Positions 1-64,000 of a DNA stretch of 64,000 nucleotides are shown in pieces. The stretch spans positions 744,001 through 808,000 of the forward strand of contig NZ_CP054918.1 in the NCBI RefSeq assembly GCF_013364195.1, read 5' to 3'. Origin of the DNA: Streptomyces sp. NA04227 (GTDB taxonomy: Bacteria; Actinomycetota; Actinomycetes; Streptomycetales; Streptomycetaceae). Under the pieces are notes generated by a model that had not been told where the DNA came from, ran no database searches, and saw only the letters and a program-made list of their open reading frames with translations. Position 1 is the first letter of the stretch. Every line of letters begins with the position of its first letter. The translations under genes were made by a program, and so were the position numbers.

Positions 1-515
1 CACAGCTCGAAGATCTCCGCCGGGTCGGGCAGGCGGCCCTTGCCGGTGTCGACGCCGGTCAGTCGGCCTACGGCGGGCTCGACCACGACAGCGCCGCGGC
101 GGCGGAGTGTGGCGACGTTCTCCTGGGTGGCCGGGTGCTCCCACATCTCGGTGTGCATCGCGGGCGCGAAGACCACCGGACAGCGCGCGGTGAGCAGGGT
201 GTTGGTGAGCAGGTCGTCGGCGAGGCCGTGGGCCGCCTTGGCGAGGATGTCGGCGGTGGCGGGGGCGACCACGACCAGATCGGCGCGCTGGCCGATGCGG
301 ACGTGCGGCACCTCGTGCACATCGGACCAGACCTCGGTGGCGACCGGGTTCCCGGACAGCGCCGCCCAGGTCGCCGCCCCCACGAACTGCAGCGCGGACC
401 CGGTGGGCACCACGCGTACGTCGTGCCCCGACTCGGTCAGCCGCCGCAGCAGCTCGCACGCCTTGTACGCGGCGATGCCTCCGCTGACCCCGAGAACCAC
501 CTTCGGCTTGTCCAC
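1..515 (-). CDS. coaBC: Phosphopantothenoylcysteine decarboxylase/synthetase CoaBC, N-terminal part (runs off the window)
   Basis: CoaBC makes 4'-phosphopantetheine precursors for coenzyme A: the N-terminal flavoprotein half decarboxylates phosphopantothenoylcysteine and the C-terminal half synthesises it. Only about 171 N-terminal residues are in the window. The frame opens with a GTG start reading VDKPKVVLGVSGGIAAYKAC, the flavoprotein-fold entry typical of CoaC. It continues with VVVAPATADILAKAAHGLADDLL and APAMHTEMW, including the conserved PAMH segment. A GGGGAGAGG-like ribosome binding site precedes the GTG. It lies downstream of rpoZ on the same strand, a common actinobacterial order (gmk-rpoZ-coaBC-metK). 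The coding frame is open to base 1, so the end is missing here only because the window stops. Confidence 0.95.
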   Translation of the reverse strand, partial: MDKPKVVLGVSGGIAAYKACELLRRLTESGHDVRVVPTGSALQFVGAATWAALSGNPVATEVWSDVHEVPHVRIGQRADLVVVAPATADILAKAAHGLADDLLTNTLLTARCPVVFAPAMHTEMWEHPATQENVATLRRRGAVVVEPAVGRLTGVDTGKGRLPDPAEIFEL

Positions 516-622
516 CGTCCGCCTCTCCCCTGCTCGCACCGTGTTCACGGTGACCGGCGTCCGGCCGCCCCGGCGTGAGCCGGGACGGGACCGGATACGC
601 GTCCTTGCTCCATGACACACCA

Positions 623-673
623 CAGGCCCGGCAGGTACCTCGTCGGCTCTCGCCGGGAGGTACGCCGGGCCTG
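623..673. terminator. Hairpin between rpoZ and coaBC
   Basis: Arms 623-641 and 657-673 pair as a 10 bp stem (CAGGCCCGGC with GCCGGGCCTG) followed, after a 2-nt bulge, by a 7 bp stem (GTACCTC with GAGGTAC). The loop is about 15 nt. It lies in the 244-base gap between rpoZ and coaBC, so it may end or attenuate rpoZ transcription. There is no clear T tract, which is usual in Streptomyces. Confidence 0.6.
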
Positions 674-759
674 TCGTGAAATTCCCGAGCCGCTCGACTT
701 TCTTCGAGCGGGGGAACCGAACAGCCCGCAGGCGGTCCCGATCCTGCTCGCAGGGCTGC

Positions 760-1032
760 TTACTGAGCCGGGCCCTCGATGGCCTCGGAGGTGAGCAGAC
801 CGGCGTTGATCTCGCGCAGGGCGATCGAGAGCGGCTTCTCGTGGACGTGCGTGTCGACGAGCGGACCGACGTACTCGAGGAGGCCCTCACCGAGCTGGGA
901 GTAGTACGCGTTGATCTGACGCGCGCGCTTGGCCGCGTAGATCACCAGGCTGTACTTCGAGTCGGTGGCCTCGAGGAGCTCGTCGATCGGCGGGTTGATG
1001 ATGCCCTCGGGCGCGGTGATGGAAGAGGACAC
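760..1032 (-). CDS. rpoZ: RNA polymerase omega subunit RpoZ
   Basis: Small omega subunit that helps assemble and stabilise core RNA polymerase around the beta' subunit. The protein is 90 residues, normal for actinobacteria. It contains the conserved segment [20 protein letters not shown] near residues 22-41, where the omega family binds beta'. The start is a GTG ([10 protein letters not shown]) preceded by GGAAGG at 6 nt spacing. It sits between gmk (122 bases upstream on the same strand) and coaBC, the usual cluster for this gene. Confidence 0.97.
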
Positions 1033-1154
1033 GCTCTACCTTCCGAACGATGAGACAGAAACTTGCAGAAAGAAACCTACGCACTGTCGGAGCCGCGGGG
1101 TGGTGATGCGGTCCTGCTGTGTGCGGCTGGTCGACGCGGGAGTCAAGCTCCCGG

Positions 1155-1748
1155 TCACAGTACGTCCATCAAGGCTAGCAGCTCGCGGGACACGTCCTCG
1201 ACGGCGGTGTTGACGAGCGTGACGTCGAACTCCGACTCGGCGGCCAGCTCGGTCTTCGCTGCCTCCAGACGGCGCTCGATGACCTCGGGTGCCTCGGTGC
1301 CCCGGCCGGTCAGCCGACGCACCAGTTCCTCCCACGAGGGCGGCGCCAGGAACACCAGACGCGCCTCGGGCATGGACTCGCGCACCAGACGCGCCCCCTG
1401 GAGGTCGATCTCCAGGAGTACGGGCTCGCCCGCTTCGAGGCGCTCCAGCACCGCGCGACGCGGGGTGCCGTAGCGGTTGCCGGCGAACTCGGCCCATTCG
1501 AGCAGTTCGCCGTTGGCGACGAGCTTGTCGAACTCGTCGTCGGTGACAAAGAAGTACTGCACGCCGTGCTTCTCACCGGGTCGCGGCTTACGGGTCGTCG
1601 CCGACACCGAGAGCCAGACCGCGGGGTGTTCCTTGCGCAGATGGGCGACGACCGTGCTCTTGCCGACCCCGGAAGGGCCGGAGAGCACGGTCAGCCGCGG
1701 ACGAGCGTCCGGGGACTTGGGGGTCGTCCCCCGGGATGTTGCAGCCAT
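1155..1748 (-). CDS. gmk: Guanylate kinase
   Basis: Phosphorylates GMP to GDP with ATP in purine salvage and synthesis. The 197-residue protein has a P-loop GPSGVGKS at residues 24-31. It also has the GMP-binding segment [21 protein letters not shown] and the [10 protein letters not shown] strand found in guanylate kinases. The ATG at 1748 agrees with the family; about 20 extra N-terminal residues before the P-loop are normal in Streptomyces. It lies 38 bases downstream of mihF and upstream of rpoZ, probably in one transcription unit. Confidence 0.97.
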
Positions 1749-1786
1749 GCAGCGATTATCCAGGTTCTCGGGGGTGCCCGGGAACG

Positions 1787-2110
1787 TCAGGCAGCGCCGC
1801 CGCCGAACTCCCGCTCCAGGGACGCGATCTGGTTGGAGCCGAGACCGCGCACACGGCGGCTCTCGGAGATGCCGAGCCGCTCCATGATCTGCTTGGCGCG
1901 GACCTTGCCGACGCCGGGAAGCGATTCAAGGAGGGCGGAGACCTTCATCTTGCCGATGACGTCGTTCTCCTGACCCTGCTTGATGACCTCGTGGAGCGAA
2001 GCGCCGGAGTGCTTGAGTCGATTCTTCACCTCGGCCCGCTCCCGGCGAGCCGCGGCGGCCTTTTCGAGCGCGGCTGCGCGCTGTTCAGGGGTAAGGGGCG
2101 GAAGAGCCAC
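1787..2110 (-). CDS. mihF: Actinobacterial integration host factor sIHF
   Basis: Nucleoid-associated DNA-binding protein of actinobacteria, unrelated to enterobacterial IHF, which binds and bends duplex DNA and affects sporulation and antibiotic production in Streptomyces. I chose the GTG at 2110 ([20 protein letters not shown]), which gives 107 residues, the known sIHF length; the longer ATG frame from 2173 adds 21 non-conserved residues. The C-terminal part carries [18 protein letters not shown], the helix-two-turns-helix DNA-binding region. The gmk gene follows closely. Confidence 0.95.
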
Positions 2111-2324
2111 GCCTACGTCACCTCGGATGTCGAACTGTCGGATACGGACCGGTGAGGAACCTAATGGCCCCACACCTGGTGAGCAACGAGCAACGCGCTT
2201 GCCCGTCCGCTCTCGACGGAGACTAGCGGCCTAGACCGCTCCAGTCAGCGAGAACAGACGAAAAGTCCTGGTCAGCCTCTGTCGAGCCCGACATTACCGG
2301 CATAACACCCGAGATTTTTGACTT

Positions 2325-2338
2325 CGTGCATATGCACG
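2325..2338. promoter_or_regulatory. Perfect 14-bp palindrome upstream of mihF
   Basis: CGTGCATATGCACG reads the same on both strands. It lies in the 329-base gap (2111-2439) between mihF and pyrF, about 215 bases upstream of the mihF start, so it could be an operator or a protein-binding site. I do not recognise the motif as the site of a known regulator. The rest of this gap holds only the pyrF terminator and the mihF promoter region. Confidence 0.35.
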
Positions 2339-2395
2339 GACCCGCGCACCAGGTCAGTGGCACCCCGTCACGGCGCGCACGCCCGCCTCCGCGAA

Positions 2396-2431
2396 CGCGG
2401 GCGCACACCCCGTCCCGGGTGTGCGCCCGCG
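2396..2431. terminator. Terminator after pyrF
   Basis: A perfect 15 bp GC-rich stem (CGCGGGCGCACACCC with GGGTGTGCGCCCGCG) closes a 6-nt loop just past the pyrF stop codon. It is the likely end of the pyr operon transcript. Confidence 0.8.
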
Positions 2432-2439
2432 CCCCGCGC

Positions 2440-3282
2440 TCAGCGTGCGGCGAGCGCCGTCCGGATCTCGTCCGCATAGCGCTCGGCCGCGCCGCGCAGG
2501 GCGGCCGGGTCGGGACCCGCGCCGAGGACCGCGCGGCTGACGTTGGGGACCACACGGTCGACGGCCGCACCGAAGACACGCGGCAGATCCGCCGGGGTGG
2601 CGCCCTGTGCCCCGATGCCGGGAGCGAGGAGCGGCCCGTTGATGTCGAGGCCGACTCCGGCGTCGGCGAGGGTGGCACCGATGACGGCACCGACCGAGCC
2701 GAGCGGGCTCGCGCCCGCGTTCTCCGCGCTGATGTGGTCGAGCATGAGCTGGGCGACGCTGCCGCCGTTCGCGGCGCGGGCGCGCTGCACCTCGGCCCCC
2801 TCCGGGTTCGAGGTGAGGCCGAGGACGAAGACGCCGGTGCCGCTCGCGGCGGCCAGGTCGAGCGCGGGCCGCAGCGAGCCGAAGCCCAGGTACGGGGAGA
2901 CGGTCACCGCGTCCGAGAACAGCGGGGCGTCCGGGCGCAGGTAGGTCTCGGCGTACGCGGCCATGGTGGAGCCGATGTCGCCGCGCTTGGCGTCCATCAG
3001 CACCAGGGCGCCGGCCGCGCGGGCCTCGGCGACCGCGTGCTCCAGTACCGCGACGCCCCGGGAGCCGAACCGCTCGAAGAAGGCGGACTGCGGCTTGAGT
3101 ACGGCGACCCGCTCGGCGAGCGCTTCCACGACGGTACGGGTGAAGCGCTCCAGGCCCGCGATGTCGTCGCCGAGGCCCCAGGCCTGAAGGAGCGAGGCGT
3201 GCGGGTCGATGCCGACACAGAGCGGGCCACGGGTGTCCATGGCCTGCCGCAGTCGGGTGCCGAAGGGTTCGAGAGCGCTCAT
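2440..3282 (-). CDS. pyrF: Orotidine 5'-phosphate decarboxylase
   Basis: Last step of UMP synthesis, decarboxylating OMP. The protein is 280 residues and of the longer class (often called type 2) found in mycobacteria and streptomycetes. The catalytic lysine lies in the segment MDAKRGDIGST (Lys99), and LCVGIDPHASLL near residues 21-32 is the phosphate/pyrimidine barrel entry. The ATG at 3282 overlaps the pyrD stop codon as ATGA, so the genes are translationally coupled. It is the last gene of the pyr operon and is followed by a strong hairpin. Confidence 0.96.
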   Translation of the reverse strand: MSALEPFGTRLRQAMDTRGPLCVGIDPHASLLQAWGLGDDIAGLERFTRTVVEALAERVAVLKPQSAFFERFGSRGVAVLEHAVAEARAAGALVLMDAKRGDIGSTMAAYAETYLRPDAPLFSDAVTVSPYLGFGSLRPALDLAAASGTGVFVLGLTSNPEGAEVQRARAANGGSVAQLMLDHISAENAGASPLGSVGAVIGATLADAGVGLDINGPLLAPGIGAQGATPADLPRVFGAAVDRVVPNVSRAVLGAGPDPAALRGAAERYADEIRTALAAR

Positions 3283-4382
3283 GCCGCTGCCTTCCTGGTC
3301 TCGGCGCCGACCGCGTCGGCGAGGGTTTCGTACGGGCTGTCGCGCAGCCGGGCCGCCAGCCCCTTGTGGACCGAGCGGGCCCAGAGGGGGCCCTGGTAGA
3401 TGAAGGCGCTGTAGCCCTGGACGAGGGTGGCTCCGGCGAGGATGCGCTGCCAGGCGTCCTCGGCCGTCTCGACGCCGCCGACGCCGACGAGCGTGATACG
3501 CCCGCCGACCCTGCCGTACAGCCGCCTCAGCACCTGAAGGGAGCGCTCCTTGAGCGGGGCGCCGGACAGGCCACCGGTCTCGGCGGTGAGGTCCGAGGCG
3601 GAGCTCAGACCCTCGCGGGAGATGGTGGTGTTGGTGGCGATGATGCCGTCCAGGCCGAGTTCGAGGGCCAGGTCGGCGACCGCGTCGATGTCCTCGTCCG
3701 CGAGGTCGGGGGCGATCTTGACGAGCAGGGGGACCCGGCGGTCGGTGACCGTACGGTCGGCGGCCTCGCGTACGGCGGTGAGCAGCGGCCTGAGGTGTTC
3801 GACCGCCTGGAGGTTGCGCAGGCCGGGAGTGTTGGGCGAGCTGACGTTGACGACCAGGTAGTCGGCGTAGCCGGCGAGGCGCTCGGCGGAGGTCACGTAG
3901 TCGGCGACGGCCTCCTGTTCGGGCACCGTCTTGGTCTTGCCGATGTTGACGCCGACGGTGGCCTTGAACGCGGCCTTGCGGGTGGCGAGCCGTTCGGCCA
4001 CCGCAGCGGAGCCGTCGTTGTTGAAGCCCATGCGGTTGATCAGCGCGCGGTCGGCGACCAGCCGGAACAGCCGCTGCTTGGGGTTGCCGGGCTGGGCCTG
4101 GCCGGTCACGGTGCCGATCTCGATGTGGTCGAAGCCGAGCATGGTCATGCCGTCGATGGCCGAGGCGTTCTTGTCGAAACCGGCCGCGAGGCCGAACGGG
4201 CCGTGCATGCGCAGGCCCAGCGCCTCGGTGCGCAGTTCCCGGTGGCGGGGCGCGAGCAGGGCGGCGAGGAAGGTGCGCAGTACGGGGATGCGGGCGGCGA
4301 GGCGGATCCAGGCGAAGGCGAGGTGGTGGGCCCGCTCGGGATCCATCCGCCGGAAGACCAGCCGGAAGAAGAGTGCGTACAT
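3279..4382 (-). CDS. pyrD: Dihydroorotate dehydrogenase (quinone), class 2
   Basis: Oxidises dihydroorotate to orotate at the membrane, passing electrons to quinone. The 367-residue protein starts with an N-terminal helix region ([20 protein letters not shown]), the membrane- and quinone-binding extension of class 2 enzymes. The catalytic serine region reads [14 protein letters not shown]-binding glycine loops follow, including [12 protein letters not shown]. The ATG at 4382 has AGGA upstream. It follows carB after a 53-base gap that holds a long hairpin, and it overlaps pyrF by 4 nt. Confidence 0.96.
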
Positions 4383-4400
4383 GTGGTGGTGTCCTCATGA

Positions 4401-4432
4401 AGAGGGGGACACCGGTTTCGGTGTCCCCCTCT
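4401..4432. terminator. Long perfect hairpin between carB and pyrD
   Basis: AGAGGGGGACACCG and CGGTGTCCCCCTCT form a 14 bp perfect stem with a 4-nt GTTT loop. It begins only a few bases after the carB stop codon and ends about 20 bases before the pyrD start, inside an otherwise tightly packed operon. It could be a partial terminator that lowers pyrDF expression, or an mRNA processing or stability element. Confidence 0.65.
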
Positions 4433-4435
4433 TGG

Positions 4436-7736
<3,301 letters not shown>

Positions 7737-7744
<8 letters not shown>

Positions 7745-8879
7745 GCGCGGCCTCCATCAGGGAAACGAAGCGGTCGAACAGGTAGGCCGCGTCGTGCGGG
7801 CCCGCTGCTGCTTCGGGGTGGTACTGGACGCTGAAGGCCGGCCGGTCGAGGAGCCGGAGCCCCTCCACCACCTCGTCGTTGAGGCAGACGTGCGAGACCT
7901 CTGCACGGCCGTAGGGGGTGTCGGAGATCCGGTCGAGCGGCGCGTCGACGGCGAACCCGTGGTTGTGCGCGGTGACTTCGACCTTTCCGGTGGTGCGGTC
8001 CTGCACCGGCTGGTTGATCCCGCGGTGGCCGTACTTCAGCTTGAAGGTGCCAAAGCCCAGGGCGCGGCCGAGGATCTGGTTGCCGAAGCAGATGCCGAAC
8101 AGCGGGGTGCCGCGCTCCAGGACGCCGCGCATCACCGAGACCGGGTGGTCGGCGGTGGCGGGGTCGCCGGGGCCGTTGGAGAAGAAGACGCCGTCCGGGT
8201 TCACCGCGTAGACGTCCTCGACGCTCGCGGTGGCGGGCAGCACGTGGACCTCGATGCCGCGCTCGGCCATCCGGTGCGGGGTCATGCCCTTGATACCGAG
8301 GTCCACGGCGGCGACGGTGAACTTCTTGGTGCCGATCGCGGGGACCACGTAGGTCTCCTTGGTGGCGACCTCGGCGGACAGGTCGGCGCCCTTCATCTCG
8401 GGCGCCTGGCGGACCTCGGCGAGCATGGTGCCCTCGTCGGGCAGCGCGTTGCCGGAGAAGATGCCGACCCGCATGGCACCGCGCTCGCGCAGGTGCCGGG
8501 TCAGCGCCCGGGTGTCGACGCCGCTGATGCCGACGACGCCCTGGCGGGCGAGCTCCTCGTCGAGGGTGCGCCGGGAGCGCCAGTTGGAGGGGACCCGCGC
8601 GGGGTCGCGTACGACATAGCCGGAGACCCAGATCCGCTGCGACTCGGGGTCCTCGTCGTTGACCCCGGTGTTGCCGATGTGCGGGGCGGTCATCACGACG
8701 ACCTGGCGGTGGTACGAGGGGTCGGTGAGAGTCTCCTGGTAGCCGGTCATGCCGGTGGAGAAGACCGCCTCGCCGAAGGTCTCCCCCACCGCCCCGTAGG
8801 CGCGGCCGCGGAACGTCCGGCCGTCCTCCAGGACCAGTACGGCGGGGACCTTTTCGGCCTGCCTGGTGGGGGTGCTCAT
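7737..8879 (-). CDS. carA: Carbamoyl phosphate synthase, small (glutaminase) subunit
   Basis: Hydrolyses glutamine and passes ammonia to CarB. The protein is 380 residues. Its class I glutamine amidotransferase domain has nucleophile Cys264 in [11 protein letters not shown] and the His354/Glu356 pair in VQYHPEA. The more common form of the nucleophile motif is GICLGHQ; GICFGNQ keeps the nucleophile. I used the ATG at 8879 ([10 protein letters not shown]), which overlaps the stop codon of the upstream membrane-protein gene as ATGA; longer frames reach into that gene. Confidence 0.97.
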
Positions 8880-9463
8880 GGGGTTGCGCCTTCCGTGTTC
8901 GGTTCTGTGGTGCGCGGGCCGACGAGTGCGGCGACGGCGTCGACCCACTCGGCCTGGCCCGCCGCGCGGTCGAGGCGGAACCCGGAGTCGAGTTCCTGCT
9001 CGCCGTGCTGCCAGGTGACGATCAGCATGCCGCCCTCGGTGAGGACCTTGCCCGCGATGCCCTTGTCGAGGCGGGCCTCGCGGAGCCGGTCGGCCGGGAC
9101 GAAGAAGTCGGTGGCTCCGGGGCGTACGACGTCCAGGCCCTCGGCGGTGAGGGTCAGTTCGGCCCGGCTGCGGGTACCGAGGCCGTGCGCGACGATCCGG
9201 TCCAGCCAGTGCCCCGCGGTGGTGGAGCCGTGGTAGCGGCCGCTGGCCGCGAGCAGCACCGGGCCGGTGTCCTCGGGGGTGGCGGGCAGCTCCGGCAGGT
9301 CGCTCTGCAGAGTGCCGCGCCACTTCCAGCCCTGGCGCATCAGCCAGTAGACGAAGGCGACGAACACGGCGAGTCCCACGAGCCAGCCGATACGGGCTGC
9401 CCAGTCGGTCACCTCCGCGGACTCCTTCTCGGCGGCGAGGACGTACAGGTCGGCAGTAATCAC
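8876..9463 (-). CDS. Membrane-anchored protein with PH-like domain inside the pyr operon
   Basis: A 195-residue protein of unknown function encoded between pyrC and carA, overlapping carA by 4 nt and pyrC by 4 nt. I chose the GTG at 9463 ([17 protein letters not shown]). A single hydrophobic segment, [18 protein letters not shown] near residues 25-42, should anchor it in the membrane. The rest is a soluble mostly beta domain (residues about 60-185) that resembles bacterial PH-like domains. The gene position recurs in Streptomyces pyr operons, from memory, so it is likely not a chance insertion. Its link to pyrimidine synthesis is not known to me. Confidence 0.8.
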
Positions 9464-10746
9464 GCGAGCATCCCGTCTACGACTGTGGCCCGGCCCCGCA
9501 GCCAGGTGTGAGTGACGCGCCCCGGCAGCTCGCGGCCCTCGTACGGGGTGTTGCGGCTGCGGGAGGCGAAGCCCGCGGGGTCCACGACACCACGGTAAGC
9601 CGGATCGAGAAGGGTCAGGTTCGCGGGCTCGCCGGAGGCGACGGGGCGCCCGTGGCCCTTGAGACGGCCGATGGCGGCGGGCCGGACGGACATCCGCTCG
9701 GCGACCTGGGCCCAGTCGAGCAGACCGGTGTCGACCATGGTGTGCTGCACGACCGAGAGCGCCGTCTCCAGGCCGACCATGCCCATGGCTGCGGCGGCCC
9801 ACTCGCAGTCCTTGTCCTCGTGCGGGTGGGGTGCGTGATCGGTGGCCACACAGTCGATGGTGCCGTCGGCCAGGGCCTCGCGCAGGGCGAGGACGTCCGC
9901 CTCGGTGCGCAGCGGCGGGTTGACCTTGTACACCGGGTCGTAGCTGCGGACCAGTTCGTCGGTGAGCAGCAGGTGGTGCGGGGTGACCTCGGCGGTGACG
10001 TCCCAGCCCTTCGACTTGGCCCAGCGCACGATCTCGACCGAGCCCGCGGTCGAGAGGTGGCAGATGTGCACACGGGAGCCGACGTGGGCGGCGAGCAGCA
10101 CATCGCGGGCGATGATCGACTCCTCGGCGACCGCGGGCCAGCCGCCGAGCCCGAGTTCGGCCGAGACGACGCCCTCGTTCATCTGGGCGCCCTCGGTCAG
10201 CCGGGGCTCCTGGGCGTGCTGGGCGACCACACCGTCGAAGGCCTTCACGTACTCCAGGGCGCGGCGCATGATCACCGCGTCGTCCACGCACTTGCCGTCG
10301 TCGGAGAAGACCACGACCCCGGCGGCCGACTCGTGCATGGCGCCGAGTTCGGCGAGCTTCTTGCCCTCCAGGCCGACGGTGACGGCGCCGACGGGCTGTA
10401 CGTCGCAGTAGCCGGACTCGCGGCCCAGGCGCCAGACCTGCTCGACGACGCCCGCGGTGTCGGCCACCGGGAAGGTGTTGGCCATCGCGTGTACGGCGGT
10501 GAAGCCGCCGACCGCGGCCGCCTTGGTGCCGGTGAGCACGGTCTCGGAGTCCTCGCGGCCCGGCTCGCGCAGATGCGTGTGCAGGTCGACCAGGCCCGGC
10601 AGAAGCACCTTGCCCTCGGCCTCGACGACCTCGGCGCCCTCGGCGGACAGACCGGCGCCGACCGCCTCGATGGTCTCGCCGTCGATCAGGACGTCCAGCA
10701 CGTCCTTGCCCAGCACCTTCGCCCCACGGATCAGGGTCTTGCTCAT
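9460..10746 (-). CDS. pyrC: Dihydroorotase
   Basis: Cyclises carbamoyl aspartate to dihydroorotate. The 428-residue protein is a class I amidohydrolase with the metal-binding [10 protein letters not shown] motif near residue 58 and further ligands in the segments containing HICHLS and ATDHAPH. The ATG at 10746 ([10 protein letters not shown]) follows GAGGAG at about 11 nt; a GTG three codons upstream overlaps the pyrB stop but has its ribosome binding site too close. The gene lies between pyrB and the PH-like membrane protein gene. Confidence 0.97.
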
Positions 10747-10751
10747 GTCGT

Positions 10752-11747
10752 TCACTTCTCCTCGGTGATGGCGGCGTTGGTGGTGGGGGCGGTGCCCGGC
10801 GCGGGCTCTTGTCCGCCGAGCAGCAGGTAGAGGACGGCCATCCGGATCGAGACACCGTTGGCGACCTGCTCGACGACCGTGCAGCGGTCGGAGTCGGCCA
10901 CGTCCGCGGTGATCTCCATGCCGCGGACCATCGGCCCCGGGTGCATGACGATCGCGTGCCCGGGCATCCTGGACATCCGCTCGCCGTCGAGTCCGTAGCG
11001 GCGCGAGTACTCGCGCTCGGTCGGGAAGAACGCGGCGTTCATCCGCTCCCGCTGGACCCGCAGCATCATCACGGCGTCGGACTTCGGCAGTACCCGGTCG
11101 ATGTCGTACGAGACCTCGCAGGGCCAGGAGTCCACGCCGACCGGCAGCAGGGTGGGCGGGGCGACCAAGGTGACCTCGGCGCCCAGGGTGTGCAGCAGGT
11201 CGACGTTGGAGCGGGCGACCCGGCTGTGCAGGACGTCGCCGACCAGGGTGATGCGCTTGCCCGCCAGGTCCTTGCCGAGTCCGGCGTCCCGTCCGACCAG
11301 GCGGCGGCGCATGGTGAAGGCGTCGAGCAGGGCCTGGGTGGGGTGCTGGTGGGTGCCGTCACCGGCGTTGATCACGGCGGCGTCGATCCAGCCCGAGGTG
11401 GCGAGACGGAAGGGCGCGCCGGAGGCACCGTGCCGTATGACGACGGCGTCCACACCCATCGCCTCCAGGGTCTGCGCGGTGTCCTTCAGGGACTCCCCCT
11501 TGGACACGGACGAGCCCTTGGCGCTGAAGTTGATGACGTCCGCCGACAGCCGCTTCTCGGCGGCCTCGAAGGAGATCCGGGTGCGCGTCGAGTCCTCGAA
11601 GAAGAGGTTCACGACGGTGCGGCCCCGCAGGGTGGGGAGTTTCTTGATCGGCCGGTCGGCGACGCGGGCCATCTCCTCGGCGGTGTCGAGGATGCGGACG
11701 GCGTCGTCCCTTGTGAGGTCGGCGGCCGAGATGAGGTGACGCATCAT
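10752..11747 (-). CDS. pyrB: Aspartate carbamoyltransferase, catalytic subunit
   Basis: Condenses carbamoyl phosphate with aspartate, the committed step of pyrimidine synthesis. The protein is 331 residues with the carbamoyl-phosphate-binding STRTR motif at residues 53-57 and the HPTQ motif in [16 protein letters not shown]. The C-terminal tail (about residues 308-331) is Pro/Ala/Thr-rich and probably not part of the fold. The start at 11747 is the first of two adjacent ATGs and has GGAG 8 nt upstream. No pyrI regulatory subunit is present. Confidence 0.97.
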
Positions 11748-11865
11748 CTGGAAGGCTCCGTAGGCGAATTCAGGAGTTTTCCGGCATTCGTCGCGCGCGG
11801 GTGTGCGTGCGTACCGGTGGTCGTCGGTACTTGGCCCCTGGTGCTCGGCACCTTCGGGGCGGGGT

Positions 11866-12516
11866 TCAGCGCCCGTCGGAAGCCGACGCGCCTTCGGGGT
11901 CCTCGGCCGGTGCGGCGCCGCTGGCGCCCTGGCCCGCGGCGGCGGCACCGAGCAGCACGGTGTCGCGGCCGTCCTCCTCGTCGAGGAGCACCTTGACCGT
12001 CTCGCGCAGCGAGGTGGGCAGGTTCTTGCCCACGTAGTCGGCGCGGATGGGCAGTTCCCGGTGGCCCCGGTCGACCAGGACGGCGAGCTGCACGGCCCGC
12101 GGGCGGCCGAGGTCGTTCAGGGCGTCGAGAGCGGCCCGGATGGTGCGCCCGGAGAACAGGACGTCGTCGACGAGGACGACCAGTCGGCCGTCGAGTCCCT
12201 CCGCCGGGATCTCGGTACGGGCCAGCGCACGCGGCGGCCGCATCCGCAGGTCGTCGCGGTACATGGTGATGTCGAGCGAGCCGACCGGGATCTCCGAACC
12301 GGTGATCTCCGCCAGCTTCGCGCCGAGCCGCTGGGCGAGGAAGACGCCGCGGGTCGGAATACCGAGGAGCACCACGTCGTCGGCGCCCTTGGCGCGCTCG
12401 ACGATCTCGTGGGCGATGCGGGTCAGCACCCGCGCGATGTCCGGCGCTTCGAGCACTGCTCGTGCGGCGCCGGGTCCGGCATTGCTGCCGTTGTTGCCGT
12501 TGATCCCGTTGTCCAC
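11866..12516 (-). CDS. pyrR: PyrR, pyrimidine operon regulator / uracil phosphoribosyltransferase fold
   Basis: PyrR binds pyr mRNA when UMP is high and lowers expression of the operon; many members also have uracil phosphoribosyltransferase activity. The 216-residue protein has the phosphoribosyltransferase PRPP loop in [17 protein letters not shown] (about residues 113-129). The last 30 or so residues form a Gly/Ala/Pro/Glu tail beyond the usual length of about 180. The GTG at 12516 follows a perfect AAGGAGGT (12526-12533). It is the first gene of the pyr operon and 118 bases upstream of pyrB. Confidence 0.95.
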
Positions 12517-12535
12517 GGTAAACGGACCTCCTTCT

Positions 12536-12551
12536 CCGCCTCACGGGACGG
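12536..12551 (-). promoter_or_regulatory. PyrR-binding RNA hairpin at the pyrR ribosome binding site
   Basis: On the minus strand the sequence CCGTCCCGTGAGGCGG folds into a 5 bp stem (CCGTC with GGCGG, one G-U pair) closed by the hexaloop CCGTGA. That loop matches the CNGNGA loop known for PyrR-binding RNAs. Two bases further downstream lies the pyrR Shine-Dalgarno sequence, so bound PyrR would block translation initiation, as described for mycobacterial pyr leaders. This is a motif match by eye. Confidence 0.7.
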
Positions 12552-12683
12552 TTCTTAAAGGACGTCGAATTTGCGCCAGCCATCCTACCAGCAGTGACGT
12601 AGTCCCTCATCACCGGCGGTCCACCCCGGCACACTGTTCGCTCGGAAGGGGCGCGAGAACCCCGTTCGGCTTGACGCAGACAA

Positions 12684-12713
12684 GTAACGCTGCGTAACCT
12701 CACAGTGAGTTAC
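12684..12713. promoter_or_regulatory. BldD operator: one perfect and one near-perfect BldD box side by side
   Basis: Bases 12684-12698 (GTAACGCTGCGTAAC) match every fixed position of the published 15-bp BldD box, nTnACnCwGnGTnAn. The directly adjoining bases 12699-12713 match all but one fixed position. The pair lies 48-77 bases upstream of the bldD start, in the gap shared with the divergent pyrR gene. This fits the known autorepression of bldD. Confidence 0.8.
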
Positions 12714-12760
12714 CAGCCGCGCGGCCCAGCCGCAGGTCTATACAGCGTCCGGGGAGCCAT

Positions 12761-13264
12761 ATGTCCAGCGAATACGCCAAACAGCTCGGGGCCAAGCTCC
12801 GCGCCATCCGCACCCAGCAAGGCCTTTCCCTCCACGGAGTCGAGGAGAAGTCCCAGGGACGCTGGAAGGCGGTAGTGGTCGGCTCCTACGAGCGTGGCGA
12901 CCGCGCGGTGACCGTGCAGCGCCTCGCCGAGCTGGCGGACTTCTACGGGGTACCGGTCCAGGAGCTGCTGCCCGGCGGCACGCCGGGTGGCGCCGCCGAG
13001 CCGCCGCCGAAGCTCGTGCTCGACCTGGAGCGCCTTGCCCACGTCCCGCCGGAGAAGGCGGGCCCGCTCCAGCGTTATGCCGCCACCATCCAGTCCCAGC
13101 GCGGTGACTACAACGGCAAGGTGCTGTCGATCCGCCAGGACGACCTGCGCACCCTCGCCGTGATCTACGACCAGTCGCCCTCGGTCCTGACCGAGCAGCT
13201 CATCAGCTGGGGCGTGCTGGACGCGGACGCGCGTCGCGCGGTCGCCACGCACGACGAGAGCTGA
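12761..13264 (+). CDS. bldD: Developmental master regulator BldD (c-di-GMP-responsive repressor)
   Basis: BldD represses sporulation genes during vegetative growth; tetrameric cyclic-di-GMP joins two C-terminal domains and enables DNA binding. The 167-residue protein has an N-terminal helix-turn-helix domain (about residues 5-72). Its C-terminal domain carries the c-di-GMP signature exactly at the published positions, Arg114-Gly-Asp116 and Arg125-Gln-Asp-Asp128 (RGDYNGKVLSIRQDD). The ATG at 12761 follows GGGGAG. BldD boxes lie upstream and a terminator hairpin downstream, so it is probably monocistronic. Confidence 0.98.
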   Translation: MSSEYAKQLGAKLRAIRTQQGLSLHGVEEKSQGRWKAVVVGSYERGDRAVTVQRLAELADFYGVPVQELLPGGTPGGAAEPPPKLVLDLERLAHVPPEKAGPLQRYAATIQSQRGDYNGKVLSIRQDDLRTLAVIYDQSPSVLTEQLISWGVLDADARRAVATHDES

Positions 13265-13302
13265 GTCCGCACCTTCTGGCAATCGGCAGAAACGTCACCT
13301 CG

Positions 13303-13335
13303 AAGGGCGAGTCCGGAAATTCCGGGCTCGCCCTT
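13303..13335. terminator. Terminator after bldD
   Basis: AAGGGCGAG (13303-13311) pairs with CTCGCCCTT (13327-13335), with an inner CCGGAA/TTCCGG extension after one mismatch. The T-rich stretch TTTAGGTTTTG follows, giving a rho-independent terminator for bldD. Confidence 0.85.
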
Positions 13336-13413
13336 TAGGTTTTGTACGTGGGAGCCGACACCCCATGTCGCTCAGGGTCGCTCATTTCTGTGGCCGGCGA
13401 CGAGGCCGTTTCC

Positions 13414-14253
13414 TCAGTCGCGCCAGGTTCTCGCGGCAGCCTTGACGTAGTCGGTGAAGTCGCGCGGCGAACGCCCGAGTGCGCGCCATACGCCGTCGGA
13501 GATGAGGCTGTCCATTCCGCGCCGGATCGGGCTCACGGCCTCCGCGTAGTCCTCCGCCTCGGCAGCCGGCCATCCTTGCCCGGTGAGTTCGACGACGAAC
13601 TCACCGGCGGAGAGCGGTACATACCGGATGCTACGGCCGGTCGCCCCGGAGATTTCGGCGACAGCCTCGGCGATGGTCAGAGCCCGGGGCCCGGAGAGTT
13701 CGTACGTCTGCGCGGCGTGGCCGTCCTCGGTGAGCGCGGCGACCGCGACCGCGGCGATGTCCTCGGCATCGACGAAGGAGGCTGCGCCGTCCCCGGCCGG
13801 CAGTCTCAGCTCACCGGCGAGGATCGCGTCCCGGAAGATGCCCTCGCTGAAGTTCTGTGCGAACCAGGCAGGTCGCAGGATCGTCCACGCGATACCGCTC
13901 GCGCGCACCGCGCTCTCACCGTCGATGTGTGTGGCACCGGCGATGTTGGCTTCGCCGGAGTAGCCCGGCACGTCCACGCCGCGCCCCGACAGCAGTACGA
14001 CGCGCTCGATACCCAGCTGCTCGGCGCGCTCGATGAAGGGGCGGGTGAGGAGGTGCCCGTCGAGCGGCACGAGGTACACCGCCCGCACGCCCTCCAGCGC
14101 GGAGTCCCAGGTCGTGCGGTCGAGCCAGTCGAAGGCCGGCTCACCGGAGCGCGAGGCCGCGCGGACCGGGACCCCCTGCGCCCGCAGCCGGGACACCACC
14201 CGGCGGCCGGACTTGCCCGAGCTGCCGGTTACCAGAATCGGATGCTTGATCAT
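13414..14253 (-). CDS. NmrA-like NAD(P)-binding oxidoreductase
   Basis: A 279-residue Rossmann-fold protein of the NmrA/SDR atypical family. The N-terminal loop LVTGSSGKSGRRVV (residues 7-20) has the TGxxGxxG nucleotide-binding pattern. LRPAWFAQNFSE is a segment typical of the family, and the active-site YxxxK of classical SDRs is not evident. Substrates of such proteins (quinone reductases, redox sensors) vary, and I cannot name one here. The ATG at 14253 was chosen because the Rossmann strand follows at once; an ATG 12 codons upstream is possible. It is divergent from the AraC-family gene 80 bases away, which probably controls it. Confidence 0.85.
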   Translation of the reverse strand: MIKHPILVTGSSGKSGRRVVSRLRAQGVPVRAASRSGEPAFDWLDRTTWDSALEGVRAVYLVPLDGHLLTRPFIERAEQLGIERVVLLSGRGVDVPGYSGEANIAGATHIDGESAVRASGIAWTILRPAWFAQNFSEGIFRDAILAGELRLPAGDGAASFVDAEDIAAVAVAALTEDGHAAQTYELSGPRALTIAEAVAEISGATGRSIRYVPLSAGEFVVELTGQGWPAAEAEDYAEAVSPIRRGMDSLISDGVWRALGRSPRDFTDYVKAAARTWRD

Positions 14254-14333
14254 GAAGCCAGTCAAGACCCTTGCCGTGAGACGATCCATGGCTATCGCGC
14301 TCACTTCGATGTCTGCACGTCTACTGTGGACGC

Positions 14334-15263
14334 GTGGATGTGCTCTCCGAACTACTGGACGGTGTGAGGGCGCGGGGCGCCCTGTTCCGGCGGACGACCA
14401 TGAGCGGGCCGTGGTCCCTGCGGTTCGCCAGCGGCTCACCGCTGACCCTGGCGACGATGCTGCGCGGCCGGGCGTGGATCGTCCCCGCCGACGGCGAACC
14501 GGTACCGGTCGGCACCGGAGACATCGCGGTCATCCGCGGCCGGGCGCCGTACACGGTCGCCGATGATCCGGCCACCCCACCACAGGTAGTGATCAACAGC
14601 GCCGACTACTGCGCGCGCTCCGACGAGGGTGAGACCGGCGACGGCCCGGACGGCTCGGCCCTGCTGCTCAGCGGCGCCTACACCGGCCGAGGCGAGATCA
14701 GCGAGCGGCTGCTCCACGCCCTGCCCGAAGTGCTGGTGGTCCCCGATACCGGCGACCACTGTCCGCTGCTCGGTCTGGTCGTCGAGGAGATCCTCAGGGA
14801 CAGACCCGGGCAACAGGTGATGCGCGACCGGCTGTTGGACCTGATGCTCCTCTCCACACTGCGGACCTGGTTCGACCGGTCCGAGGCCCACGCGCCACCG
14901 TGGTATCGCGCGATGGAAGATCCAGTGGTAGCCAATGCTCTGCGACTTCTCCACGACGATCCGGCCCGCCCGTGGACCGTGGCAGATCTGGCGGCCGAGT
15001 CGGGAGTGTCCCGCGCCGGGCTCGCCCGGCGGTTCACCGCACAAGTCGGCGAGCCGCCGATGACCTACCTGGCGTCGTGGCGCATCGACTTGGCGGCCGA
15101 CCTGCTGCGCGAGACCAAGGCCACGGTCGGCTCGATCGCCCGGAGAGTCGGCTACGCCAACACCTTCGCGCTCAGCGTCGCTTTCAAGCGCCTCCGCGGC
15201 ATCACCCCGACCCAGCACCGCATCACAGCGCCGCCCCCGGACTCGGAGAATGAGAGAGGGTAA
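14334..15263 (+). CDS. AraC-family transcriptional regulator with cupin-type sensor domain
   Basis: A 309-residue regulator. Residues about 1-190 form a cupin-like effector domain of the type that precedes AraC DNA-binding domains in actinobacterial regulators. Residues about 200-300 hold two helix-turn-helix motifs, seen in PWTVADLAAESGVSRAGLARRF and in the second helix pair around GSIARRVGYANTFALSVAFKR. The GTG at 14334 is the first start in frame. Divergent pairing with an NmrA-like reductase is a frequent arrangement for this family, so the neighbouring reductase is the likely target. Confidence 0.88.
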   Translation: MDVLSELLDGVRARGALFRRTTMSGPWSLRFASGSPLTLATMLRGRAWIVPADGEPVPVGTGDIAVIRGRAPYTVADDPATPPQVVINSADYCARSDEGETGDGPDGSALLLSGAYTGRGEISERLLHALPEVLVVPDTGDHCPLLGLVVEEILRDRPGQQVMRDRLLDLMLLSTLRTWFDRSEAHAPPWYRAMEDPVVANALRLLHDDPARPWTVADLAAESGVSRAGLARRFTAQVGEPPMTYLASWRIDLAADLLRETKATVGSIARRVGYANTFALSVAFKRLRGITPTQHRITAPPPDSENERG

Positions 15264-15368
15264 CCGTTGACCGGTGGCGTCGCAGGTCGGCCGCTCGAAG
15301 GCGGTGGCCAGTCAACTGGCACCCGGCGCAAGGGGGTTGAGACAGGGGCCCAACCCCGGAAAAGCACC

Positions 15369-15410
15369 AGGCCCGGAACGGTGACCTCTCGGTCCTCGCT
15401 CCGGGCCTGC
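15369..15410. terminator. Bidirectional terminator between the AraC-family gene and nusB
   Basis: CAGGCCCGGA (15369-15378) pairs with TCCGGGCCTG (15401-15410) over a 22-nt loop. It lies between the convergent 3' ends of the regulator gene and nusB. Confidence 0.7.
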
Positions 15411-15480
15411 GGTACGCGGCTCGGATGTCGCTTGCCCTGCTACGGGCGCCCCGAGGGGCGTGCTGCGGCCACTCGGCGGC

Positions 15481-15918
15481 TCAGGCCTCGTCGTTCCTGC
15501 GCAGGCTCGGCTTGAGCTCCTTCAGCCGCCCGAGGAGACCGTTGACGAAGGACGGGGAGTCGTCCGTCGAGAACTCCTTGGCGAGCTGTACGGCCTCGTC
15601 GAGGACCACCGCGTCGGGCGTTCCGTCGACCCAGATCAGCTCGTACGCGCCGATCCGCAGGATGTTGCGGTCGACGACGGGCATCCGGTCGAGCGTCCAG
15701 CCGACCGCGTACTGCCCGATCAGCTCGTCGATACGCACCGCGCGCTTGGCGTAGCCCTCGACGAGCTCCATCGTGTACTCGCTGACCGGCGGCTGCCGGG
15801 TGTCGGTCCGCGCGTGCCGGACCCAGTCGGCGAGCACCGTCAGGACGTCGGCCTCGCGCTGGTCGGACTCGAAGAGAATCTGGAAGGCACGCTTGCGAGC
15901 CGTGTTACGGGCAGCCAC
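15481..15918 (-). CDS. nusB: Transcription antitermination factor NusB
   Basis: NusB binds boxA RNA with S10 (NusE) and supports antitermination in rRNA operons. The 145-residue all-helical protein begins AARNTARKRAFQILFESDQR, the basic N-terminus of the family. It contains VVDRNILRIGAYELIW and PDAVVLDEAVQLAKEFSTDDSPSFVNGLL, near-invariant in NusB. GTG start at 15918. It follows efp by 2 bases, in the conserved order pepP-efp-nusB. Confidence 0.97.
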   Translation of the reverse strand: MAARNTARKRAFQILFESDQREADVLTVLADWVRHARTDTRQPPVSEYTMELVEGYAKRAVRIDELIGQYAVGWTLDRMPVVDRNILRIGAYELIWVDGTPDAVVLDEAVQLAKEFSTDDSPSFVNGLLGRLKELKPSLRRNDEA

Positions 15919-15920
15919 GG

Positions 15921-16487
15921 TTAGCTGTTCACCCGGCCGAGGTAGTCGCTCGAGCGGGTGTCGACCTTGATCTTCTCGCCGGTCGTGATGAACAGCGGGA
16001 CCTGGATCTGGTGACCGGTCTCCAGGGTGGCGGGCTTGGTGCCACCGGTGGAGCGGTCGCCCTGCACGCCGGGCTCGGTCTCCTGGATCGTCAGCTCGAC
16101 GGCGGCGGGCAGCTCGACGAAGAGCACCTCGCCCTCGTGCTGCGCGACGGTGGCGGTGAAGCCCTCGATCAGGAAGTTGGCGGCGTCACCGACGGCCTTG
16201 CGGTCGATGTGCAGCTGGTCGTAGGTCTCCATGTCCATGAAGACGAAGTAGTCGCCGTCCATGTACGAGAACTGCATGTCGCGCTTGTCGACAGTGGCCG
16301 TCTCGACCTTGACGCCGGCGTTGAAGGTCTTGTCGACGACCTTGCCGGAGAGCACGTTCTTGAGCTTGGTGCGCACGAAGGCCGGGCCCTTGCCGGGCTT
16401 GACGTGCTGGAACTCGACGACGGACCAGAGCTGGCCCCCGTCGAGCTTGAGCACCATGCCGTTCTTGAGGTCGTTCGTGGAAGCCAC
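15921..16487 (-). CDS. efp: Translation elongation factor P
   Basis: EF-P enters the ribosomal E site and rescues stalling at consecutive prolines. The 188-residue protein has the three-beta-barrel family layout. The tip loop [11 protein letters not shown] carries the lysine (near residue 32) that is the modification site in many EF-Ps; no EpmA-type modification gene is in the window. The C-terminal signature reads [32 protein letters not shown] start at 16487. It lies 57 bases downstream of the M24 peptidase gene. Confidence 0.98.
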
Positions 16488-16544
16488 GGTTGCGGAATCT
16501 CCTGGACTGACGCGATGGACGACCCGGTGCTGCGAAAGCGCGCT

Positions 16545-17660
16545 TCAGAGCGCGAGCAGCTCCTTGGTCGTGATGGTGAGTAGCTCGGGTCCGCCGTCCG
16601 CCTCGGGGCGCACGACGAGCGTGTCATCGATCCGGACCCCGCCCCGGCCAGGGAGGTGAACCCCCGGTTCGACGGTGACCGGCACACAAGCGTCCAGTCT
16701 ACCCATGGCCGCGGGCCCCAGCCTCGGGTCCTCGTCGATTTCGAGGCCCACACCGTGTCCGGTGCGGGGCGCGAGGGCCTCGGTGTACCCGGCGGCGCCG
16801 AGCACCTCGCGGGTCACCCGGTCCACATCGCGGCAGGCGGCGCCGGGCCGCAGCGTCTCGCGTCCGGCCCGCTGTGCGGCGAAGACCACGTCGTACAGCT
16901 CGATCTGCCAGTCGGCGGGCGAGGTACCGATGACGAACGTACGGCCGATCTCGCAGCGGTAGCCGTGGTACGCGGCGCCCAGGCACACCGAGAGGAAGTC
17001 GCCCTCCTCCACCCTGCGGTCGGTGGGGCGGTGCGTGATCCGGCCGGAGTGCGGTCCGGTGCCCACCGAGGTGGCGAAGGCGGGGCCGTCCGCGCCGTGG
17101 TCGACCAGGCGGCGTTCCAGCTCCAGGGCCAGATGCCGTTCGGTACGCCCCACCAGGATCGATTCGAGCAGCTCACTGAGTGCCTGGTCGGCGATCTCGG
17201 CGGCGATGCGCAGACAGGAGATCTCCCCCTCGTCCTTGACCAGTCGCAGCCGCTCGACGGCGCCGCCGAGGTCGGCGAGCCGGAGCCGGGGCGCGACCGT
17301 GGCGAGCGCCCGGTGCCGGGCGACGGTCAGATGGTGTTCCTCGACGGCGAGCACCTGTGCGCTCTCCGCGCCCTCGGACATCAGCAGCCCGGCGGCGGCG
17401 ACCGCCGCGTCCACGCCCGCCGCGTCGAGCACCTGGATCCGCAGCGCCTCGTCGGGCCGCCCCTCGCCGAGCTCGGTGCCGAGCGCCTCGCCGCAGAGCA
17501 GGACGTCCTCCTTGCCGCCGAGCAGGAGTACGGCCCCCTGCGGGGCGACCCCGGCCAGATAGCGGACGTTGGCGGGCCGGGAGACCAGCGCCGCATCGCT
17601 GCCCGCCGCCGCACAGTGATCCCTCAGCCGCTCACGGCGTGCCGCGTACACCTCTGCCAT
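16545..17660 (-). CDS. M24-family (aminopeptidase P-like) protein with altered metal ligands
   Basis: A 371-residue pita-bread-fold protein, the gene normally annotated Xaa-Pro aminopeptidase (pepP/pepQ) beside efp. Residues about 1-135 are the creatinase N-terminal domain and about 145-371 the catalytic fold. The usual M24 metal ligands are Asp-Asp-His-Glu-Glu. Here the matching positions read Cys226 (SVCLGAAYHGY), Glu237 (CEIGRTF), His302 (GHGVG), Glu331 (VTVEPGVH) and Asp345 (VRIDDT). Three of five are therefore changed, and di-metal peptidase activity cannot be assumed. The ATG at 17660 fits the family. It is probably cotranscribed with efp and nusB. Confidence 0.85.
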   Translation of the reverse strand: MAEVYAARRERLRDHCAAAGSDAALVSRPANVRYLAGVAPQGAVLLLGGKEDVLLCGEALGTELGEGRPDEALRIQVLDAAGVDAAVAAAGLLMSEGAESAQVLAVEEHHLTVARHRALATVAPRLRLADLGGAVERLRLVKDEGEISCLRIAAEIADQALSELLESILVGRTERHLALELERRLVDHGADGPAFATSVGTGPHSGRITHRPTDRRVEEGDFLSVCLGAAYHGYRCEIGRTFVIGTSPADWQIELYDVVFAAQRAGRETLRPGAACRDVDRVTREVLGAAGYTEALAPRTGHGVGLEIDEDPRLGPAAMGRLDACVPVTVEPGVHLPGRGGVRIDDTLVVRPEADGGPELLTITTKELLAL

Positions 17661-17747
17661 GAGCCGAGCGTACGAGCGAGCCGCGAATCCGGCCGTTCGT
17701 AGGCGGCCGACCGGACGACGGGCAGCCCCGGGCCGTGTCCGCCGCCG

Positions 17748-18725
17748 TCACCACTGGGGCGGGCTGGCGATCGCGCGCCCGAGGACCTCGTCGAGCACCT
17801 GCGCGGTCGCGGGCACGTCGAGCTGGGAGTTGTCGATGATCGGCAGCCCGGATCCGTACCAACCGGCCATCCGCCCATGGATGCTGGCCACTTCCTCGTC
17901 GGACAGCCGCCGGTTGCCGCTGCGCTGGGCGTTGCGCTCCAGGACGATCTCCAGGCCGGGCAACAGCACGACCGGCAGCAGGCCCGGCCCCACATGCCGC
18001 TTCCAGCCACCGAGGCCGATCACCGGACGGTCGGGGAAGACGGCGTCGTCGAGGATGCAGGAGATGCCGTTGGCGAGGAAGTTCCGCGCGGCGAAGCCGC
18101 AGGTGCGGCGGGCGAGCCGGTACTGCGCCTCGGAGTTGTCGTTCCAGCCGGACTGCGGGTCGGCGAAGCCCGCGCGCACCCACTCGCGTACGTCGTCGAG
18201 GCTGATGTGCGCCGTGGGCACCCGCCTGCGCTCGGCCCAGTACTTGGCCACGCTGGTCTTGCCCGCCCCGGCCGGGCCGATGAGGAGAACCGCGAGAGTG
18301 GTCGCGGTCGCGTCCGCGGTCTCGGTGGGCGGCGGCGCGCTCGGCATCGCGACGGGCGCGCCCGAGGGCAGCCGGATGTGGCCGGTCACCTCGGGCGAGG
18401 GCGGCGGCGGCAGCTGACTGGCCGGAGGGGGTACGGAGGCCGCCGGAACCGCTCCCTGGGGTGCCGGGGCGGCGGCGGGTACCGGAGGGTGCGCGGGCGG
18501 CACCGGCGCCATCGGCTCGGACACCGGGGAGCCGAGGCCCGGCTCGTGCGCCGTTGCCGCGTCCACGGCGCAGTCCGCGCCGACGGGGGGCAGGCCGCCC
18601 TGGAGGAGGCGCAGGCCGAGCGGCACCGTGGGCGGTTCGTTGGCTGCTTGCCGCGCAGCTCCGGCCCGGCCCGGGACCGCTCGCCGGCCCGGCGGCGGCA
18701 GCGGTGGTCCGCCTGCGTGCTGCAT
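17748..18725 (-). CDS. P-loop ATPase/kinase-like protein with long proline-rich N-terminus
   Basis: A 325-residue protein in two parts. Residues 1 to about 140 are low-complexity and rich in Pro, Ala and Gly, without a signal peptide. Residues about 144-325 form a P-loop domain with Walker A GPAGAGKTS at 150-158. This part resembles AAA_33-type zeta-toxin/polynucleotide-kinase-like ATPases, with basic residues in the segment RLARRTCGFAARNFL and a possible acid pair in ILDDAVF. The substrate is unknown. Several upstream start codons exist, and the true N-terminus could be shorter. It lies 87 bases upstream of the M24 gene on the same strand and is the last housekeeping-type gene before the peptide cluster. 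Confidence 0.75.
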   Translation of the reverse strand: MQHAGGPPLPPPGRRAVPGRAGAARQAANEPPTVPLGLRLLQGGLPPVGADCAVDAATAHEPGLGSPVSEPMAPVPPAHPPVPAAAPAPQGAVPAASVPPPASQLPPPPSPEVTGHIRLPSGAPVAMPSAPPPTETADATATTLAVLLIGPAGAGKTSVAKYWAERRRVPTAHISLDDVREWVRAGFADPQSGWNDNSEAQYRLARRTCGFAARNFLANGISCILDDAVFPDRPVIGLGGWKRHVGPGLLPVVLLPGLEIVLERNAQRSGNRRLSDEEVASIHGRMAGWYGSGLPIIDNSQLDVPATAQVLDEVLGRAIASPPQW

Positions 18726-18850
18726 CCGGTCCCACTCCGTCTCGTACAGGCAACTGTCTTACGCATTGCGGGTGTTGAGCTGTCCGGTCCCTTCGGTGCA
18801 GCTCAAGAGCCCCGACGAACGGTACCTTCCCCGCCCGTCGGAAGATGAAC

Positions 18851-18881
18851 GGGCCCGGGCAGCGCAAAGTGCCCGGGTCCC
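18851..18881. terminator. Hairpin between the M20 gene and the P-loop ATPase gene
   Basis: GGGCCCGGGCA pairs with TGCCCGGGTCCC (one bulged base) around an 8-nt loop. It lies about 130 bases past the M20 amidohydrolase stop codon and about 125 bases before the ATPase start. It probably marks the transcriptional edge between the accessory cluster and the housekeeping genes. Confidence 0.65.
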
Positions 18882-19011
18882 CTTTGACCGGTGCCGATGC
18901 ATGCGGATCGGCCACGTCCGCCGGTGCCGGCGGCCGGAATCGCGCCGGCACGGCAGAGCGGAACGGCGGGCGAAACGGAACGGTTCGCGAAGGTTCCGGG
19001 TTCCGGTCGGC

Positions 19012-20304
19012 TCACCCCGGCCGAAGCCACTCCATGGCCGCCGTGACCATCGCCTCGACGCCTGTCGGCAGGGCGGTGCGTACGTCGACGCTGAAGCGGG
19101 GGCTGTGGTTCGAGGGCAGGGCCGCCATCTTCTCGGCCGCGGACGTACCGGGAGCACGGGCCCAGTCCGCCGCCCCGACCGCTCCCAGCATCCAGTAGGA
19201 CAGGGCGATCCCCCGTCGGCCGTGGACCTCGTGTCCCGCGTCGCCGTACAGGGCGAAGTCCTCGGTGGCCAGGCTCGGCGGCCACATCGCCACCCGTTCC
19301 GGGCCGAAGCGCCGGACGTGCGCCTCGCGCACCCGGGCCGTGGCCGCCGGGTCCGGATGCGTCGTCGGGGAGGCGGAGACCCGCTCGATGTCCGGCTCGC
19401 GCGGGCAGCCGGAGGCCGTGCACTCGGCGCGTATCACCCGCTCCACCGCGGCCGTGGCGCGGGCCAGCGACTCCGGCCCCACCGCCCGTACGGTGAGGCC
19501 GAGTTCGGCACTGTCGGGGATGATGCTCGCCCGCTGCCCGGCGTGGAAGGAACCCACCGTGACGGCGACCTGCTCGGAGGGAGCGCATTCGCGGGCCACC
19601 ACCCCCTGCACCCGGGTCACCACCGAGGCCGCCGCCAGGACCGGATCGACCGCGAGGTGCGGCGCCCCCGCGTGACCGCCCCTGCCGTGCACCACCACCC
19701 GCAAGGTGACGCTGCCCGCCGTCATCGGCCCGTAGGCGTGCGCCACCATGCCGCCGGGCAGCGGGGCGGTGTGCTGGGCGAGTACCGCGTCGGGCGGCGG
19801 GAAGCGGGTGTAGAGACCGTCGGCGAGTACCGCGCGGGCTCCTTCGAGGGTCTCCTCCGCCGGCTGGCCGAGCACCACGAGGGTGCCCCGCCAGGCCTGC
19901 CGCTGCCGTGCGAGGAGGGCCGCGGCACCCGCCACCGCGCTCAGGTGCAGGTCGTGCCCGCAGCTGTGCACGGCCGCGCACTGGCTCGCGTAGGGCAGAC
20001 CGGTCTCCTCGCGGCCCGGGAGGGCGTCGAGTTCGGCGCGGAGCAGCACGGTGGGGCCGGGGCCGTTCTCCAGTACGGCGACCACGCCGGTGCCACCGAC
20101 TCCCCCGGTGGTCTCCAGGTGCGCATCCTTCAGGAAGCTGGCGAACCGGTCGGCGGTGCGCTCCTCGGCGCCGGAGAGTTCGGGATGCCGGTGCACGTCC
20201 AGACAGAAGGCGGTCAGCGGACGCAGTACGGCTGCCAGGCCCCCGAGGACGGTCCCGTTCGCCTTCGTGGGTGCGGCTTCTGCGTTCATGGGGACATGGT
20301 CCAT
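19012..20304 (-). CDS. M20D-family amidohydrolase/peptidase at the edge of the peptide cluster
   Basis: A metal-dependent hydrolase of the hippurate/amino-acid amidohydrolase type (M20D), up to 430 residues. The metal site is visible in RAELDALPGREETG and VHSCGHDLHLSA. The conserved GQPAEE segment and a dimerisation lid (about residues 190-300) follow. Two starts are possible, ATG 20304 or ATG 20289 (MNAEAAPTKA); neither has a good ribosome binding site. It is divergent from the precursor gene, and both face the inverted repeat at 20328-20358, which suggests shared control. A role in leader removal or peptide tailoring, or in self-protection, is inference only. Confidence 0.85.
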   Translation of the reverse strand: MDHVPMNAEAAPTKANGTVLGGLAAVLRPLTAFCLDVHRHPELSGAEERTADRFASFLKDAHLETTGGVGGTGVVAVLENGPGPTVLLRAELDALPGREETGLPYASQCAAVHSCGHDLHLSAVAGAAALLARQRQAWRGTLVVLGQPAEETLEGARAVLADGLYTRFPPPDAVLAQHTAPLPGGMVAHAYGPMTAGSVTLRVVVHGRGGHAGAPHLAVDPVLAAASVVTRVQGVVARECAPSEQVAVTVGSFHAGQRASIIPDSAELGLTVRAVGPESLARATAAVERVIRAECTASGCPREPDIERVSASPTTHPDPAATARVREAHVRRFGPERVAMWPPSLATEDFALYGDAGHEVHGRRGIALSYWMLGAVGAADWARAPGTSAAEKMAALPSNHSPRFSVDVRTALPTGVEAMVTAAMEWLRPG

Positions 20305-20327
20305 GGCCGGACTCGGGAGCGGTACGG

Positions 20328-20362
20328 CACCTCACTGACACAAGGTGTCAGTGAGGTGTCAG
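20328..20362. promoter_or_regulatory. Perfect inverted repeat with SARP-type direct heptamers
   Basis: CACCTCACTGACAC (20328-20341) and GTGTCAGTGAGGTG (20345-20358) are perfect 14-bp inverted arms with a 3-bp spacer. On the plus strand the heptamer GTGTCAG occurs at 20345-20351 and again at 20356-20362, with 4 bases between (11-bp period). This is the spacing at which SARP regulators bind direct heptamers upstream of activated promoters. It lies 100 bases upstream of the precursor start and 24 bases upstream of the M20 gene. The SARP gene at 35569-37365 is the natural candidate ligand. Confidence 0.65.
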
Positions 20363-20461
20363 CGGCGCACCGGGCCTTCTGTCGGCCACCGGCGGTGGAA
20401 TGCGGGGGTGGCAGGACCGCCGGGAGACGCCCCGGCGGCCACTCGCACCCAAGGAGTCATC

Positions 20462-20635
20462 ATGGACAAGACGCCGCTGGCCTCCCTCGCGGACGAGATC
20501 CTGGAGCTGGAGTCGGAGACCTTCGAGATCTCGGACTACTCGGACGCCAGCGAGGTCGTGCTCGCCGGTTCGACGAGCTGCAGCTCGACCTCCACCTGCT
20601 CCTCCACCACCAGCACCACCTCCTGCAGCGCCTGA
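20462..20635 (+). CDS. RiPP precursor peptide (TOMM/thiopeptide-like), Ser/Thr/Cys core
   Basis: A 57-residue precursor with ATG at 20462 and AAGGAG five bases upstream. Residues 1-36 are an acidic leader (ten Asp/Glu against one Lys) with TFEISDYSDASEVVLAG, like thiopeptide and goadsporin-type leaders recognised by RRE domains. Residues 37-57 are the core: of 21 residues, 10 are Ser, 7 Thr, 3 Cys (positions 40, 46, 55) and only the last is Ala; the end reads SCSSTSTCSSTTSTTSCSA. Every core residue but one can thus be cyclised to an azol(in)e or dehydrated. The gene stands alone on the plus strand and is convergent with the enzyme genes. The exact leader/core boundary is inferred. Confidence 0.93.
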   Translation: MDKTPLASLADEILELESETFEISDYSDASEVVLAGSTSCSSTSTCSSTTSTTSCSA

Positions 20636-20660
20636 GCCTCACGGCTCACGTACGCAGCAC

Positions 20661-20701
20661 GTTCGCCCCGGCTCCCGTCGTCACGGGGAGCCGGGGCGAA
20701 C
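20661..20701. terminator. Strong bidirectional terminator between precursor gene and YcaO gene
   Basis: A 16 bp perfect stem (GTTCGCCCCGGCTCCC with GGGAGCCGGGGCGAAC) closes a 9-nt loop, followed on the plus strand by GCCCTTTTC. It lies 26 bases past the precursor stop and 30 bases before the end of the convergent YcaO gene, so it can end both transcripts. Confidence 0.88.
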
Positions 20702-20730
20702 GCCCTTTTCCGGTACGGGTGTTCAGTGCC

Positions 20731-22746
20731 TCACGGGAACGGGTGCGGCACCATGCGGATCTCCGCCTCGGTCAGGTCCGTCGGGCGCAGGCCGCCACGC
20801 CGGGCCGCGGTGCGAAGCCGCGGTAGGTACGGGGCCCGCTGCCGGGTCCAGCCGAAGTCGATCGGGAGCAGTCCCGGCACCAGCGCGCAGACGGTGTGCA
20901 GTTCCATCCCGAGCTGCTCGGGCGTGGTCTGGTCGACGACGATCACATCGTGACCGGCCGCCGCCAACTGGTCGACCACATAACGGAGTTCGTCCGCGAG
21001 GTCGCCGCTGCGCGGACGCTCACTCGTGTTCCAGTCGCCGTAGAGCTCGGCCATCGGGCGGCGTCGGGCCCGCAGGTAGGGCGCGACGTGTTCGGTCATC
21101 CGTGGCAGACCGTAGAGCTGTGCGTGGTCCTTGAGATGCTTGACCAGGGTGAAGTCCTCGGCCATGGCCTCCAGTTCGGCTCTGCGCTCGGCGACCTGGC
21201 CGGGCAGGTGCGGGATGTAGGTGAGCACCTCGGACAGGGCGGCCTCCAGCGCGGCCACCGGGTCCAGGGCCGCGCCCGCGCCGAAGGAGTACGTACCCGG
21301 GCCGCCGTCCCTGCGCACCGCGAGCCCCGTCACGACCGGGACGGACAGGTCGATGCGGTTGTCGAAGGCGTGGACGTCGTAGCCCTGCAGGGCGGCGCGG
21401 TCGGTCATCATGCGCACTGCCGCCGAGTCCACCGTGGCGAGATCGATCTCCGGCAGGGTCAGGCCGCTGTACCAGGCGGCCAGGAAGGCGTCCCGCTCGA
21501 TGAGTTCGAGCAGGGCGCCGAGCGTGGCCTCCTCGCGACAGCTCCCGATGGCGCAGCCGTTGGAGCACTCGAAGACGAAGTTGTCGGCGGCCAGACCCGC
21601 GCTGTAGTGGACCAGGCGGGCGGGTACCAGGACCGGGCGCGCGTCGCGCAGCGAGTGGCCGTGCACCCAGGGGATGGGGCGGGCCGGGTCGAAGGGCGAG
21701 ACCATGGGGTCGGTGCGATAGGTCTCGGGCGCGTAGAAGCCGCAGGTGGCGGGGTCCAGCGCGCGCTCGCCCAGTTCCTCGTAGGAGGCGGTGAGCAGGG
21801 TGCTGCCGGTACGGCGGTGGGTGCCCGCGTAGCGTTCCAGGCCCTCCAGGAAGGCGAGGTCGCGGCTGTGCCGGAAGCTGTTCGCCTGACCGCTCCAGGT
21901 GACGTCGGTCAGTCCCGCGTAGCCCCGCATGAAGACGCTGCCCGCGACGGGCGCGGTGGTCGGCGAGGTGACATTGATCCAGGTGCCGCCGCCGAGCACC
22001 CCGGTCACGGGGTTGGCCAGCGCCTCGGTCGGCAGCGGGAAGGAGGCCGCGGGGCGCAGCCGGGCGCTGTCCGGGGAGGGTTTCGGGCGGGGTTCGGGTA
22101 CGAAACGCGCCGCCTCGGCGGTGTCGCTGCCGCGCGGACCGCAGTACGGACACAGGGGGTCGGCGAGCAGCGGTGAGGTCCGGACGCCGAGGGTGGCCAG
22201 GTCGAGGCGGGAGATCTGCGGCAGCCGTCGGTCCGCCTCGGCCGGGCCGCCGGGCGCCGGGGCCGGGCCGCCGAGGACTGCGGTGTGCAGGGCGAGGGCC
22301 GCGTCGAGGTGATGTGCGGTCAGGTGGGGCGAGTCGGCCGAGACGGGGGTGGCCTTGGTGGCGGGGCCCGAACCGGTCTCCAGCGCGTCGCGTTCGCTGC
22401 GCGAGCGCAGCCGCTGCCAGCGCATGGCGAGACACTGGCCGCAGGCCGGTGTGCTGCCGTCGCCTCCCCAGGGACCGATCAGTACGGCCTGGGCGGTGAG
22501 GTGGACGGTGGCCGCCTGGCGTACGGGAGCGAAGGGGTCGTCCGCGCGGGAGCCGAGGGCGTCGTGCACGCCGACGGTGACCACCGCCGGGGGGCGGGTT
22601 CCGTCCGGCGCGGCGGCGGCCAGTGCCTGCTGGAGGATGCGGCGGGCCGCTTCCATGGCGGTGCCTTCGGACGCCTGGACCGGGGTGTCGTGGCGGGCGG
22701 GCTCCGGCGCGGGGGCGGGGGCCGGGGCCGGGAGTCCGGCTGTCAT
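20731..22746 (-). CDS. YcaO-domain azoline-forming cyclodehydratase (copy 1)
   Basis: A 671-residue TOMM cyclodehydratase. Residues about 30-260 are an N-terminal region with two CxxC pairs (Cys102/105 and Cys199/202), probably a zinc site as in leader-handling docking domains. Residues about 270-671 are the YcaO domain, which activates the peptide backbone with ATP to make thiazolines or oxazolines. ATP-site segments include SNGCAIGSCREEATLGALLELIERDAF and GAGAALDPVAALEAALSE. The C-terminus ends MVPHPFP, the proline-rich tail important in TOMM YcaO proteins. The ATG at 22746 overlaps the permease stop (ATGA) and has GGAG 9 nt upstream. It is the last gene of the minus-strand set. Confidence 0.92.
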   Translation of the reverse strand: MTAGLPAPAPAPAPEPARHDTPVQASEGTAMEAARRILQQALAAAAPDGTRPPAVVTVGVHDALGSRADDPFAPVRQAATVHLTAQAVLIGPWGGDGSTPACGQCLAMRWQRLRSRSERDALETGSGPATKATPVSADSPHLTAHHLDAALALHTAVLGGPAPAPGGPAEADRRLPQISRLDLATLGVRTSPLLADPLCPYCGPRGSDTAEAARFVPEPRPKPSPDSARLRPAASFPLPTEALANPVTGVLGGGTWINVTSPTTAPVAGSVFMRGYAGLTDVTWSGQANSFRHSRDLAFLEGLERYAGTHRRTGSTLLTASYEELGERALDPATCGFYAPETYRTDPMVSPFDPARPIPWVHGHSLRDARPVLVPARLVHYSAGLAADNFVFECSNGCAIGSCREEATLGALLELIERDAFLAAWYSGLTLPEIDLATVDSAAVRMMTDRAALQGYDVHAFDNRIDLSVPVVTGLAVRRDGGPGTYSFGAGAALDPVAALEAALSEVLTYIPHLPGQVAERRAELEAMAEDFTLVKHLKDHAQLYGLPRMTEHVAPYLRARRRPMAELYGDWNTSERPRSGDLADELRYVVDQLAAAGHDVIVVDQTTPEQLGMELHTVCALVPGLLPIDFGWTRQRAPYLPRLRTAARRGGLRPTDLTEAEIRMVPHPFP

Positions 22747-23498
22747 GTGCGGTTGCTCCATCGGAAGACCTTGAGTCCCAGGGCGCCGAAGACCACCGCG
22801 AAACCGAGCAGCACGGCACAGTCGACGCCGATGTCGGCGAGGCCGCCCTCCCCGGTCAGGCTCGCGGAGGCGGCGTCGTTGAAGTAGTAGAGCGGCAGGG
22901 CCTTGGCCACCGCCTGGAGCCAGGACGGCATCATGTCGATCGGCAGGAAGGAGCCGGACAGGAACGCCATCGGCACCATCAGGCAGTTGGCCATCGCGGC
23001 GACCGCCTCGGGGGTGTCGGCGCGGGAGCCGATCACCACGCCGATGGCGAGGAAGGCGGTGATGCCGAGGACGAGTACCGGCAGTGTCAGTGGCCACTGG
23101 GCGTCGAGCGAGAGACCGAACGGCGGCAGCATCGCGACGGCCACGAAGAAGACCGACTGCACCAGGCCGATGCCGACGGCCAGCGTGTAGCGCGAGCCGA
23201 GCACACTGCCGAGCGAGGTCGGGGTGAGCCGGATCAGGCGCAGCAGGTCGTCGCGCCGCCACTGCATGAGGGTGAAGCCGATCCCGAAGACGGCGGCGTT
23301 GGCCACTCCCCAGGACATCACCCCGGGGGCGATGTAGGAGATGTAGCTGCGGCCGGTCTCCTCCAGTTCCTGGTCGCTGAAGATCAGGCCGAAGACGACC
23401 AGGAAGATCAGCGGGAAGGCGAAGGTGAAGAACAGGGTCGCCTTGTCGCGCACCGCCGCCCGGTGGCCGGCCGCGGTCAGTGCCGTGTACGCGCTCAT
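22743..23498 (-). CDS. ABC transporter permease (peptide/drug export type)
   Basis: A 251-residue ABC-2-type permease with six predicted membrane segments. These include ATLFFTFAFPLIFLVVFGLIF near the N-terminus, a central pair around GIGLVQSVFFVAVAML and LPVLVLGITAFLAIGVVIG, and a last helix before the KVFRWSNRT tail. It partners the ATPase whose gene it overlaps by 4 nt (ATG at 23498, ATGA). Position inside the cluster points to export of the mature peptide and self-resistance. Confidence 0.92.
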   Translation of the reverse strand: MSAYTALTAAGHRAAVRDKATLFFTFAFPLIFLVVFGLIFSDQELEETGRSYISYIAPGVMSWGVANAAVFGIGFTLMQWRRDDLLRLIRLTPTSLGSVLGSRYTLAVGIGLVQSVFFVAVAMLPPFGLSLDAQWPLTLPVLVLGITAFLAIGVVIGSRADTPEAVAAMANCLMVPMAFLSGSFLPIDMMPSWLQAVAKALPLYYFNDAASASLTGEGGLADIGVDCAVLLGFAVVFGALGLKVFRWSNRT

Positions 23499-24481
23499 GC
23501 CTGCTGCTCCCTGGTGTGCGATCGCGGGTGCGTGCCCTCGGCACCGGCGTCGCCGGTGAGTTCGAGGTAGACGTCCTCCAGCGTGGCCGTACGGGTCATC
23601 ACCTGGTCGAGGCCGGTCAAGGCGTCGAGGGCCTGAAGTACCTTGCCGGGAACGGTGGTTTCCAGGACCAGGGAGCCGCCCTGGACGGTGGCGCGCTCGA
23701 CGCCCTCGATGGCCGCCGCCTCCGCCACGGCGAGGCGGTCGGCGGGGAGCATCAGGCGTGCGGGCGCGCCCGCGGCGCTGACCAGACGGTGCGGGGAGTC
23801 CAGGGCCCGTATCCGGCCGGCCACCAGGATGGCGACCCGGTCGCAGAGCGCCTCGGCCTCGTCGAGGTGGTGGGTGGTGTAGACGATGGTGCGGCCCTGC
23901 TCCTTGAGCGTGCGCAGGACCTCCCACAGATCGCGGCGGGCCTGGGGGTCGAGGGCGGCGGTGGGTTCGTCGAGGAAGATCAGCTCCGGTCCGTGGACCA
24001 GTGCGGAGGCGATGGCCAGGCGCTGGCGCTGGCCCCCGGAGAGGTTCTCGACCAGGACGTCGCGCTGTTCCTCCAGGCCGACGGTGGCCAGCGCCCGCTC
24101 GGCCGCGGCCCGGTCGGCGCGGTAGAGGGCGGCCACGGTGACGAGGTGTTCGGCGGCGGTCTGGCGCACGAAGAAGGCCGAGGACTGGGTCTGCACGCCC
24201 ATCCGCGGCAGCAGCGCGGTGTTGCGGGGCCAGGGTGCGTGGCCGAGCACGGTGACGCTGCCGGAGTCGGGGCGGCGCAGGCCCTCCATGATTTCCACCA
24301 GGGTGGTCTTGCCCGCGCCGTTGGGGCCGAGCAGCCCGAAGAACTCGCCGCGCCCGACCGTGAGGGACACCCGGTCGAGAGCCGGGCGGTCCTGGTACTG
24401 CTTGCTGATCTCGTGCACGGAGATCGCCGCTTCGCCGCCCGCCGGCGGTTTTGGCGGCTGGTTCCTGGCGGAAGCTGTCAT
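23495..24481 (-). CDS. ABC transporter ATP-binding protein
   Basis: A 328-residue ATPase of the DrrA/CcmA-like export class. Walker A is GPNGAGKTT at residues 52-60, the signature is LSGGQRQRL, Walker B is LIFLDEP, and an H-loop lies in YTTHHLDEAEALCD. The C-terminal 90 residues are the extension common in drug-export ATPases. The ATG at 24481 follows the M50 gene by 59 bases; the frame extends upstream, but the family alignment starts here. It pairs with the permease gene downstream. Confidence 0.94.
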   Translation of the reverse strand: MTASARNQPPKPPAGGEAAISVHEISKQYQDRPALDRVSLTVGRGEFFGLLGPNGAGKTTLVEIMEGLRRPDSGSVTVLGHAPWPRNTALLPRMGVQTQSSAFFVRQTAAEHLVTVAALYRADRAAAERALATVGLEEQRDVLVENLSGGQRQRLAIASALVHGPELIFLDEPTAALDPQARRDLWEVLRTLKEQGRTIVYTTHHLDEAEALCDRVAILVAGRIRALDSPHRLVSAAGAPARLMLPADRLAVAEAAAIEGVERATVQGGSLVLETTVPGKVLQALDALTGLDQVMTRTATLEDVYLELTGDAGAEGTHPRSHTREQQA

Positions 24482-24540
24482 GGCGTTGTGCCCCTCGGTG
24501 TGGTTCGGTTCGTGGCGCGGGGTTGGGACTGGGTCACGGG

Positions 24541-25653
24541 TCAGCGGGTGGTGAGGAAGGCCCAGACGGCTAGTAAGGCGCCGGTGAGCAGACCAAGGAC
24601 GAGCAGTGCGGAGCCGGTGCCGTAGGCGGTGTACAGCCTGCGGGCGCGCGGCGGGTAGGCCTCGGCCCGGGGGCGGTCGCGCAGCCACAGCCTCATGTAC
24701 TCGCCGCTGCCCGGGGCGAGCCGGGTGACGCGCAGGGCGTGGCCGAGCATCGTGTAGCCGTCCAGTGGCGGCAGCGGCACCAGGTTGACGAGTGCCTGCA
24801 CGCTTCCGGCGAGCAGCAGTACGGAGAGGACCTTGCGGGTGGAGTCGTCCGCGAGCAGTCCCCACCACGCCCAGAACGGCAGCAGGAAGAGCAGGTTGGC
24901 GAAGGCGCCGGCCAGGGCGACCGCCAGTTGCTGCCTGCGCCTGCTCAGATAGCGGTAGTTCTCGACGGTGCAGTACATGATCGCGGCCGGCAGTCGCCAG
25001 CGAAGACCGATCTCCCCCACGGTGCCGCCGACATGGCGGGCGGCGATGCCGTGGGCCAGTTCGTGCAGGGCGGTGCTCAGCCAGAGCAGGGTGGCGACGG
25101 CGACCAGGGGCACCGGCCGGTGCAGCAGCCACCAGGTGTCGTCGGCCAGGGCCGGTACGTCCAGGGCGAGCACCACTTCCATGGCCAGGCACAGGACGAC
25201 CAACGGCACCAGTACGACGGGGTGCAGCAGCGGACGCAGCAGGCGGTGCAGCCGGGCCGTGGTGGCGTCGGCGTCGGCGACGAGGCGCACGCTGCCCTTG
25301 CCGAGGGTGCCGGTCACCGCCCGTGCGGAACGCTCGGGCGGTGACGGCAGCGGGCCGCCCGCAAGCAGGTGACGGCTGCCGAGCAGGCCGAGCAACTGCT
25401 GCCAGTTGGCCTCGCCGAGGCGACGGTTGAAGGCGCGGCCGTACTCGGTGCCGATCTCGGCCAGGGTGCGGTGGCCGTCGAGGCGGGAGACCAGGAAGTA
25501 CTCCTTGGGTCCGATCTCGAAGGCGGTGCCCGTCACCGGGTCCTTGACGAGGTGGACCGTGGCCGCGCCGCTGAGCAGCGGCGGGGACAAAAGAATGCCG
25601 TCCCGCAGCGCGGGCCGGTGGCCGAGGAGCCCGCCGGGTTCCGTGCGGGTCAC
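24541..25653 (-). CDS. M50-type membrane metalloprotease with PqqD/RRE-like N-terminal domain
   Basis: A 370-residue protein. Residues about 28-100 look like a PqqD/RiPP-recognition-element fold (VHLVKDPVTGTAFEIGPKEY, then a helical stretch ending GLLGSRHLL). Membrane helices follow from about residue 143. The zinc-binding HExxH is His197-Glu-Leu-Ala-His201 in STALHELAHGIAARH. The third M50 ligand is Asp298 in NLVPLPPLDGY. Protease function at the membrane, with the N-terminal domain able to hold the leader, makes it the leading candidate for leader cleavage coupled to export. This is inference. GTG start at 25653 overlaps the upstream stop codon (GTGA). Confidence 0.85.
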   Translation of the reverse strand: MTRTEPGGLLGHRPALRDGILLSPPLLSGAATVHLVKDPVTGTAFEIGPKEYFLVSRLDGHRTLAEIGTEYGRAFNRRLGEANWQQLLGLLGSRHLLAGGPLPSPPERSARAVTGTLGKGSVRLVADADATTARLHRLLRPLLHPVVLVPLVVLCLAMEVVLALDVPALADDTWWLLHRPVPLVAVATLLWLSTALHELAHGIAARHVGGTVGEIGLRWRLPAAIMYCTVENYRYLSRRRQQLAVALAGAFANLLFLLPFWAWWGLLADDSTRKVLSVLLLAGSVQALVNLVPLPPLDGYTMLGHALRVTRLAPGSGEYMRLWLRDRPRAEAYPPRARRLYTAYGTGSALLVLGLLTGALLAVWAFLTTR

Positions 25654-26714
25654 GGTGTCACCGCCGCCTCGTCCTCGCGGAGCACCCGACCGAGCAGGTG
25701 GGAGAGGTAGGCCTCGTCGCGGATGGTCACATGCAACCGGTTGTTGGTCATGTGCATGTACGGGGAGAGCAGCAGCGGGAGCGCCTGCTCGGGGTCTTCC
25801 ACCCGCTCGTCACGGGTACCGTCCCAGGACCGGAACACCAGCTGTCCGTCGAGCGCCAACCGCTCGGCGCGGGCGCGCAGTTCGAAGCAGTGCTCGGCCC
25901 AGCCGCGCAGGAAGGCGGGCAGCCGGGACGGCTCCCGGGCGGCCATCGCCTCGCGCACCGCGGCGAAGCGGGCCGCTAGGCCCGGCGCGGTCTGCGCGTA
26001 CTGGCGGTCGTACTCCTTCGACCCGATGAAGTTGGTACCGGGGAAGGCGCGGTGCCAGAACTGGTAGTAGCGGTCGAGGTAGTCGCCGAGCTGCCCGCGG
26101 TCGGGCAGGAAGGCACTGGCCATCACCATCATGAACTGGGCGGAGGTGCCGAGCAGGACGGTGCGCAGATGCAGGTTCATGGAGCGCAGTGCCTCCATGA
26201 CCAGATCGCTGGAGTACGCGAAGTGCCACTCGGCGAGCTCGATACCGGCCGGGCCGCCGTACTTGCCGTACTCGGGCTCGTAGGGCTCCCAGGAGAAGGA
26301 GTTGTTGGGGCGCAGGTTCATCCGGCCGTCGGCGCCCATGAAGGAGGCGCGGTCGCCCTCGGGGAACTCGATCTCGAAGAGGGCGTTGTAGAACTCGTTG
26401 AGGAAGCCGGAGTCGACCTCGTAGAGCGCCGGCCTGGCCTTGAGGAAGTCGCCCACGGCCTGCTCGGTGCGGCGCCGCACTTCCTCCTCCAGGCCGCTGC
26501 GGGCCGGCTTCACCCGCAGCCTCACGTGCGGGCCCTCCAGCCAGTAGTTGATGAAGAAGTGGCCCGATATCAGGCCTTCCTCGGTGAGTGCGGTGAGCAG
26601 CGGCCGCACACAAGTGGTCAGGAGGGGCCCCGGGTTGGCGGCGTAGAAGACGTGCAGTGCCTGCCAGGCGCCGGGCCCGGCGCCCTCGGCGGTGGAGGTG
26701 TTCGGCTCGGACAT
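25650..26714 (-). CDS. SpaB_C / thiopeptide-type biosynthesis domain protein (small LanB, elimination type)
   Basis: A 354-residue stand-alone SpaB C-terminal-type domain. In split LanB systems this fold either eliminates glutamate from glutamylated Ser/Thr (making dehydroalanine/dehydrobutyrine) or, in thiopeptides, joins two dehydroalanines into a pyridine. Residues 16-70 hold AWQALHVFYAANPG and the Arg-rich segment EGPHVRLRVKP. Near the C-terminus, SPYMHMTNNRL keeps the His (His321) of the HMxxNRL motif used by the NisB elimination domain, which favours elimination. The ATG at 26714 overlaps the glutamylation gene stop (ATGA), so the two are translationally coupled. Confidence 0.87.
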   Translation of the reverse strand: MSEPNTSTAEGAGPGAWQALHVFYAANPGPLLTTCVRPLLTALTEEGLISGHFFINYWLEGPHVRLRVKPARSGLEEEVRRRTEQAVGDFLKARPALYEVDSGFLNEFYNALFEIEFPEGDRASFMGADGRMNLRPNNSFSWEPYEPEYGKYGGPAGIELAEWHFAYSSDLVMEALRSMNLHLRTVLLGTSAQFMMVMASAFLPDRGQLGDYLDRYYQFWHRAFPGTNFIGSKEYDRQYAQTAPGLAARFAAVREAMAAREPSRLPAFLRGWAEHCFELRARAERLALDGQLVFRSWDGTRDERVEDPEQALPLLLSPYMHMTNNRLHVTIRDEAYLSHLLGRVLREDEAAVTP

Positions 26715-29551
26715 CACAGAGCGCCCTTCGGTTCGCGGCTGGTGAAGGTCTCCACGGCGAGTTCGGCGACATGCGCCCCGCGCCCGGACCGTACGTGCAG
26801 TGCGCCGTGGGCGGGCAACACCTCCCGCAGGACGACCCGGTGCTCCGGATTCCCGAGGAGGGTCTCGAAGGCGGCGAGCGAGAGGGGTCCGTCGAAGTCC
26901 ACGTACTGGGGTTTGGCGCCGACCGCGGCCGGTCCCGCCGAGACCGTGGCGAAGACCTCGCAGGGCAGGCCGTGGCGATGGCGCCAGCGCTGCCAGGCCA
27001 GGAAGCGTTCCGCCTCGGTGGCGCCGGGTGCGGCGGCGGGGAGCCGGCCCGCGGTGGTGGTCCAGCTCCGGCGGCTGAGCACGATGTCCTCGTGGACCAC
27101 CCGGGGCCGCGCGGTGACGCCCTCGTGTTCCGCGCCCTCGGGGACCCCCGCCCACACGTCCAGCGGCGACATCGAGGACGGGGACAGGAGCAGCAGAGTG
27201 CGGGCGATGGCGGGCAGCGCGAGCGGCACCAGATAGCCCAGGTAGACGGGGACGACCTCGCGGCCGAGGCGGCGGGAGCGGAGCAGCACGCGCCCCGCGC
27301 CCGGGTCGTGCTCGGCGTAGAGGTCGTCCAGGTGCAGCTGCCGGTCCTCGGGGACGCTGCCCGTCTCACCGGGGCAGACGATCTGGTAGTCGGTGAGGCG
27401 GCCGTGCAGATTGAGGTTGGTGGTGACCGGGCCGCCGGTGACCTCCGCGAGCACGGCTCCGTTCGGGGTGATCCGGGCGGCCGTGGCGCGCAGTTCGTCG
27501 CCGAGCGGCACGGGGGCCTGTTCGTAGGCGTGGGTGAAGCGGCTGAACGGGAAGGAGAGACCGCCGTAGGAGCGGTTGAGCACGGTCAGCTCGGTCCCGG
27601 CCGCCGGGTCGCGCACCAGTTGGATGTGGTGGCAGCGCGGGGCGAACGAGGGGGTGACCGCGGTGAGTTGGCCCGCGACCTCGGCCAGGGCGTCCGCGTC
27701 CAGGCGCAGTTCGGGCGCGCCCGGCGGGTGTGCCGCCCAGGCGGTGCGCATCCGTGAGATGAAGGCGCGCCGGGCGGCGTCCAGGGCCTTGATGCCGCTC
27801 AGCCCGAGCCAGTTCTCCTCGGGGACGTACTCCCCCTCGGAGCTGATCGGGGTGCGCCGTGCGGTGAAGGAGAGGTACTGGTCGAAGAAGTCCTCGTGGA
27901 AGTCGTGGACCAGGCCGAGCAGGTCCTCGCAGCGGCCGCCGGTGCCGTAGCGCGCGGTGAAGAAGCCCTCGAAGGTGATGCGCTGGGGCAGCGTCAGATC
28001 GAAGGCGGGCAGCACGCTCTCCACCCGGCGCATGCTGCCGCCGTCCCCCTGTGCCCAGGTGGGCGGCGTGCAGTGCACGTCCGTGCCCGCGGAGACGTCC
28101 TCGTAGAGGAGGGTCTGCGGGAGTACGGAGTCCTCGGCGGCGCCGAGTTCGCGCTGGACGTTGCCCAGGCTCGCGCGCAGGCCGCGAAGGAGTGCGGCGC
28201 GTTCGGCGCGGTCCGCGGCCGGATAGCGGTCGAGGAGGGCGGCGGGCTCGTCGAGGAGGGTGACGAGGCGGGCGGCCCAGGCGGTGCCGAGGCCGGCCAG
28301 GGCGCGGCTGAAGGCGCGCAGCGGATCGCCGCTGTGCACCTCGGTGTCCAGGCAGGGCACCCGCACGATGCCGAGCTGGAGCAGGGCCGCGAGGTAGGCC
28401 TCGCCGCCCTCGGCGTCCGCCTCGTGCTCGGTGGTGAGCCAGGCCGCGAGTTCGTGGTGGCGCAGTTCGGTGCGCTCTTCGAGCAGGGCGATCAGCCGGT
28501 CCAGGGTGCCGCTGCGGCGCAGGAAGAACAGCCGGTCCTTGACGGCGTCGAAGGTGACGGCGGCCGCGTCGTCACCGGCGGTGATCCAGCGGCGCACATA
28601 GCGGACACGGTCCTCGTCGCGGCCCCATCCGGAGGCCAGGCGCAGCGGCAGGTCGCGCCTGAACTCCGGCCGCGCCAGGATCAGTTCGGCGAGCCGCGCC
28701 AGGACGACGACGTTGATCCGGACGTGGCTGGTCCATTCCTCCTCCATGCGCACCACCGGCGGCCCGTCCGTGGCGGCGGCTTCCCCGGCCACGAACGAGC
28801 CGGTGGCCGACGAATCGGTGGCCGACGAATCGGTGGCGAACGAGCCGGTGGCGACGCCGGTGAAGGTGCTGAAGGGGCTGGTCTTCAGGGCGGTGCGGTA
28901 CAGGTACTGCACCACCGAGCGCTCCACCTTGCGCATCCGGCCGCTCGGCCGTGGCCCGGACTTGGCATAGCCGTCGAGCTGTCCGTCCAGGGCGGGCGAG
29001 GCGAGGAGCAGCCCCCCGCGCAGCCGTTCGTCGTCGAGCAGGTCGCGCAACGCGGCCCGGGAGGCGGCGAGTTCGTCGTCGAGGAGCCCGGGGCCCTCGG
29101 CATACCTGGCCTCCAGTTGCTGCCGGGCCGCGATCCATTCGCGTACCGGAGCGGCGGCGGGCGGGTGCGCCGCGGCGACCAGGTCCAGTGCCCGTACGGG
29201 GTCGGCGGGCAGCTTGTTGTTGTGTATCCGGCGGCGCAGCGCGAGCAGTTCGCGGCGCTGTGCGGCGCCCTCGCCACCCGGGGCCGGGTCGGTCGCGGCG
29301 ACGGCCTCGTGCAGCAGGTCGCTGAGGTGGCCGGCGGCCCGGCCCAGGGACTCTTCCGCGGCGACGACGTCGGCGGCCCAGCGGCCCGCCCCGGGGCAGC
29401 GCAACTGCTCGGTCACCGCTGCCGGGAGGCCCGCGACGCGCAGCATGAAACGGTCGCCGGTGTGCCACCGCGCGCTGTCGCCGCCGGCTGCGGGGAGTTC
29501 GGCGGCCGACGGCGTCGGGCCGGTGTCCGCCGTGGAGATCGGGGAACTCAT
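26714..29551 (-). CDS. Lantibiotic dehydratase N-terminal (tRNA-dependent glutamylation) protein
   Basis: A 945-residue LanB N-terminal-type protein that uses glutamyl-tRNA to glutamylate Ser/Thr before elimination. The fold starts GDRFMLRVAG. Mid-protein segments include KTSPFSTFTGVATG and the C-terminal part ends LPCEVFATVSA ... KPQYVDFDGPLS, typical of the glutamylation domain. No fused elimination domain is present; that job falls to the next gene. The ATG at 29551 has GAGAGG at 6 nt; an ATG two codons upstream sits directly on that sequence. An imperfect 15-bp tandem repeat near 28800 encodes an A-T-D/G-S-S/F pentapeptide repeat in a loop (about residues 232-252). Confidence 0.9.
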   Translation of the reverse strand: MSSPISTADTGPTPSAAELPAAGGDSARWHTGDRFMLRVAGLPAAVTEQLRCPGAGRWAADVVAAEESLGRAAGHLSDLLHEAVAATDPAPGGEGAAQRRELLALRRRIHNNKLPADPVRALDLVAAAHPPAAAPVREWIAARQQLEARYAEGPGLLDDELAASRAALRDLLDDERLRGGLLLASPALDGQLDGYAKSGPRPSGRMRKVERSVVQYLYRTALKTSPFSTFTGVATGSFATDSSATDSSATGSFVAGEAAATDGPPVVRMEEEWTSHVRINVVVLARLAELILARPEFRRDLPLRLASGWGRDEDRVRYVRRWITAGDDAAAVTFDAVKDRLFFLRRSGTLDRLIALLEERTELRHHELAAWLTTEHEADAEGGEAYLAALLQLGIVRVPCLDTEVHSGDPLRAFSRALAGLGTAWAARLVTLLDEPAALLDRYPAADRAERAALLRGLRASLGNVQRELGAAEDSVLPQTLLYEDVSAGTDVHCTPPTWAQGDGGSMRRVESVLPAFDLTLPQRITFEGFFTARYGTGGRCEDLLGLVHDFHEDFFDQYLSFTARRTPISSEGEYVPEENWLGLSGIKALDAARRAFISRMRTAWAAHPPGAPELRLDADALAEVAGQLTAVTPSFAPRCHHIQLVRDPAAGTELTVLNRSYGGLSFPFSRFTHAYEQAPVPLGDELRATAARITPNGAVLAEVTGGPVTTNLNLHGRLTDYQIVCPGETGSVPEDRQLHLDDLYAEHDPGAGRVLLRSRRLGREVVPVYLGYLVPLALPAIARTLLLLSPSSMSPLDVWAGVPEGAEHEGVTARPRVVHEDIVLSRRSWTTTAGRLPAAAPGATEAERFLAWQRWRHRHGLPCEVFATVSAGPAAVGAKPQYVDFDGPLSLAAFETLLGNPEHRVVLREVLPAHGALHVRSGRGAHVAELAVETFTSREPKGAL

Positions 29552-29561
29552 CGTCATCCTC

Positions 29562-31154
29562 TCAGGCGATCTCGTGACGGAAGTCGGCGGGGCGCGGGCG
29601 TTCGTTGCCGAGCGGCATGATCAGCAGCGGCGCCTCGTCCCCGTCGTCGAGTCCGAGTTCCTCGATGTAGGAGATGTTGTCGAAGCCGAGCGCCACACCC
29701 GCGCCGAGGCCGAGCGCCGAGGCGGCGGTGTAGAAGGTCTGGGCGATGGCCCCGACGGTGCCGTTGACCAGGCGGTAGCCCCGGTCCCCCACCGCGTCCA
29801 GGACGGCGCGGGTGCGGACGGTGGGCACCAGGACGGCGCCCGCCTGTTCCAGGTTGTAGTTCGCCAGGAAGTAGTTGCGCTGGAGGAAGGAACCGGGCGC
29901 CCCGGGCACCACCAGCTTCAGGGCGTGTGCCGCGGGGTCGTAGGCGTAGGCCCCCGGTGCGATGCCCTCGACGTGATTGACGAAGGCGTAGAGCGTCGCG
30001 AGCCCGGGGCCCTTTGGTGTCTCCGCCTCGCTGCCCAGGCCGGTACGGGCGCAGGCGGCGAGGGTGGTCGCGAGCTGGGTCGCGGTCAGCGGCCTGCTCG
30101 CCTCGAAGCGGCCGAAGCTGCTGCGGCGCTCGCGCAGCGCCCGGCTCACCGACACCTCGGGAAACTTCGGTGCGGGCAGCGGGTGCGCGCCCTCGCCCCG
30201 GGCGGGCAGGGCCGCGGCGGCGGCCAGCGCACCGGGCGCGGGACGTGCGGTGGCCTCGGCGGCGGTGGCCCGGTGGATGCGGCGCAGGGTCTCGAAGGTG
30301 AGGACGGTACGTGAGGCCTCCACGTCCCGGTGCCGGACGGCGGCGGCGGGCCGGGTGGCGGCGGCGGTGACCGGCGCCCGCTCCCAGCGCAACGGAACGA
30401 CCGCGAAGATCCCCTCCTCCTCGCTCGGCACGCCGAGCAGCCGGGCGAGGCGCTCCTCGTCGAACCAGAGCGCGGGGGCGATGCGCAGCCCGAGCGGCCG
30501 GGCCCACAGCCGCCAGGTCCCGAGGAGCGCGCCCACGTCCATGCTGACGGCGTGGAAGGAGAAGGAGTTGTACTTGAAGGCGTTCTGCCAGTACTTCACG
30601 CCGAGGATCAGGAACTGGTCGGTCCGCGCCGCGTCGGTGTCCTCGCCGAGGGCGCCCCTGACCTCGGAGGTCACGTCCCCGGTGAGCAGTCTGCGCAGGC
30701 CGTGCAGCGGCGGGGCGTAGTGGTGCAGCCCGGGTGCGAGCGGCCCGCTGGGACCGGCCGCCCAGTACACGCTCACCGGGTAGAGGCCACCGCCGGATGC
30801 CGTGCCGCGCGAGAAGTTGGCGTGCGTCCAGTGCGGCAGTGCGGACAGGTCCGTGTTGGCCTGTACGCCGAGGCGGCGGCCGACGAGCCCGTAGGAGTCC
30901 TGGAGCATGCCCGCGAGGAGCGGCAGGGTGAAGGCCGCGGTGGCCTCGGTGTCCGGCGCGGTGGGCAGGCAGGCGGCGGCGATGTCCGCCGCCTGAGCCT
31001 CCGCGGGCCGTCCGGGCAGCGGGTAGGTCTCGGTGCCCGGGTAGAACTTGCTCTTGCGGGGGCGGTCGGCCCAGTCGGGCACGAAGTCCACGGGTTCCAT
31101 CGGGACCCGGCCGCGCCACAGGATGTCCTTGGCGTAGTCATGGGCGTAACCCAC
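29562..31154 (-). CDS. SagB-type azoline dehydrogenase (nitroreductase family)
   Basis: A 530-residue FMN-dependent dehydrogenase that oxidises azolines to aromatic thiazoles and oxazoles in TOMM pathways. The protein shows two nitroreductase-like halves. The first (about 1-260) contains SGGGLYPVSVYW and a D-x-G-A-L-L-G-T-W segment. The second (about 320-530) contains RERRSSFGRF, NGTVGAIAQTFYTAASALGLG and a C-terminal PLLIMPLGN strand. GTG start at 31154 with AAGGAGG five bases upstream. The LanB glutamylation gene follows closely. Confidence 0.92.
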   Translation of the reverse strand: MGYAHDYAKDILWRGRVPMEPVDFVPDWADRPRKSKFYPGTETYPLPGRPAEAQAADIAAACLPTAPDTEATAAFTLPLLAGMLQDSYGLVGRRLGVQANTDLSALPHWTHANFSRGTASGGGLYPVSVYWAAGPSGPLAPGLHHYAPPLHGLRRLLTGDVTSEVRGALGEDTDAARTDQFLILGVKYWQNAFKYNSFSFHAVSMDVGALLGTWRLWARPLGLRIAPALWFDEERLARLLGVPSEEEGIFAVVPLRWERAPVTAAATRPAAAVRHRDVEASRTVLTFETLRRIHRATAAEATARPAPGALAAAAALPARGEGAHPLPAPKFPEVSVSRALRERRSSFGRFEASRPLTATQLATTLAACARTGLGSEAETPKGPGLATLYAFVNHVEGIAPGAYAYDPAAHALKLVVPGAPGSFLQRNYFLANYNLEQAGAVLVPTVRTRAVLDAVGDRGYRLVNGTVGAIAQTFYTAASALGLGAGVALGFDNISYIEELGLDDGDEAPLLIMPLGNERPRPADFRHEIA

Positions 31155-31199
31155 GGGGTCCTCCTTTCAACGGGCACGAGCGGTACGAGGATGGAGAGC

Positions 31200-33209
31200 T
31201 CAGGGGAAGGGGTGCGGGGCCGGGTTGAGGTCCTCGGGCAGCAGCTCCCGGTCCCTCAGGCCCGCGGTGTGCAGTGCGGTCCGCATCCGTGGCAGATGCC
31301 GGGCGCGCTGCCGTGACCAGCCGAAGTCGATGGGCAGCAGGCCGGGTACCAGGACCGAGACGGTGTGCAGGCCAAGGCGCCGCTGTTCCGGCAGGGTCTG
31401 GTCGACCAGGACCACGTCGAAGCCGGCGGCGGCCACCGCCGCGACACAGCGCGCGAGGTTCTCACCGAGGTCGGTGGCAGCCGTGGCGCCCTCGGTGTCG
31501 GGCCAGGCGAGCTCGCCCACCTTCCGCTGCTCTGGCCCGGTCGCGGGCCCGCGCAGCAGGAAGTCGGCGTACTGCCCCATCTCCGGGATTCCGTAGACCA
31601 GGGGGTGGTCGTGCAGGGCGGTGATCAGGTCGAAGTCCTCGGCCATGGCGCGCAGTCGGGCCTCGTCGCCCTCGGTCCGCTCGCGCAGGTTCACCGCGTC
31701 GGTGGCGATCTCGCAGAGCGCGGAGGCCAGTGCCTCCTCCGGGTCCAGACCCGCGCCCGCGCCGAAGCACATCCGCCCGAGGCCCCCGTCGAAGCGCTCG
31801 GCGACGGCGGTCACCACCGGCACCGGAAAGCCGAGGCGGGTGTCGAAGAAGCGTGCCCGGTAGCCGTACATGGCGAGCCGGTCGACCATGGCCCGGGTGC
31901 CCGTACGGGTACTGCTCGTCACGTCGATCTCGGGCAGCGGCTGCTGTCCGTACCAGGTGAGCAGGAAGGCGTCCCGCTCGATGACCTCCATCAGTCCGAA
32001 GTACGCGGCCTCGGCCCAACTGCCGCCGGAGGCACAGCCGTTGGAGCTCTCCTGTACGAAGCGGTTCTCCAGGCCCGGTGCGTGGTAGTACGTGAGGATC
32101 TCCGGCACGAGGCGCGGCTCGGCGTCCCGCAGCGACCAGCCCCAGACCCACGGGATCTCCCGGTCCGCGGCGAAGGGCCGCACCCGCGGGTTGGCCGCGT
32201 AGAACTCCGGTGCGTACAGGCCGACTCGGCGCGGGTCGACGGCGAGTTCGCCGAAGGAGTCGAGGCTGCCGCGCACCGTGACCCTCCGGCTGCGCGAGCG
32301 CATCCCGGCGTACCGTTCGAGCCCTTCCAGAATCCCGACCCGGGCGCTGCGCGCGAAGGAATCGGTGTGCCCGCCCCAGAAGGTCTCCCGCAGGTAGGCG
32401 CCCGAACGCATCGAGAAGCAGCCGATGGTGGCCGAGGTGGAGGCGGAGGAGATGTCCTGCACCAGGGAGGGCCCGAGCGCCCCGCACACCGGGTTGGCGA
32501 AGGCCGCCACGGGCAGCTCGTAGGACTCCAGGGCCCGGGTGCGAAAGCTGCCCGGCCGGTGCTCGGGCGCGGGCGCGAAGTCCGGCCGGGCCCGCTCCGC
32601 GGTGTCCTCCTGGGGGCTGCCGCAGTGCGGGCACTCCGGATCCGGTACGAACGGATGCCCGCGCACGGAGAACGTCGCCAGGTCCAGGAGCCACACCTGG
32701 GCGAAGGCACCCTCGGGCGGTACGCGTCGTGCGACCGCCGTGGCGAGCCCCGCGAGCGCACCGGCCGCGAGCGGGGTGGCGAACGGCCACTGGCCGGTGG
32801 CCCGGGTGCCGCCGCCGAGTTCCAGCGCGTCCCGCAGAGCGAAGGAACGCACCGCCTGCCAGCGCCGCTGAAGGCAGCGGGCGCAGCCGGGTGCCTCCTT
32901 CGCCGGTACGGGTCCCACGACGGCGTGCCGTCCGTAGAGCCCGACCGGCAGCACGGCGGGGGCGGGGGCTTCGCCCAGCACGCCGGGTGCGGGGGCTTCC
33001 CGGTCTCCGTCGGCGGGGCGGACGACGAGCGGGGCCTGTTCCCGCGTCGCGGATCCGGCGAAGGCGTCCTCGAACCCCAGGGCGGACAGGCGCAGTTCGG
33101 GCCCGTCGAGTGCGGCCAGAGCGCGGGCCAGCTCGTCCGCGAAGCCGCTCAGGTCACCGAGTCGCGCCGTCCCCGTGGGCTCCGGCGTCTGCCGGGTGGG
33201 CGCGCTCAC
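31200..33209 (-). CDS. YcaO-domain azoline-forming cyclodehydratase (copy 2)
   Basis: A 669-residue protein with the same plan as the YcaO encoded at 20731-22746. The N-terminal region carries two CxxC pairs (Cys109/112 and Cys193/196), and a YcaO domain follows from about residue 250 with SNGCASGGSWAEAAYFGLMEVIERDAF and GAGAGLDPEEALASALCE. The C-terminus is NPAPHPFP. Both copies keep the ATP-site acidic residues and the proline tail, so both look active. The pair may divide Cys from Ser/Thr, or early from late rings; that is inference. GTG start at 33209, 43 bases after the ThiF-like gene. Confidence 0.92.
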   Translation of the reverse strand: MSAPTRQTPEPTGTARLGDLSGFADELARALAALDGPELRLSALGFEDAFAGSATREQAPLVVRPADGDREAPAPGVLGEAPAPAVLPVGLYGRHAVVGPVPAKEAPGCARCLQRRWQAVRSFALRDALELGGGTRATGQWPFATPLAAGALAGLATAVARRVPPEGAFAQVWLLDLATFSVRGHPFVPDPECPHCGSPQEDTAERARPDFAPAPEHRPGSFRTRALESYELPVAAFANPVCGALGPSLVQDISSASTSATIGCFSMRSGAYLRETFWGGHTDSFARSARVGILEGLERYAGMRSRSRRVTVRGSLDSFGELAVDPRRVGLYAPEFYAANPRVRPFAADREIPWVWGWSLRDAEPRLVPEILTYYHAPGLENRFVQESSNGCASGGSWAEAAYFGLMEVIERDAFLLTWYGQQPLPEIDVTSSTRTGTRAMVDRLAMYGYRARFFDTRLGFPVPVVTAVAERFDGGLGRMCFGAGAGLDPEEALASALCEIATDAVNLRERTEGDEARLRAMAEDFDLITALHDHPLVYGIPEMGQYADFLLRGPATGPEQRKVGELAWPDTEGATAATDLGENLARCVAAVAAAGFDVVLVDQTLPEQRRLGLHTVSVLVPGLLPIDFGWSRQRARHLPRMRTALHTAGLRDRELLPEDLNPAPHPFP

Positions 33210-33252
33210 CGGGCCGGTCCGGTTTCCCGCTCGGGGAGGTGGTGGCGGGCCG

Positions 33253-35463
33253 TCACCGGGGGTCCTCCTTGGTGAGCAGCACGCGTGCGGTGTGGATGCC
33301 TGCGGCCGCCAGATCGGCGGCGCCGGTCGGGACCAGGAAGGCGTCGCGCCCGGCCGCCCGGAGCCGGTCGAGCACGTCGCTCCAGGGGACGGACGCGGGG
33401 GCGGCGGCCGGGTCCGCCGTGCCGGTCACGGTCAGCGCACGGGCGTCGAGGTCGCGCAGCAGCGGGTCCCCGGTGTCGGTCGGCCTGCCCGTCTCCTCGC
33501 GCTCGTACTGCACCGCGCCGAGCAGGTCGCGCAGGGCGGCGACGGCGGCGCCCCGGCGGCTGGTCTCGCTGCCGACGGCCCAGTGCGCGCCGTGCCGGGC
33601 GAGGAGCACACTCACGCCGGTGCGGCTCTGCTCACCCAGGTCGAGGAGTTCGACCGGCACGCCGAGCCGGTCCGCGGACCTGACCAGGAAGAGGAGTTCG
33701 GCGTCGGTGCCGGGCGCTTCGTCCTCGGCGGTGGCCGCGGGCAGCGGAACGGCAGCGGCGGCCTCGCCCCGCACGGCGCGCAGCAGGGCGTCGTGGGCGA
33801 GTGCGGAGAGCAACCCGCGGGCGGCGGCGTCGGCGGCCGAGGGCCCTGCGCCGGTGCCCGCGCTGCTGCGCTCGAAGCAGCGGTCGGTGTTGTGCGGCCC
33901 GAACGGACGCACCGCACCCGCCGGGACCAGGACCGTCTCCTTGGTCAGCAGCGAGAGCGCGGGCAGGCAGGGCGGCGTGCCCTCGGCGGGCAGCCCGCTG
34001 GCGAGGACCAGGGCGTCCGCGCCGATCCGCGCCGGTGCCGCGGTGCCCGGCCGCGCCTCGGTCTCCTCGACCAGGCCGCGGGCCGGTACCACGTGCTCGG
34101 CGTAGACACGGGCGGCGGCGTCCAGGGCGCGCAGCCTGGCTCCCGCGACATGGTGGACGTCGAAGGCCGTGACGGTACGGGCCGGGGCGTGGCCCAGGCC
34201 CAGTTCGACCGCGCTGATCTTCAACGGGATCTGGGTCAGCGGCTCGTCGGCGAAGCGGCGGAAGACACCCGCACGTGGACGGACGAGCAGCGAACGGGAG
34301 TTGAGCTCCTCGACGGCCGCCTCCACCTCGGCTGCGGTGGCCGGTGCGGACGCGCCCTCCGCCACGGCCGCCGTGCCGAGGTCGGCCTCGGCCGGCTGCG
34401 GCTGCTCGGCACACCGCGGGCAGCGCGGGTGCGGCAGCAGCACTTCGGTGCTCACGTCCAGGGACTCCATGTCCTGGACGACGATCTGTCCCTCGGTCTC
34501 CTGCGGCAGCGCGCCCGAGGTGAGCCGGAAGACCTCGTAGCCGAGAAGGTTGCCGGTCATCGCGGCCAGCGGGCGGCCCGGGGTGGCTCCGCCGGGCGCG
34601 GAGCCCGGCAGGGCGAGCGAGCTCCACAGGTCCGCGGCGGCGCCGCGGTCCCCGTTCGATCCGAGCCTGAGGGCAGCGCAGGACCAACAGCCCCTGCTGC
34701 CCCGGGCCATCAACGGCCCCACCACCAGGTCATCGCCGAACGGCCAGGCGGCCACCAGGCGTTGGCCCTCGGGCAGGCCCGCCGCGAGCAGCGCAGTGAC
34801 CAGGGCGGGCGCCCCGGGGCCGGTGGCGAGGACCACGTCCCAGCCGTCGAGCCGGGACCCGGCCGGTGCGAGTGCGTCCTCGGGCAGCGGCAGCACCTCG
34901 ACCGGGCAGCCGTCGGCCGCGGCCTCGGCGGCGTCCTCGCGCCAGGCACCGCTGTCGTGACCGGGGCTCACGCCCACGGTGCCGCAGCCGTTGCGGATCA
35001 GGCCGCGCACCGCCCAGTCGGCGATCGGGTCCGTACCGAGCACGGCGACCCGGGTGCCGCGGAACCGGGCGAAACGCTCCTCGGGCCGGTCCGCGTAGTG
35101 GTCGATGTAGGCGATCTGCGGCGCGAAGCGGCGGGCCACGTCCTCGGGGAGCGCCGCCTCGGCCGCCTGCGGCCCGGGGGCGGGGACGTCGCGGGCGAAG
35201 TCCCGTTCGTAGAGCGTCCTGACGAGTTCGCCCACCATCGCGCGCTGTGCCTCGCCGAGCCCGTTGCACAGTTCGGCCACGGAGTTCTCGCCGGTCAGGT
35301 GCGGGACGAGGAGGGTGGCGAAGCGGTAGGCCGATTTGGCGTTGAGCCGGAATCCGCCGTCGGCGTTGTGGAAGAGCACTCCGTCCGGGGTCTCGGTGAA
35401 GAGCACGTCCCGGCGGATGCGCGGCCGGGTCGCGGCGACGGCTTCGTAGCTGGCTGAGGCCAT
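33253..35463 (-). CDS. ThiF/E1-like TOMM cyclodehydratase partner with N-terminal RRE
   Basis: A 736-residue protein of the Ocin-ThiF-like group that presents the leader peptide to YcaO. Residues about 17-92 (RDVLFTETPDGVLFHNADGG onward) resemble a PqqD-like RiPP recognition element. Residues about 135-320 hold a Rossmann E1-like domain (TRVAVLGTDPIADWAVRGLI) whose glycine loop departs from GxGxxG, as in partners that do not adenylate. Cys pairs in SRGCWSCAALRLG and HPRCPRCAEQ may bind zinc. ATG at 35463 with AGGGGG 7 bases upstream. It is the first enzyme gene after the regulator. Confidence 0.88.
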   Translation of the reverse strand: MASASYEAVAATRPRIRRDVLFTETPDGVLFHNADGGFRLNAKSAYRFATLLVPHLTGENSVAELCNGLGEAQRAMVGELVRTLYERDFARDVPAPGPQAAEAALPEDVARRFAPQIAYIDHYADRPEERFARFRGTRVAVLGTDPIADWAVRGLIRNGCGTVGVSPGHDSGAWREDAAEAAADGCPVEVLPLPEDALAPAGSRLDGWDVVLATGPGAPALVTALLAAGLPEGQRLVAAWPFGDDLVVGPLMARGSRGCWSCAALRLGSNGDRGAAADLWSSLALPGSAPGGATPGRPLAAMTGNLLGYEVFRLTSGALPQETEGQIVVQDMESLDVSTEVLLPHPRCPRCAEQPQPAEADLGTAAVAEGASAPATAAEVEAAVEELNSRSLLVRPRAGVFRRFADEPLTQIPLKISAVELGLGHAPARTVTAFDVHHVAGARLRALDAAARVYAEHVVPARGLVEETEARPGTAAPARIGADALVLASGLPAEGTPPCLPALSLLTKETVLVPAGAVRPFGPHNTDRCFERSSAGTGAGPSAADAAARGLLSALAHDALLRAVRGEAAAAVPLPAATAEDEAPGTDAELLFLVRSADRLGVPVELLDLGEQSRTGVSVLLARHGAHWAVGSETSRRGAAVAALRDLLGAVQYEREETGRPTDTGDPLLRDLDARALTVTGTADPAAAPASVPWSDVLDRLRAAGRDAFLVPTGAADLAAAGIHTARVLLTKEDPR

Positions 35464-35551
35464 GAGTGGACCCCCTGTGGGCGGTTCGGAGCGGATCGGG
35501 GCAGGCGTTGCGGTGGTGCGGTGGGCGCCGGGGACAGACGCGCGGCGGTAG

Positions 35552-35566
35552 CCGGGGAGCCCCCGG
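35552..35566. terminator. Weak hairpin between the SARP gene and the ThiF-like gene
   Basis: CCGGGG and CCCCGG form a 6 bp stem with a 3-nt loop just after the SARP stop codon. It could reduce but is unlikely to stop read-through into the enzyme genes. Confidence 0.3.
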
Positions 35567-35568
35567 TC

Positions 35569-37365
35569 TCAGTGCGGGACGGCGGCCGGTTCCGCGGACT
35601 TCGCGCGGTGCCGCCAACGCGCGTAAACCTGGAGGAAGGCATGCATGCGGTAGGGGCCGGGCGAGCCGTCCTCGAGCAGCCCCGCCTCGACGAGCCGCTC
35701 CAGCACGGCCTCGGCGTCACCGAAGTCCTTCGGCACATCGGCAGGGCGCAACGCTCCCGCGTCCTCGCGCGCCCCGAGGTGGAGGAAGGCCTCCCGCGCC
35801 ACGGGGTCCAGGGCTTCGAGCGCCGCCCCGAGTACGGCGGGCACGGACAGCCGCGGGTCCTCGGCGAGCGAAAGCCGCGCGGGTGGGCTCTCGGCGAGCC
35901 AGTCCGCGCAGGCGGCCACCGTCAGTCCCGGCCGGGTGAGCAGCCGGGCCGCGGCGATCCGCAGCGCGAGCGGGAAGTGGCCGCACAGCGCGGCGAGCCG
36001 GGCGGCGGCCTGCGGCTCGGCCGCGAACCGTGCCGCCCCGAGCAGCGCTTCGAGCAGGCCCAGCGCGTCCTCGGCGGGCAGTACGTCGAGCCGGTGGACG
36101 GCGCCGCCGTGGGTGGCGACCACCGCGGCGAGATGCTGTCGGCTGGTGAGGATCACGGCCGCCTCACCGGGGGCGGGCAGCAGGGGCCGCACCTGCCAGC
36201 CGCTCGCCACGTCGTCGAGGATCAGCAGCATGCGGCCGCCGGCCGGGTCGGGCGGCGGCAGCTGCGCCGCGGCCTCCGCACTGGTCACCGCGGAGCCGTC
36301 GGGCCGTGCCATGGGCAGGACGTGCACCCCGCCGGGGAAGGAGCCCTGCACCTCGTGCGCGGTCTGCAGGGCGAGAGCGGTCTTGCCGATGCCGGGCGCC
36401 CCGGAGACGACGACCAGTGCCTGGTCCCCGTCGCGGGACAGCAGCCGCTCTGCCATCTCCTCGCGCTCGCGGCGCCGTCCGGTGAATCCGGGTACGGGCC
36501 GCAGGGCGGGGGCGCTCGTCGGTACGGGGGCGGTGGTTCCGCGGGCCTCTTGCGCGCCCGGTGACGGGGACGGCCCGGCGGCCAGGGCGAGCGGGGCGGG
36601 TACCGGGGTGCGGCGCCCGGATGCGGGTCCGAGGTCCTCGGCGCGGAGGATGGACAGCTCCAGACGCTGGAGGCCGGAGCCCGGGTCGATGCCGAGCTCT
36701 TCGTGGAGCCGGGACTTGACGATGCGGTACTCGGCGAGGGCCTCCGCCTGCCTGCCCGTGCGGTAGAGCGCCTCGATGAGCTGCTCGGCGAAGCGTTCGC
36801 GCCCGGGGTGCTTGCGGGTCTCCTCCCAGAGGTCGACGAGGACCTGCCCGCACTGTCCTGCGGCGAGCTCCAGGTCACAGACGCGTTCGAGGACCCGCAG
36901 CCGTTCCTCGACCAGTCCGGGGAGCGCATCGCGGTGCAGCATCCGGGAGGCGACGTTGGCGAGCAGGGGTCCCTGCCAGAGCGCGAGCGCCTGTCGGAGG
37001 CGGTAGAGCTCCGTCTCCTCGTCGGTCCCGTCCTGGACGGAGGTCAGGCCGCGGAAGCGCACCAGGTCGAGGGTTTCCCCGGTGGCGCGCATGCGGTAGC
37101 CGCCGGCAACGGACTCGATCATGGTGCCGTCGATGCCGTACTTGGTGAAGATCCGCCGCAGCCGCAGGACACAGGTCTGCAGGGCGGCACGTGCCGTTGC
37201 CGGTTGCTCCTCGTCCCACAGGGCTCGCAGCAGATAGCCGGTGGACACGACCGAGTTGGGATGCAGCAGCAGTGCCGCGAGCAGGCTGGTGGGCTTGGAG
37301 GGCTTCAGTACCGCGACTTCTTCACCGTTCGCGATACTGAGCGGGCCTAGCAGCTCGAACCGCAT
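35569..37365 (-). CDS. SARP-family pathway activator (BTAD + NB-ARC)
   Basis: A 598-residue Streptomyces antibiotic regulatory protein. Residues 1 to about 95 are an OmpR-type winged helix (MRFELLGPLSIANGEEVAVL). Residues about 97-245 are the BTAD domain. Residues about 290-598 are an NB-ARC-type ATPase module with Walker A GAPGIGKT at 322-329 and Walker B MLLILDDV; it lacks a large TPR tail. The ATG at 37365 has GGAG 8 bases upstream; longer frames have no support. It heads the minus-strand gene set, 105 bases before the ThiF-like gene, and is expected to activate the cluster, for instance through the direct heptamers at 20345-20362. Confidence 0.92.
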   Translation of the reverse strand: MRFELLGPLSIANGEEVAVLKPSKPTSLLAALLLHPNSVVSTGYLLRALWDEEQPATARAALQTCVLRLRRIFTKYGIDGTMIESVAGGYRMRATGETLDLVRFRGLTSVQDGTDEETELYRLRQALALWQGPLLANVASRMLHRDALPGLVEERLRVLERVCDLELAAGQCGQVLVDLWEETRKHPGRERFAEQLIEALYRTGRQAEALAEYRIVKSRLHEELGIDPGSGLQRLELSILRAEDLGPASGRRTPVPAPLALAAGPSPSPGAQEARGTTAPVPTSAPALRPVPGFTGRRREREEMAERLLSRDGDQALVVVSGAPGIGKTALALQTAHEVQGSFPGGVHVLPMARPDGSAVTSAEAAAQLPPPDPAGGRMLLILDDVASGWQVRPLLPAPGEAAVILTSRQHLAAVVATHGGAVHRLDVLPAEDALGLLEALLGAARFAAEPQAAARLAALCGHFPLALRIAAARLLTRPGLTVAACADWLAESPPARLSLAEDPRLSVPAVLGAALEALDPVAREAFLHLGAREDAGALRPADVPKDFGDAEAVLERLVEAGLLEDGSPGPYRMHAFLQVYARWRHRAKSAEPAAVPH

Positions 37366-38165
37366 GGACAGCACTCCGCGCCACGGTTCCGCGCGTTGAC
37401 GCGCAGGCCGCCGGAGCGGACAAGAGAGAAAACCGGCCACTGCGGATCGACCAGGAACTCTGTGAGCGGAGAGGGAAAAGATTCACCGGAGCAATTCGTT
37501 CCGTTTCCGTTCCGCCCTGTTCGATGCCGCATAGACGCCCCCCGTATGTGCACCTCGGCGCAAATTGGCCAGCATTCACACGGTCACGTGAACACTCGGC
37601 CAACGCACAAATCAGCTCCGCGAACAACCTGGCAAACCCGGAGCGGGCACGTGCGACGCATGGCCAAAAGCCATCGGCATACTATTCAGCGGATTCCCAT
37701 AAGTCGACCCATTGGCTCCCCACACAATCCGGCCAACTCCGCACGCCCCTCTCCGGACCCCGCCCGGACACCCGTGGGCAAGCCCCCGTCCGCCACGCCA
37801 TCGGCGGGAGGTGGGCCGCTCTGTCCCACTTGAGAGCCCGGAGCGCCCCGCGCTTCCCGCCGATCGGCCACGCCGGGCACTCGTGAGAACCGGAGCGGAA
37901 TTCATCTTCTCGCTGCCTGGACAATGATCGGACACCCTCATTCCGTATCGCGAAACAGACAATAAGGACGGAATTAATTCATCCGGGGTGGCCGAAATTG
38001 GCTACCTATCAAGCCGACACAAGAGGGCTCCCTCGCCGGAAATACAGAATGCGCTCCCGTACGCCGGACCGATGGGCCGGAAAGCTGAGAGTTTGGGTTC
38101 TCGCGCGGCCGATTCGAGCAGGCCGAGACCGGCGGCCGGGCGGCCGGGCGGCGGAACAGCCGAAA

Positions 38166-38199
38166 GGCCCGCTCGCTGCGCCGAGGCAGCGAACGGGCC
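38166..38199. terminator. Hairpin downstream of aroB
   Basis: GGCCCGCTCGCTGC pairs with GCAGCGAACGGGCC (one mismatch) around a 6-nt loop, about 76 bases past the aroB stop. It is the probable terminator of the aro operon. Confidence 0.75.
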
Positions 38200-38255
38200 T
38201 GCGTTACGGACCGTTGGGACTCCAACGGGCCTGCGTTACGGACCGTTGGGACTCC
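38192..38255. repeat. Two tandem perfect copies of a 32-bp unit next to aroB
   Basis: A 32-bp unit beginning AACGGGCCTGCG and ending TTGGGACTCC occurs at 38192-38223 and again at 38224-38255 without a change. Directly beyond it the 12-mer CCTACTGGTCCG occurs at 38254-38265 and at 38274-38285, the second copy covering the aroB stop codon. The first copy overlaps the right arm of the hairpin at 38166-38199. It looks like a recent local duplication at the junction between the peptide cluster and the aro operon. Confidence 0.9.
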
Positions 38256-38274
38256 TACTGGTCCGGCTCGACCC

Positions 38275-39940
<1,666 letters not shown>

Positions 39941-39944
<4 letters not shown>

Positions 39945-41125
39945 CGGATGTGCAGATTGTCGAGGTAGGAGCGGACGTTGCGACGGGTCTCGGTGACGCT
40001 GTCGCCGCCGAACTTCTCCGCGACGGCGTCGGCGAGGACCAGGGCCACCATCGCCTCGGCCACGATGCCGGACGCCGGGACGGCGCACACGTCGGAGCGC
40101 TGGTGGTGGGCGCTGGTGGCCTCACCGGTCTTCACGTCGACGGTGGCAAGGGCACGCGGCACGGTGGCGATGGGCTTCATCGCGGCGCGCACACGCAGCA
40201 GTTCACCGGTGCTCAGGCCGCCCTCGGTGCCGCCGGACCGGCCGGTGGAGCGGCGGATGCCGTCCTCGGTGTTCACGATCTCGTCGTGCGCCTTGGAGCC
40301 GGGGACCCGGGCCAGGTCGAAGCCGTCGCCGACCTCCACACCCTTGATCGCCTGGATGCCCATGAGCGCCGCGGCGAGCCGGGCGTCCAGACGGCGGTCC
40401 CAGTGCACGTGCGAGCCGAGTCCGACCGGCACGTCGTAGGCGAGCACCTCGACGACGCCGCCGAGGGTGTCGCCGTCCTTGTGGGCCTGGTCGATCTCGG
40501 CGACCATCGCCTTGCTCGCGTCCGCGTCGAGGCAGCGCACCGGGTCGGCGTCCAGCTTCTCGACGTCGGCCGGGGTCGGGTACACGCCGTACGGCGCCTT
40601 GGCGCTCGCCAGCTCGATCACGTGCGAGACGATCTCGATGCCCGCGGTCTCCCTGAGGTAGGAGCGGGCCACGGCGCCGAGCGCCACCCGGGCCGCGGTC
40701 TCGCGCGCGGAGGCGCGCTCCAGGATCGGGCGGGCCTCGTCGAAGCCGTACTTCTGCATTCCGGCCAGGTCGGCGTGACCGGGCCGGGGGCGGGTCAGCG
40801 GTTCGTTGCGGGCGAGGGCGGCGAGCTCGGCCGGGTCGACCGGGTCGGCCGCCATGACCTTCTCCCACTTGGGCCACTCCGTGTTGCCGACCATGACGGC
40901 GACCGGGGAACCCAGGGTGAGGCCGTGCCGCACCCCGCCGATGAACGTGACCTCGTCACGCTCGAACTTCATCCGTGCGCCGCGGCCGTAGCCGAGGCGG
41001 CGCCTGGCGAGGTGGTCGGCCACCATGTCCGTCGTGATCGGCACGCCGGCGGGAAGGCCCTCCAGCGTCGCGACAAGTGCGGGTCCGTGGGACTCCCCCG
41101 CCGTCAGCCAGCGCAACCTGCTCAA
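39941..41125 (-). CDS. aroC: Chorismate synthase
   Basis: Converts EPSP to chorismate using reduced FMN. The 394-residue protein starts [22 protein letters not shown], the AroC N-terminal signature, and carries [13 protein letters not shown] and [17 protein letters not shown]. The start is a TTG at 41125 with GAGGAG five bases upstream, which is convincing. The aroK gene overlaps its end. Confidence 0.97.
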
Positions 41126-41300
41126 CGGTGCTCCTCAATCCTCACGCCTGGATCTGCGAGATGGCCTCGGGGATGCCCCCGGTGCCACTCTCGATCCTCC
41201 CATGTCCCGTCCTCGAGCCCGGCTCGTGGTCCACCTGACGGACGTCGCGCTACCGCAGTTCGTCAGGTTCGTCGAGAGGGTCCCGGCGGAATATGTCACT

Positions 41301-41314
41301 CCGCTGTACAGCGG
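41301..41314. promoter_or_regulatory. Perfect 14-bp palindrome upstream of aroC
   Basis: CCGCTGTACAGCGG lies in the 250-base gap between aroE and aroC, about 180 bases upstream of the aroC start. It is a candidate operator for aroCKB; I do not recognise its regulator. The rest of the gap shows nothing else. Confidence 0.35.
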
Positions 41315-41375
41315 GTCCTATGGAACCTTCGCTACCGGTGAATCCGGCCTGAACCCCGCACCCCCGGCCCCCTCG

Positions 41376-42200
41376 TCAGCGCGCGGAGAGGGCCCGTTCC
41401 CCGGCCTCGCGCATCACGTCGAGCGGTGCGCGTTCACAGCCGGTCATCTGCTCGACCTGGAGCACCGCCTGGTGCACCAGCAGGTCGAGCCCGCCGACCA
41501 CCGCTCCCCCTCCCGTCGACCAGCGGGCGGCCAGCGCCGTGGGCCACGGGTCGTAGAGCACGTCGAACAGCGCTCCGGGGCGCTCGGGCACCGCTTCGAC
41601 GAGCGCGTCGGTGGCCCCGGCGGGTGTGGTCGCCACGACCAGGGGGGCGCTCAGCGCCCGGGCGGCCTCGGACCACTCCTCGGTACGGACCGGGACGCCC
41701 AGCCTGCTGCCCCACTCGCGCATCTCGGCCGCCCGCTCCGCGCTGCGGACATAGGCGACGACCTCGCCGGTGCACACCGAGGCGAGCGCCGCGAGCGCGG
41801 AGGAGGCGGTGGCTCCGGCGCCCAGGATCGCGGCCGACTCGACCTTGTCGATGCCGCGCTCGCGCAGGGCGGCGATCATGCCCGGGATATCGGTGTTGTC
41901 GCCGCGGCGGCGCCCGTCCGCGGTGAACACCACGGTGTTGACGGCCTCCACCGAGGCGGCGGTGGCGGTGACCTCGTCGAGCAGCGGGATCACGGCACGC
42001 TTGAGCGGCATGGTCAGCGAGAGGCCCGCCCACTCGCCGGTGAGCCCGGCGAGGAACCCGGCGAGCGTGGACTCGTCCACCTCGAAGCGTCCGTACTCCC
42101 AGTCCGCCAGGCCCAGTTCCGCGTACGCGGCCCGGTGCAGTACGGGTGACAGGGAGTGGGCGATCGGGGAACCGAGCACGGCCGCCTTGCGCACCGTCAT
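41376..42200 (-). CDS. aroE: Shikimate dehydrogenase
   Basis: NADP-dependent reduction of 3-dehydroshikimate. The 274-residue protein has the substrate-binding SPIAHSLSPVLH at the N-terminus, the catalytic lysine segment LSLTMPLKRAVIP, and a Rossmann loop LGAGATASSAL (about residues 127-137). The ATG at 42200 overlaps the mltG stop (ATGA). Longer frames only reach into mltG. Confidence 0.96.
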   Translation of the reverse strand: MTVRKAAVLGSPIAHSLSPVLHRAAYAELGLADWEYGRFEVDESTLAGFLAGLTGEWAGLSLTMPLKRAVIPLLDEVTATAASVEAVNTVVFTADGRRRGDNTDIPGMIAALRERGIDKVESAAILGAGATASSALAALASVCTGEVVAYVRSAERAAEMREWGSRLGVPVRTEEWSEAARALSAPLVVATTPAGATDALVEAVPERPGALFDVLYDPWPTALAARWSTGGGAVVGGLDLLVHQAVLQVEQMTGCERAPLDVMREAGERALSAR

Positions 42201-44083
42201 TCGCAGTCCTTGCCTTCCTTGCGCCGCTTGTTGAACTCGTCGACATACTTCTGGTGTTCGCCGAGCGTCTTGGAGAACGTGGTGGTCCGGCAGTCCATCG
42301 AGATGAAGAACATCCAGCCCTCGGTGTCCGGACTGGTCGCCGCCTCCAGCGCGTCCTTGCCCGGGTTTCCGATGGGACCGGGCGTCAGACCGCGATAGAA
42401 GTACGTGTTGTACGGGTTGTCGTAATTGCGGATCTGACTGACCGGAATGTCGATCTCGCTCTGGTTCTTCACGTAGTTGTACGTGGAGTCGAATTCGAGC
42501 TTCTGGTTCGTCACGGTATTCGTCGGCTTCAGCCGGTTGTAGACGACAGCCGCCATCTTGCGGAAGTCGTCGTGCGTCATTCCCTCGGCCTGGACGAGGC
42601 TGGCGACCGTGACGACCTGGAGCGGATCCTTGAGGTCCAGCTCCTTGGCCTTGCCCTCCAGGTCGTAATTCGCGTACTCGGCGTTGGCCCGGTCGACCAT
42701 CTTCTTCAGCACGTCCGCGGGCTTCATGCTCTTGTCCACGGGATAGCTGGCCGGGAACAGGAAGCCTTCGAGCGGGTCTTTTATCTTGCTGCTCTTGTTC
42801 GCCCAGTCCGGCAGGCCGAGCTTCTTCCATTCCTTCTTCGCGACACCCTCGGTGGTACCGGCCTTGATACCGAGGCGTTTGTCGATCTCCGCATAGATCG
42901 CCGCATTGCGTCGGCCTTCGCCGATGATGAGCGCATTGCGGCTCTTCGGGTCGAGCATCAGCGCGACCGCGTTCTCTCCGGACATCTGCTTCTTGAGCGT
43001 GTAGAACCCGTGCTGGATTTCCATCCCGTCCGGGTTGTCGCCCTGTGCCTCGACAAAGGCGTCCGCGCTCTTCACCACACCCGCGGCGGCGAGCTTCTTG
43101 CCCATCTCGTAGCCGGTGGCGCCCTGCGGGATCTCGACCGTGACATTGCCGCTGCCCGCACCGTCGTAGTCCGGCGCCGGTCCGAACCGGTCCTGGTAGA
43201 ACTGGTAACCGAAGTAACCGCCGCCGCCGATCAGGCCGAGCAGCAGGGCTCCGGCCACCATGCAGGAGCAGCCGCTGCGGCTCTTCTTCTCCTCGCCGCC
43301 GCCCCGGCGTCCGCGCTTGCGGCCCGTCGGCTCGTCGTCGGCATCGTCCGCGTCGTCGACCGAGAAGAAGGCGTGCTCGCCCTGGTCCGGACCCGGGTCC
43401 CAGTCGGTGGGCGGCTCGGCCGGTTCACCGCGGCGCGGATTCGGCTCGGGCCGGTGCGGGTCCGCCGGAGCCTGCTGCCCCTGCGGCCCGGGGTGGCCGT
43501 ACTGCGCCTGCGGTCCGCCGGGCTGCGCCTGCTGGGGGTAGCCCTCGGCGCCGTAGTGTTCGCCGCCCTGTCCCGGCTGAGCGGGGTGGCCGTGGCCATG
43601 AGTGCCGTACGGGTCGGGGTGCCCGCCGGAACCGTAGGTCTGCGCCTGCTGCGTTCCGGTGTCCCAGCCGCCGTCGTACTGCCCGCCACCGTCGTACTGC
43701 TGACCGCCCTGGTAGGGCTCGCCCTGGTAGGGCTGCTGCCCCGCGCCGTACTGCGACTGCTGACCGGTGTCATAGGGCTGCTGCCCGGTGTCGTACGGCT
43801 GCTGTCCGCCGCCGTACTGCTGGTGGCCCGGGTCGTACTGCTGGCCGTACGGCCCCTGGACTCCTGTGTCATAGGGCTGCCCGGGCTGTGGGTGACCCTG
43901 GCCGTAGGGCTGGTGGCCGTAGTGCGGCTGGGCGCCGGAGTTCAGGTCCTCGTAGGGCTGCGGGGACTGGCCGTCGTACTGAGGCTGCCCGCCCGATGAC
44001 TGCTGAGTGCCGTATCCGTCGCCGTACAGAGGGTCTTCCGGATGCCACGGTTGGGGCCCTGGGCCCCGGCCATACTCAGTCAT
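42197..44083 (-). CDS. mltG: Endolytic peptidoglycan transglycosylase MltG with repetitive N-terminal region
   Basis: Cleaves nascent glycan strands and so ends their polymerisation. The 628-residue protein begins with about 225 residues rich in Gly, Gln, Pro and Tyr, with tandem PYDTGQQ-like repeats, facing the cytoplasm. A basic stretch (GRKRGRRGGG), one membrane helix (CMVAGALLLGLIGGGGYFGYQF, about residues 275-296) and an extracytoplasmic YceG domain follow. The catalytic Glu is in DPLEGFLFPASYPV. The ATG at 44083 has AGGGG upstream; a TTG directly before it is less likely. Confidence 0.93.
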   Translation of the reverse strand: MTEYGRGPGPQPWHPEDPLYGDGYGTQQSSGGQPQYDGQSPQPYEDLNSGAQPHYGHQPYGQGHPQPGQPYDTGVQGPYGQQYDPGHQQYGGGQQPYDTGQQPYDTGQQSQYGAGQQPYQGEPYQGGQQYDGGGQYDGGWDTGTQQAQTYGSGGHPDPYGTHGHGHPAQPGQGGEHYGAEGYPQQAQPGGPQAQYGHPGPQGQQAPADPHRPEPNPRRGEPAEPPTDWDPGPDQGEHAFFSVDDADDADDEPTGRKRGRRGGGEEKKSRSGCSCMVAGALLLGLIGGGGYFGYQFYQDRFGPAPDYDGAGSGNVTVEIPQGATGYEMGKKLAAAGVVKSADAFVEAQGDNPDGMEIQHGFYTLKKQMSGENAVALMLDPKSRNALIIGEGRRNAAIYAEIDKRLGIKAGTTEGVAKKEWKKLGLPDWANKSSKIKDPLEGFLFPASYPVDKSMKPADVLKKMVDRANAEYANYDLEGKAKELDLKDPLQVVTVASLVQAEGMTHDDFRKMAAVVYNRLKPTNTVTNQKLEFDSTYNYVKNQSEIDIPVSQIRNYDNPYNTYFYRGLTPGPIGNPGKDALEAATSPDTEGWMFFISMDCRTTTFSKTLGEHQKYVDEFNKRRKEGKDCE

Positions 44084-44205
44084 CAATCCCCTAGAGCCGC
44101 GAGGCGCACGCTGCGCGGCCGCGAGGCACGGCAGCGGAAGAAGCCTCTTGCTGTCGCCGGCTGTTCGAACACCGGCGCATCGCGCGGAACGTTACCGTAT
44201 CGCGA

Positions 44206-44682
44206 TCAGGCCACCACTTCGACGGGTTCCCCCGGAGCCCGGCCCGAGGTGCGCTCGGTCTCCAGGGCGTTCTGGAGGATCACCACCGCCGCCGCCTGGT
44301 CGATCACCGCGCGGCCCTTCTTGGACCCGACGCCGGAGGCGCGCAGCCCCTGGCCTGCGGTCACCGTGGTCATCCGCTCGTCCACGAGCCGTACCGCCAC
44401 TGGTGCGATGTTGCGGGCGAGTTCGCGGGCGAAGGTGCGGACCTTCGTCGCGGCGGGGCCCTCTCGTCCGTTCAGGGAACGCGGCAGTCCGACGACCACC
44501 TCGAGGGGCTCGTACTCCGCGACGAGTGCGGCCAGCCGCCGGTGGGCGGCCGGGACGTCACGTCCCGGCACGGTCTCCACCGGCGTCGCGAGGATCCCGT
44601 CGGGGTCGCAGGAGGCGACCCCGATCCGGGCGTCCCCGACATCGACCGCGAGGCGGCGGCCGCGGCGCATCGCTGTGCTCAC
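44206..44682 (-). CDS. ruvX: RuvX/YqgF RNase H-like Holliday junction resolvase homologue
   Basis: A 158-residue RNase H-fold nuclease implicated in rRNA processing and possibly recombination. It contains the first catalytic Asp in [30 protein letters not shown], and the segment [11 protein letters not shown]. The GTG at 44682 overlaps the alaS stop (GTGA). The order alaS-ruvX-mltG-aroE is standard in actinobacteria. Confidence 0.95.
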
Positions 44683-47348
44683 GCCGTCTCGGCGACGAGG
44701 CGTTCGACGGCGGCCACGGCCTCGCCGATGGCCTCCGGGCGCTGGCCGCCGCCCTGGGCGACGTCCGGCTTGCCACCACCGCCGCCGCCGAGGGTCTTGG
44801 CGGCGGTGCGCACCAGGTCACCGGCCTTCAGACCACGCTCGCGCGCGGCCTCGTTGGTGGCGATGACCGTCAGCGGGCGGTCGCTGGCCACGGTGAACAG
44901 GGCGACCACGGCCGGACGGTCGCCGGGGATGCGGCCGCGTACGTCCAGGACCAGCTTGCGCAGGTCGTCGGCGCCGGTGCCGTCGGCCACCCGGCCGGTG
45001 ACCAGGGCGACGCCCTTCACGTCCTGGGCGCCCTGGGCCAGCCCCGCGGCGGCCTGGAGCACCTTCTCGGCGCGGAACTTCTCGATCTCCTTCTCGGCGT
45101 CCTTGAGCTTGGAGAGCATGCCGGAGATCTTCTCGGGCAGCTCCTCGGGACGCCCCTTCACCAGTTCCTGGAGCTGGGCGACCACGGTGTGCTCACGGGC
45201 CAGGAAGTTGTAGGCGTCCACGCCGACCAGGGCCTCGATGCGCCGCACGCCCGAGCCGATGGAGGACTCGCCGAGCAGCTTCACCAGGCCGAGCTGGGCG
45301 GTGTTGTGCACATGCGTGCCGCCGCAGAGCTCCTTGGAGAAGTCGCCGATGGTGATCACCCGGACCTGCTCGCCGTACTTCTCGCCGAACTCGGCGATGG
45401 CGCCCTGCTTGCGGGCCTCGTCGATACCCATGACCTCGGCCTGGACGTCGAGTTCGCGGGCCAGAACTTCGTTGATCTTCTGCTCGACGTCGGTCATCAC
45501 GGCCGTGGGCACGGCCGAGGGCGAGCCGAAGTCGAAGCGGAAGCGGCCCGGCTGGTTCTCCGAACCGGCCTGGGCGGCGGTCGGGCCGAGGGCGTCGCGC
45601 AGCGCCTGGTGGGTCAGGTGGGTGGCCGAGTGGGCGCGGGCGATGGCCTTGCGGCGGCGCACGTCGACGGTGGCCTGCGCGGCGGCGCCGACGGTCACCT
45701 CGCCGACCTGGACGACGCCCTTGTGCACGTACACACCGGGCACCGGCTTCTGACAGTCGCGGACCTCGATCACGGCGCCGCTGTCGAGCCGGATCCGGCC
45801 GGTGTCGCCGATCTGGCCGCCGCCCTCGGCGTAGAACGGGGTGCGGTCGAGGACGACCTCCACCTCGTCGCCCTCGGTGGCCGCGGGCGAGGAGACGCCG
45901 TCGACGAGGAGGCCGACGATGTGCGACTCCCCTTCGAGGTGGCCGTAGCCGATGAAGTCGGTCTCGCCGGAGGAGTCGGCGATCTCGCGGTAGGCGTGCA
46001 GATCGGCGTGGCCGGTCTTCTTGGCGCGGGCGTCGGCCTTGGCGCGCTCGCGCTGCTCCTTCATCAGGCGCCGGAAGCCGTCCTCGTCGACGCTCAGGCC
46101 CTGCTCGGCGGCCATCTCCAGCGTGAGGTCGATCGGGAAGCCCCAGGTGTCGTGGAGCAGGAACGCCTTGTCGCCGGAGAGCACGGTGCCGCCCGCGGAC
46201 CTGGTCTCGGTGACCGCGGTGTCCAGGACGTTGGTGCCGCCCTTGAGGGCCTTGAGGAACTTGGCCTCCTCGGCCAGCGCGACGCCCTCGATCCGCTTCC
46301 GGTCGGTGAGCAGCTCCGGGTACTGCTGTCCCATCGTGTCCAGGACGACGTCGAGCAGCTCCCGCACCACCGGGCCGGAGGCGCCGAGGATGCGCATATT
46401 GCGGATGGCGCGGCGCATGATGCGGCGCAGGACGTAGCCGCGGCCCTCGTTGCCGGGGGTGACGCCGTCGCCGATGAGCATGGCCGAGGTGCGCATGTGG
46501 TCGGCGATGACGCGCAGCGAGACGTCGGAGTCCTTGCCCGAGCCGTAGGCGACGCCGGTCAGTTCGGTGGCCTTGTCGATGACCACGCGCAGGGTGTCCG
46601 TCTCGTACATGTTCCGTACGCCCTGCAGGATCATGGCGAGACGTTCGAGACCGAGGCCGGTGTCGATGTTCTTGCTCGGCAGGTCACCGAGGATCTCGAA
46701 GTCCTCCTTGCCGGTGCCCTCGCCGCGTTCGAACTGCATGAAGACCAGGTTCCAGATCTCCACATACCGCTCGTCGTTGACGGCCGGGCCGCCCTCGACG
46801 CCGAACTCGGGTCCGCGGTCGTAGTTGATCTCGGAACAGGGGCCGCAGGGGCCGGGGACGCCCATGGACCAGAAGTTGTCCTTCTTGCCGAGGCGCTGGA
46901 TGCGTTCGGCGGGCACGCCCACGGTGTTGAGCCAGATCTGCTCGGCCTCGTCGTCGTCCTGGTAGACGGTGATCCAGAGCTTCTCCGGGTCCAGGCCGTA
47001 GCCGCCGTCCTCGACGGAGCCGGTCAGCAGCTCCCAGGACAGCTTGATGGCGCCTTCCTTGAAGTAGTCGCCGAAGGAGAAGTTGCCGCACATCTGGAAG
47101 AAGGTGCCGTGCCGGGTGGTCTTGCCGACCTCTTCGATGTCCGGGGTGCGGACGCACTTCTGCACGCTGGTGGCGCGCGGCGCGGGCGGCGTCACCTCGC
47201 CGAGGAAGTAGGGCTTGAAGGGCACCATGCCGGCGTTGACGAGGAGCAGCGTGGGGTCGTCTGCGATCAGCGACGCCGACGGCACGACCTTGTGCCCGCG
47301 CTCTTCGAAGAAGCGCAACCAGCGGCGGCGGATTTCAGCCGACTCCAT
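44679..47348 (-). CDS. alaS: Alanyl-tRNA synthetase
   Basis: Charges tRNA-Ala and edits mischarged Ser and Gly. The 889-residue protein holds the class II aminoacylation domain (about 1-250), tRNA-recognition helices, the editing domain with [11 protein letters not shown] and CGGTHV, and the C-terminal C-Ala region. ATG at 47348 overlaps the preceding stop codon by one base. Confidence 0.98.
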
Positions 47349-47692
47349 CAGTGGTCCTCATTCCGGTTGTACGAGTAGGTGGTGTGTCCGGGGTTGTGGT
47401 GCTTGCTGTGCTGGAGGTTCTCCAGGGCGCTGAACCGCCGGGGCCGGGGCAGCTCCCGGGGTGCCGCCTCGCCGATGCCGAGTGCGTCGCCGAGTTCGGC
47501 CTCGCGCTGGGCCATGCCGTCGCGGACGTCGAGCGCGAAGTCCTTGAGCCGGTGACCGGCCTCGACTGCCTTGTTCGCCGCCTGCGCGGCGAGGCTTTCG
47601 GGGGTCAGCTGCTGGATCTTGCGGTTGACCTTGCTGGTGGCCCACACACCGGCGGCAGCGCCCGCGGTGAACCAGAACGTACGGCGGAACAT
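47348..47692 (-). CDS. Small membrane-associated protein, DUF6167-like
   Basis: A 114-residue protein of unknown function that begins with a short hydrophobic segment ([21 protein letters not shown]) and continues as a charged helical stretch. It is found next to alaS in Streptomyces genomes, from memory. It probably forms an operon with the DUF948 protein upstream (7-base gap) and alaS downstream (TGATG overlap). Confidence 0.85.
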
Positions 47693-47699
47693 CGCTGCG

Positions 47700-48161
47700 T
47701 CAGTCCTTCTTCCGGTCGGCCCGCTGTGCGCGCCGGGCCCGCCGGGACGCGGGCACGGTACGTCCGACGATCACGGTGCGGCCGGGCCGGTCCTCGGCGG
47801 GGGCCGGGCCGTCGGCGGCCTTGCGGCCGAGCGCGCGGCGCACTCCGTAACCAAAGGCGGCCACCTTGACCAGGGGCCCGCCGAAGGTGCTGGCGACCGT
47901 CGTCGACAGGGCGTTGGCGTTCGAGGTGACTTCCTGGACGTCGGAGGCGATGGAGTCCACGCGGTCGAGCTGGGTCTGCGCGGAACGGACCGCACGGGAG
48001 GCGTCCCCGAGGAGTGGCACGGCCTGTTCGGTCACGTCCGCCACGAGCTTGGTGGTCGCTTTGAGCGTCTGCGCCAGCCTCACCAGAGCAACGGCGAGGA
48101 AGGAGACCAGAATCGCCCAGAAGACGGCCACCAGGATCCCGGCCACCTCTCCACCGGACAC
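47700..48161 (-). CDS. DUF948-family membrane protein
   Basis: A 153-residue protein with an N-terminal membrane helix (GGEVAGILVAVFWAILVSFLAVALVRL) followed by a long predicted coiled-coil helix, as in DUF948/YtxG-like proteins. The tail is basic (ASRRARRAQRADRKKD). The GTG at 48161 (VSGGEVAG) gives the family start; the longer ATG frame adds 27 residues of low quality. Function is unknown; general-stress association of the family in Bacillus is the only hint. Confidence 0.85.
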   Translation of the reverse strand: MSGGEVAGILVAVFWAILVSFLAVALVRLAQTLKATTKLVADVTEQAVPLLGDASRAVRSAQTQLDRVDSIASDVQEVTSNANALSTTVASTFGGPLVKVAAFGYGVRRALGRKAADGPAPAEDRPGRTVIVGRTVPASRRARRAQRADRKKD

Positions 48162-48474
48162 TGTCGCACCCCTGCCTGAACATCGCGTGTGTGCCGCCGG
48201 GCCGAACGGCCCCGCACGGAACGGAACATCGGAACGTCGCATTCTCGTCTCCCGAGCCTATCGCGCCCGTCCCTTTGCTCCGTACCGCATTACCGCCCCG
48301 TCCGTGCCGCGTTGGTGCGGGCCTCGTGACGGCTTCGGGGCACCTCGACACAAGGTCCCGGCGGCGGGCCGGAGCGGGGTTGCGGCCCGGCAACGCGAGA
48401 GCCCGCCGCCCACGGTCCCCGAAGGGACGGTGCGGGCGGCGGGCCGGTGCGCGGAGCGCGGTGCTACGCCAGGG
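48162..48474. other. 313-base gap between the DUF948 gene and rpsD
   Basis: The gap holds the rpsD terminator (48401-48444) and the promoter region of the DUF948-DUF6167-alaS unit on the minus strand. A TAGGCT hexamer at the minus-strand position near 48260 could be a -10 element, but no matching -35 stands out. No gene is visible. Confidence 0.6.
48401..48444. terminator. Terminator after rpsD
   Basis: GCCCGCCGCCC (48401-48411) pairs with GGGCGGCGGGC (48434-48444), and an inner GTCCC/GGGAC pair extends the stem. It lies 31 bases past the rpsD stop. Confidence 0.8.
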
Positions 48475-49089
48475 TCAGCGGGCGTAATACTCGACGACGA
48501 GCTGCTCGTCGCAGATCACCGGGATCTCCTTGCGGTTCGGGTCGCGGTCCAGGCGGAAGGCCAGGGCCTTCAGGTTGACCTGGAGGTAACGCGGCGTCTC
48601 GCCCTCGGGCGCGAAGCCACCCTCGCGGGCGACCTGGAACAGCGGCTTCTCGCGAGAGCGCTCACGCACCATCACGACGTCGTCCGGGCGGACACGGAAG
48701 GAGGGCTTGTCGACCTTCTTGCCGTTGACCTCGATGTGACCGTGCACGACCATCTGGCGCGACTGGTAGATGGTGCGCGCGATGCCGGAGCGCAGAACCA
48801 GGGCGTCGAGACGACGCTCCAGCTCGACGATCAGGGCCTCGCCGGTCTTGCCCTGGACCTTGCTGGCGCGGTCGTAGGCGCGCACCAGCTGGCGCTCGGA
48901 AACGTCGTACTGCGCACGCAGACGCTGCTTCTCGAGCAGTCGGACCTTGTAGTCCGAGTTCTGCTTGCGGCCACGGCCGTGCTCACCCGGCGGGTAGGGG
49001 CGGGCCTCGAAGTACTTGACAGCCTTCGGGGTCAGCGCGATACCGAGCGCACGCGACTTCTTGACCTTGGGACGGGACTGGTTCGGCAC
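48475..49089 (-). CDS. rpsD: Ribosomal protein S4
   Basis: Primary 16S rRNA-binding protein of the 30S body. The 204-residue protein has the S4 RNA-binding domain (residues about 92-150, RRLDALVLRSGIARTIYQSRQMVVHGHIEVNG). The N-terminus (PNQSRPKVKKSRALGIALTP) lacks the Cys residues of zinc-binding S4, so this is the zinc-free form. GTG start at 49089. It is monocistronic by layout, between hairpin elements. Confidence 0.98.
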   Translation of the reverse strand: MPNQSRPKVKKSRALGIALTPKAVKYFEARPYPPGEHGRGRKQNSDYKVRLLEKQRLRAQYDVSERQLVRAYDRASKVQGKTGEALIVELERRLDALVLRSGIARTIYQSRQMVVHGHIEVNGKKVDKPSFRVRPDDVVMVRERSREKPLFQVAREGGFAPEGETPRYLQVNLKALAFRLDRDPNRKEIPVICDEQLVVEYYAR

Positions 49090-49513
49090 GAACCAACCTC
49101 TTTCTTTCGAATCGGCTCACCAGGGTTAGGGGAGGTCGCATCCGCAGACCGGGAAACCGGCCCGACCGCACAGCGGACGGGCAGGCAGCCGCTCCCGAGT
49201 TCTGGGCACATACGTGCAGCACGCGAGTGGCCCACCGCATCCTGTCCCGAGGGGACCGGGGTGGTGGGCTGCCCGCGACACCTTCGACGGGTGCGCGACG
49301 CTCCTGGAGACATCCGGCCTGGGCCGGTGCTCCGGCTGCATGTCCCGTTCTGGTGGTGCCGACCGGGGCCGGACACGGGACGCAGCGCTGCGGCGAGTCT
49401 ACCGGTTCCCGGCGGGTGCCCCGTACGCCCAGGTCACGGGCGCTGCGGTGCGTGGCCGCGCGGGCGATGGCCGGCGATCCGGCTCGGTGCGGACGTCGGG
49501 GGTGCGTCCGGGA
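49090..49513. other. 424-base gap upstream of rpsD with a structured leader candidate
   Basis: No gene is visible. A hairpin with outer arms GCCCACC (49230-49236) and GGTGGGC (49263-49269) and an inner GTCCC/GGGAC stem (49244-49256) lies 141-180 bases upstream of rpsD. It could be the rarA terminator or an rpsD leader structure. The rpsD promoter should be in this gap on the minus strand, but no clear -10/-35 pair can be named. Confidence 0.5.
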
Positions 49514-50902
49514 TCACGCCCGGTCCTCGGAGCCACGGCCCCCCTCGCCGCCGCGCCCCTCGGTCAGCCGCCCGCGCACCCGCTCGACGACATCGGCGTA
49601 CCGCGCCTCCGCGCCGTACCGCGTCGGGCGGTAGTACTCCTTGCCGTGCAGGGCGTCGGGGGCGTACTGCTGGGCGGCGATTCCGCCGGGGACGTCGTGC
49701 GGATACACGTAGCCCTGGGCGTGGCCGAGTTTGGCGGCGCCCTTGTAGTGGCCGTCGCGCAGGTGTGGCGGCACGGGGCCGGTCAGGCCCTTGCGTACGT
49801 CCTCCAGGGCGGCCGAGATGGCGGTGGTCGCGGCGTTCGACTTGGGCGCCAGGGCCAGCGCGATGGTGGCGTGGCTGAGGGTGAGCGCCGCCTCGGGGAA
49901 GCCGATCAGGGCCACGGCCTGGGCGGCGGCCACCGCGATGGGCAGGGCGGTGGGGTCGGCCAGGCCGATGTCCTCGCTGGCCGAGATCATCAGGCGGCGG
50001 GCGATGAAGCGGGGGTCCTCGCCCGCCTCGATCATCCGGGCCAGATAGTGCAGGGCGGCGTCCACGTCCGAGCCCCGGATCGACTTGATCAGGGCGCTGG
50101 CGACGTCGTAGTGCTGGTCGCCGTCCCGGTCGTACTTGACCGCCGCGCGGTCGACGGAGTCCTCCAGGGTGGACAGGGTTATCTCGCCCTCGCCCTTGGC
50201 GAGCGCCGAACCCGCGCCCGCCTCCAGCGCGGTCAGCGCACGGCGCGCGTCGCCGCCCGCGATGCGCAGCAGATGCGCCTCGGCGTCCTCGGGCAGGGTC
50301 ACCGCCCCGCCGAGCCCGCGCTCGTCGGTGAGCGCGCGGCGCAGCAGTCCGCGCAGATCCTCGTCGGTGAGCGGTTCGAGGGTGAGCAGCAGGGAGCGGG
50401 AGAGCAGCGGGGAGATCACCGAGAAGTACGGGTTCTCGGTGGTGGCGGCGATCAGGGTGACCCAGCGGTTCTCGACGGCCGGGAGCAGCGAGTCCTGCTG
50501 GGCCTTGCTGAAGCGGTGGATCTCGTCCAGGAAGAGGACCGTCTCCTTGCCGTAGCCGCCGGTGGCGCGCCGGGCCCCGTCGATGACGGCCCGGACCTCC
50601 TTGACGCCCGCGGTGATCGCCGAGAGCTCCACGAAGCGTTTGTTGGTGGCCTTGGAGACCACGTACGCGAGGGTGGTCTTGCCGGTGCCCGGCGGCCCCC
50701 AGAGGATCACCGACGACGGGCCCGCGGGCCCGCCGCCGCCCTCGCCGACCAGGCGGCGCAGCGGCGATCCGGGCTTGAGCAGGTGCTGCTGGCCGACGAC
50801 CTCGTCCAGGATGCGCGGGCGCATACGGACGGCGAGCGGACTGCTCGCCGGGTCCTTCTCCTGGCGGTCCTCGGCGGCGGCGGTGAACAGATCGGGCTCC
50901 AC
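49514..50902 (-). CDS. rarA: Replication-associated recombination ATPase RarA (MgsA)
   Basis: AAA+ clamp-loader-like ATPase that acts at stalled replication forks. I used the GTG at 50902 ([20 protein letters not shown]), giving 462 residues; the ATG eight codons upstream is not family-like. Walker A is GPPGTGKTT (69-77), Walker [17 protein letters not shown], and the C-terminal tetramerisation region carries [16 protein letters not shown] and GKEYYRPT. Confidence 0.95.
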
Positions 50903-51009
50903 GCCGAAAACCCTATGGCACCGCACTGACAGTGCCGTCCCGTACAGGTGCGACGGCAGCGCGAGGATCCGTTACGGGCGGGCGGCGGCCCCTGCCCGTA
51001 CGCCCCGGC

Positions 51010-51657
51010 TCAGCTGGTCCAGAAGTCCCACCAGCGGGTCAGGATCAGCATCCCGATCACGCCGATGTGCATCACCGGGAGGACCCAGGTGAACTCGCCG
51101 AAGAAGGCCCGCAGCCAGCTCGGCGCGGGCAGCAGCCCGTGCCGGATGTTGGAGGAGGTCACGTACCAGAACATGATGATCGTGGCGGCCCAGGCCAGGC
51201 AGCACCACAGGCACAGGGCGTTGATGCGGTACAGCGACTGGAACTGCAGCCAGGTGCAGAAGCCGACCCCGAAGAGGGTGCCGAAGTTGAGGGTGAGCCA
51301 GTACCAGCGCGGGAAGCGGGCGCGGGCCAGGAGGCTCATGCCGACGCAGACCACGATGGCGTAGGTGACCAGTCCCAGCAGGGGGTTCGGGAAGCCGAAG
51401 GCCTCCGCCTGGTCGCTCTTCATGATGCTTCCGCAGGAGACGACCGGGTTGATGCTGCACCCTGGCGTGAAGTTGGGGTCCTCGAGCAGCTTGAACTTGT
51501 CGAGGGTGATCACCCAGGAGGCGAGGACACCGGCCGCGCCGGTGAGGACCAGCAGCAGGGCGAACGCGGTACTGCCGCCCACCAGCCGTCCGGAGGCGCC
51601 GGTATGGCTCGTCGAGCCGGAGGAGGCGCCGTCGGTGGCTGTCTTCGTCTCGCTCAT
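51010..51657 (-). CDS. Vitamin K epoxide reductase (VKOR) family protein
   Basis: A 215-residue polytopic membrane protein that recycles the thiol oxidant for disulfide formation, passing electrons to quinone. The loop cysteines are Cys67 and Cys75 (PGCSINPVVSCGSIM), and the active-site pair is CLWC at Cys149/Cys152. Five or six membrane segments are visible; there is no fused thioredoxin domain. The ATG at 51657 (MSETKTATDG) starts a short polar N-terminus before the first helix; the longer frame is not needed. Confidence 0.93.
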   Translation of the reverse strand: MSETKTATDGASSGSTSHTGASGRLVGGSTAFALLLVLTGAAGVLASWVITLDKFKLLEDPNFTPGCSINPVVSCGSIMKSDQAEAFGFPNPLLGLVTYAIVVCVGMSLLARARFPRWYWLTLNFGTLFGVGFCTWLQFQSLYRINALCLWCCLAWAATIIMFWYVTSSNIRHGLLPAPSWLRAFFGEFTWVLPVMHIGVIGMLILTRWWDFWTS

Positions 51658-51807
51658 CACGCCTGTTCCGTCACTCGGCCGGTCTGCGGGCAGGGCCATT
51701 GTGCCGTACTACAACCCGTTCGGTCCGTTCGCTGCGCATAAGCACGAGCTGTGAACCGTGCCCTCGGGTGCGGGGCCCCGGCTCGCGGCCGGGACCCCCA
51801 CCTCCAC

Positions 51808-53073
51808 CTACCGTCCGAGTTCCCGGGCGATCCGGTCCACCACCGCGTCCACCTCGACGGCGCTCTGCTCGCCGGACTCCAGGTTCTTCAGCTGGACGAC
51901 ACCCTCGTCGAGGTCGCGCTCCCCCGCGATGACGGCGTAGCGCGCCCCGCTGCGGTTGGCCATCTTCATGGCGCCCTTCAGGCCGCGCCCGCCGAAGGCG
52001 AAGTCGGCGGCGATGCCCGCCCGGCGCAACGCGGTGACCGTGCCGAACAGCACCCGCCGCGCCTGCTCGCCCATCGGAACCGCGAACACACTGGTGGCGG
52101 GCGGCAGTTCGAGCTTCACGCCCTCGGCCTCCAGTGCCAGCACGGTCCGGTCCACGCCGAGCGCCCAGCCCACGGACGGCAGCGAGGGGCCGCCGATCAT
52201 CTCCGAGAGCCCGTCGTAGCGCCCGCCGCCGCCGACCGCCGACTGCGAGCCGAGCCCGTCGTGGACGAACTCGAAGGTGGTGCGGGTGTAGTAGTCGAGC
52301 CCGCGGACGAGCCGGGGGTCGTCCTCGTAGTCGACACCGGCCTCGGCGAGCAGTTCGCGGACCTGCTCGTGGTACGCCTTGCAGGCGTCGCACAGGTAGT
52401 CGCCGAGCAGCGGCGCACCGGTGAGCTGCTTCTGGACGCTCTCGCGCTTGTCGTCGAGCACCCGCAGCGGGTTGATCTCGATCCGTCGGCGGGTGTCCTC
52501 GTCGAGGTCGAGGGCGCGCAGGAACTCCTGGAGCGCGGCCCGGTAGACCGGCCTGCACTCCTTGTCCCCGAGCGAGTTGAGCAGGATCCGGAAGTCACGC
52601 AGGCCCAGCGAGCGGTACGCCTGGTCCGCGAGGATGATCAACTCGGCGTCCAGGACCGGGTCCTCGGCGCCGATCGCCTCGGCGCCGATCTGCGAGAAGT
52701 GGCGGTAGCGGCCCTTCTGCGGGCGCTCGTAGCGGTAGTACGAGCCGGAGTACCAGAGCTTGACCGGGAGGTTGCCCTCGTTCTGCAGGTTGGCCTGGAG
52801 CGCCGCGCGCAGTACGGAGGCGGTGCCCTCGGGCCGCAGCGCGAGCCGGTCGCCGCCCTTGGTCTCGAAGGCGTACATCTCCTTGGTCACGATGTCGGTG
52901 GACTCACCGACTCCGCGCGCGAACAGGTCGACGTTCTCGAAGCCCGGGGTCTCCACATAGCCGTACCCGGAGTTCTTCAGCGGCGCGGCGAGGGCCTCGC
53001 GCACCGCGAGGAACGTCGCCGAGTCCGGCGGAAGGAGGTCGTAAGTGCCCTTGGGGGCCTGAAAGGTGGTCAC
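51808..53073 (-). CDS. hisS: Histidyl-tRNA synthetase
   Basis: Class II synthetase that charges tRNA-His. The 421-residue protein has motif 1 around [12 protein letters not shown], motif 2 around [12 protein letters not shown] and [15 protein letters not shown], the histidine-binding [15 protein letters not shown], and a C-terminal anticodon-binding domain. GTG at 53073 with reasonable context. It is 10 bases downstream of the MBL-fold hydrolase gene. Confidence 0.97.
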
Positions 53074-53083
53074 GGAAGTCTCG

Positions 53084-53797
53084 TCACATTCCTCGTCGCG
53101 GGGCGGATCCCTGATCCGGCCCCAGGCCGGCGGCCACCTGCCGCAGATACGGGTTGGTGGCGCGCTCCTGGCCGATGGTCGTCTGGGGACCGTGCCCCGA
53201 CAGCACCACGGTCGAGTCGTCGAGCGGGAGGCACACCCTGGCCAACGACTCGAGGATCTCCGCGTGACTGCCGCCGGGCAGGTCGGTGCGGCCGATGGAG
53301 CCGGCGAACAGCAGGTCGCCCGAGAAGAAGACCGAGGGGATCTCCTGGGTCTCGGGCATCCGGAAGGTCACCGACCCCCTGGTATGCCCGGGCGCGTGGG
53401 AGACGCCGAATTCCAGCCCGGCCAGCGGGAGGCGCGCACCGTCGGTCAGTTCCCGTACGTCGTCGGGTTCGCCCACGGTCAGATCGCCCATCAGCTGCAT
53501 GCCGATGGAGCGGCCGAGCGCCTTCTCCGGGTCGCTCATCATGTAGCGGTCCTCGGGGTGGATCCACGCCGGCACCTCGTGCGCTCCGCACACCGGGACG
53601 ACGGAGGCCACGTGATCGAGGTGGCCGTGGGTCAGGATGACCGCGACGGGCTTGAGCCGATGCTTCTTCAGCGTTTCCTCGACGCCCTCGGCGGCCTGGT
53701 GGCCCGGGTCGATGATCACGCACTCCTCGCCAGCGGCGGGGGCGACCAAGTAGCAGTTGGTGCCCCAGGCCCCGGCGGGGAACCCGGCAATGAGCAC
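53084..53797 (-). CDS. Metallo-beta-lactamase-fold hydrolase (glyoxalase II-like)
   Basis: A 237-residue MBL-fold protein. The metal-binding motif is THGHLDH (His57, His59, Asp61, His62), with further ligands in [23 protein letters not shown] and a C-terminal SGHG. This pattern is close to hydroxyacylglutathione hydrolase-like proteins; the natural thioester substrate in actinobacteria (perhaps mycothiol-linked) is not settled by the sequence. GTG at 53797. It shares the operon with hisS. Confidence 0.92.
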
Positions 53798-53989
53798 GAT
53801 CGTCCTTCATTCGTCGTCGGCGGGAGTCGGCCGCACCGCTCCGAGTGGAGAATGCGGCTGCTCAGAGCCTACCGGCGGTGCGGTTTTCACAGCCAACCCG
53901 TATACGGTACGGGGCACCCGTTCCCGGCCGCCCCCGCCGGGTACGGGCCGGACGGTCGCAGCACGGGCGGCAGGTACAGGAGACGATCT

Positions 53990-54784
53990 GTGGTCAGCCA
54001 GGAACAGCGGCGCAAGCAGCTCGCCAGAGAGAAGCGGATACGGCAGCACGAACGCCGGGAAGCCGCGCAGCGCCAGGCGAGAAAGCGCAACGCGCTGATC
54101 GGCGGAGCCCTTGTGACCGTCCTCGCGGTGGTCGGCGGGCTCTTCGCGGCCGGTGTCTTCGACGGCGACGACGCCGAGGCCACGAGCGGCCCGTGCGCCG
54201 AGCCCGCCAAGGGCAAGCCGAAGAAGCTGAGTTTCCCGAAGGAACCGGCGATGAGTATCGACAAGTCGGCCGCCTACCGGATGAAGCTCGACACGACCTG
54301 CGGGGACATCGACCTCTCGCTGGACGCGAAGGCCGCCCCGCACACGGTCAACTCCTTCAACTTCCTTGTCGGCAAGGGCTATCTGGACCACACCCGCTGC
54401 CACCGGCTCACCAAGGGCAATGTGAACGTGCTCCAGTGCGGCGATCCCACGGGCACAAGTGAGGGCGACCCGGGCTACTCGGTCCCCGACGAGAACCTCG
54501 ACTCCAAGCGGCTGAGCGGCGGGGTCTATCCGGCGGGCACGGTCGCCATGGCCAATACGTACAACGCCACCACCGGCAAGGGCCGTGACAGCGGCGGAAG
54601 TCAGTTCTTCCTCGTCTACGCGGACAGCCAACTGCCGCCCGACTACACGCCGTTCGGCACCGTCTCCGCGGACGGTATGCGGGTTCTGAAGAAGATCGCC
54701 GACGAGGGTGAGAGCACCGGGCAGGGTGACGGTCCGCCCAGCGCGAACGTCGTCATCGACAAGGCGCGGGTCACCAGGTCCTGA
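53990..54784 (+). CDS. Membrane-anchored cyclophilin-type peptidyl-prolyl isomerase
   Basis: A 264-residue protein with a basic, helical N-terminus (residues 1-33), one membrane helix (ALIGGALVTVLAVVGGLFAAGVF, about 35-57) and an extracytoplasmic cyclophilin domain (about 95-264). The cyclophilin core includes YLDHTRCHRLTKGN, LQCGDPTGTSEGDPGYSVPDE and SGGSQFFLVYADSQL. Several active-site positions differ from classical cyclophilins (for example CHRL for FHRV). GTG at 53990 with AGGAG at 7 nt. Confidence 0.92.
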   Translation: MVSQEQRRKQLAREKRIRQHERREAAQRQARKRNALIGGALVTVLAVVGGLFAAGVFDGDDAEATSGPCAEPAKGKPKKLSFPKEPAMSIDKSAAYRMKLDTTCGDIDLSLDAKAAPHTVNSFNFLVGKGYLDHTRCHRLTKGNVNVLQCGDPTGTSEGDPGYSVPDENLDSKRLSGGVYPAGTVAMANTYNATTGKGRDSGGSQFFLVYADSQLPPDYTPFGTVSADGMRVLKKIADEGESTGQGDGPPSANVVIDKARVTRS

Positions 54785-54965
54785 CGACGCCGGATTCGGG
54801 TCGTCCCGGGCGTGTTTCCACCACTGTTCGCATCCGGGGGCGCACGGGGCGTATTCAAGCGCCCCTGGTGGCTCCTGCCTCGCCCGTTATGGCGTGCGCT
54901 ATGCCGCGCGGTGGGGGACAGCCGCCCCGCCGGTCGCCTATGTTGGCCGTGACGAAACTGTGGAC

Positions 54966-54998
54966 GATGCCCGGGGCGGGCGAAGCCCGGGGGGCATC
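54966..54998. terminator. Hairpin just upstream of the DUF349 gene
   Basis: GATGCCC (54966-54972) pairs with GGGCATC (54992-54998), with an inner GGGC-GAA-GCCC stem. It ends only 5 bases before the AGGAGG of the DUF349 gene. It may end the cyclophilin transcript or form part of the DUF349 mRNA leader. The rest of the gap (54785-54965) shows nothing else. Confidence 0.5.
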
Positions 54999-55014
54999 AT
55001 GTGGAGGAGGCGCT

Positions 55015-56244
55015 GTGAGCAGCGACCCGTGGGGCCGCGTCGACGAGACGGGCACCGTGTACGTGCGTACGGCCGACGGCGAGAAGGTCGTCGGTTCCTG
55101 GCAGGCCGGATCTCCGGACGAGGCCCTGGCCTACTTCGAGCGCAAGTACGAGGGCCTGGTTGTGGAGATCGGCCTCCTCGAACGCAGGGTGAAAACCACC
55201 GATCTGAGCGCGAAGGACGCGCAGACCGCCATCGGTCATCTGCGCGAGCAGGTGGACGCGCACCACGCGGTCGGTGACCTGGACGCCCTGCGTACGCGGC
55301 TCGACAAGCTTGTCGAGACCGTCGAGGCGCGCCGCGAGGAGCGCAAGGTACAGAAGGCCAAGCAGTCCGACGAGGCGCGGCACGCCAAGGAGGCGCTGGT
55401 CAACGAGGCCGAGGAGCTGGCCCAGAGCGAGCAGTGGCGGGTGGCCGGGGAACGGCTGCGTGCCCTTGTCGACACCTGGAAGGGCCTGCCGCGACTCGAC
55501 CGCAAGTCGGACGACGAGCTGTGGCACCGCTTCTCGCACGCCCGCTCGGCGTTCTCCAAGCGGCGCAAGGCGCACTTCGCGTCCCTCGACGCCCAGCGCG
55601 AGGATGCCCGTAAGACCAAGGAACGTCTGGTCGCCGAGGCCGAGTCGCTGTCGAACTCCACCGACTGGGGTGCCACCGCGGCGCGTTACCGCGAGCTGAT
55701 GGCCGAGTGGAAGGCCGCGGGCCGGGCCCAGCGCGAGCACGAGGACGACCTGTGGAACCGCTTCCGCGGTGCGCAGGACGTCTTCTTTGCCGCGCGCTCG
55801 GCGGTGTTCGCCGAACGCGACGCCGAGCAGTCGGAGAACCTGAAGCTGAAGGAGGAACTGGCCGCCGAGGCCGAGAAGTTGCTCCCGGTGACGGACCTCA
55901 AGGCCGCCCGTGCCGCGTTCCGTGGGATCAACGAGCGCTGGGAGGCGATCGGGCACGTACCGCGCGACGCCCGCCCCAAGGTCGAGGGCCGGATGCACAC
56001 CGTGGAGCGCGCCCTCCAGGACTCGGAAGAGGCCGAGTGGCGCCGGACCAACCCGGAGGCCAGGGCCCGTGCCGAGGGTCTGACCGGTCAACTCCAGGCC
56101 GCTGTCGACAAGTTGACCAAGCAGATCGAGACCGCCCGCGCCGCGGGCAACTCGGCCAGGGCGGACAAGCTCCAGAAGGAGCTCGACGGCCGCCAGGCAC
56201 TGCTGGACCAGGCTCTGAAGGGGCTTCAGGAGTTCGGCGGCTGA
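55015..56244 (+). CDS. DUF349 repeat protein
   Basis: A 409-residue, mostly helical, highly charged protein with three DUF349 repeats. They begin near AQSEQWRVAGERLRALVDTWKGL, NSTDWGATAARYRELMAEWKAAG and PVTDLKAARAAFRGINERWEAIG. The N-terminal 60 residues (DPWGRVDETGTVYVRTADGEK) form a separate domain. The function is unclear. The GTG at 55015 (VSSDPWGRV) has AGGAGG five bases upstream, so the longer ATG frame is rejected. A strong terminator follows. Confidence 0.9.
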   Translation: MSSDPWGRVDETGTVYVRTADGEKVVGSWQAGSPDEALAYFERKYEGLVVEIGLLERRVKTTDLSAKDAQTAIGHLREQVDAHHAVGDLDALRTRLDKLVETVEARREERKVQKAKQSDEARHAKEALVNEAEELAQSEQWRVAGERLRALVDTWKGLPRLDRKSDDELWHRFSHARSAFSKRRKAHFASLDAQREDARKTKERLVAEAESLSNSTDWGATAARYRELMAEWKAAGRAQREHEDDLWNRFRGAQDVFFAARSAVFAERDAEQSENLKLKEELAAEAEKLLPVTDLKAARAAFRGINERWEAIGHVPRDARPKVEGRMHTVERALQDSEEAEWRRTNPEARARAEGLTGQLQAAVDKLTKQIETARAAGNSARADKLQKELDGRQALLDQALKGLQEFGG

Positions 56245-56271
56245 GCCGCCGGGCCCTGAGCCCGTACGGGA

Positions 56272-56306
56272 GAACCCCCGGCGCCCGCGAGGGCGTTCGG
56301 GGGTTC
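56272..56306. terminator. Terminator between the DUF349 gene and relA
   Basis: GAACCCCCG (56272-56280) pairs with CGGGGGTTC (56298-56306), with an inner CGCCC/GGGCG stem, followed by TTTC. It lies between convergent genes and may serve both. Confidence 0.88.
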
Positions 56307-56373
56307 TTTCGTGGTACGGGAGTTCTTTCGTCGTACGGGGCCGTTGCCGCACGGGCAGGCCGGCCTCCGGGGC

Positions 56374-58893
<2,520 letters not shown>

Positions 58894-59015
58894 AGGGCGC
58901 TCCTCGGTGCGCGAGCCGGGTCCACCGGTCAGGCCCCGGACAACCATGGTAGCGAGCGCGGGGAGGGGGCTCGCCCCGAGCCTTCCGGTGGGGCAGCGTG
59001 ACCCGTGTCAACGCA

Positions 59016-59050
59016 CGAGGCGGGCGCCGGATTCCTCCGGGCCCGCCTCG
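59016..59050. terminator. Hairpin between apt and relA
   Basis: CGAGGCGGGC (59016-59025) pairs with GCCCGCCTCG (59041-59050) around a 15-nt loop. It lies about 80 bases past the apt stop, so it probably ends the sec-apt transcript and leaves relA with its own promoter in 58894-59015. Confidence 0.7.
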
Positions 59051-59127
59051 TTTTGTCCGCCGTGCCGTTCCGGTACGCGCCGGTCGCCGCTCGCGGCGTC
59101 CGCGGCCTCGGCCGGCAGCGATCCCGA

Positions 59128-59676
59128 TCAGACCGTGAGCAACGCCTCCAGCGGAGCACCGTCGAGTGCGGCCTCCAGCCGGGTCCTGCCGTTCAGGAAC
59201 CCGAGTTCCATCAGGACGACGGCGCCCGCGACCTCGGCACCCGCCCTGCGGACGAGCTGGACGGAAGCCTCGGCGGTGCCGCCGGTGGCCAGGACGTCGT
59301 CGACGATCAGCACGCGGTCCGCGCCCGAGAGGTCCTCGGCGTGCACCTCGATCTCGGCCGAGCCGTACTCCAGGTCGTAGGACTGCCCCAGGGTGGCGCC
59401 CGGGAGTTTGCCCGCCTTGCGGACCGGGATGAAGCCCACGCCCGCGCGGACGGCGGCGGGCGCGCCCAGGATGAAGCCGCGAGCCTCCAGGCCGACGATC
59501 TTCGTCGCACCGTTGCGCACCGCCGACTCGGCGAGCGCCTCGGTGAGCGCGGTGAACGCCTGCGGATCCGCGAGCAGCGGGGTGATGTCCTTGAACATCA
59601 CACCCGGCTGCGGGTAATCCGCCACGTCCCGGATCCGGCTGAGCAGGAGCTCCTTGAGGGTGGCCGGGTCGGTCAT
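59128..59676 (-). CDS. apt: Adenine phosphoribosyltransferase
   Basis: Salvages adenine to AMP with PRPP. The 182-residue protein has GLEARGFILGAPAA, KAGKLPGATLGQSYDLEYG and the PRPP loop VLIVDDVLATGGTAEA. ATG at 59676 overlaps the secF stop (ATGA). The order secD-secF-apt-relA is conserved in actinobacteria. Confidence 0.97.
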   Translation of the reverse strand: MTDPATLKELLLSRIRDVADYPQPGVMFKDITPLLADPQAFTALTEALAESAVRNGATKIVGLEARGFILGAPAAVRAGVGFIPVRKAGKLPGATLGQSYDLEYGSAEIEVHAEDLSGADRVLIVDDVLATGGTAEASVQLVRRAGAEVAGAVVLMELGFLNGRTRLEAALDGAPLEALLTV

Positions 59677-60812
59677 CGGCGCTTCCCCGAGGGGCGCCCG
59701 CGGCCACGACCGCGGGAGACCGGCTGGTTGCGCGGACCGACGACGGCCGCGGCGCTCGCGCCTCCGGCGGTCGCCACCGGCTCCCCGTCGTCGTCCCCGT
59801 CCGAGGGCTCGTCCCGGCCCGTCTCCAGCGACTCGCCCTTGGCCGCGGCGGCCGCGCGCTTGGCGAGCACGCGCTTGCGCAGCGCCTTCATCTCCGGCTG
59901 GCGCTCCTTGAGGTCGGCGACCAGCGGCGTGGCGATGAAGATCGAGGAGTACGCACCGGCCGCGAGGCCGACGAAGAGCGACAGCGAGATGTCGTTCAGC
60001 ATGCCCGCGCCCATGGCGCCGCCACCGATGAACAGCAGACCGGCGACCGGGAGCAGCGCGACCACCGTGGTGTTGATCGACCGCACCAGGGTGCCGTTGA
60101 TCGACCGGTTCGCGATCTCGCTGTACGTCCAGCGGTTCTGTTTGAGGATGTCCTTCGAGCTCTCCTTGAGGGAGTCAAAGACCACCACCGTGTCGTAGAG
60201 CGAATAACCGAGGATGGTGAGCAGACCGATCACGGTGCCCGGGGTGACCTCGAAGCCCACCAGAGCATAGATGCCGACGGTGATGGTGATGTCGTGGATC
60301 AGCGCGATCAGGGCCGCGATCGCCATGCGCCATTCGAAGGCGATCGCCAGATAGATCACCACCAGCACCATGAAGACCCATAGGCCTGTCCAGGCCTTCT
60401 GGGCGACCTGTTCACCCCAGCTCGGTCCGACCAGCTCGGCGCTGATCTTGTTCTCGCTGATCTTCAGATCCTTGGCGAGCTCTTCCTTGATCTGCGTGGA
60501 CTTGGTGGGGTCCACGTCGCTGATCTGGATCCGCACAGCGCCGCTGCCGAGCTTCTGGACGATCGCGTCGTGACCGGAGGCCTTCTCGGCGCTGTGCCGC
60601 GCGTCCTCGGTGGACACACTCGTCTTGGGCGTGGTGAAGACCGCGCCGCCCTCGAACTCGATACCCATGTTGAGGCCGCGCACCGTCAGGCCGAGGATCG
60701 CCGTGATGGTGATCAGGATCGACAGGCCGTACCAGATCATGCGCTTGCCGACGAAGTCGTATCCGACCTCGCCGCGGTAGAGCCTGGCGCCGAGGTTGCC
60801 GAGCTTCGACAT
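59673..60812 (-). CDS. secF: Protein translocase subunit SecF
   Basis: With SecD, uses the proton gradient to complete export through SecYEG. The 379-residue RND-type protein has six membrane helices; TM1 is MIWYGLSILITITAILGL and GIEFEGGAVF opens the periplasmic P1 domain. TM4-5 contain VGIYALVGFEVTPGTVIGLLTILGYSLYDTVVVFDSL. The C-terminal 70 residues are a charged, Gly/Arg-rich cytoplasmic tail. ATG at 60812, one base after the secD stop. Confidence 0.97.
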   Translation of the reverse strand: MSKLGNLGARLYRGEVGYDFVGKRMIWYGLSILITITAILGLTVRGLNMGIEFEGGAVFTTPKTSVSTEDARHSAEKASGHDAIVQKLGSGAVRIQISDVDPTKSTQIKEELAKDLKISENKISAELVGPSWGEQVAQKAWTGLWVFMVLVVIYLAIAFEWRMAIAALIALIHDITITVGIYALVGFEVTPGTVIGLLTILGYSLYDTVVVFDSLKESSKDILKQNRWTYSEIANRSINGTLVRSINTTVVALLPVAGLLFIGGGAMGAGMLNDISLSLFVGLAAGAYSSIFIATPLVADLKERQPEMKALRKRVLAKRAAAAAKGESLETGRDEPSDGDDDGEPVATAGGASAAAVVGPRNQPVSRGRGRGRPSGKRR

Positions 60813-60813
60813 C

Positions 60814-62631
60814 TCAGGCCTCCTTCGTGTCGGCGGGACCGGAGGGACGACGACGGGTACGGCGCAGCGGAGGCTTGGCACCGAGCCGCTTGGGGTCGAG
60901 CCCGGACCACGGGTGACCGTTGGCGAAGAACTTCTTGCGCGCCATGATCGTCATCAGCGGCTTGGTGAAGAAGAAGACCACCACGACGTCCAGCAGCGTG
61001 GTCAGGCCGAGCGTGAACGCAAAGCCCTGCACCTTGCCGACGGTCACGATGAACAGCACCGCTGCCGCGAGGAAGGACACGAAGTCCGAGACCAGGATGG
61101 TGCGCCGGGCCCGCGGCCAGCCGCGCTCCACGGCGGGCCGCAGCGTACGGCCCTCGCGGATCTCATCCCTTATGCGTTCGAAGAAGACGATGAACGAGTC
61201 CGCGGTGATACCGATGGCGACGATCGCACCGCAGACCGCGGGCAGGTTCAGCGCGAAGCCGATGGCCGGGCCGAGGAGCGACATGATGGTGTATGTCAGG
61301 GCCGCGGACGCGAGCAGCGAGGCGATGGCGATCAGCGACAGGCCGCGGTAGTAGACCACCAGGTAGATGATCACCAGCGCGAGGCCGATGGCACCGGCGA
61401 GCAGACCGGCGCGGAGCTGCTCACCGCCGAGGGCCGCGTCCACTGTGTCGACGCTCTGTACCTCGAAGGTCAGCGGCAGGGCACCGAAGGACAGGATGTT
61501 GGCCAGGTCCTTGGCCTCCTGCTGGTCCATGCTGCCGGAGATCTCGGCGCTGCCCTGGGTGATGCTCTTGGTCACGTACGGGTGCGAGGCGACCTCACCG
61601 TCGAGCAGGATGGCGAACTCGTTCTGCGGCGACTGCTTCTGCGCCAGCTGGCCGGTGATGTCGGCGAACTGGTCCCGGCCCTTGCCGGTGAAGTCCATCG
61701 AGACCTGCCACTCACCGTTCTGCTGGTTGATGAGTGCCTTGGCGCCGTCGACCTCGGTGCCCTTCATGGCGACCGGGCCGAGGATGAACTTCTGCCACTG
61801 CTTCTCGCCGTCCTCGCCACAGGCGAGCATGGGCTCCTTGGAGGAGACCGGCTTGGAGGCGATCGCGGAGCGGGACTTCGCGGTGGTGCAGTCGAGCTTT
61901 TCGAAGCGCTTCTGGAGGTCGGCGGCCTCGGCCTCGCCGCCCGGCTTGGTGGGCTCGGGGGTCGGCTTGCGCACCCCGTCGCCGGGCTTCGTCGAAGCCT
62001 CCGGCGTGGGGGTGGGGTCGGCCTTGAGAGCCTCGGGAAGGACGCGGCCCTGAGTCGTCGGGGAGGCGCTCGGGGCGTCGGAGGAACCCTCGGTGGCCTT
62101 GTCGGCGGGCTTGTCGTTCTTGTCGCCCTCGGCGCTGTCACCCTTCTCGGGCTTCTCCGGCTTCTGGCTCCCGGACTCGCTCGGCGAGGGCTTGGGGTTC
62201 GGCGGCTGCTGCTCCGGGCCGGTCGCGGGCGCGCGGGTCAGCACAGGCCGGAAGAACAGCTGCGCCGTCGTACCGACCTGCTCCTGCGCCTGCTTGCTGT
62301 TGGTGCCCTTGGGGATGTTGACGACGATGTGCTCGTCGCCCTGGGTCTGCACCTCGGCCTCGGAGACACCGAGACCGTTGACGCGGCGCTCGATGATGCC
62401 GACGGCGGTGTCCAGGTCCTCCTTGCGGACTTCGCCCTTCTTACCGGGCTGGTTCTTCGCTTCCAGCGTGATGCTCGTGCCGCCGGCGAGGTCGATGCCC
62501 AGACGGGGCTTGGTGTGGCCGGAGGCGAACATGCCGCCGGTGAGCGCCGCGATGGCGATCAGGATGAGGACCAGGGTGCGCCCAGGATTGCCCTGGGAGG
62601 GGGACCTCCGACCCTTCTTGGGTGCTGCCAC
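60814..62631 (-). CDS. secD: Protein translocase subunit SecD with low-complexity insertion
   Basis: Partner of SecF. I used the GTG at 62631 (VAAPKKGRRSPSQGNPGRTL), with GGAG 9 nt upstream, for 605 residues. TM1 (TLVLILIAIAALTGGMFAS) is followed by GIDLAGGTSITLEAK. Residues about 130-240 are an insertion rich in Pro, Glu, Lys, Ser and Thr in the extracytoplasmic part. Conserved SecD segments follow (FAILLDGEVASHPYV, FGALPLTFEVQS), and five helices with AIGITADSFIVFFERIRDE. Only the family core should be used when comparing with other SecD proteins. Confidence 0.96.
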   Translation of the reverse strand: MAAPKKGRRSPSQGNPGRTLVLILIAIAALTGGMFASGHTKPRLGIDLAGGTSITLEAKNQPGKKGEVRKEDLDTAVGIIERRVNGLGVSEAEVQTQGDEHIVVNIPKGTNSKQAQEQVGTTAQLFFRPVLTRAPATGPEQQPPNPKPSPSESGSQKPEKPEKGDSAEGDKNDKPADKATEGSSDAPSASPTTQGRVLPEALKADPTPTPEASTKPGDGVRKPTPEPTKPGGEAEAADLQKRFEKLDCTTAKSRSAIASKPVSSKEPMLACGEDGEKQWQKFILGPVAMKGTEVDGAKALINQQNGEWQVSMDFTGKGRDQFADITGQLAQKQSPQNEFAILLDGEVASHPYVTKSITQGSAEISGSMDQQEAKDLANILSFGALPLTFEVQSVDTVDAALGGEQLRAGLLAGAIGLALVIIYLVVYYRGLSLIAIASLLASAALTYTIMSLLGPAIGFALNLPAVCGAIVAIGITADSFIVFFERIRDEIREGRTLRPAVERGWPRARRTILVSDFVSFLAAAVLFIVTVGKVQGFAFTLGLTTLLDVVVVFFFTKPLMTIMARKKFFANGHPWSGLDPKRLGAKPPLRRTRRRPSGPADTKEA

Positions 62632-62759
62632 CTTCTCGTACTCCCTCTCGGGCCGAGCGCCCGCGACTGTGCGGAACGGACCGGCCATGGCCAGATGTGG
62701 GGGACTCCGCGCGGGGACCGGGTGCGGTGAGTGCGAGCGGCTGCCCGGCCCGGTGGCGG

Positions 62760-63227
62760 CTACTTCGCGTCGGACTCGCCGTCGGTCTTCTTCGGCGCGG
62801 CGTCCTCGCTCTCGGCCTTGGCGGGCTCGTCGTGCTTGCCGAGGTCGATGCGCGCGTCGTCGTCCGAGTCCGCGGAGTCGGCCGTGTCGTCGGACTTGGA
62901 GTCCGAGACGTCGCCGGTGAGGGAGGAGGCGTCGTCGGGCACCTCGGTGCCGTGGACGATGCGGTTGTACTCGTCGTCGTCGAGCACGGCACCCACGGCG
63001 TTCTTGCCGTAGATCGCGTGGATGCCGGGGGCGACCTCGAGGAGCACCGTGTCCTCGCCGACCTCCTTCACGGTGGCGTACATGCCGCCGATGGTGCGGA
63101 TGCCGGTGCCGGGCTGGATCTGGTCCCGCATCTGGACGGCCTGCTGCTGCTTCTTCTTGGCAGACCGGGTCATCAGGAACATGGCCCCGATGAGCACGAC
63201 GAACGGGAGAAGGGTGACGAGACTCAC
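62760..63227 (-). CDS. yajC: Preprotein translocase accessory subunit YajC
   Basis: Small SecDF-associated membrane protein of 155 residues. One N-terminal helix (LVTLLPFVVLIGAMFLMTRSAKKKQQQ) is followed by the YajC core (IQPGTGIRTIGGMYATVKEV). A 70-residue acidic, Ser/Asp-rich tail follows that is longer than in E. coli YajC. GTG at 63227. It lies 128 bases upstream of secD. Confidence 0.93.
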   Translation of the reverse strand: MSLVTLLPFVVLIGAMFLMTRSAKKKQQQAVQMRDQIQPGTGIRTIGGMYATVKEVGEDTVLLEVAPGIHAIYGKNAVGAVLDDDEYNRIVHGTEVPDDASSLTGDVSDSKSDDTADSADSDDDARIDLGKHDEPAKAESEDAAPKKTDGESDAK

Positions 63228-63393
63228 GGGTCGGAACTTCCTTCATGCGACCGCGCTGGGGAGCGGGCCTGGTCGTTGGGGGTGGTCGCACCGCCGTACA
63301 AGAGCGGCATCGGCGGAGTCTAAGCGAGTCCGCACGAATGGAACAACGCCCGGCAAGTCAACGGGGTTCCTGACGTCCCGGGCGCGCCCGGCG

Positions 63394-64000
63394 TCACGCC
63401 CCGAACAGGTCCTGCTGCCCCGCCCCGCCCGGGGCGGGTGCGGGCGGGGTCAGGCCCAGGTGTGCCCAGGCGGCGGGGGTGGCGACCCGGCCGCGGGGGG
63501 TGCGGGCGAGCAGTCCCTCGCGTACCAGGAAGGGCTCGGCGACCTCTTCGACGGTCTCGCGCTCCTCTCCCACCGCGACGGCCAGGGTGGACAGGCCGAC
63601 CGGTCCGCCGCCGAAGAGCTTGAGCAGCGCGGTGAGGACGGCGCGGTCGAGCCGGTCGAGGCCGCGTTCGTCGACCTCGTACACCCCGAGGGCGGCCGCG
63701 GCGATCTCGCGGGTGATCCGGCCGTCGGCCTTGACCTGGGCGTAGTCCCGGACCCGGCGCAGCAGACGGTTGGCGATACGCGGGGTGCCGCGGGAGCGTC
63801 CGGCGATCTCTGCGGCGCCCTCCGCGTCGACGTCGACCTCCAGCAGGCTCGCGGAACGGTCGACGACCCGCCGCAGCTCGGAGGGTTCGTAGAACTCCAT
63901 GTGAGCGGTGAACCCGAAGCGGTCGCGCAGCGGAGGCGGCAGCAGTCCGGCCCGGGTGGTGGCCCCGACCAGGGTGAACGGCGGCAGTTCCAGCGGGATG
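63394..64000 (-). CDS. ruvB: Holliday junction branch migration ATPase RuvB, C-terminal part (runs off the window)
   Basis: RuvB is the motor of the RuvAB branch-migration complex. About 200 C-terminal residues lie in the window. The frame enters from base 64000 with [22 protein letters not shown], the RuvB sensor-1/arginine-finger region. It continues [18 protein letters not shown] (sensor 2) and the C-terminal winged helix ([20 protein letters not shown] ... [17 protein letters not shown]). The tail ends QQDLFGA. The start lies outside the window. Confidence 0.97.

Follow-up and report, generated by a model that had tools for sequence, protein, structure and literature searches.

A widespread Streptomyces RiPP cluster with two YcaO proteins and a split LanB, probably directing synthesis of a linear peptide with azoles and dehydroamino acids

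Results

A complete and conserved biosynthetic cluster

Positions 19012-37365 of the window (the whole 64-kb stretch of Streptomyces sp. NA04227 DNA that was analysed) hold a complete RiPP cluster, which probably encodes an entire pathway for a linear peptide bearing several azoles and dehydroamino acids. Profile matches reproduced the parts list of the preliminary description (precursor, two YcaO proteins, F protein with RRE, SagB, split LanB, M50, ABC exporter, SARP and M20), each element lying where it had been placed, and the end coordinate 37365 corresponds to the ATG of the SARP gene. All cluster reading frames are open, and the gene identities, motifs, conservation, repeats and lack of a recognisable pyridine synthase described below are read directly from the sequence. 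The features are as follows.

19012..20304, reverse strand: M20 amidohydrolase/carboxypeptidase-type metallopeptidase (PF01546 79.5 bits; TIGR01891 236 bits, cut-off 154)
20328..20362, forward strand: operator-like element in the divergent region between M20 and the precursor, including a palindrome with 14-bp arms (20328-20358)
20462..20635, forward strand: precursor, near-invariant in relatives (TIGR03892 49.5 bits, cut-off 25; NF033400 41 bits, cut-off 30; both thiazolylpeptide-type models)
20731..22746 (presumed start), reverse strand: YcaO_a, second fused cyclodehydratase (PF02624 279 bits; TIGR03604 333 bits)
22743..23498, reverse strand: ABC-2 exporter permease (PF01061 91 bits)
23495..24481, reverse strand: ABC exporter ATPase, DrrA-like (PF00005 108 bits)
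24541..25653, reverse strand: M50 intramembrane metalloprotease with RRE-like N-terminus (PF02163 40 bits)
25650..26714, reverse strand: LanB-C (PF14028 143 bits; tree, profile scores and HVRLR, KYGG and HMTNNRL motifs)
26714..29557, reverse strand: LanB-N, tRNA-dependent glutamylation protein (PF04738 126.5 bits)
29562..31154, reverse strand: SagB-type FMN azoline dehydrogenase (TIGR03605 144.7 bits, cut-off 78.4; PF00881)
31200..33209, reverse strand: YcaO_b, a fused cyclodehydratase whose C part is truncated (PF02624 273 bits; TIGR03604 303 bits)
33253..35463, reverse strand: F protein with N-terminal leader-binding (RRE) region, E1/ThiF-like middle and degenerate YcaO C-terminus
35569..37365, reverse strand: SARP with winged helix, BTAD and NB-ARC-type ATPase (Pfam: BTAD 115 bits, Trans_reg_C 38, NB-ARC 43)

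The cluster is flanked by aroC-aroK-aroB on one side and by a P-loop gene, an M24 peptidase and EF-P on the other, in agreement with the proposed setting between housekeeping genes; aroB and the P-loop gene adjoin each other in 19 of the 23 other Streptomyces-genus genomes examined. Gene order is unbroken in 80/80 loci from named genomes, as far as these loci reach, YcaO_b being present in 72 and LanB-C in 66 of the 80 related loci and the remaining ones ending earlier. A chance grouping of genes is excluded because both order and content are conserved across related loci. TIGR03892 finds a match in 37 of 38 genomes searched, which were drawn from the genomes of these loci, and the 30 matches inspected among 41 all belong to the precursor family of this cluster. 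Of 392 Streptomyces genomes sampled, 64 carry close copies of the LanB-C gene (68 when more distant relatives are included). The initial view of an isolated new cluster gives way to that of a widespread family, with a precursor that annotation already names; a rare one-off was rejected given the related loci and the many genomes with LanB-C copies. Plasmid carriage was also discarded, the search yielding just three distant YcaO matches (33-40% identity).

Azole-forming enzymes, proteases and exporter

The F protein exceeds the cut-off of TIGR03882 (63 bits; cut-off 36.9), falls far under that of the ocin-ThiF-like model TIGR03693 (70 bits; cut-off 561.9) and matches PF02624 with 43 bits. In the alignment, its YcaO-like C-terminus lacks the catalytic Glu residues and the PHPFP tail, to which we presume the roles generally ascribed to them, and both YcaO_a and YcaO_b retain the motifs that F has lost. 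These two proteins are 44% identical; YcaO_b carries LEGLERYAG, ERDAF, DQT-PEQ and PHPFP and is related to TruD and LynD, TruD aligning from its residue 268. SagB has weak PDB relatives in CyaGox and McbC. Together with the split LanB, these domain matches support the combination of azole formation and tRNA-dependent dehydration that had been proposed.

The M50 protein, a probable leader protease, scores 107 bits with the NF041824 daptide protease model, under its cut-off of 300, and its HE-AH and PP-DGY motifs are invariant in 15 aligned rows. We call its N-terminus RRE-like on the strength of a single profile comparison, in which it matched that of F (85%, against 0.5% or less for seven other pairs); Pfam found no family in the N-terminal fragments of either protein. 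M20 adjoins the cluster end in 27/27 relatives (20/20 and 7/7), picked from precursor-bearing genomes, which led us to reject it as a mere neighbour, and it may possibly act as a trimming enzyme.

LanB-C lies outside the pyridine synthases

The best solved relative of LanB-N is 6ec7, annotated as "Lantibiotic dehydratase domain protein" (108 bits), which we take to be TbtB, followed by 9jhq, a "Goadsporin biosynthetic protein" (52 bits). This proximity to a thiopeptide-type enzyme, the TIGR03892 and NF033400 matches of the precursor and the name "thiazolylpeptide-type bacteriocin" that databases mostly give to its relatives would all suit a true thiopeptide, in which LanB-C (alone or as a bifunctional protein) or an unrecognised enzyme would close a pyridine macrocycle from two Dha. 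The best solved relative of LanB-C is indeed the pyridine synthase TbtD (41.6 bits), first again in a profile search, and LanB-C scores 100.6 bits with NF045556 (cut-off 325) versus 87 with the general model.

We nevertheless consider a thiopeptide unlikely. A branch (100/99) separates ten pyridine synthases above the NF045556 cut-off from every row of the LanB-C family. The tree is unrooted and has three groups, namely the synthases, the neighbours of the synthases and the LanB-C family, the latter two coming together only under midpoint rooting; it excludes membership of LanB-C among the synthases, without in itself proving elimination. LanB-C profile scores (best domain) reach 95-166 bits for the SpaB_C neighbours of synthases, called eliminases from their position only, and 31-106 bits for the synthases, placing the LanB-C family nearer to these neighbours. 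In LanB-C both the YGG motif and the second Arg of HxRxR are retained, unlike in the aligned TbtD; on the opposing side, this YGG motif carries Lys where 5ehk has Arg. Finally, searches of the genome for a second SpaB_C gene with PF14028 (E <= 0.001) or NF045556 (E <= 1e-20) returned LanB-C as the sole match.

A pyridine synthase role, suggested by the TbtD and NF045556 matches, was therefore judged unlikely after tree, profiles, motifs and genome search, and LanB-C is most likely a glutamate elimination protein outside the synthase clade. The product is most likely linear, because LanB-C falls outside the synthases and the genome search revealed no other candidate; of the two forms initially envisaged, linear or macrocyclic, the former is favoured, no pyridine synthase having been found in cluster or genome.

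Comparison with characterised and predicted systems

Goadsporin (god, Streptomyces sp. TP-A0584) acquires azoles through YcaO and a dehydrogenase, and in-chain Dha through the N- and C-terminal LanB homologues GodF and GodG (PMC5303826). This logic is shared here, where the goadsporin-like set of YcaO, dehydrogenase and split LanB is present without a pyridine synthase, and the product is most likely goadsporin-like and linear rather than a thiopeptide. In contrast with goadsporin, the present cluster has two YcaO proteins, F as a separate protein, an M50 protein in place of the GodB peptidase-ABC protein, and an all-S/T/C core; LanB-N also scores lower with the goadsporin PDB protein than with 6ec7, and no match to a GNAT acetyltransferase (GodH of goadsporin) was found among the cluster proteins scanned.

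With thiopeptides, the cluster shares the precursor model TIGR03892, an F protein with truncated fused YcaO, SagB and the split LanB, but it differs in that no [4+2] pyridine synthase of TbtD/PbtD type was recognised in cluster or genome, and in its nearly all-S/T/C core, hardly diversified in this subfamily. A cluster filed as "thiopeptide" by precursor name can hence lack the thiopeptide-defining enzyme. Bottromycin biosynthesis uses YcaO proteins that stand alone and has a follower peptide at the C-terminus, whereas the YcaO proteins here are C-D fusions accompanied by an F protein, and the core is C-terminal after an acidic leader.

By description (PMC4603692), the uncharacterised coryneazolisins of Corynebacterium resemble this cluster in architecture: they have two D (YcaO) proteins and LanB-like dehydratases, lack a [4+2] protein and carry long C/S/T runs in the core. 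Their core is broken by Ile, and one of their D proteins is discrete. Dehydrazoles such as carnazolamide resemble the expected product in combining numerous azoles and Dha within a single S/T/C-rich core, yet are described with DUF4135 LanM-type dehydration and a nitrile-hydratase-like leader (PMC10676384); DUF4135, the dehydrazole LanM-bC dehydratase, had no match among the cluster proteins scanned.

A nearly constant core peptide

Near 31200, 35500 and 37500 the operon strand offered no precursor candidate; the gene lies on the opposite strand at 20462. Its product consists of a 36-residue leader ending in ...EVVLAG (border inferred) and the core STSCSSTSTCSSTTSTTSCSA, 21 residues, nearly all serine, threonine and cysteine, with three Cys and a constant C-terminal Ala; without modifications, its calculated [M+H]+ is 1976.737. 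A Pfam scan of three precursors gave no match, despite PF19409 being listed in the protein database for many relatives. In keeping with the preliminary description, the core corresponds to no class described in the literature searched, and neither core nor leader strings, nor a product, were found in the open-licence PMC literature.

Among 79 distinct genes, the core is invariant at 15 of its 21 positions, the other six vary only among S, T and C, and 56/56 replacements stay within these residues. RiPP cores commonly diversify between species; here the enzymes differ (median pairwise identity of aligned pathway enzymes 54-69%) while the core is constant or exchanges residues only within the set open to modification by YcaO or LanB. 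The nonsynonymous/synonymous ratio, 0.58 for the core and 0.21 for the leader, was discarded as a core measure because switches between AGY and TCN serine codons, both of which occur at eight core positions, count as nonsynonymous steps; it is still 0.31 among 43 genes with identical cores.

The three Cys amid many Ser/Thr, the invariance of Cys19 and the dehydration enzymes would also allow thioether cross-links, formed by addition of leftover Cys to Dha/Dhb without a LanC cyclase. This reading seems very improbable: two intact YcaO proteins and SagB are present, no LanC family was detected among the cluster proteins scanned, and other species have Ser/Thr in place of Cys4 and Cys10, which is compatible with an azole but not with a role as thioether donor.

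SARP-type repeats upstream of the precursor

Of 80 related loci, 79 have a SARP gene upstream of F; the SARP is the probable cluster activator. At 20346-20362, direct repeats of SARP-operator type (TGTCAGTG-agg-TGTCAG) stand 11 bp apart. The strict repeat motif occurs once in the window and precedes 59 of 90 precursors, counts that refer to related, not independent, promoters; shuffled controls, which keep base composition only, gave a mean of 0.005 matches per 90 promoters. It is lacking in 31 of the 90 precursor promoters, 16 of the 90 lacking the relaxed repeat as well, and was found before none of 67 SARP genes and none of 73 F genes. That the cluster is silent or decaying and currently productless in this strain, as its location at a site with adjoining aroB and P-loop genes in relatives and the absence of a product from the papers searched might suggest, is highly doubtful in view of its open frames, the core constraint in relatives and the presence of regulator and repeats.

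Discussion

Modelled on the established roles of the families, from which each reaction and their order are inferred, the pathway would start with activation of the precursor gene by the SARP via the 11-bp-spaced repeats. The leader-binding region of F would then present the core to the two intact, truncated YcaO proteins, which would convert some Cys, Ser and Thr into azolines to be oxidised to azoles by SagB, while LanB-N would glutamylate further Ser/Thr from Glu-tRNA and LanB-C eliminate the glutamate to give Dha/Dhb. The RRE-like M50 protein would cut off the leader near ...VVLAG, the ABC-2 pair export the peptide, and M20 trim one end, perhaps the constant C-terminal Ala. Speculatively, azoles could lie at core positions 1, 2, 4, 10, 14 and 20, where C, S and T interchange, and at position 19.

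The precursor family was already named; new here are a LanB-C outside the pyridine synthases, the near-constant core and the SARP-type repeats at precursor promoters. No immunity gene was recognised, and this, with the constancy of the core, speaks mildly against an ordinary diversifying antibiotic and leads us to speculate on a conserved, non-diversifying function. As a tentative proposal, judged somewhat less likely than not, the product may be an old, nearly unchanging linear 21-residue peptide of actinobacteria, kept across genera and acting on a conserved target. If so, as many as 20 of its residues could be converted into azoles or dehydroamino acids, the cluster would have changed genomic location while its core stayed the same, and the peptide would be a signal, a developmental factor or a metal binder and not a diversifying antibiotic, raising the question of which conserved target demands exactly this core.

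Precursor and constancy of the core

The precursor is translated as leader MDKTPLASLADEILELESETFEISDYSDASEVVLAG and core STSCSSTSTCSSTTSTTSCSA, the border being placed after LAG because the composition changes there; this would give a core of 21 residues. Among 92 precursor entries of the same family (some species entered twice), 50 have exactly the core seen in the window, and the core falls into nine types. Comparison over 39 residues leaves 79 entries that differ in their DNA; among these, 15 of the 21 core positions are the same throughout, and at the varying ones (1, 2, 4, 10, 14 and 20) all 56 replacements remain within S, T and C. Eight serine positions of the core, seven of which are invariant, show both AGY and TCN codons, so there has been turnover in the DNA with the residue unchanged. 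The adjoining stretch of the leader is likewise conserved, and the constancy is therefore not limited to the core; the median pairwise identities of the aligned enzymes are 54–69% (YcaO_a and YcaO_b sets mixed). Judging from sequence, we infer that the interchangeable positions would be the residues converted by YcaO. Two or three precursor copies lie within one cluster in G096 and G217, and the sole difference between the two read in G217 is T or C at residue 4 of the core.

A search for precursor homologues gave 147 proteins. Among the 120 listed, those with a name are mostly called 'thiazolylpeptide-type bacteriocin', with a few 'lantibiotic' or hypothetical, and the genera include Streptomyces, Kitasatospora, Catenulispora, Actinocrinis, Actinokineospora, Micromonospora, Nonomuraea and Yimella. 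In this wider set of cluster representatives at 90% identity, 85 of 121 (query counted) contain TCSSTTSTTSC and 21, Catenulispora and Actinocrinis among them, have the exact core, which is thus more variable outside this subfamily. Loci with three or four differing, almost all-S/T/C cores occur in several other genera; such multi-precursor loci (L275, L276, L278, L280–L282 and L292, in G760, G538, G620, G540, G597, G622 and G629), with ETFE- or TFE-type leaders, are apparently sister families.

Gene order and genomic site

The gene list of the preliminary description was correct and all its components were found, in a genome of 7.89 Mb on a single contig (window at C1:744001-808000), which its closest named relatives mark as probably a Streptomyces:

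19012–37365, minus strand, in transcription order: SARP, F protein (leader-binding and E1/ThiF-like), YcaO_b, SagB, LanB-N, LanB-C, M50, ABC ATPase, ABC permease, YcaO_a, M20
20462–20635, plus strand: precursor gene, between YcaO_a and M20
38275–39372: aroB, one flank
17748–18725: Pro-rich P-loop gene, the other flank, followed by M24 peptidase and EF-P

M20 and the precursor share a divergent region of 157 bp. With F as query, 95 relatives were found in named genomes; the set retained comprises 80, from Streptomyces (78), Kitasatospora (one) and Sphaerimonospora (one). Their gene order is unbroken as far as each locus reaches, with SARP seen in 79, YcaO_b in 72 and LanB-C in 66, the others stopping at or near contig ends. 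M20 stands at the cluster end in all 20 relatives that have the precursor at that end (YcaO_a seen in 19), and also in 7 of 7 whose precursor precedes SARP. In Streptomyces physcomitrii (G061; L145 and L025), a distance of roughly 20 kb in contig coordinates separates precursor and M20 from the remaining operon, no YcaO_a was seen beside them, and the arrangement is possibly an insertion within the cluster.

Of 23 further Streptomyces-genus genomes that have an aroB locus, 19 show a P-loop gene match on the aroB strand at a distance of about 1.2 kb or less; two of the remaining four stop at a contig edge. Four close relatives were inspected over about 19 kb of their clusters, starting inside F and ending some 4 kb beyond M20, with none of the flanking genes found. 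The P-loop gene, M24 peptidase and aroB were seen in none of the 20 precursor-bearing relative regions examined, so that the cluster's neighbours differ between species.

LanB-C (E ≤ 1e-60) is present in 68 of 392 Streptomyces-genus genomes, own genome counted: 64 match at ≥ 62% identity, and G036, G150, G213 and G360 only at 38–51%. TIGR03892 matches 84 of the 392, a total that takes in other precursor families. Two overlapping matched pieces in G233 (C1:4451693-4452753) suggest a broken LanB-C. Distant copies in G365 (L266, 57% identical; additional to the normal one) and G036 (L270, 51%) were also seen, and different S/T/C-rich precursors (L289, L222) lie near distant copies. The Sphaerimonospora LanB-C nests among Streptomyces rows (97/95) in the 37-row tree described below, which points to transfer.

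LanB-C as eliminase or pyridine synthase

LanB-C is a single SpaB_C-type protein for which elimination and [4+2] synthesis are both conceivable, and no other gene was found in the genome with PF14028 (E ≤ 0.001) or NF045556 (E ≤ 1e-20). That LanB-C, or an unrecognised enzyme, closes a pyridine macrocycle as in thiopeptides is in our view improbable. TbtD is its closest solved relative by single sequence (41.6 bits) and by profile, and it scores higher with NF045556 (100.6) than with the general model (87), but the NF045556 cut-off is 325. Above this cut-off lie 10 proteins in 8 of 394 genomes of the class, each with a second SpaB_C gene adjoining it in the ten places fetched; the LanB-C profile gives these neighbours 130–166 bits (nine) and 95 (one), as against 31–106 (best domain) for the synthases. 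In a 37-row tree, a branch (100/99) separates the ten synthases from all other rows; the ten neighbours are set apart by another (99/97), and LanB-C falls with its family and relatives in a third group (95/98). LanB-C is thereby kept apart from the synthases, although in a tree that has no root; midpoint rooting joins its group with the neighbours. Of 67 LanB-C rows, 60 retain HVRLR, 66 KYGG and 65 HMTNNRL, the exceptions being mostly conservative variants; in alignment the three motifs fall on the C-terminal part of 5ehk (MibB). We thus consider a linear peptide with azoles and dehydroamino acids, LanB-C acting as eliminase, to be the probable product.

YcaO pair, F protein and peptidases

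YcaO_a and YcaO_b (44% identical) are both C-D fusions whose C part is truncated, the TruD alignment with YcaO_b beginning at TruD residue 268. LEGLER, ERDAF, DQT-PEQ and PHPFP, presumably the YcaO catalytic motifs, are kept in both and lost from the YcaO-like end of F in the alignment, which suggests an active pair and a scaffold role for F. F scores 70 with TIGR03693, far under the cut-off of 561.9. In a profile comparison, the first 110 residues of M50 matched the first 105 of F (85%, E 6e-6), the values for seven further segment pairs being ≤ 0.5%; a Pfam search found no family in either fragment. All 15 M50 rows have HE-AH and PP-DGY, and all 21 M20 rows have CGHD, EETL and a late NH. Outside the window, the genome encodes another YcaO protein with about 36% identity to YcaO_a (C1:4283132-4284238; L003, L005).

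Repeats upstream of the precursor

Of 90 distinct 200-bp regions ahead of the precursor start, 59 carry a strict repeat, TGNCAGNR-N3-TGNCAG, with units 11 bp apart (200 base shuffles: mean 0.005, maximum 1), and 74 do so with one mismatch allowed (shuffled mean 0.68); the regions are related to one another, which makes the counts non-independent. The strict form was found in none of 67 regions before SARP (400 bp) or 73 before F (150 bp), and occurs once in the 64-kb window, overlapping a perfect palindrome with 14-bp arms. About a third of the regions carry a third repeat 23 bp further on. Classical SARP sites have an 11-bp repeat spacing, according to PMC5930380.

Relation to known systems

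Products are known for goadsporin and thiopeptides; the coryneazolisins, similar in build to this cluster, are a described but uncharacterised class (PMC4603692). PMC4018334 reports a 'thiopeptide-lantipeptide' cluster shared by sponge-derived relatives of S. albus J1074, which may be the one described here. The core and leader strings were found in none of the open-licence papers searched. The cluster brings known enzymes together in an unfamiliar combination and has an unusually constant core; our boldest reading, offered tentatively, is that the peptide might serve a conserved, non-antibiotic role.
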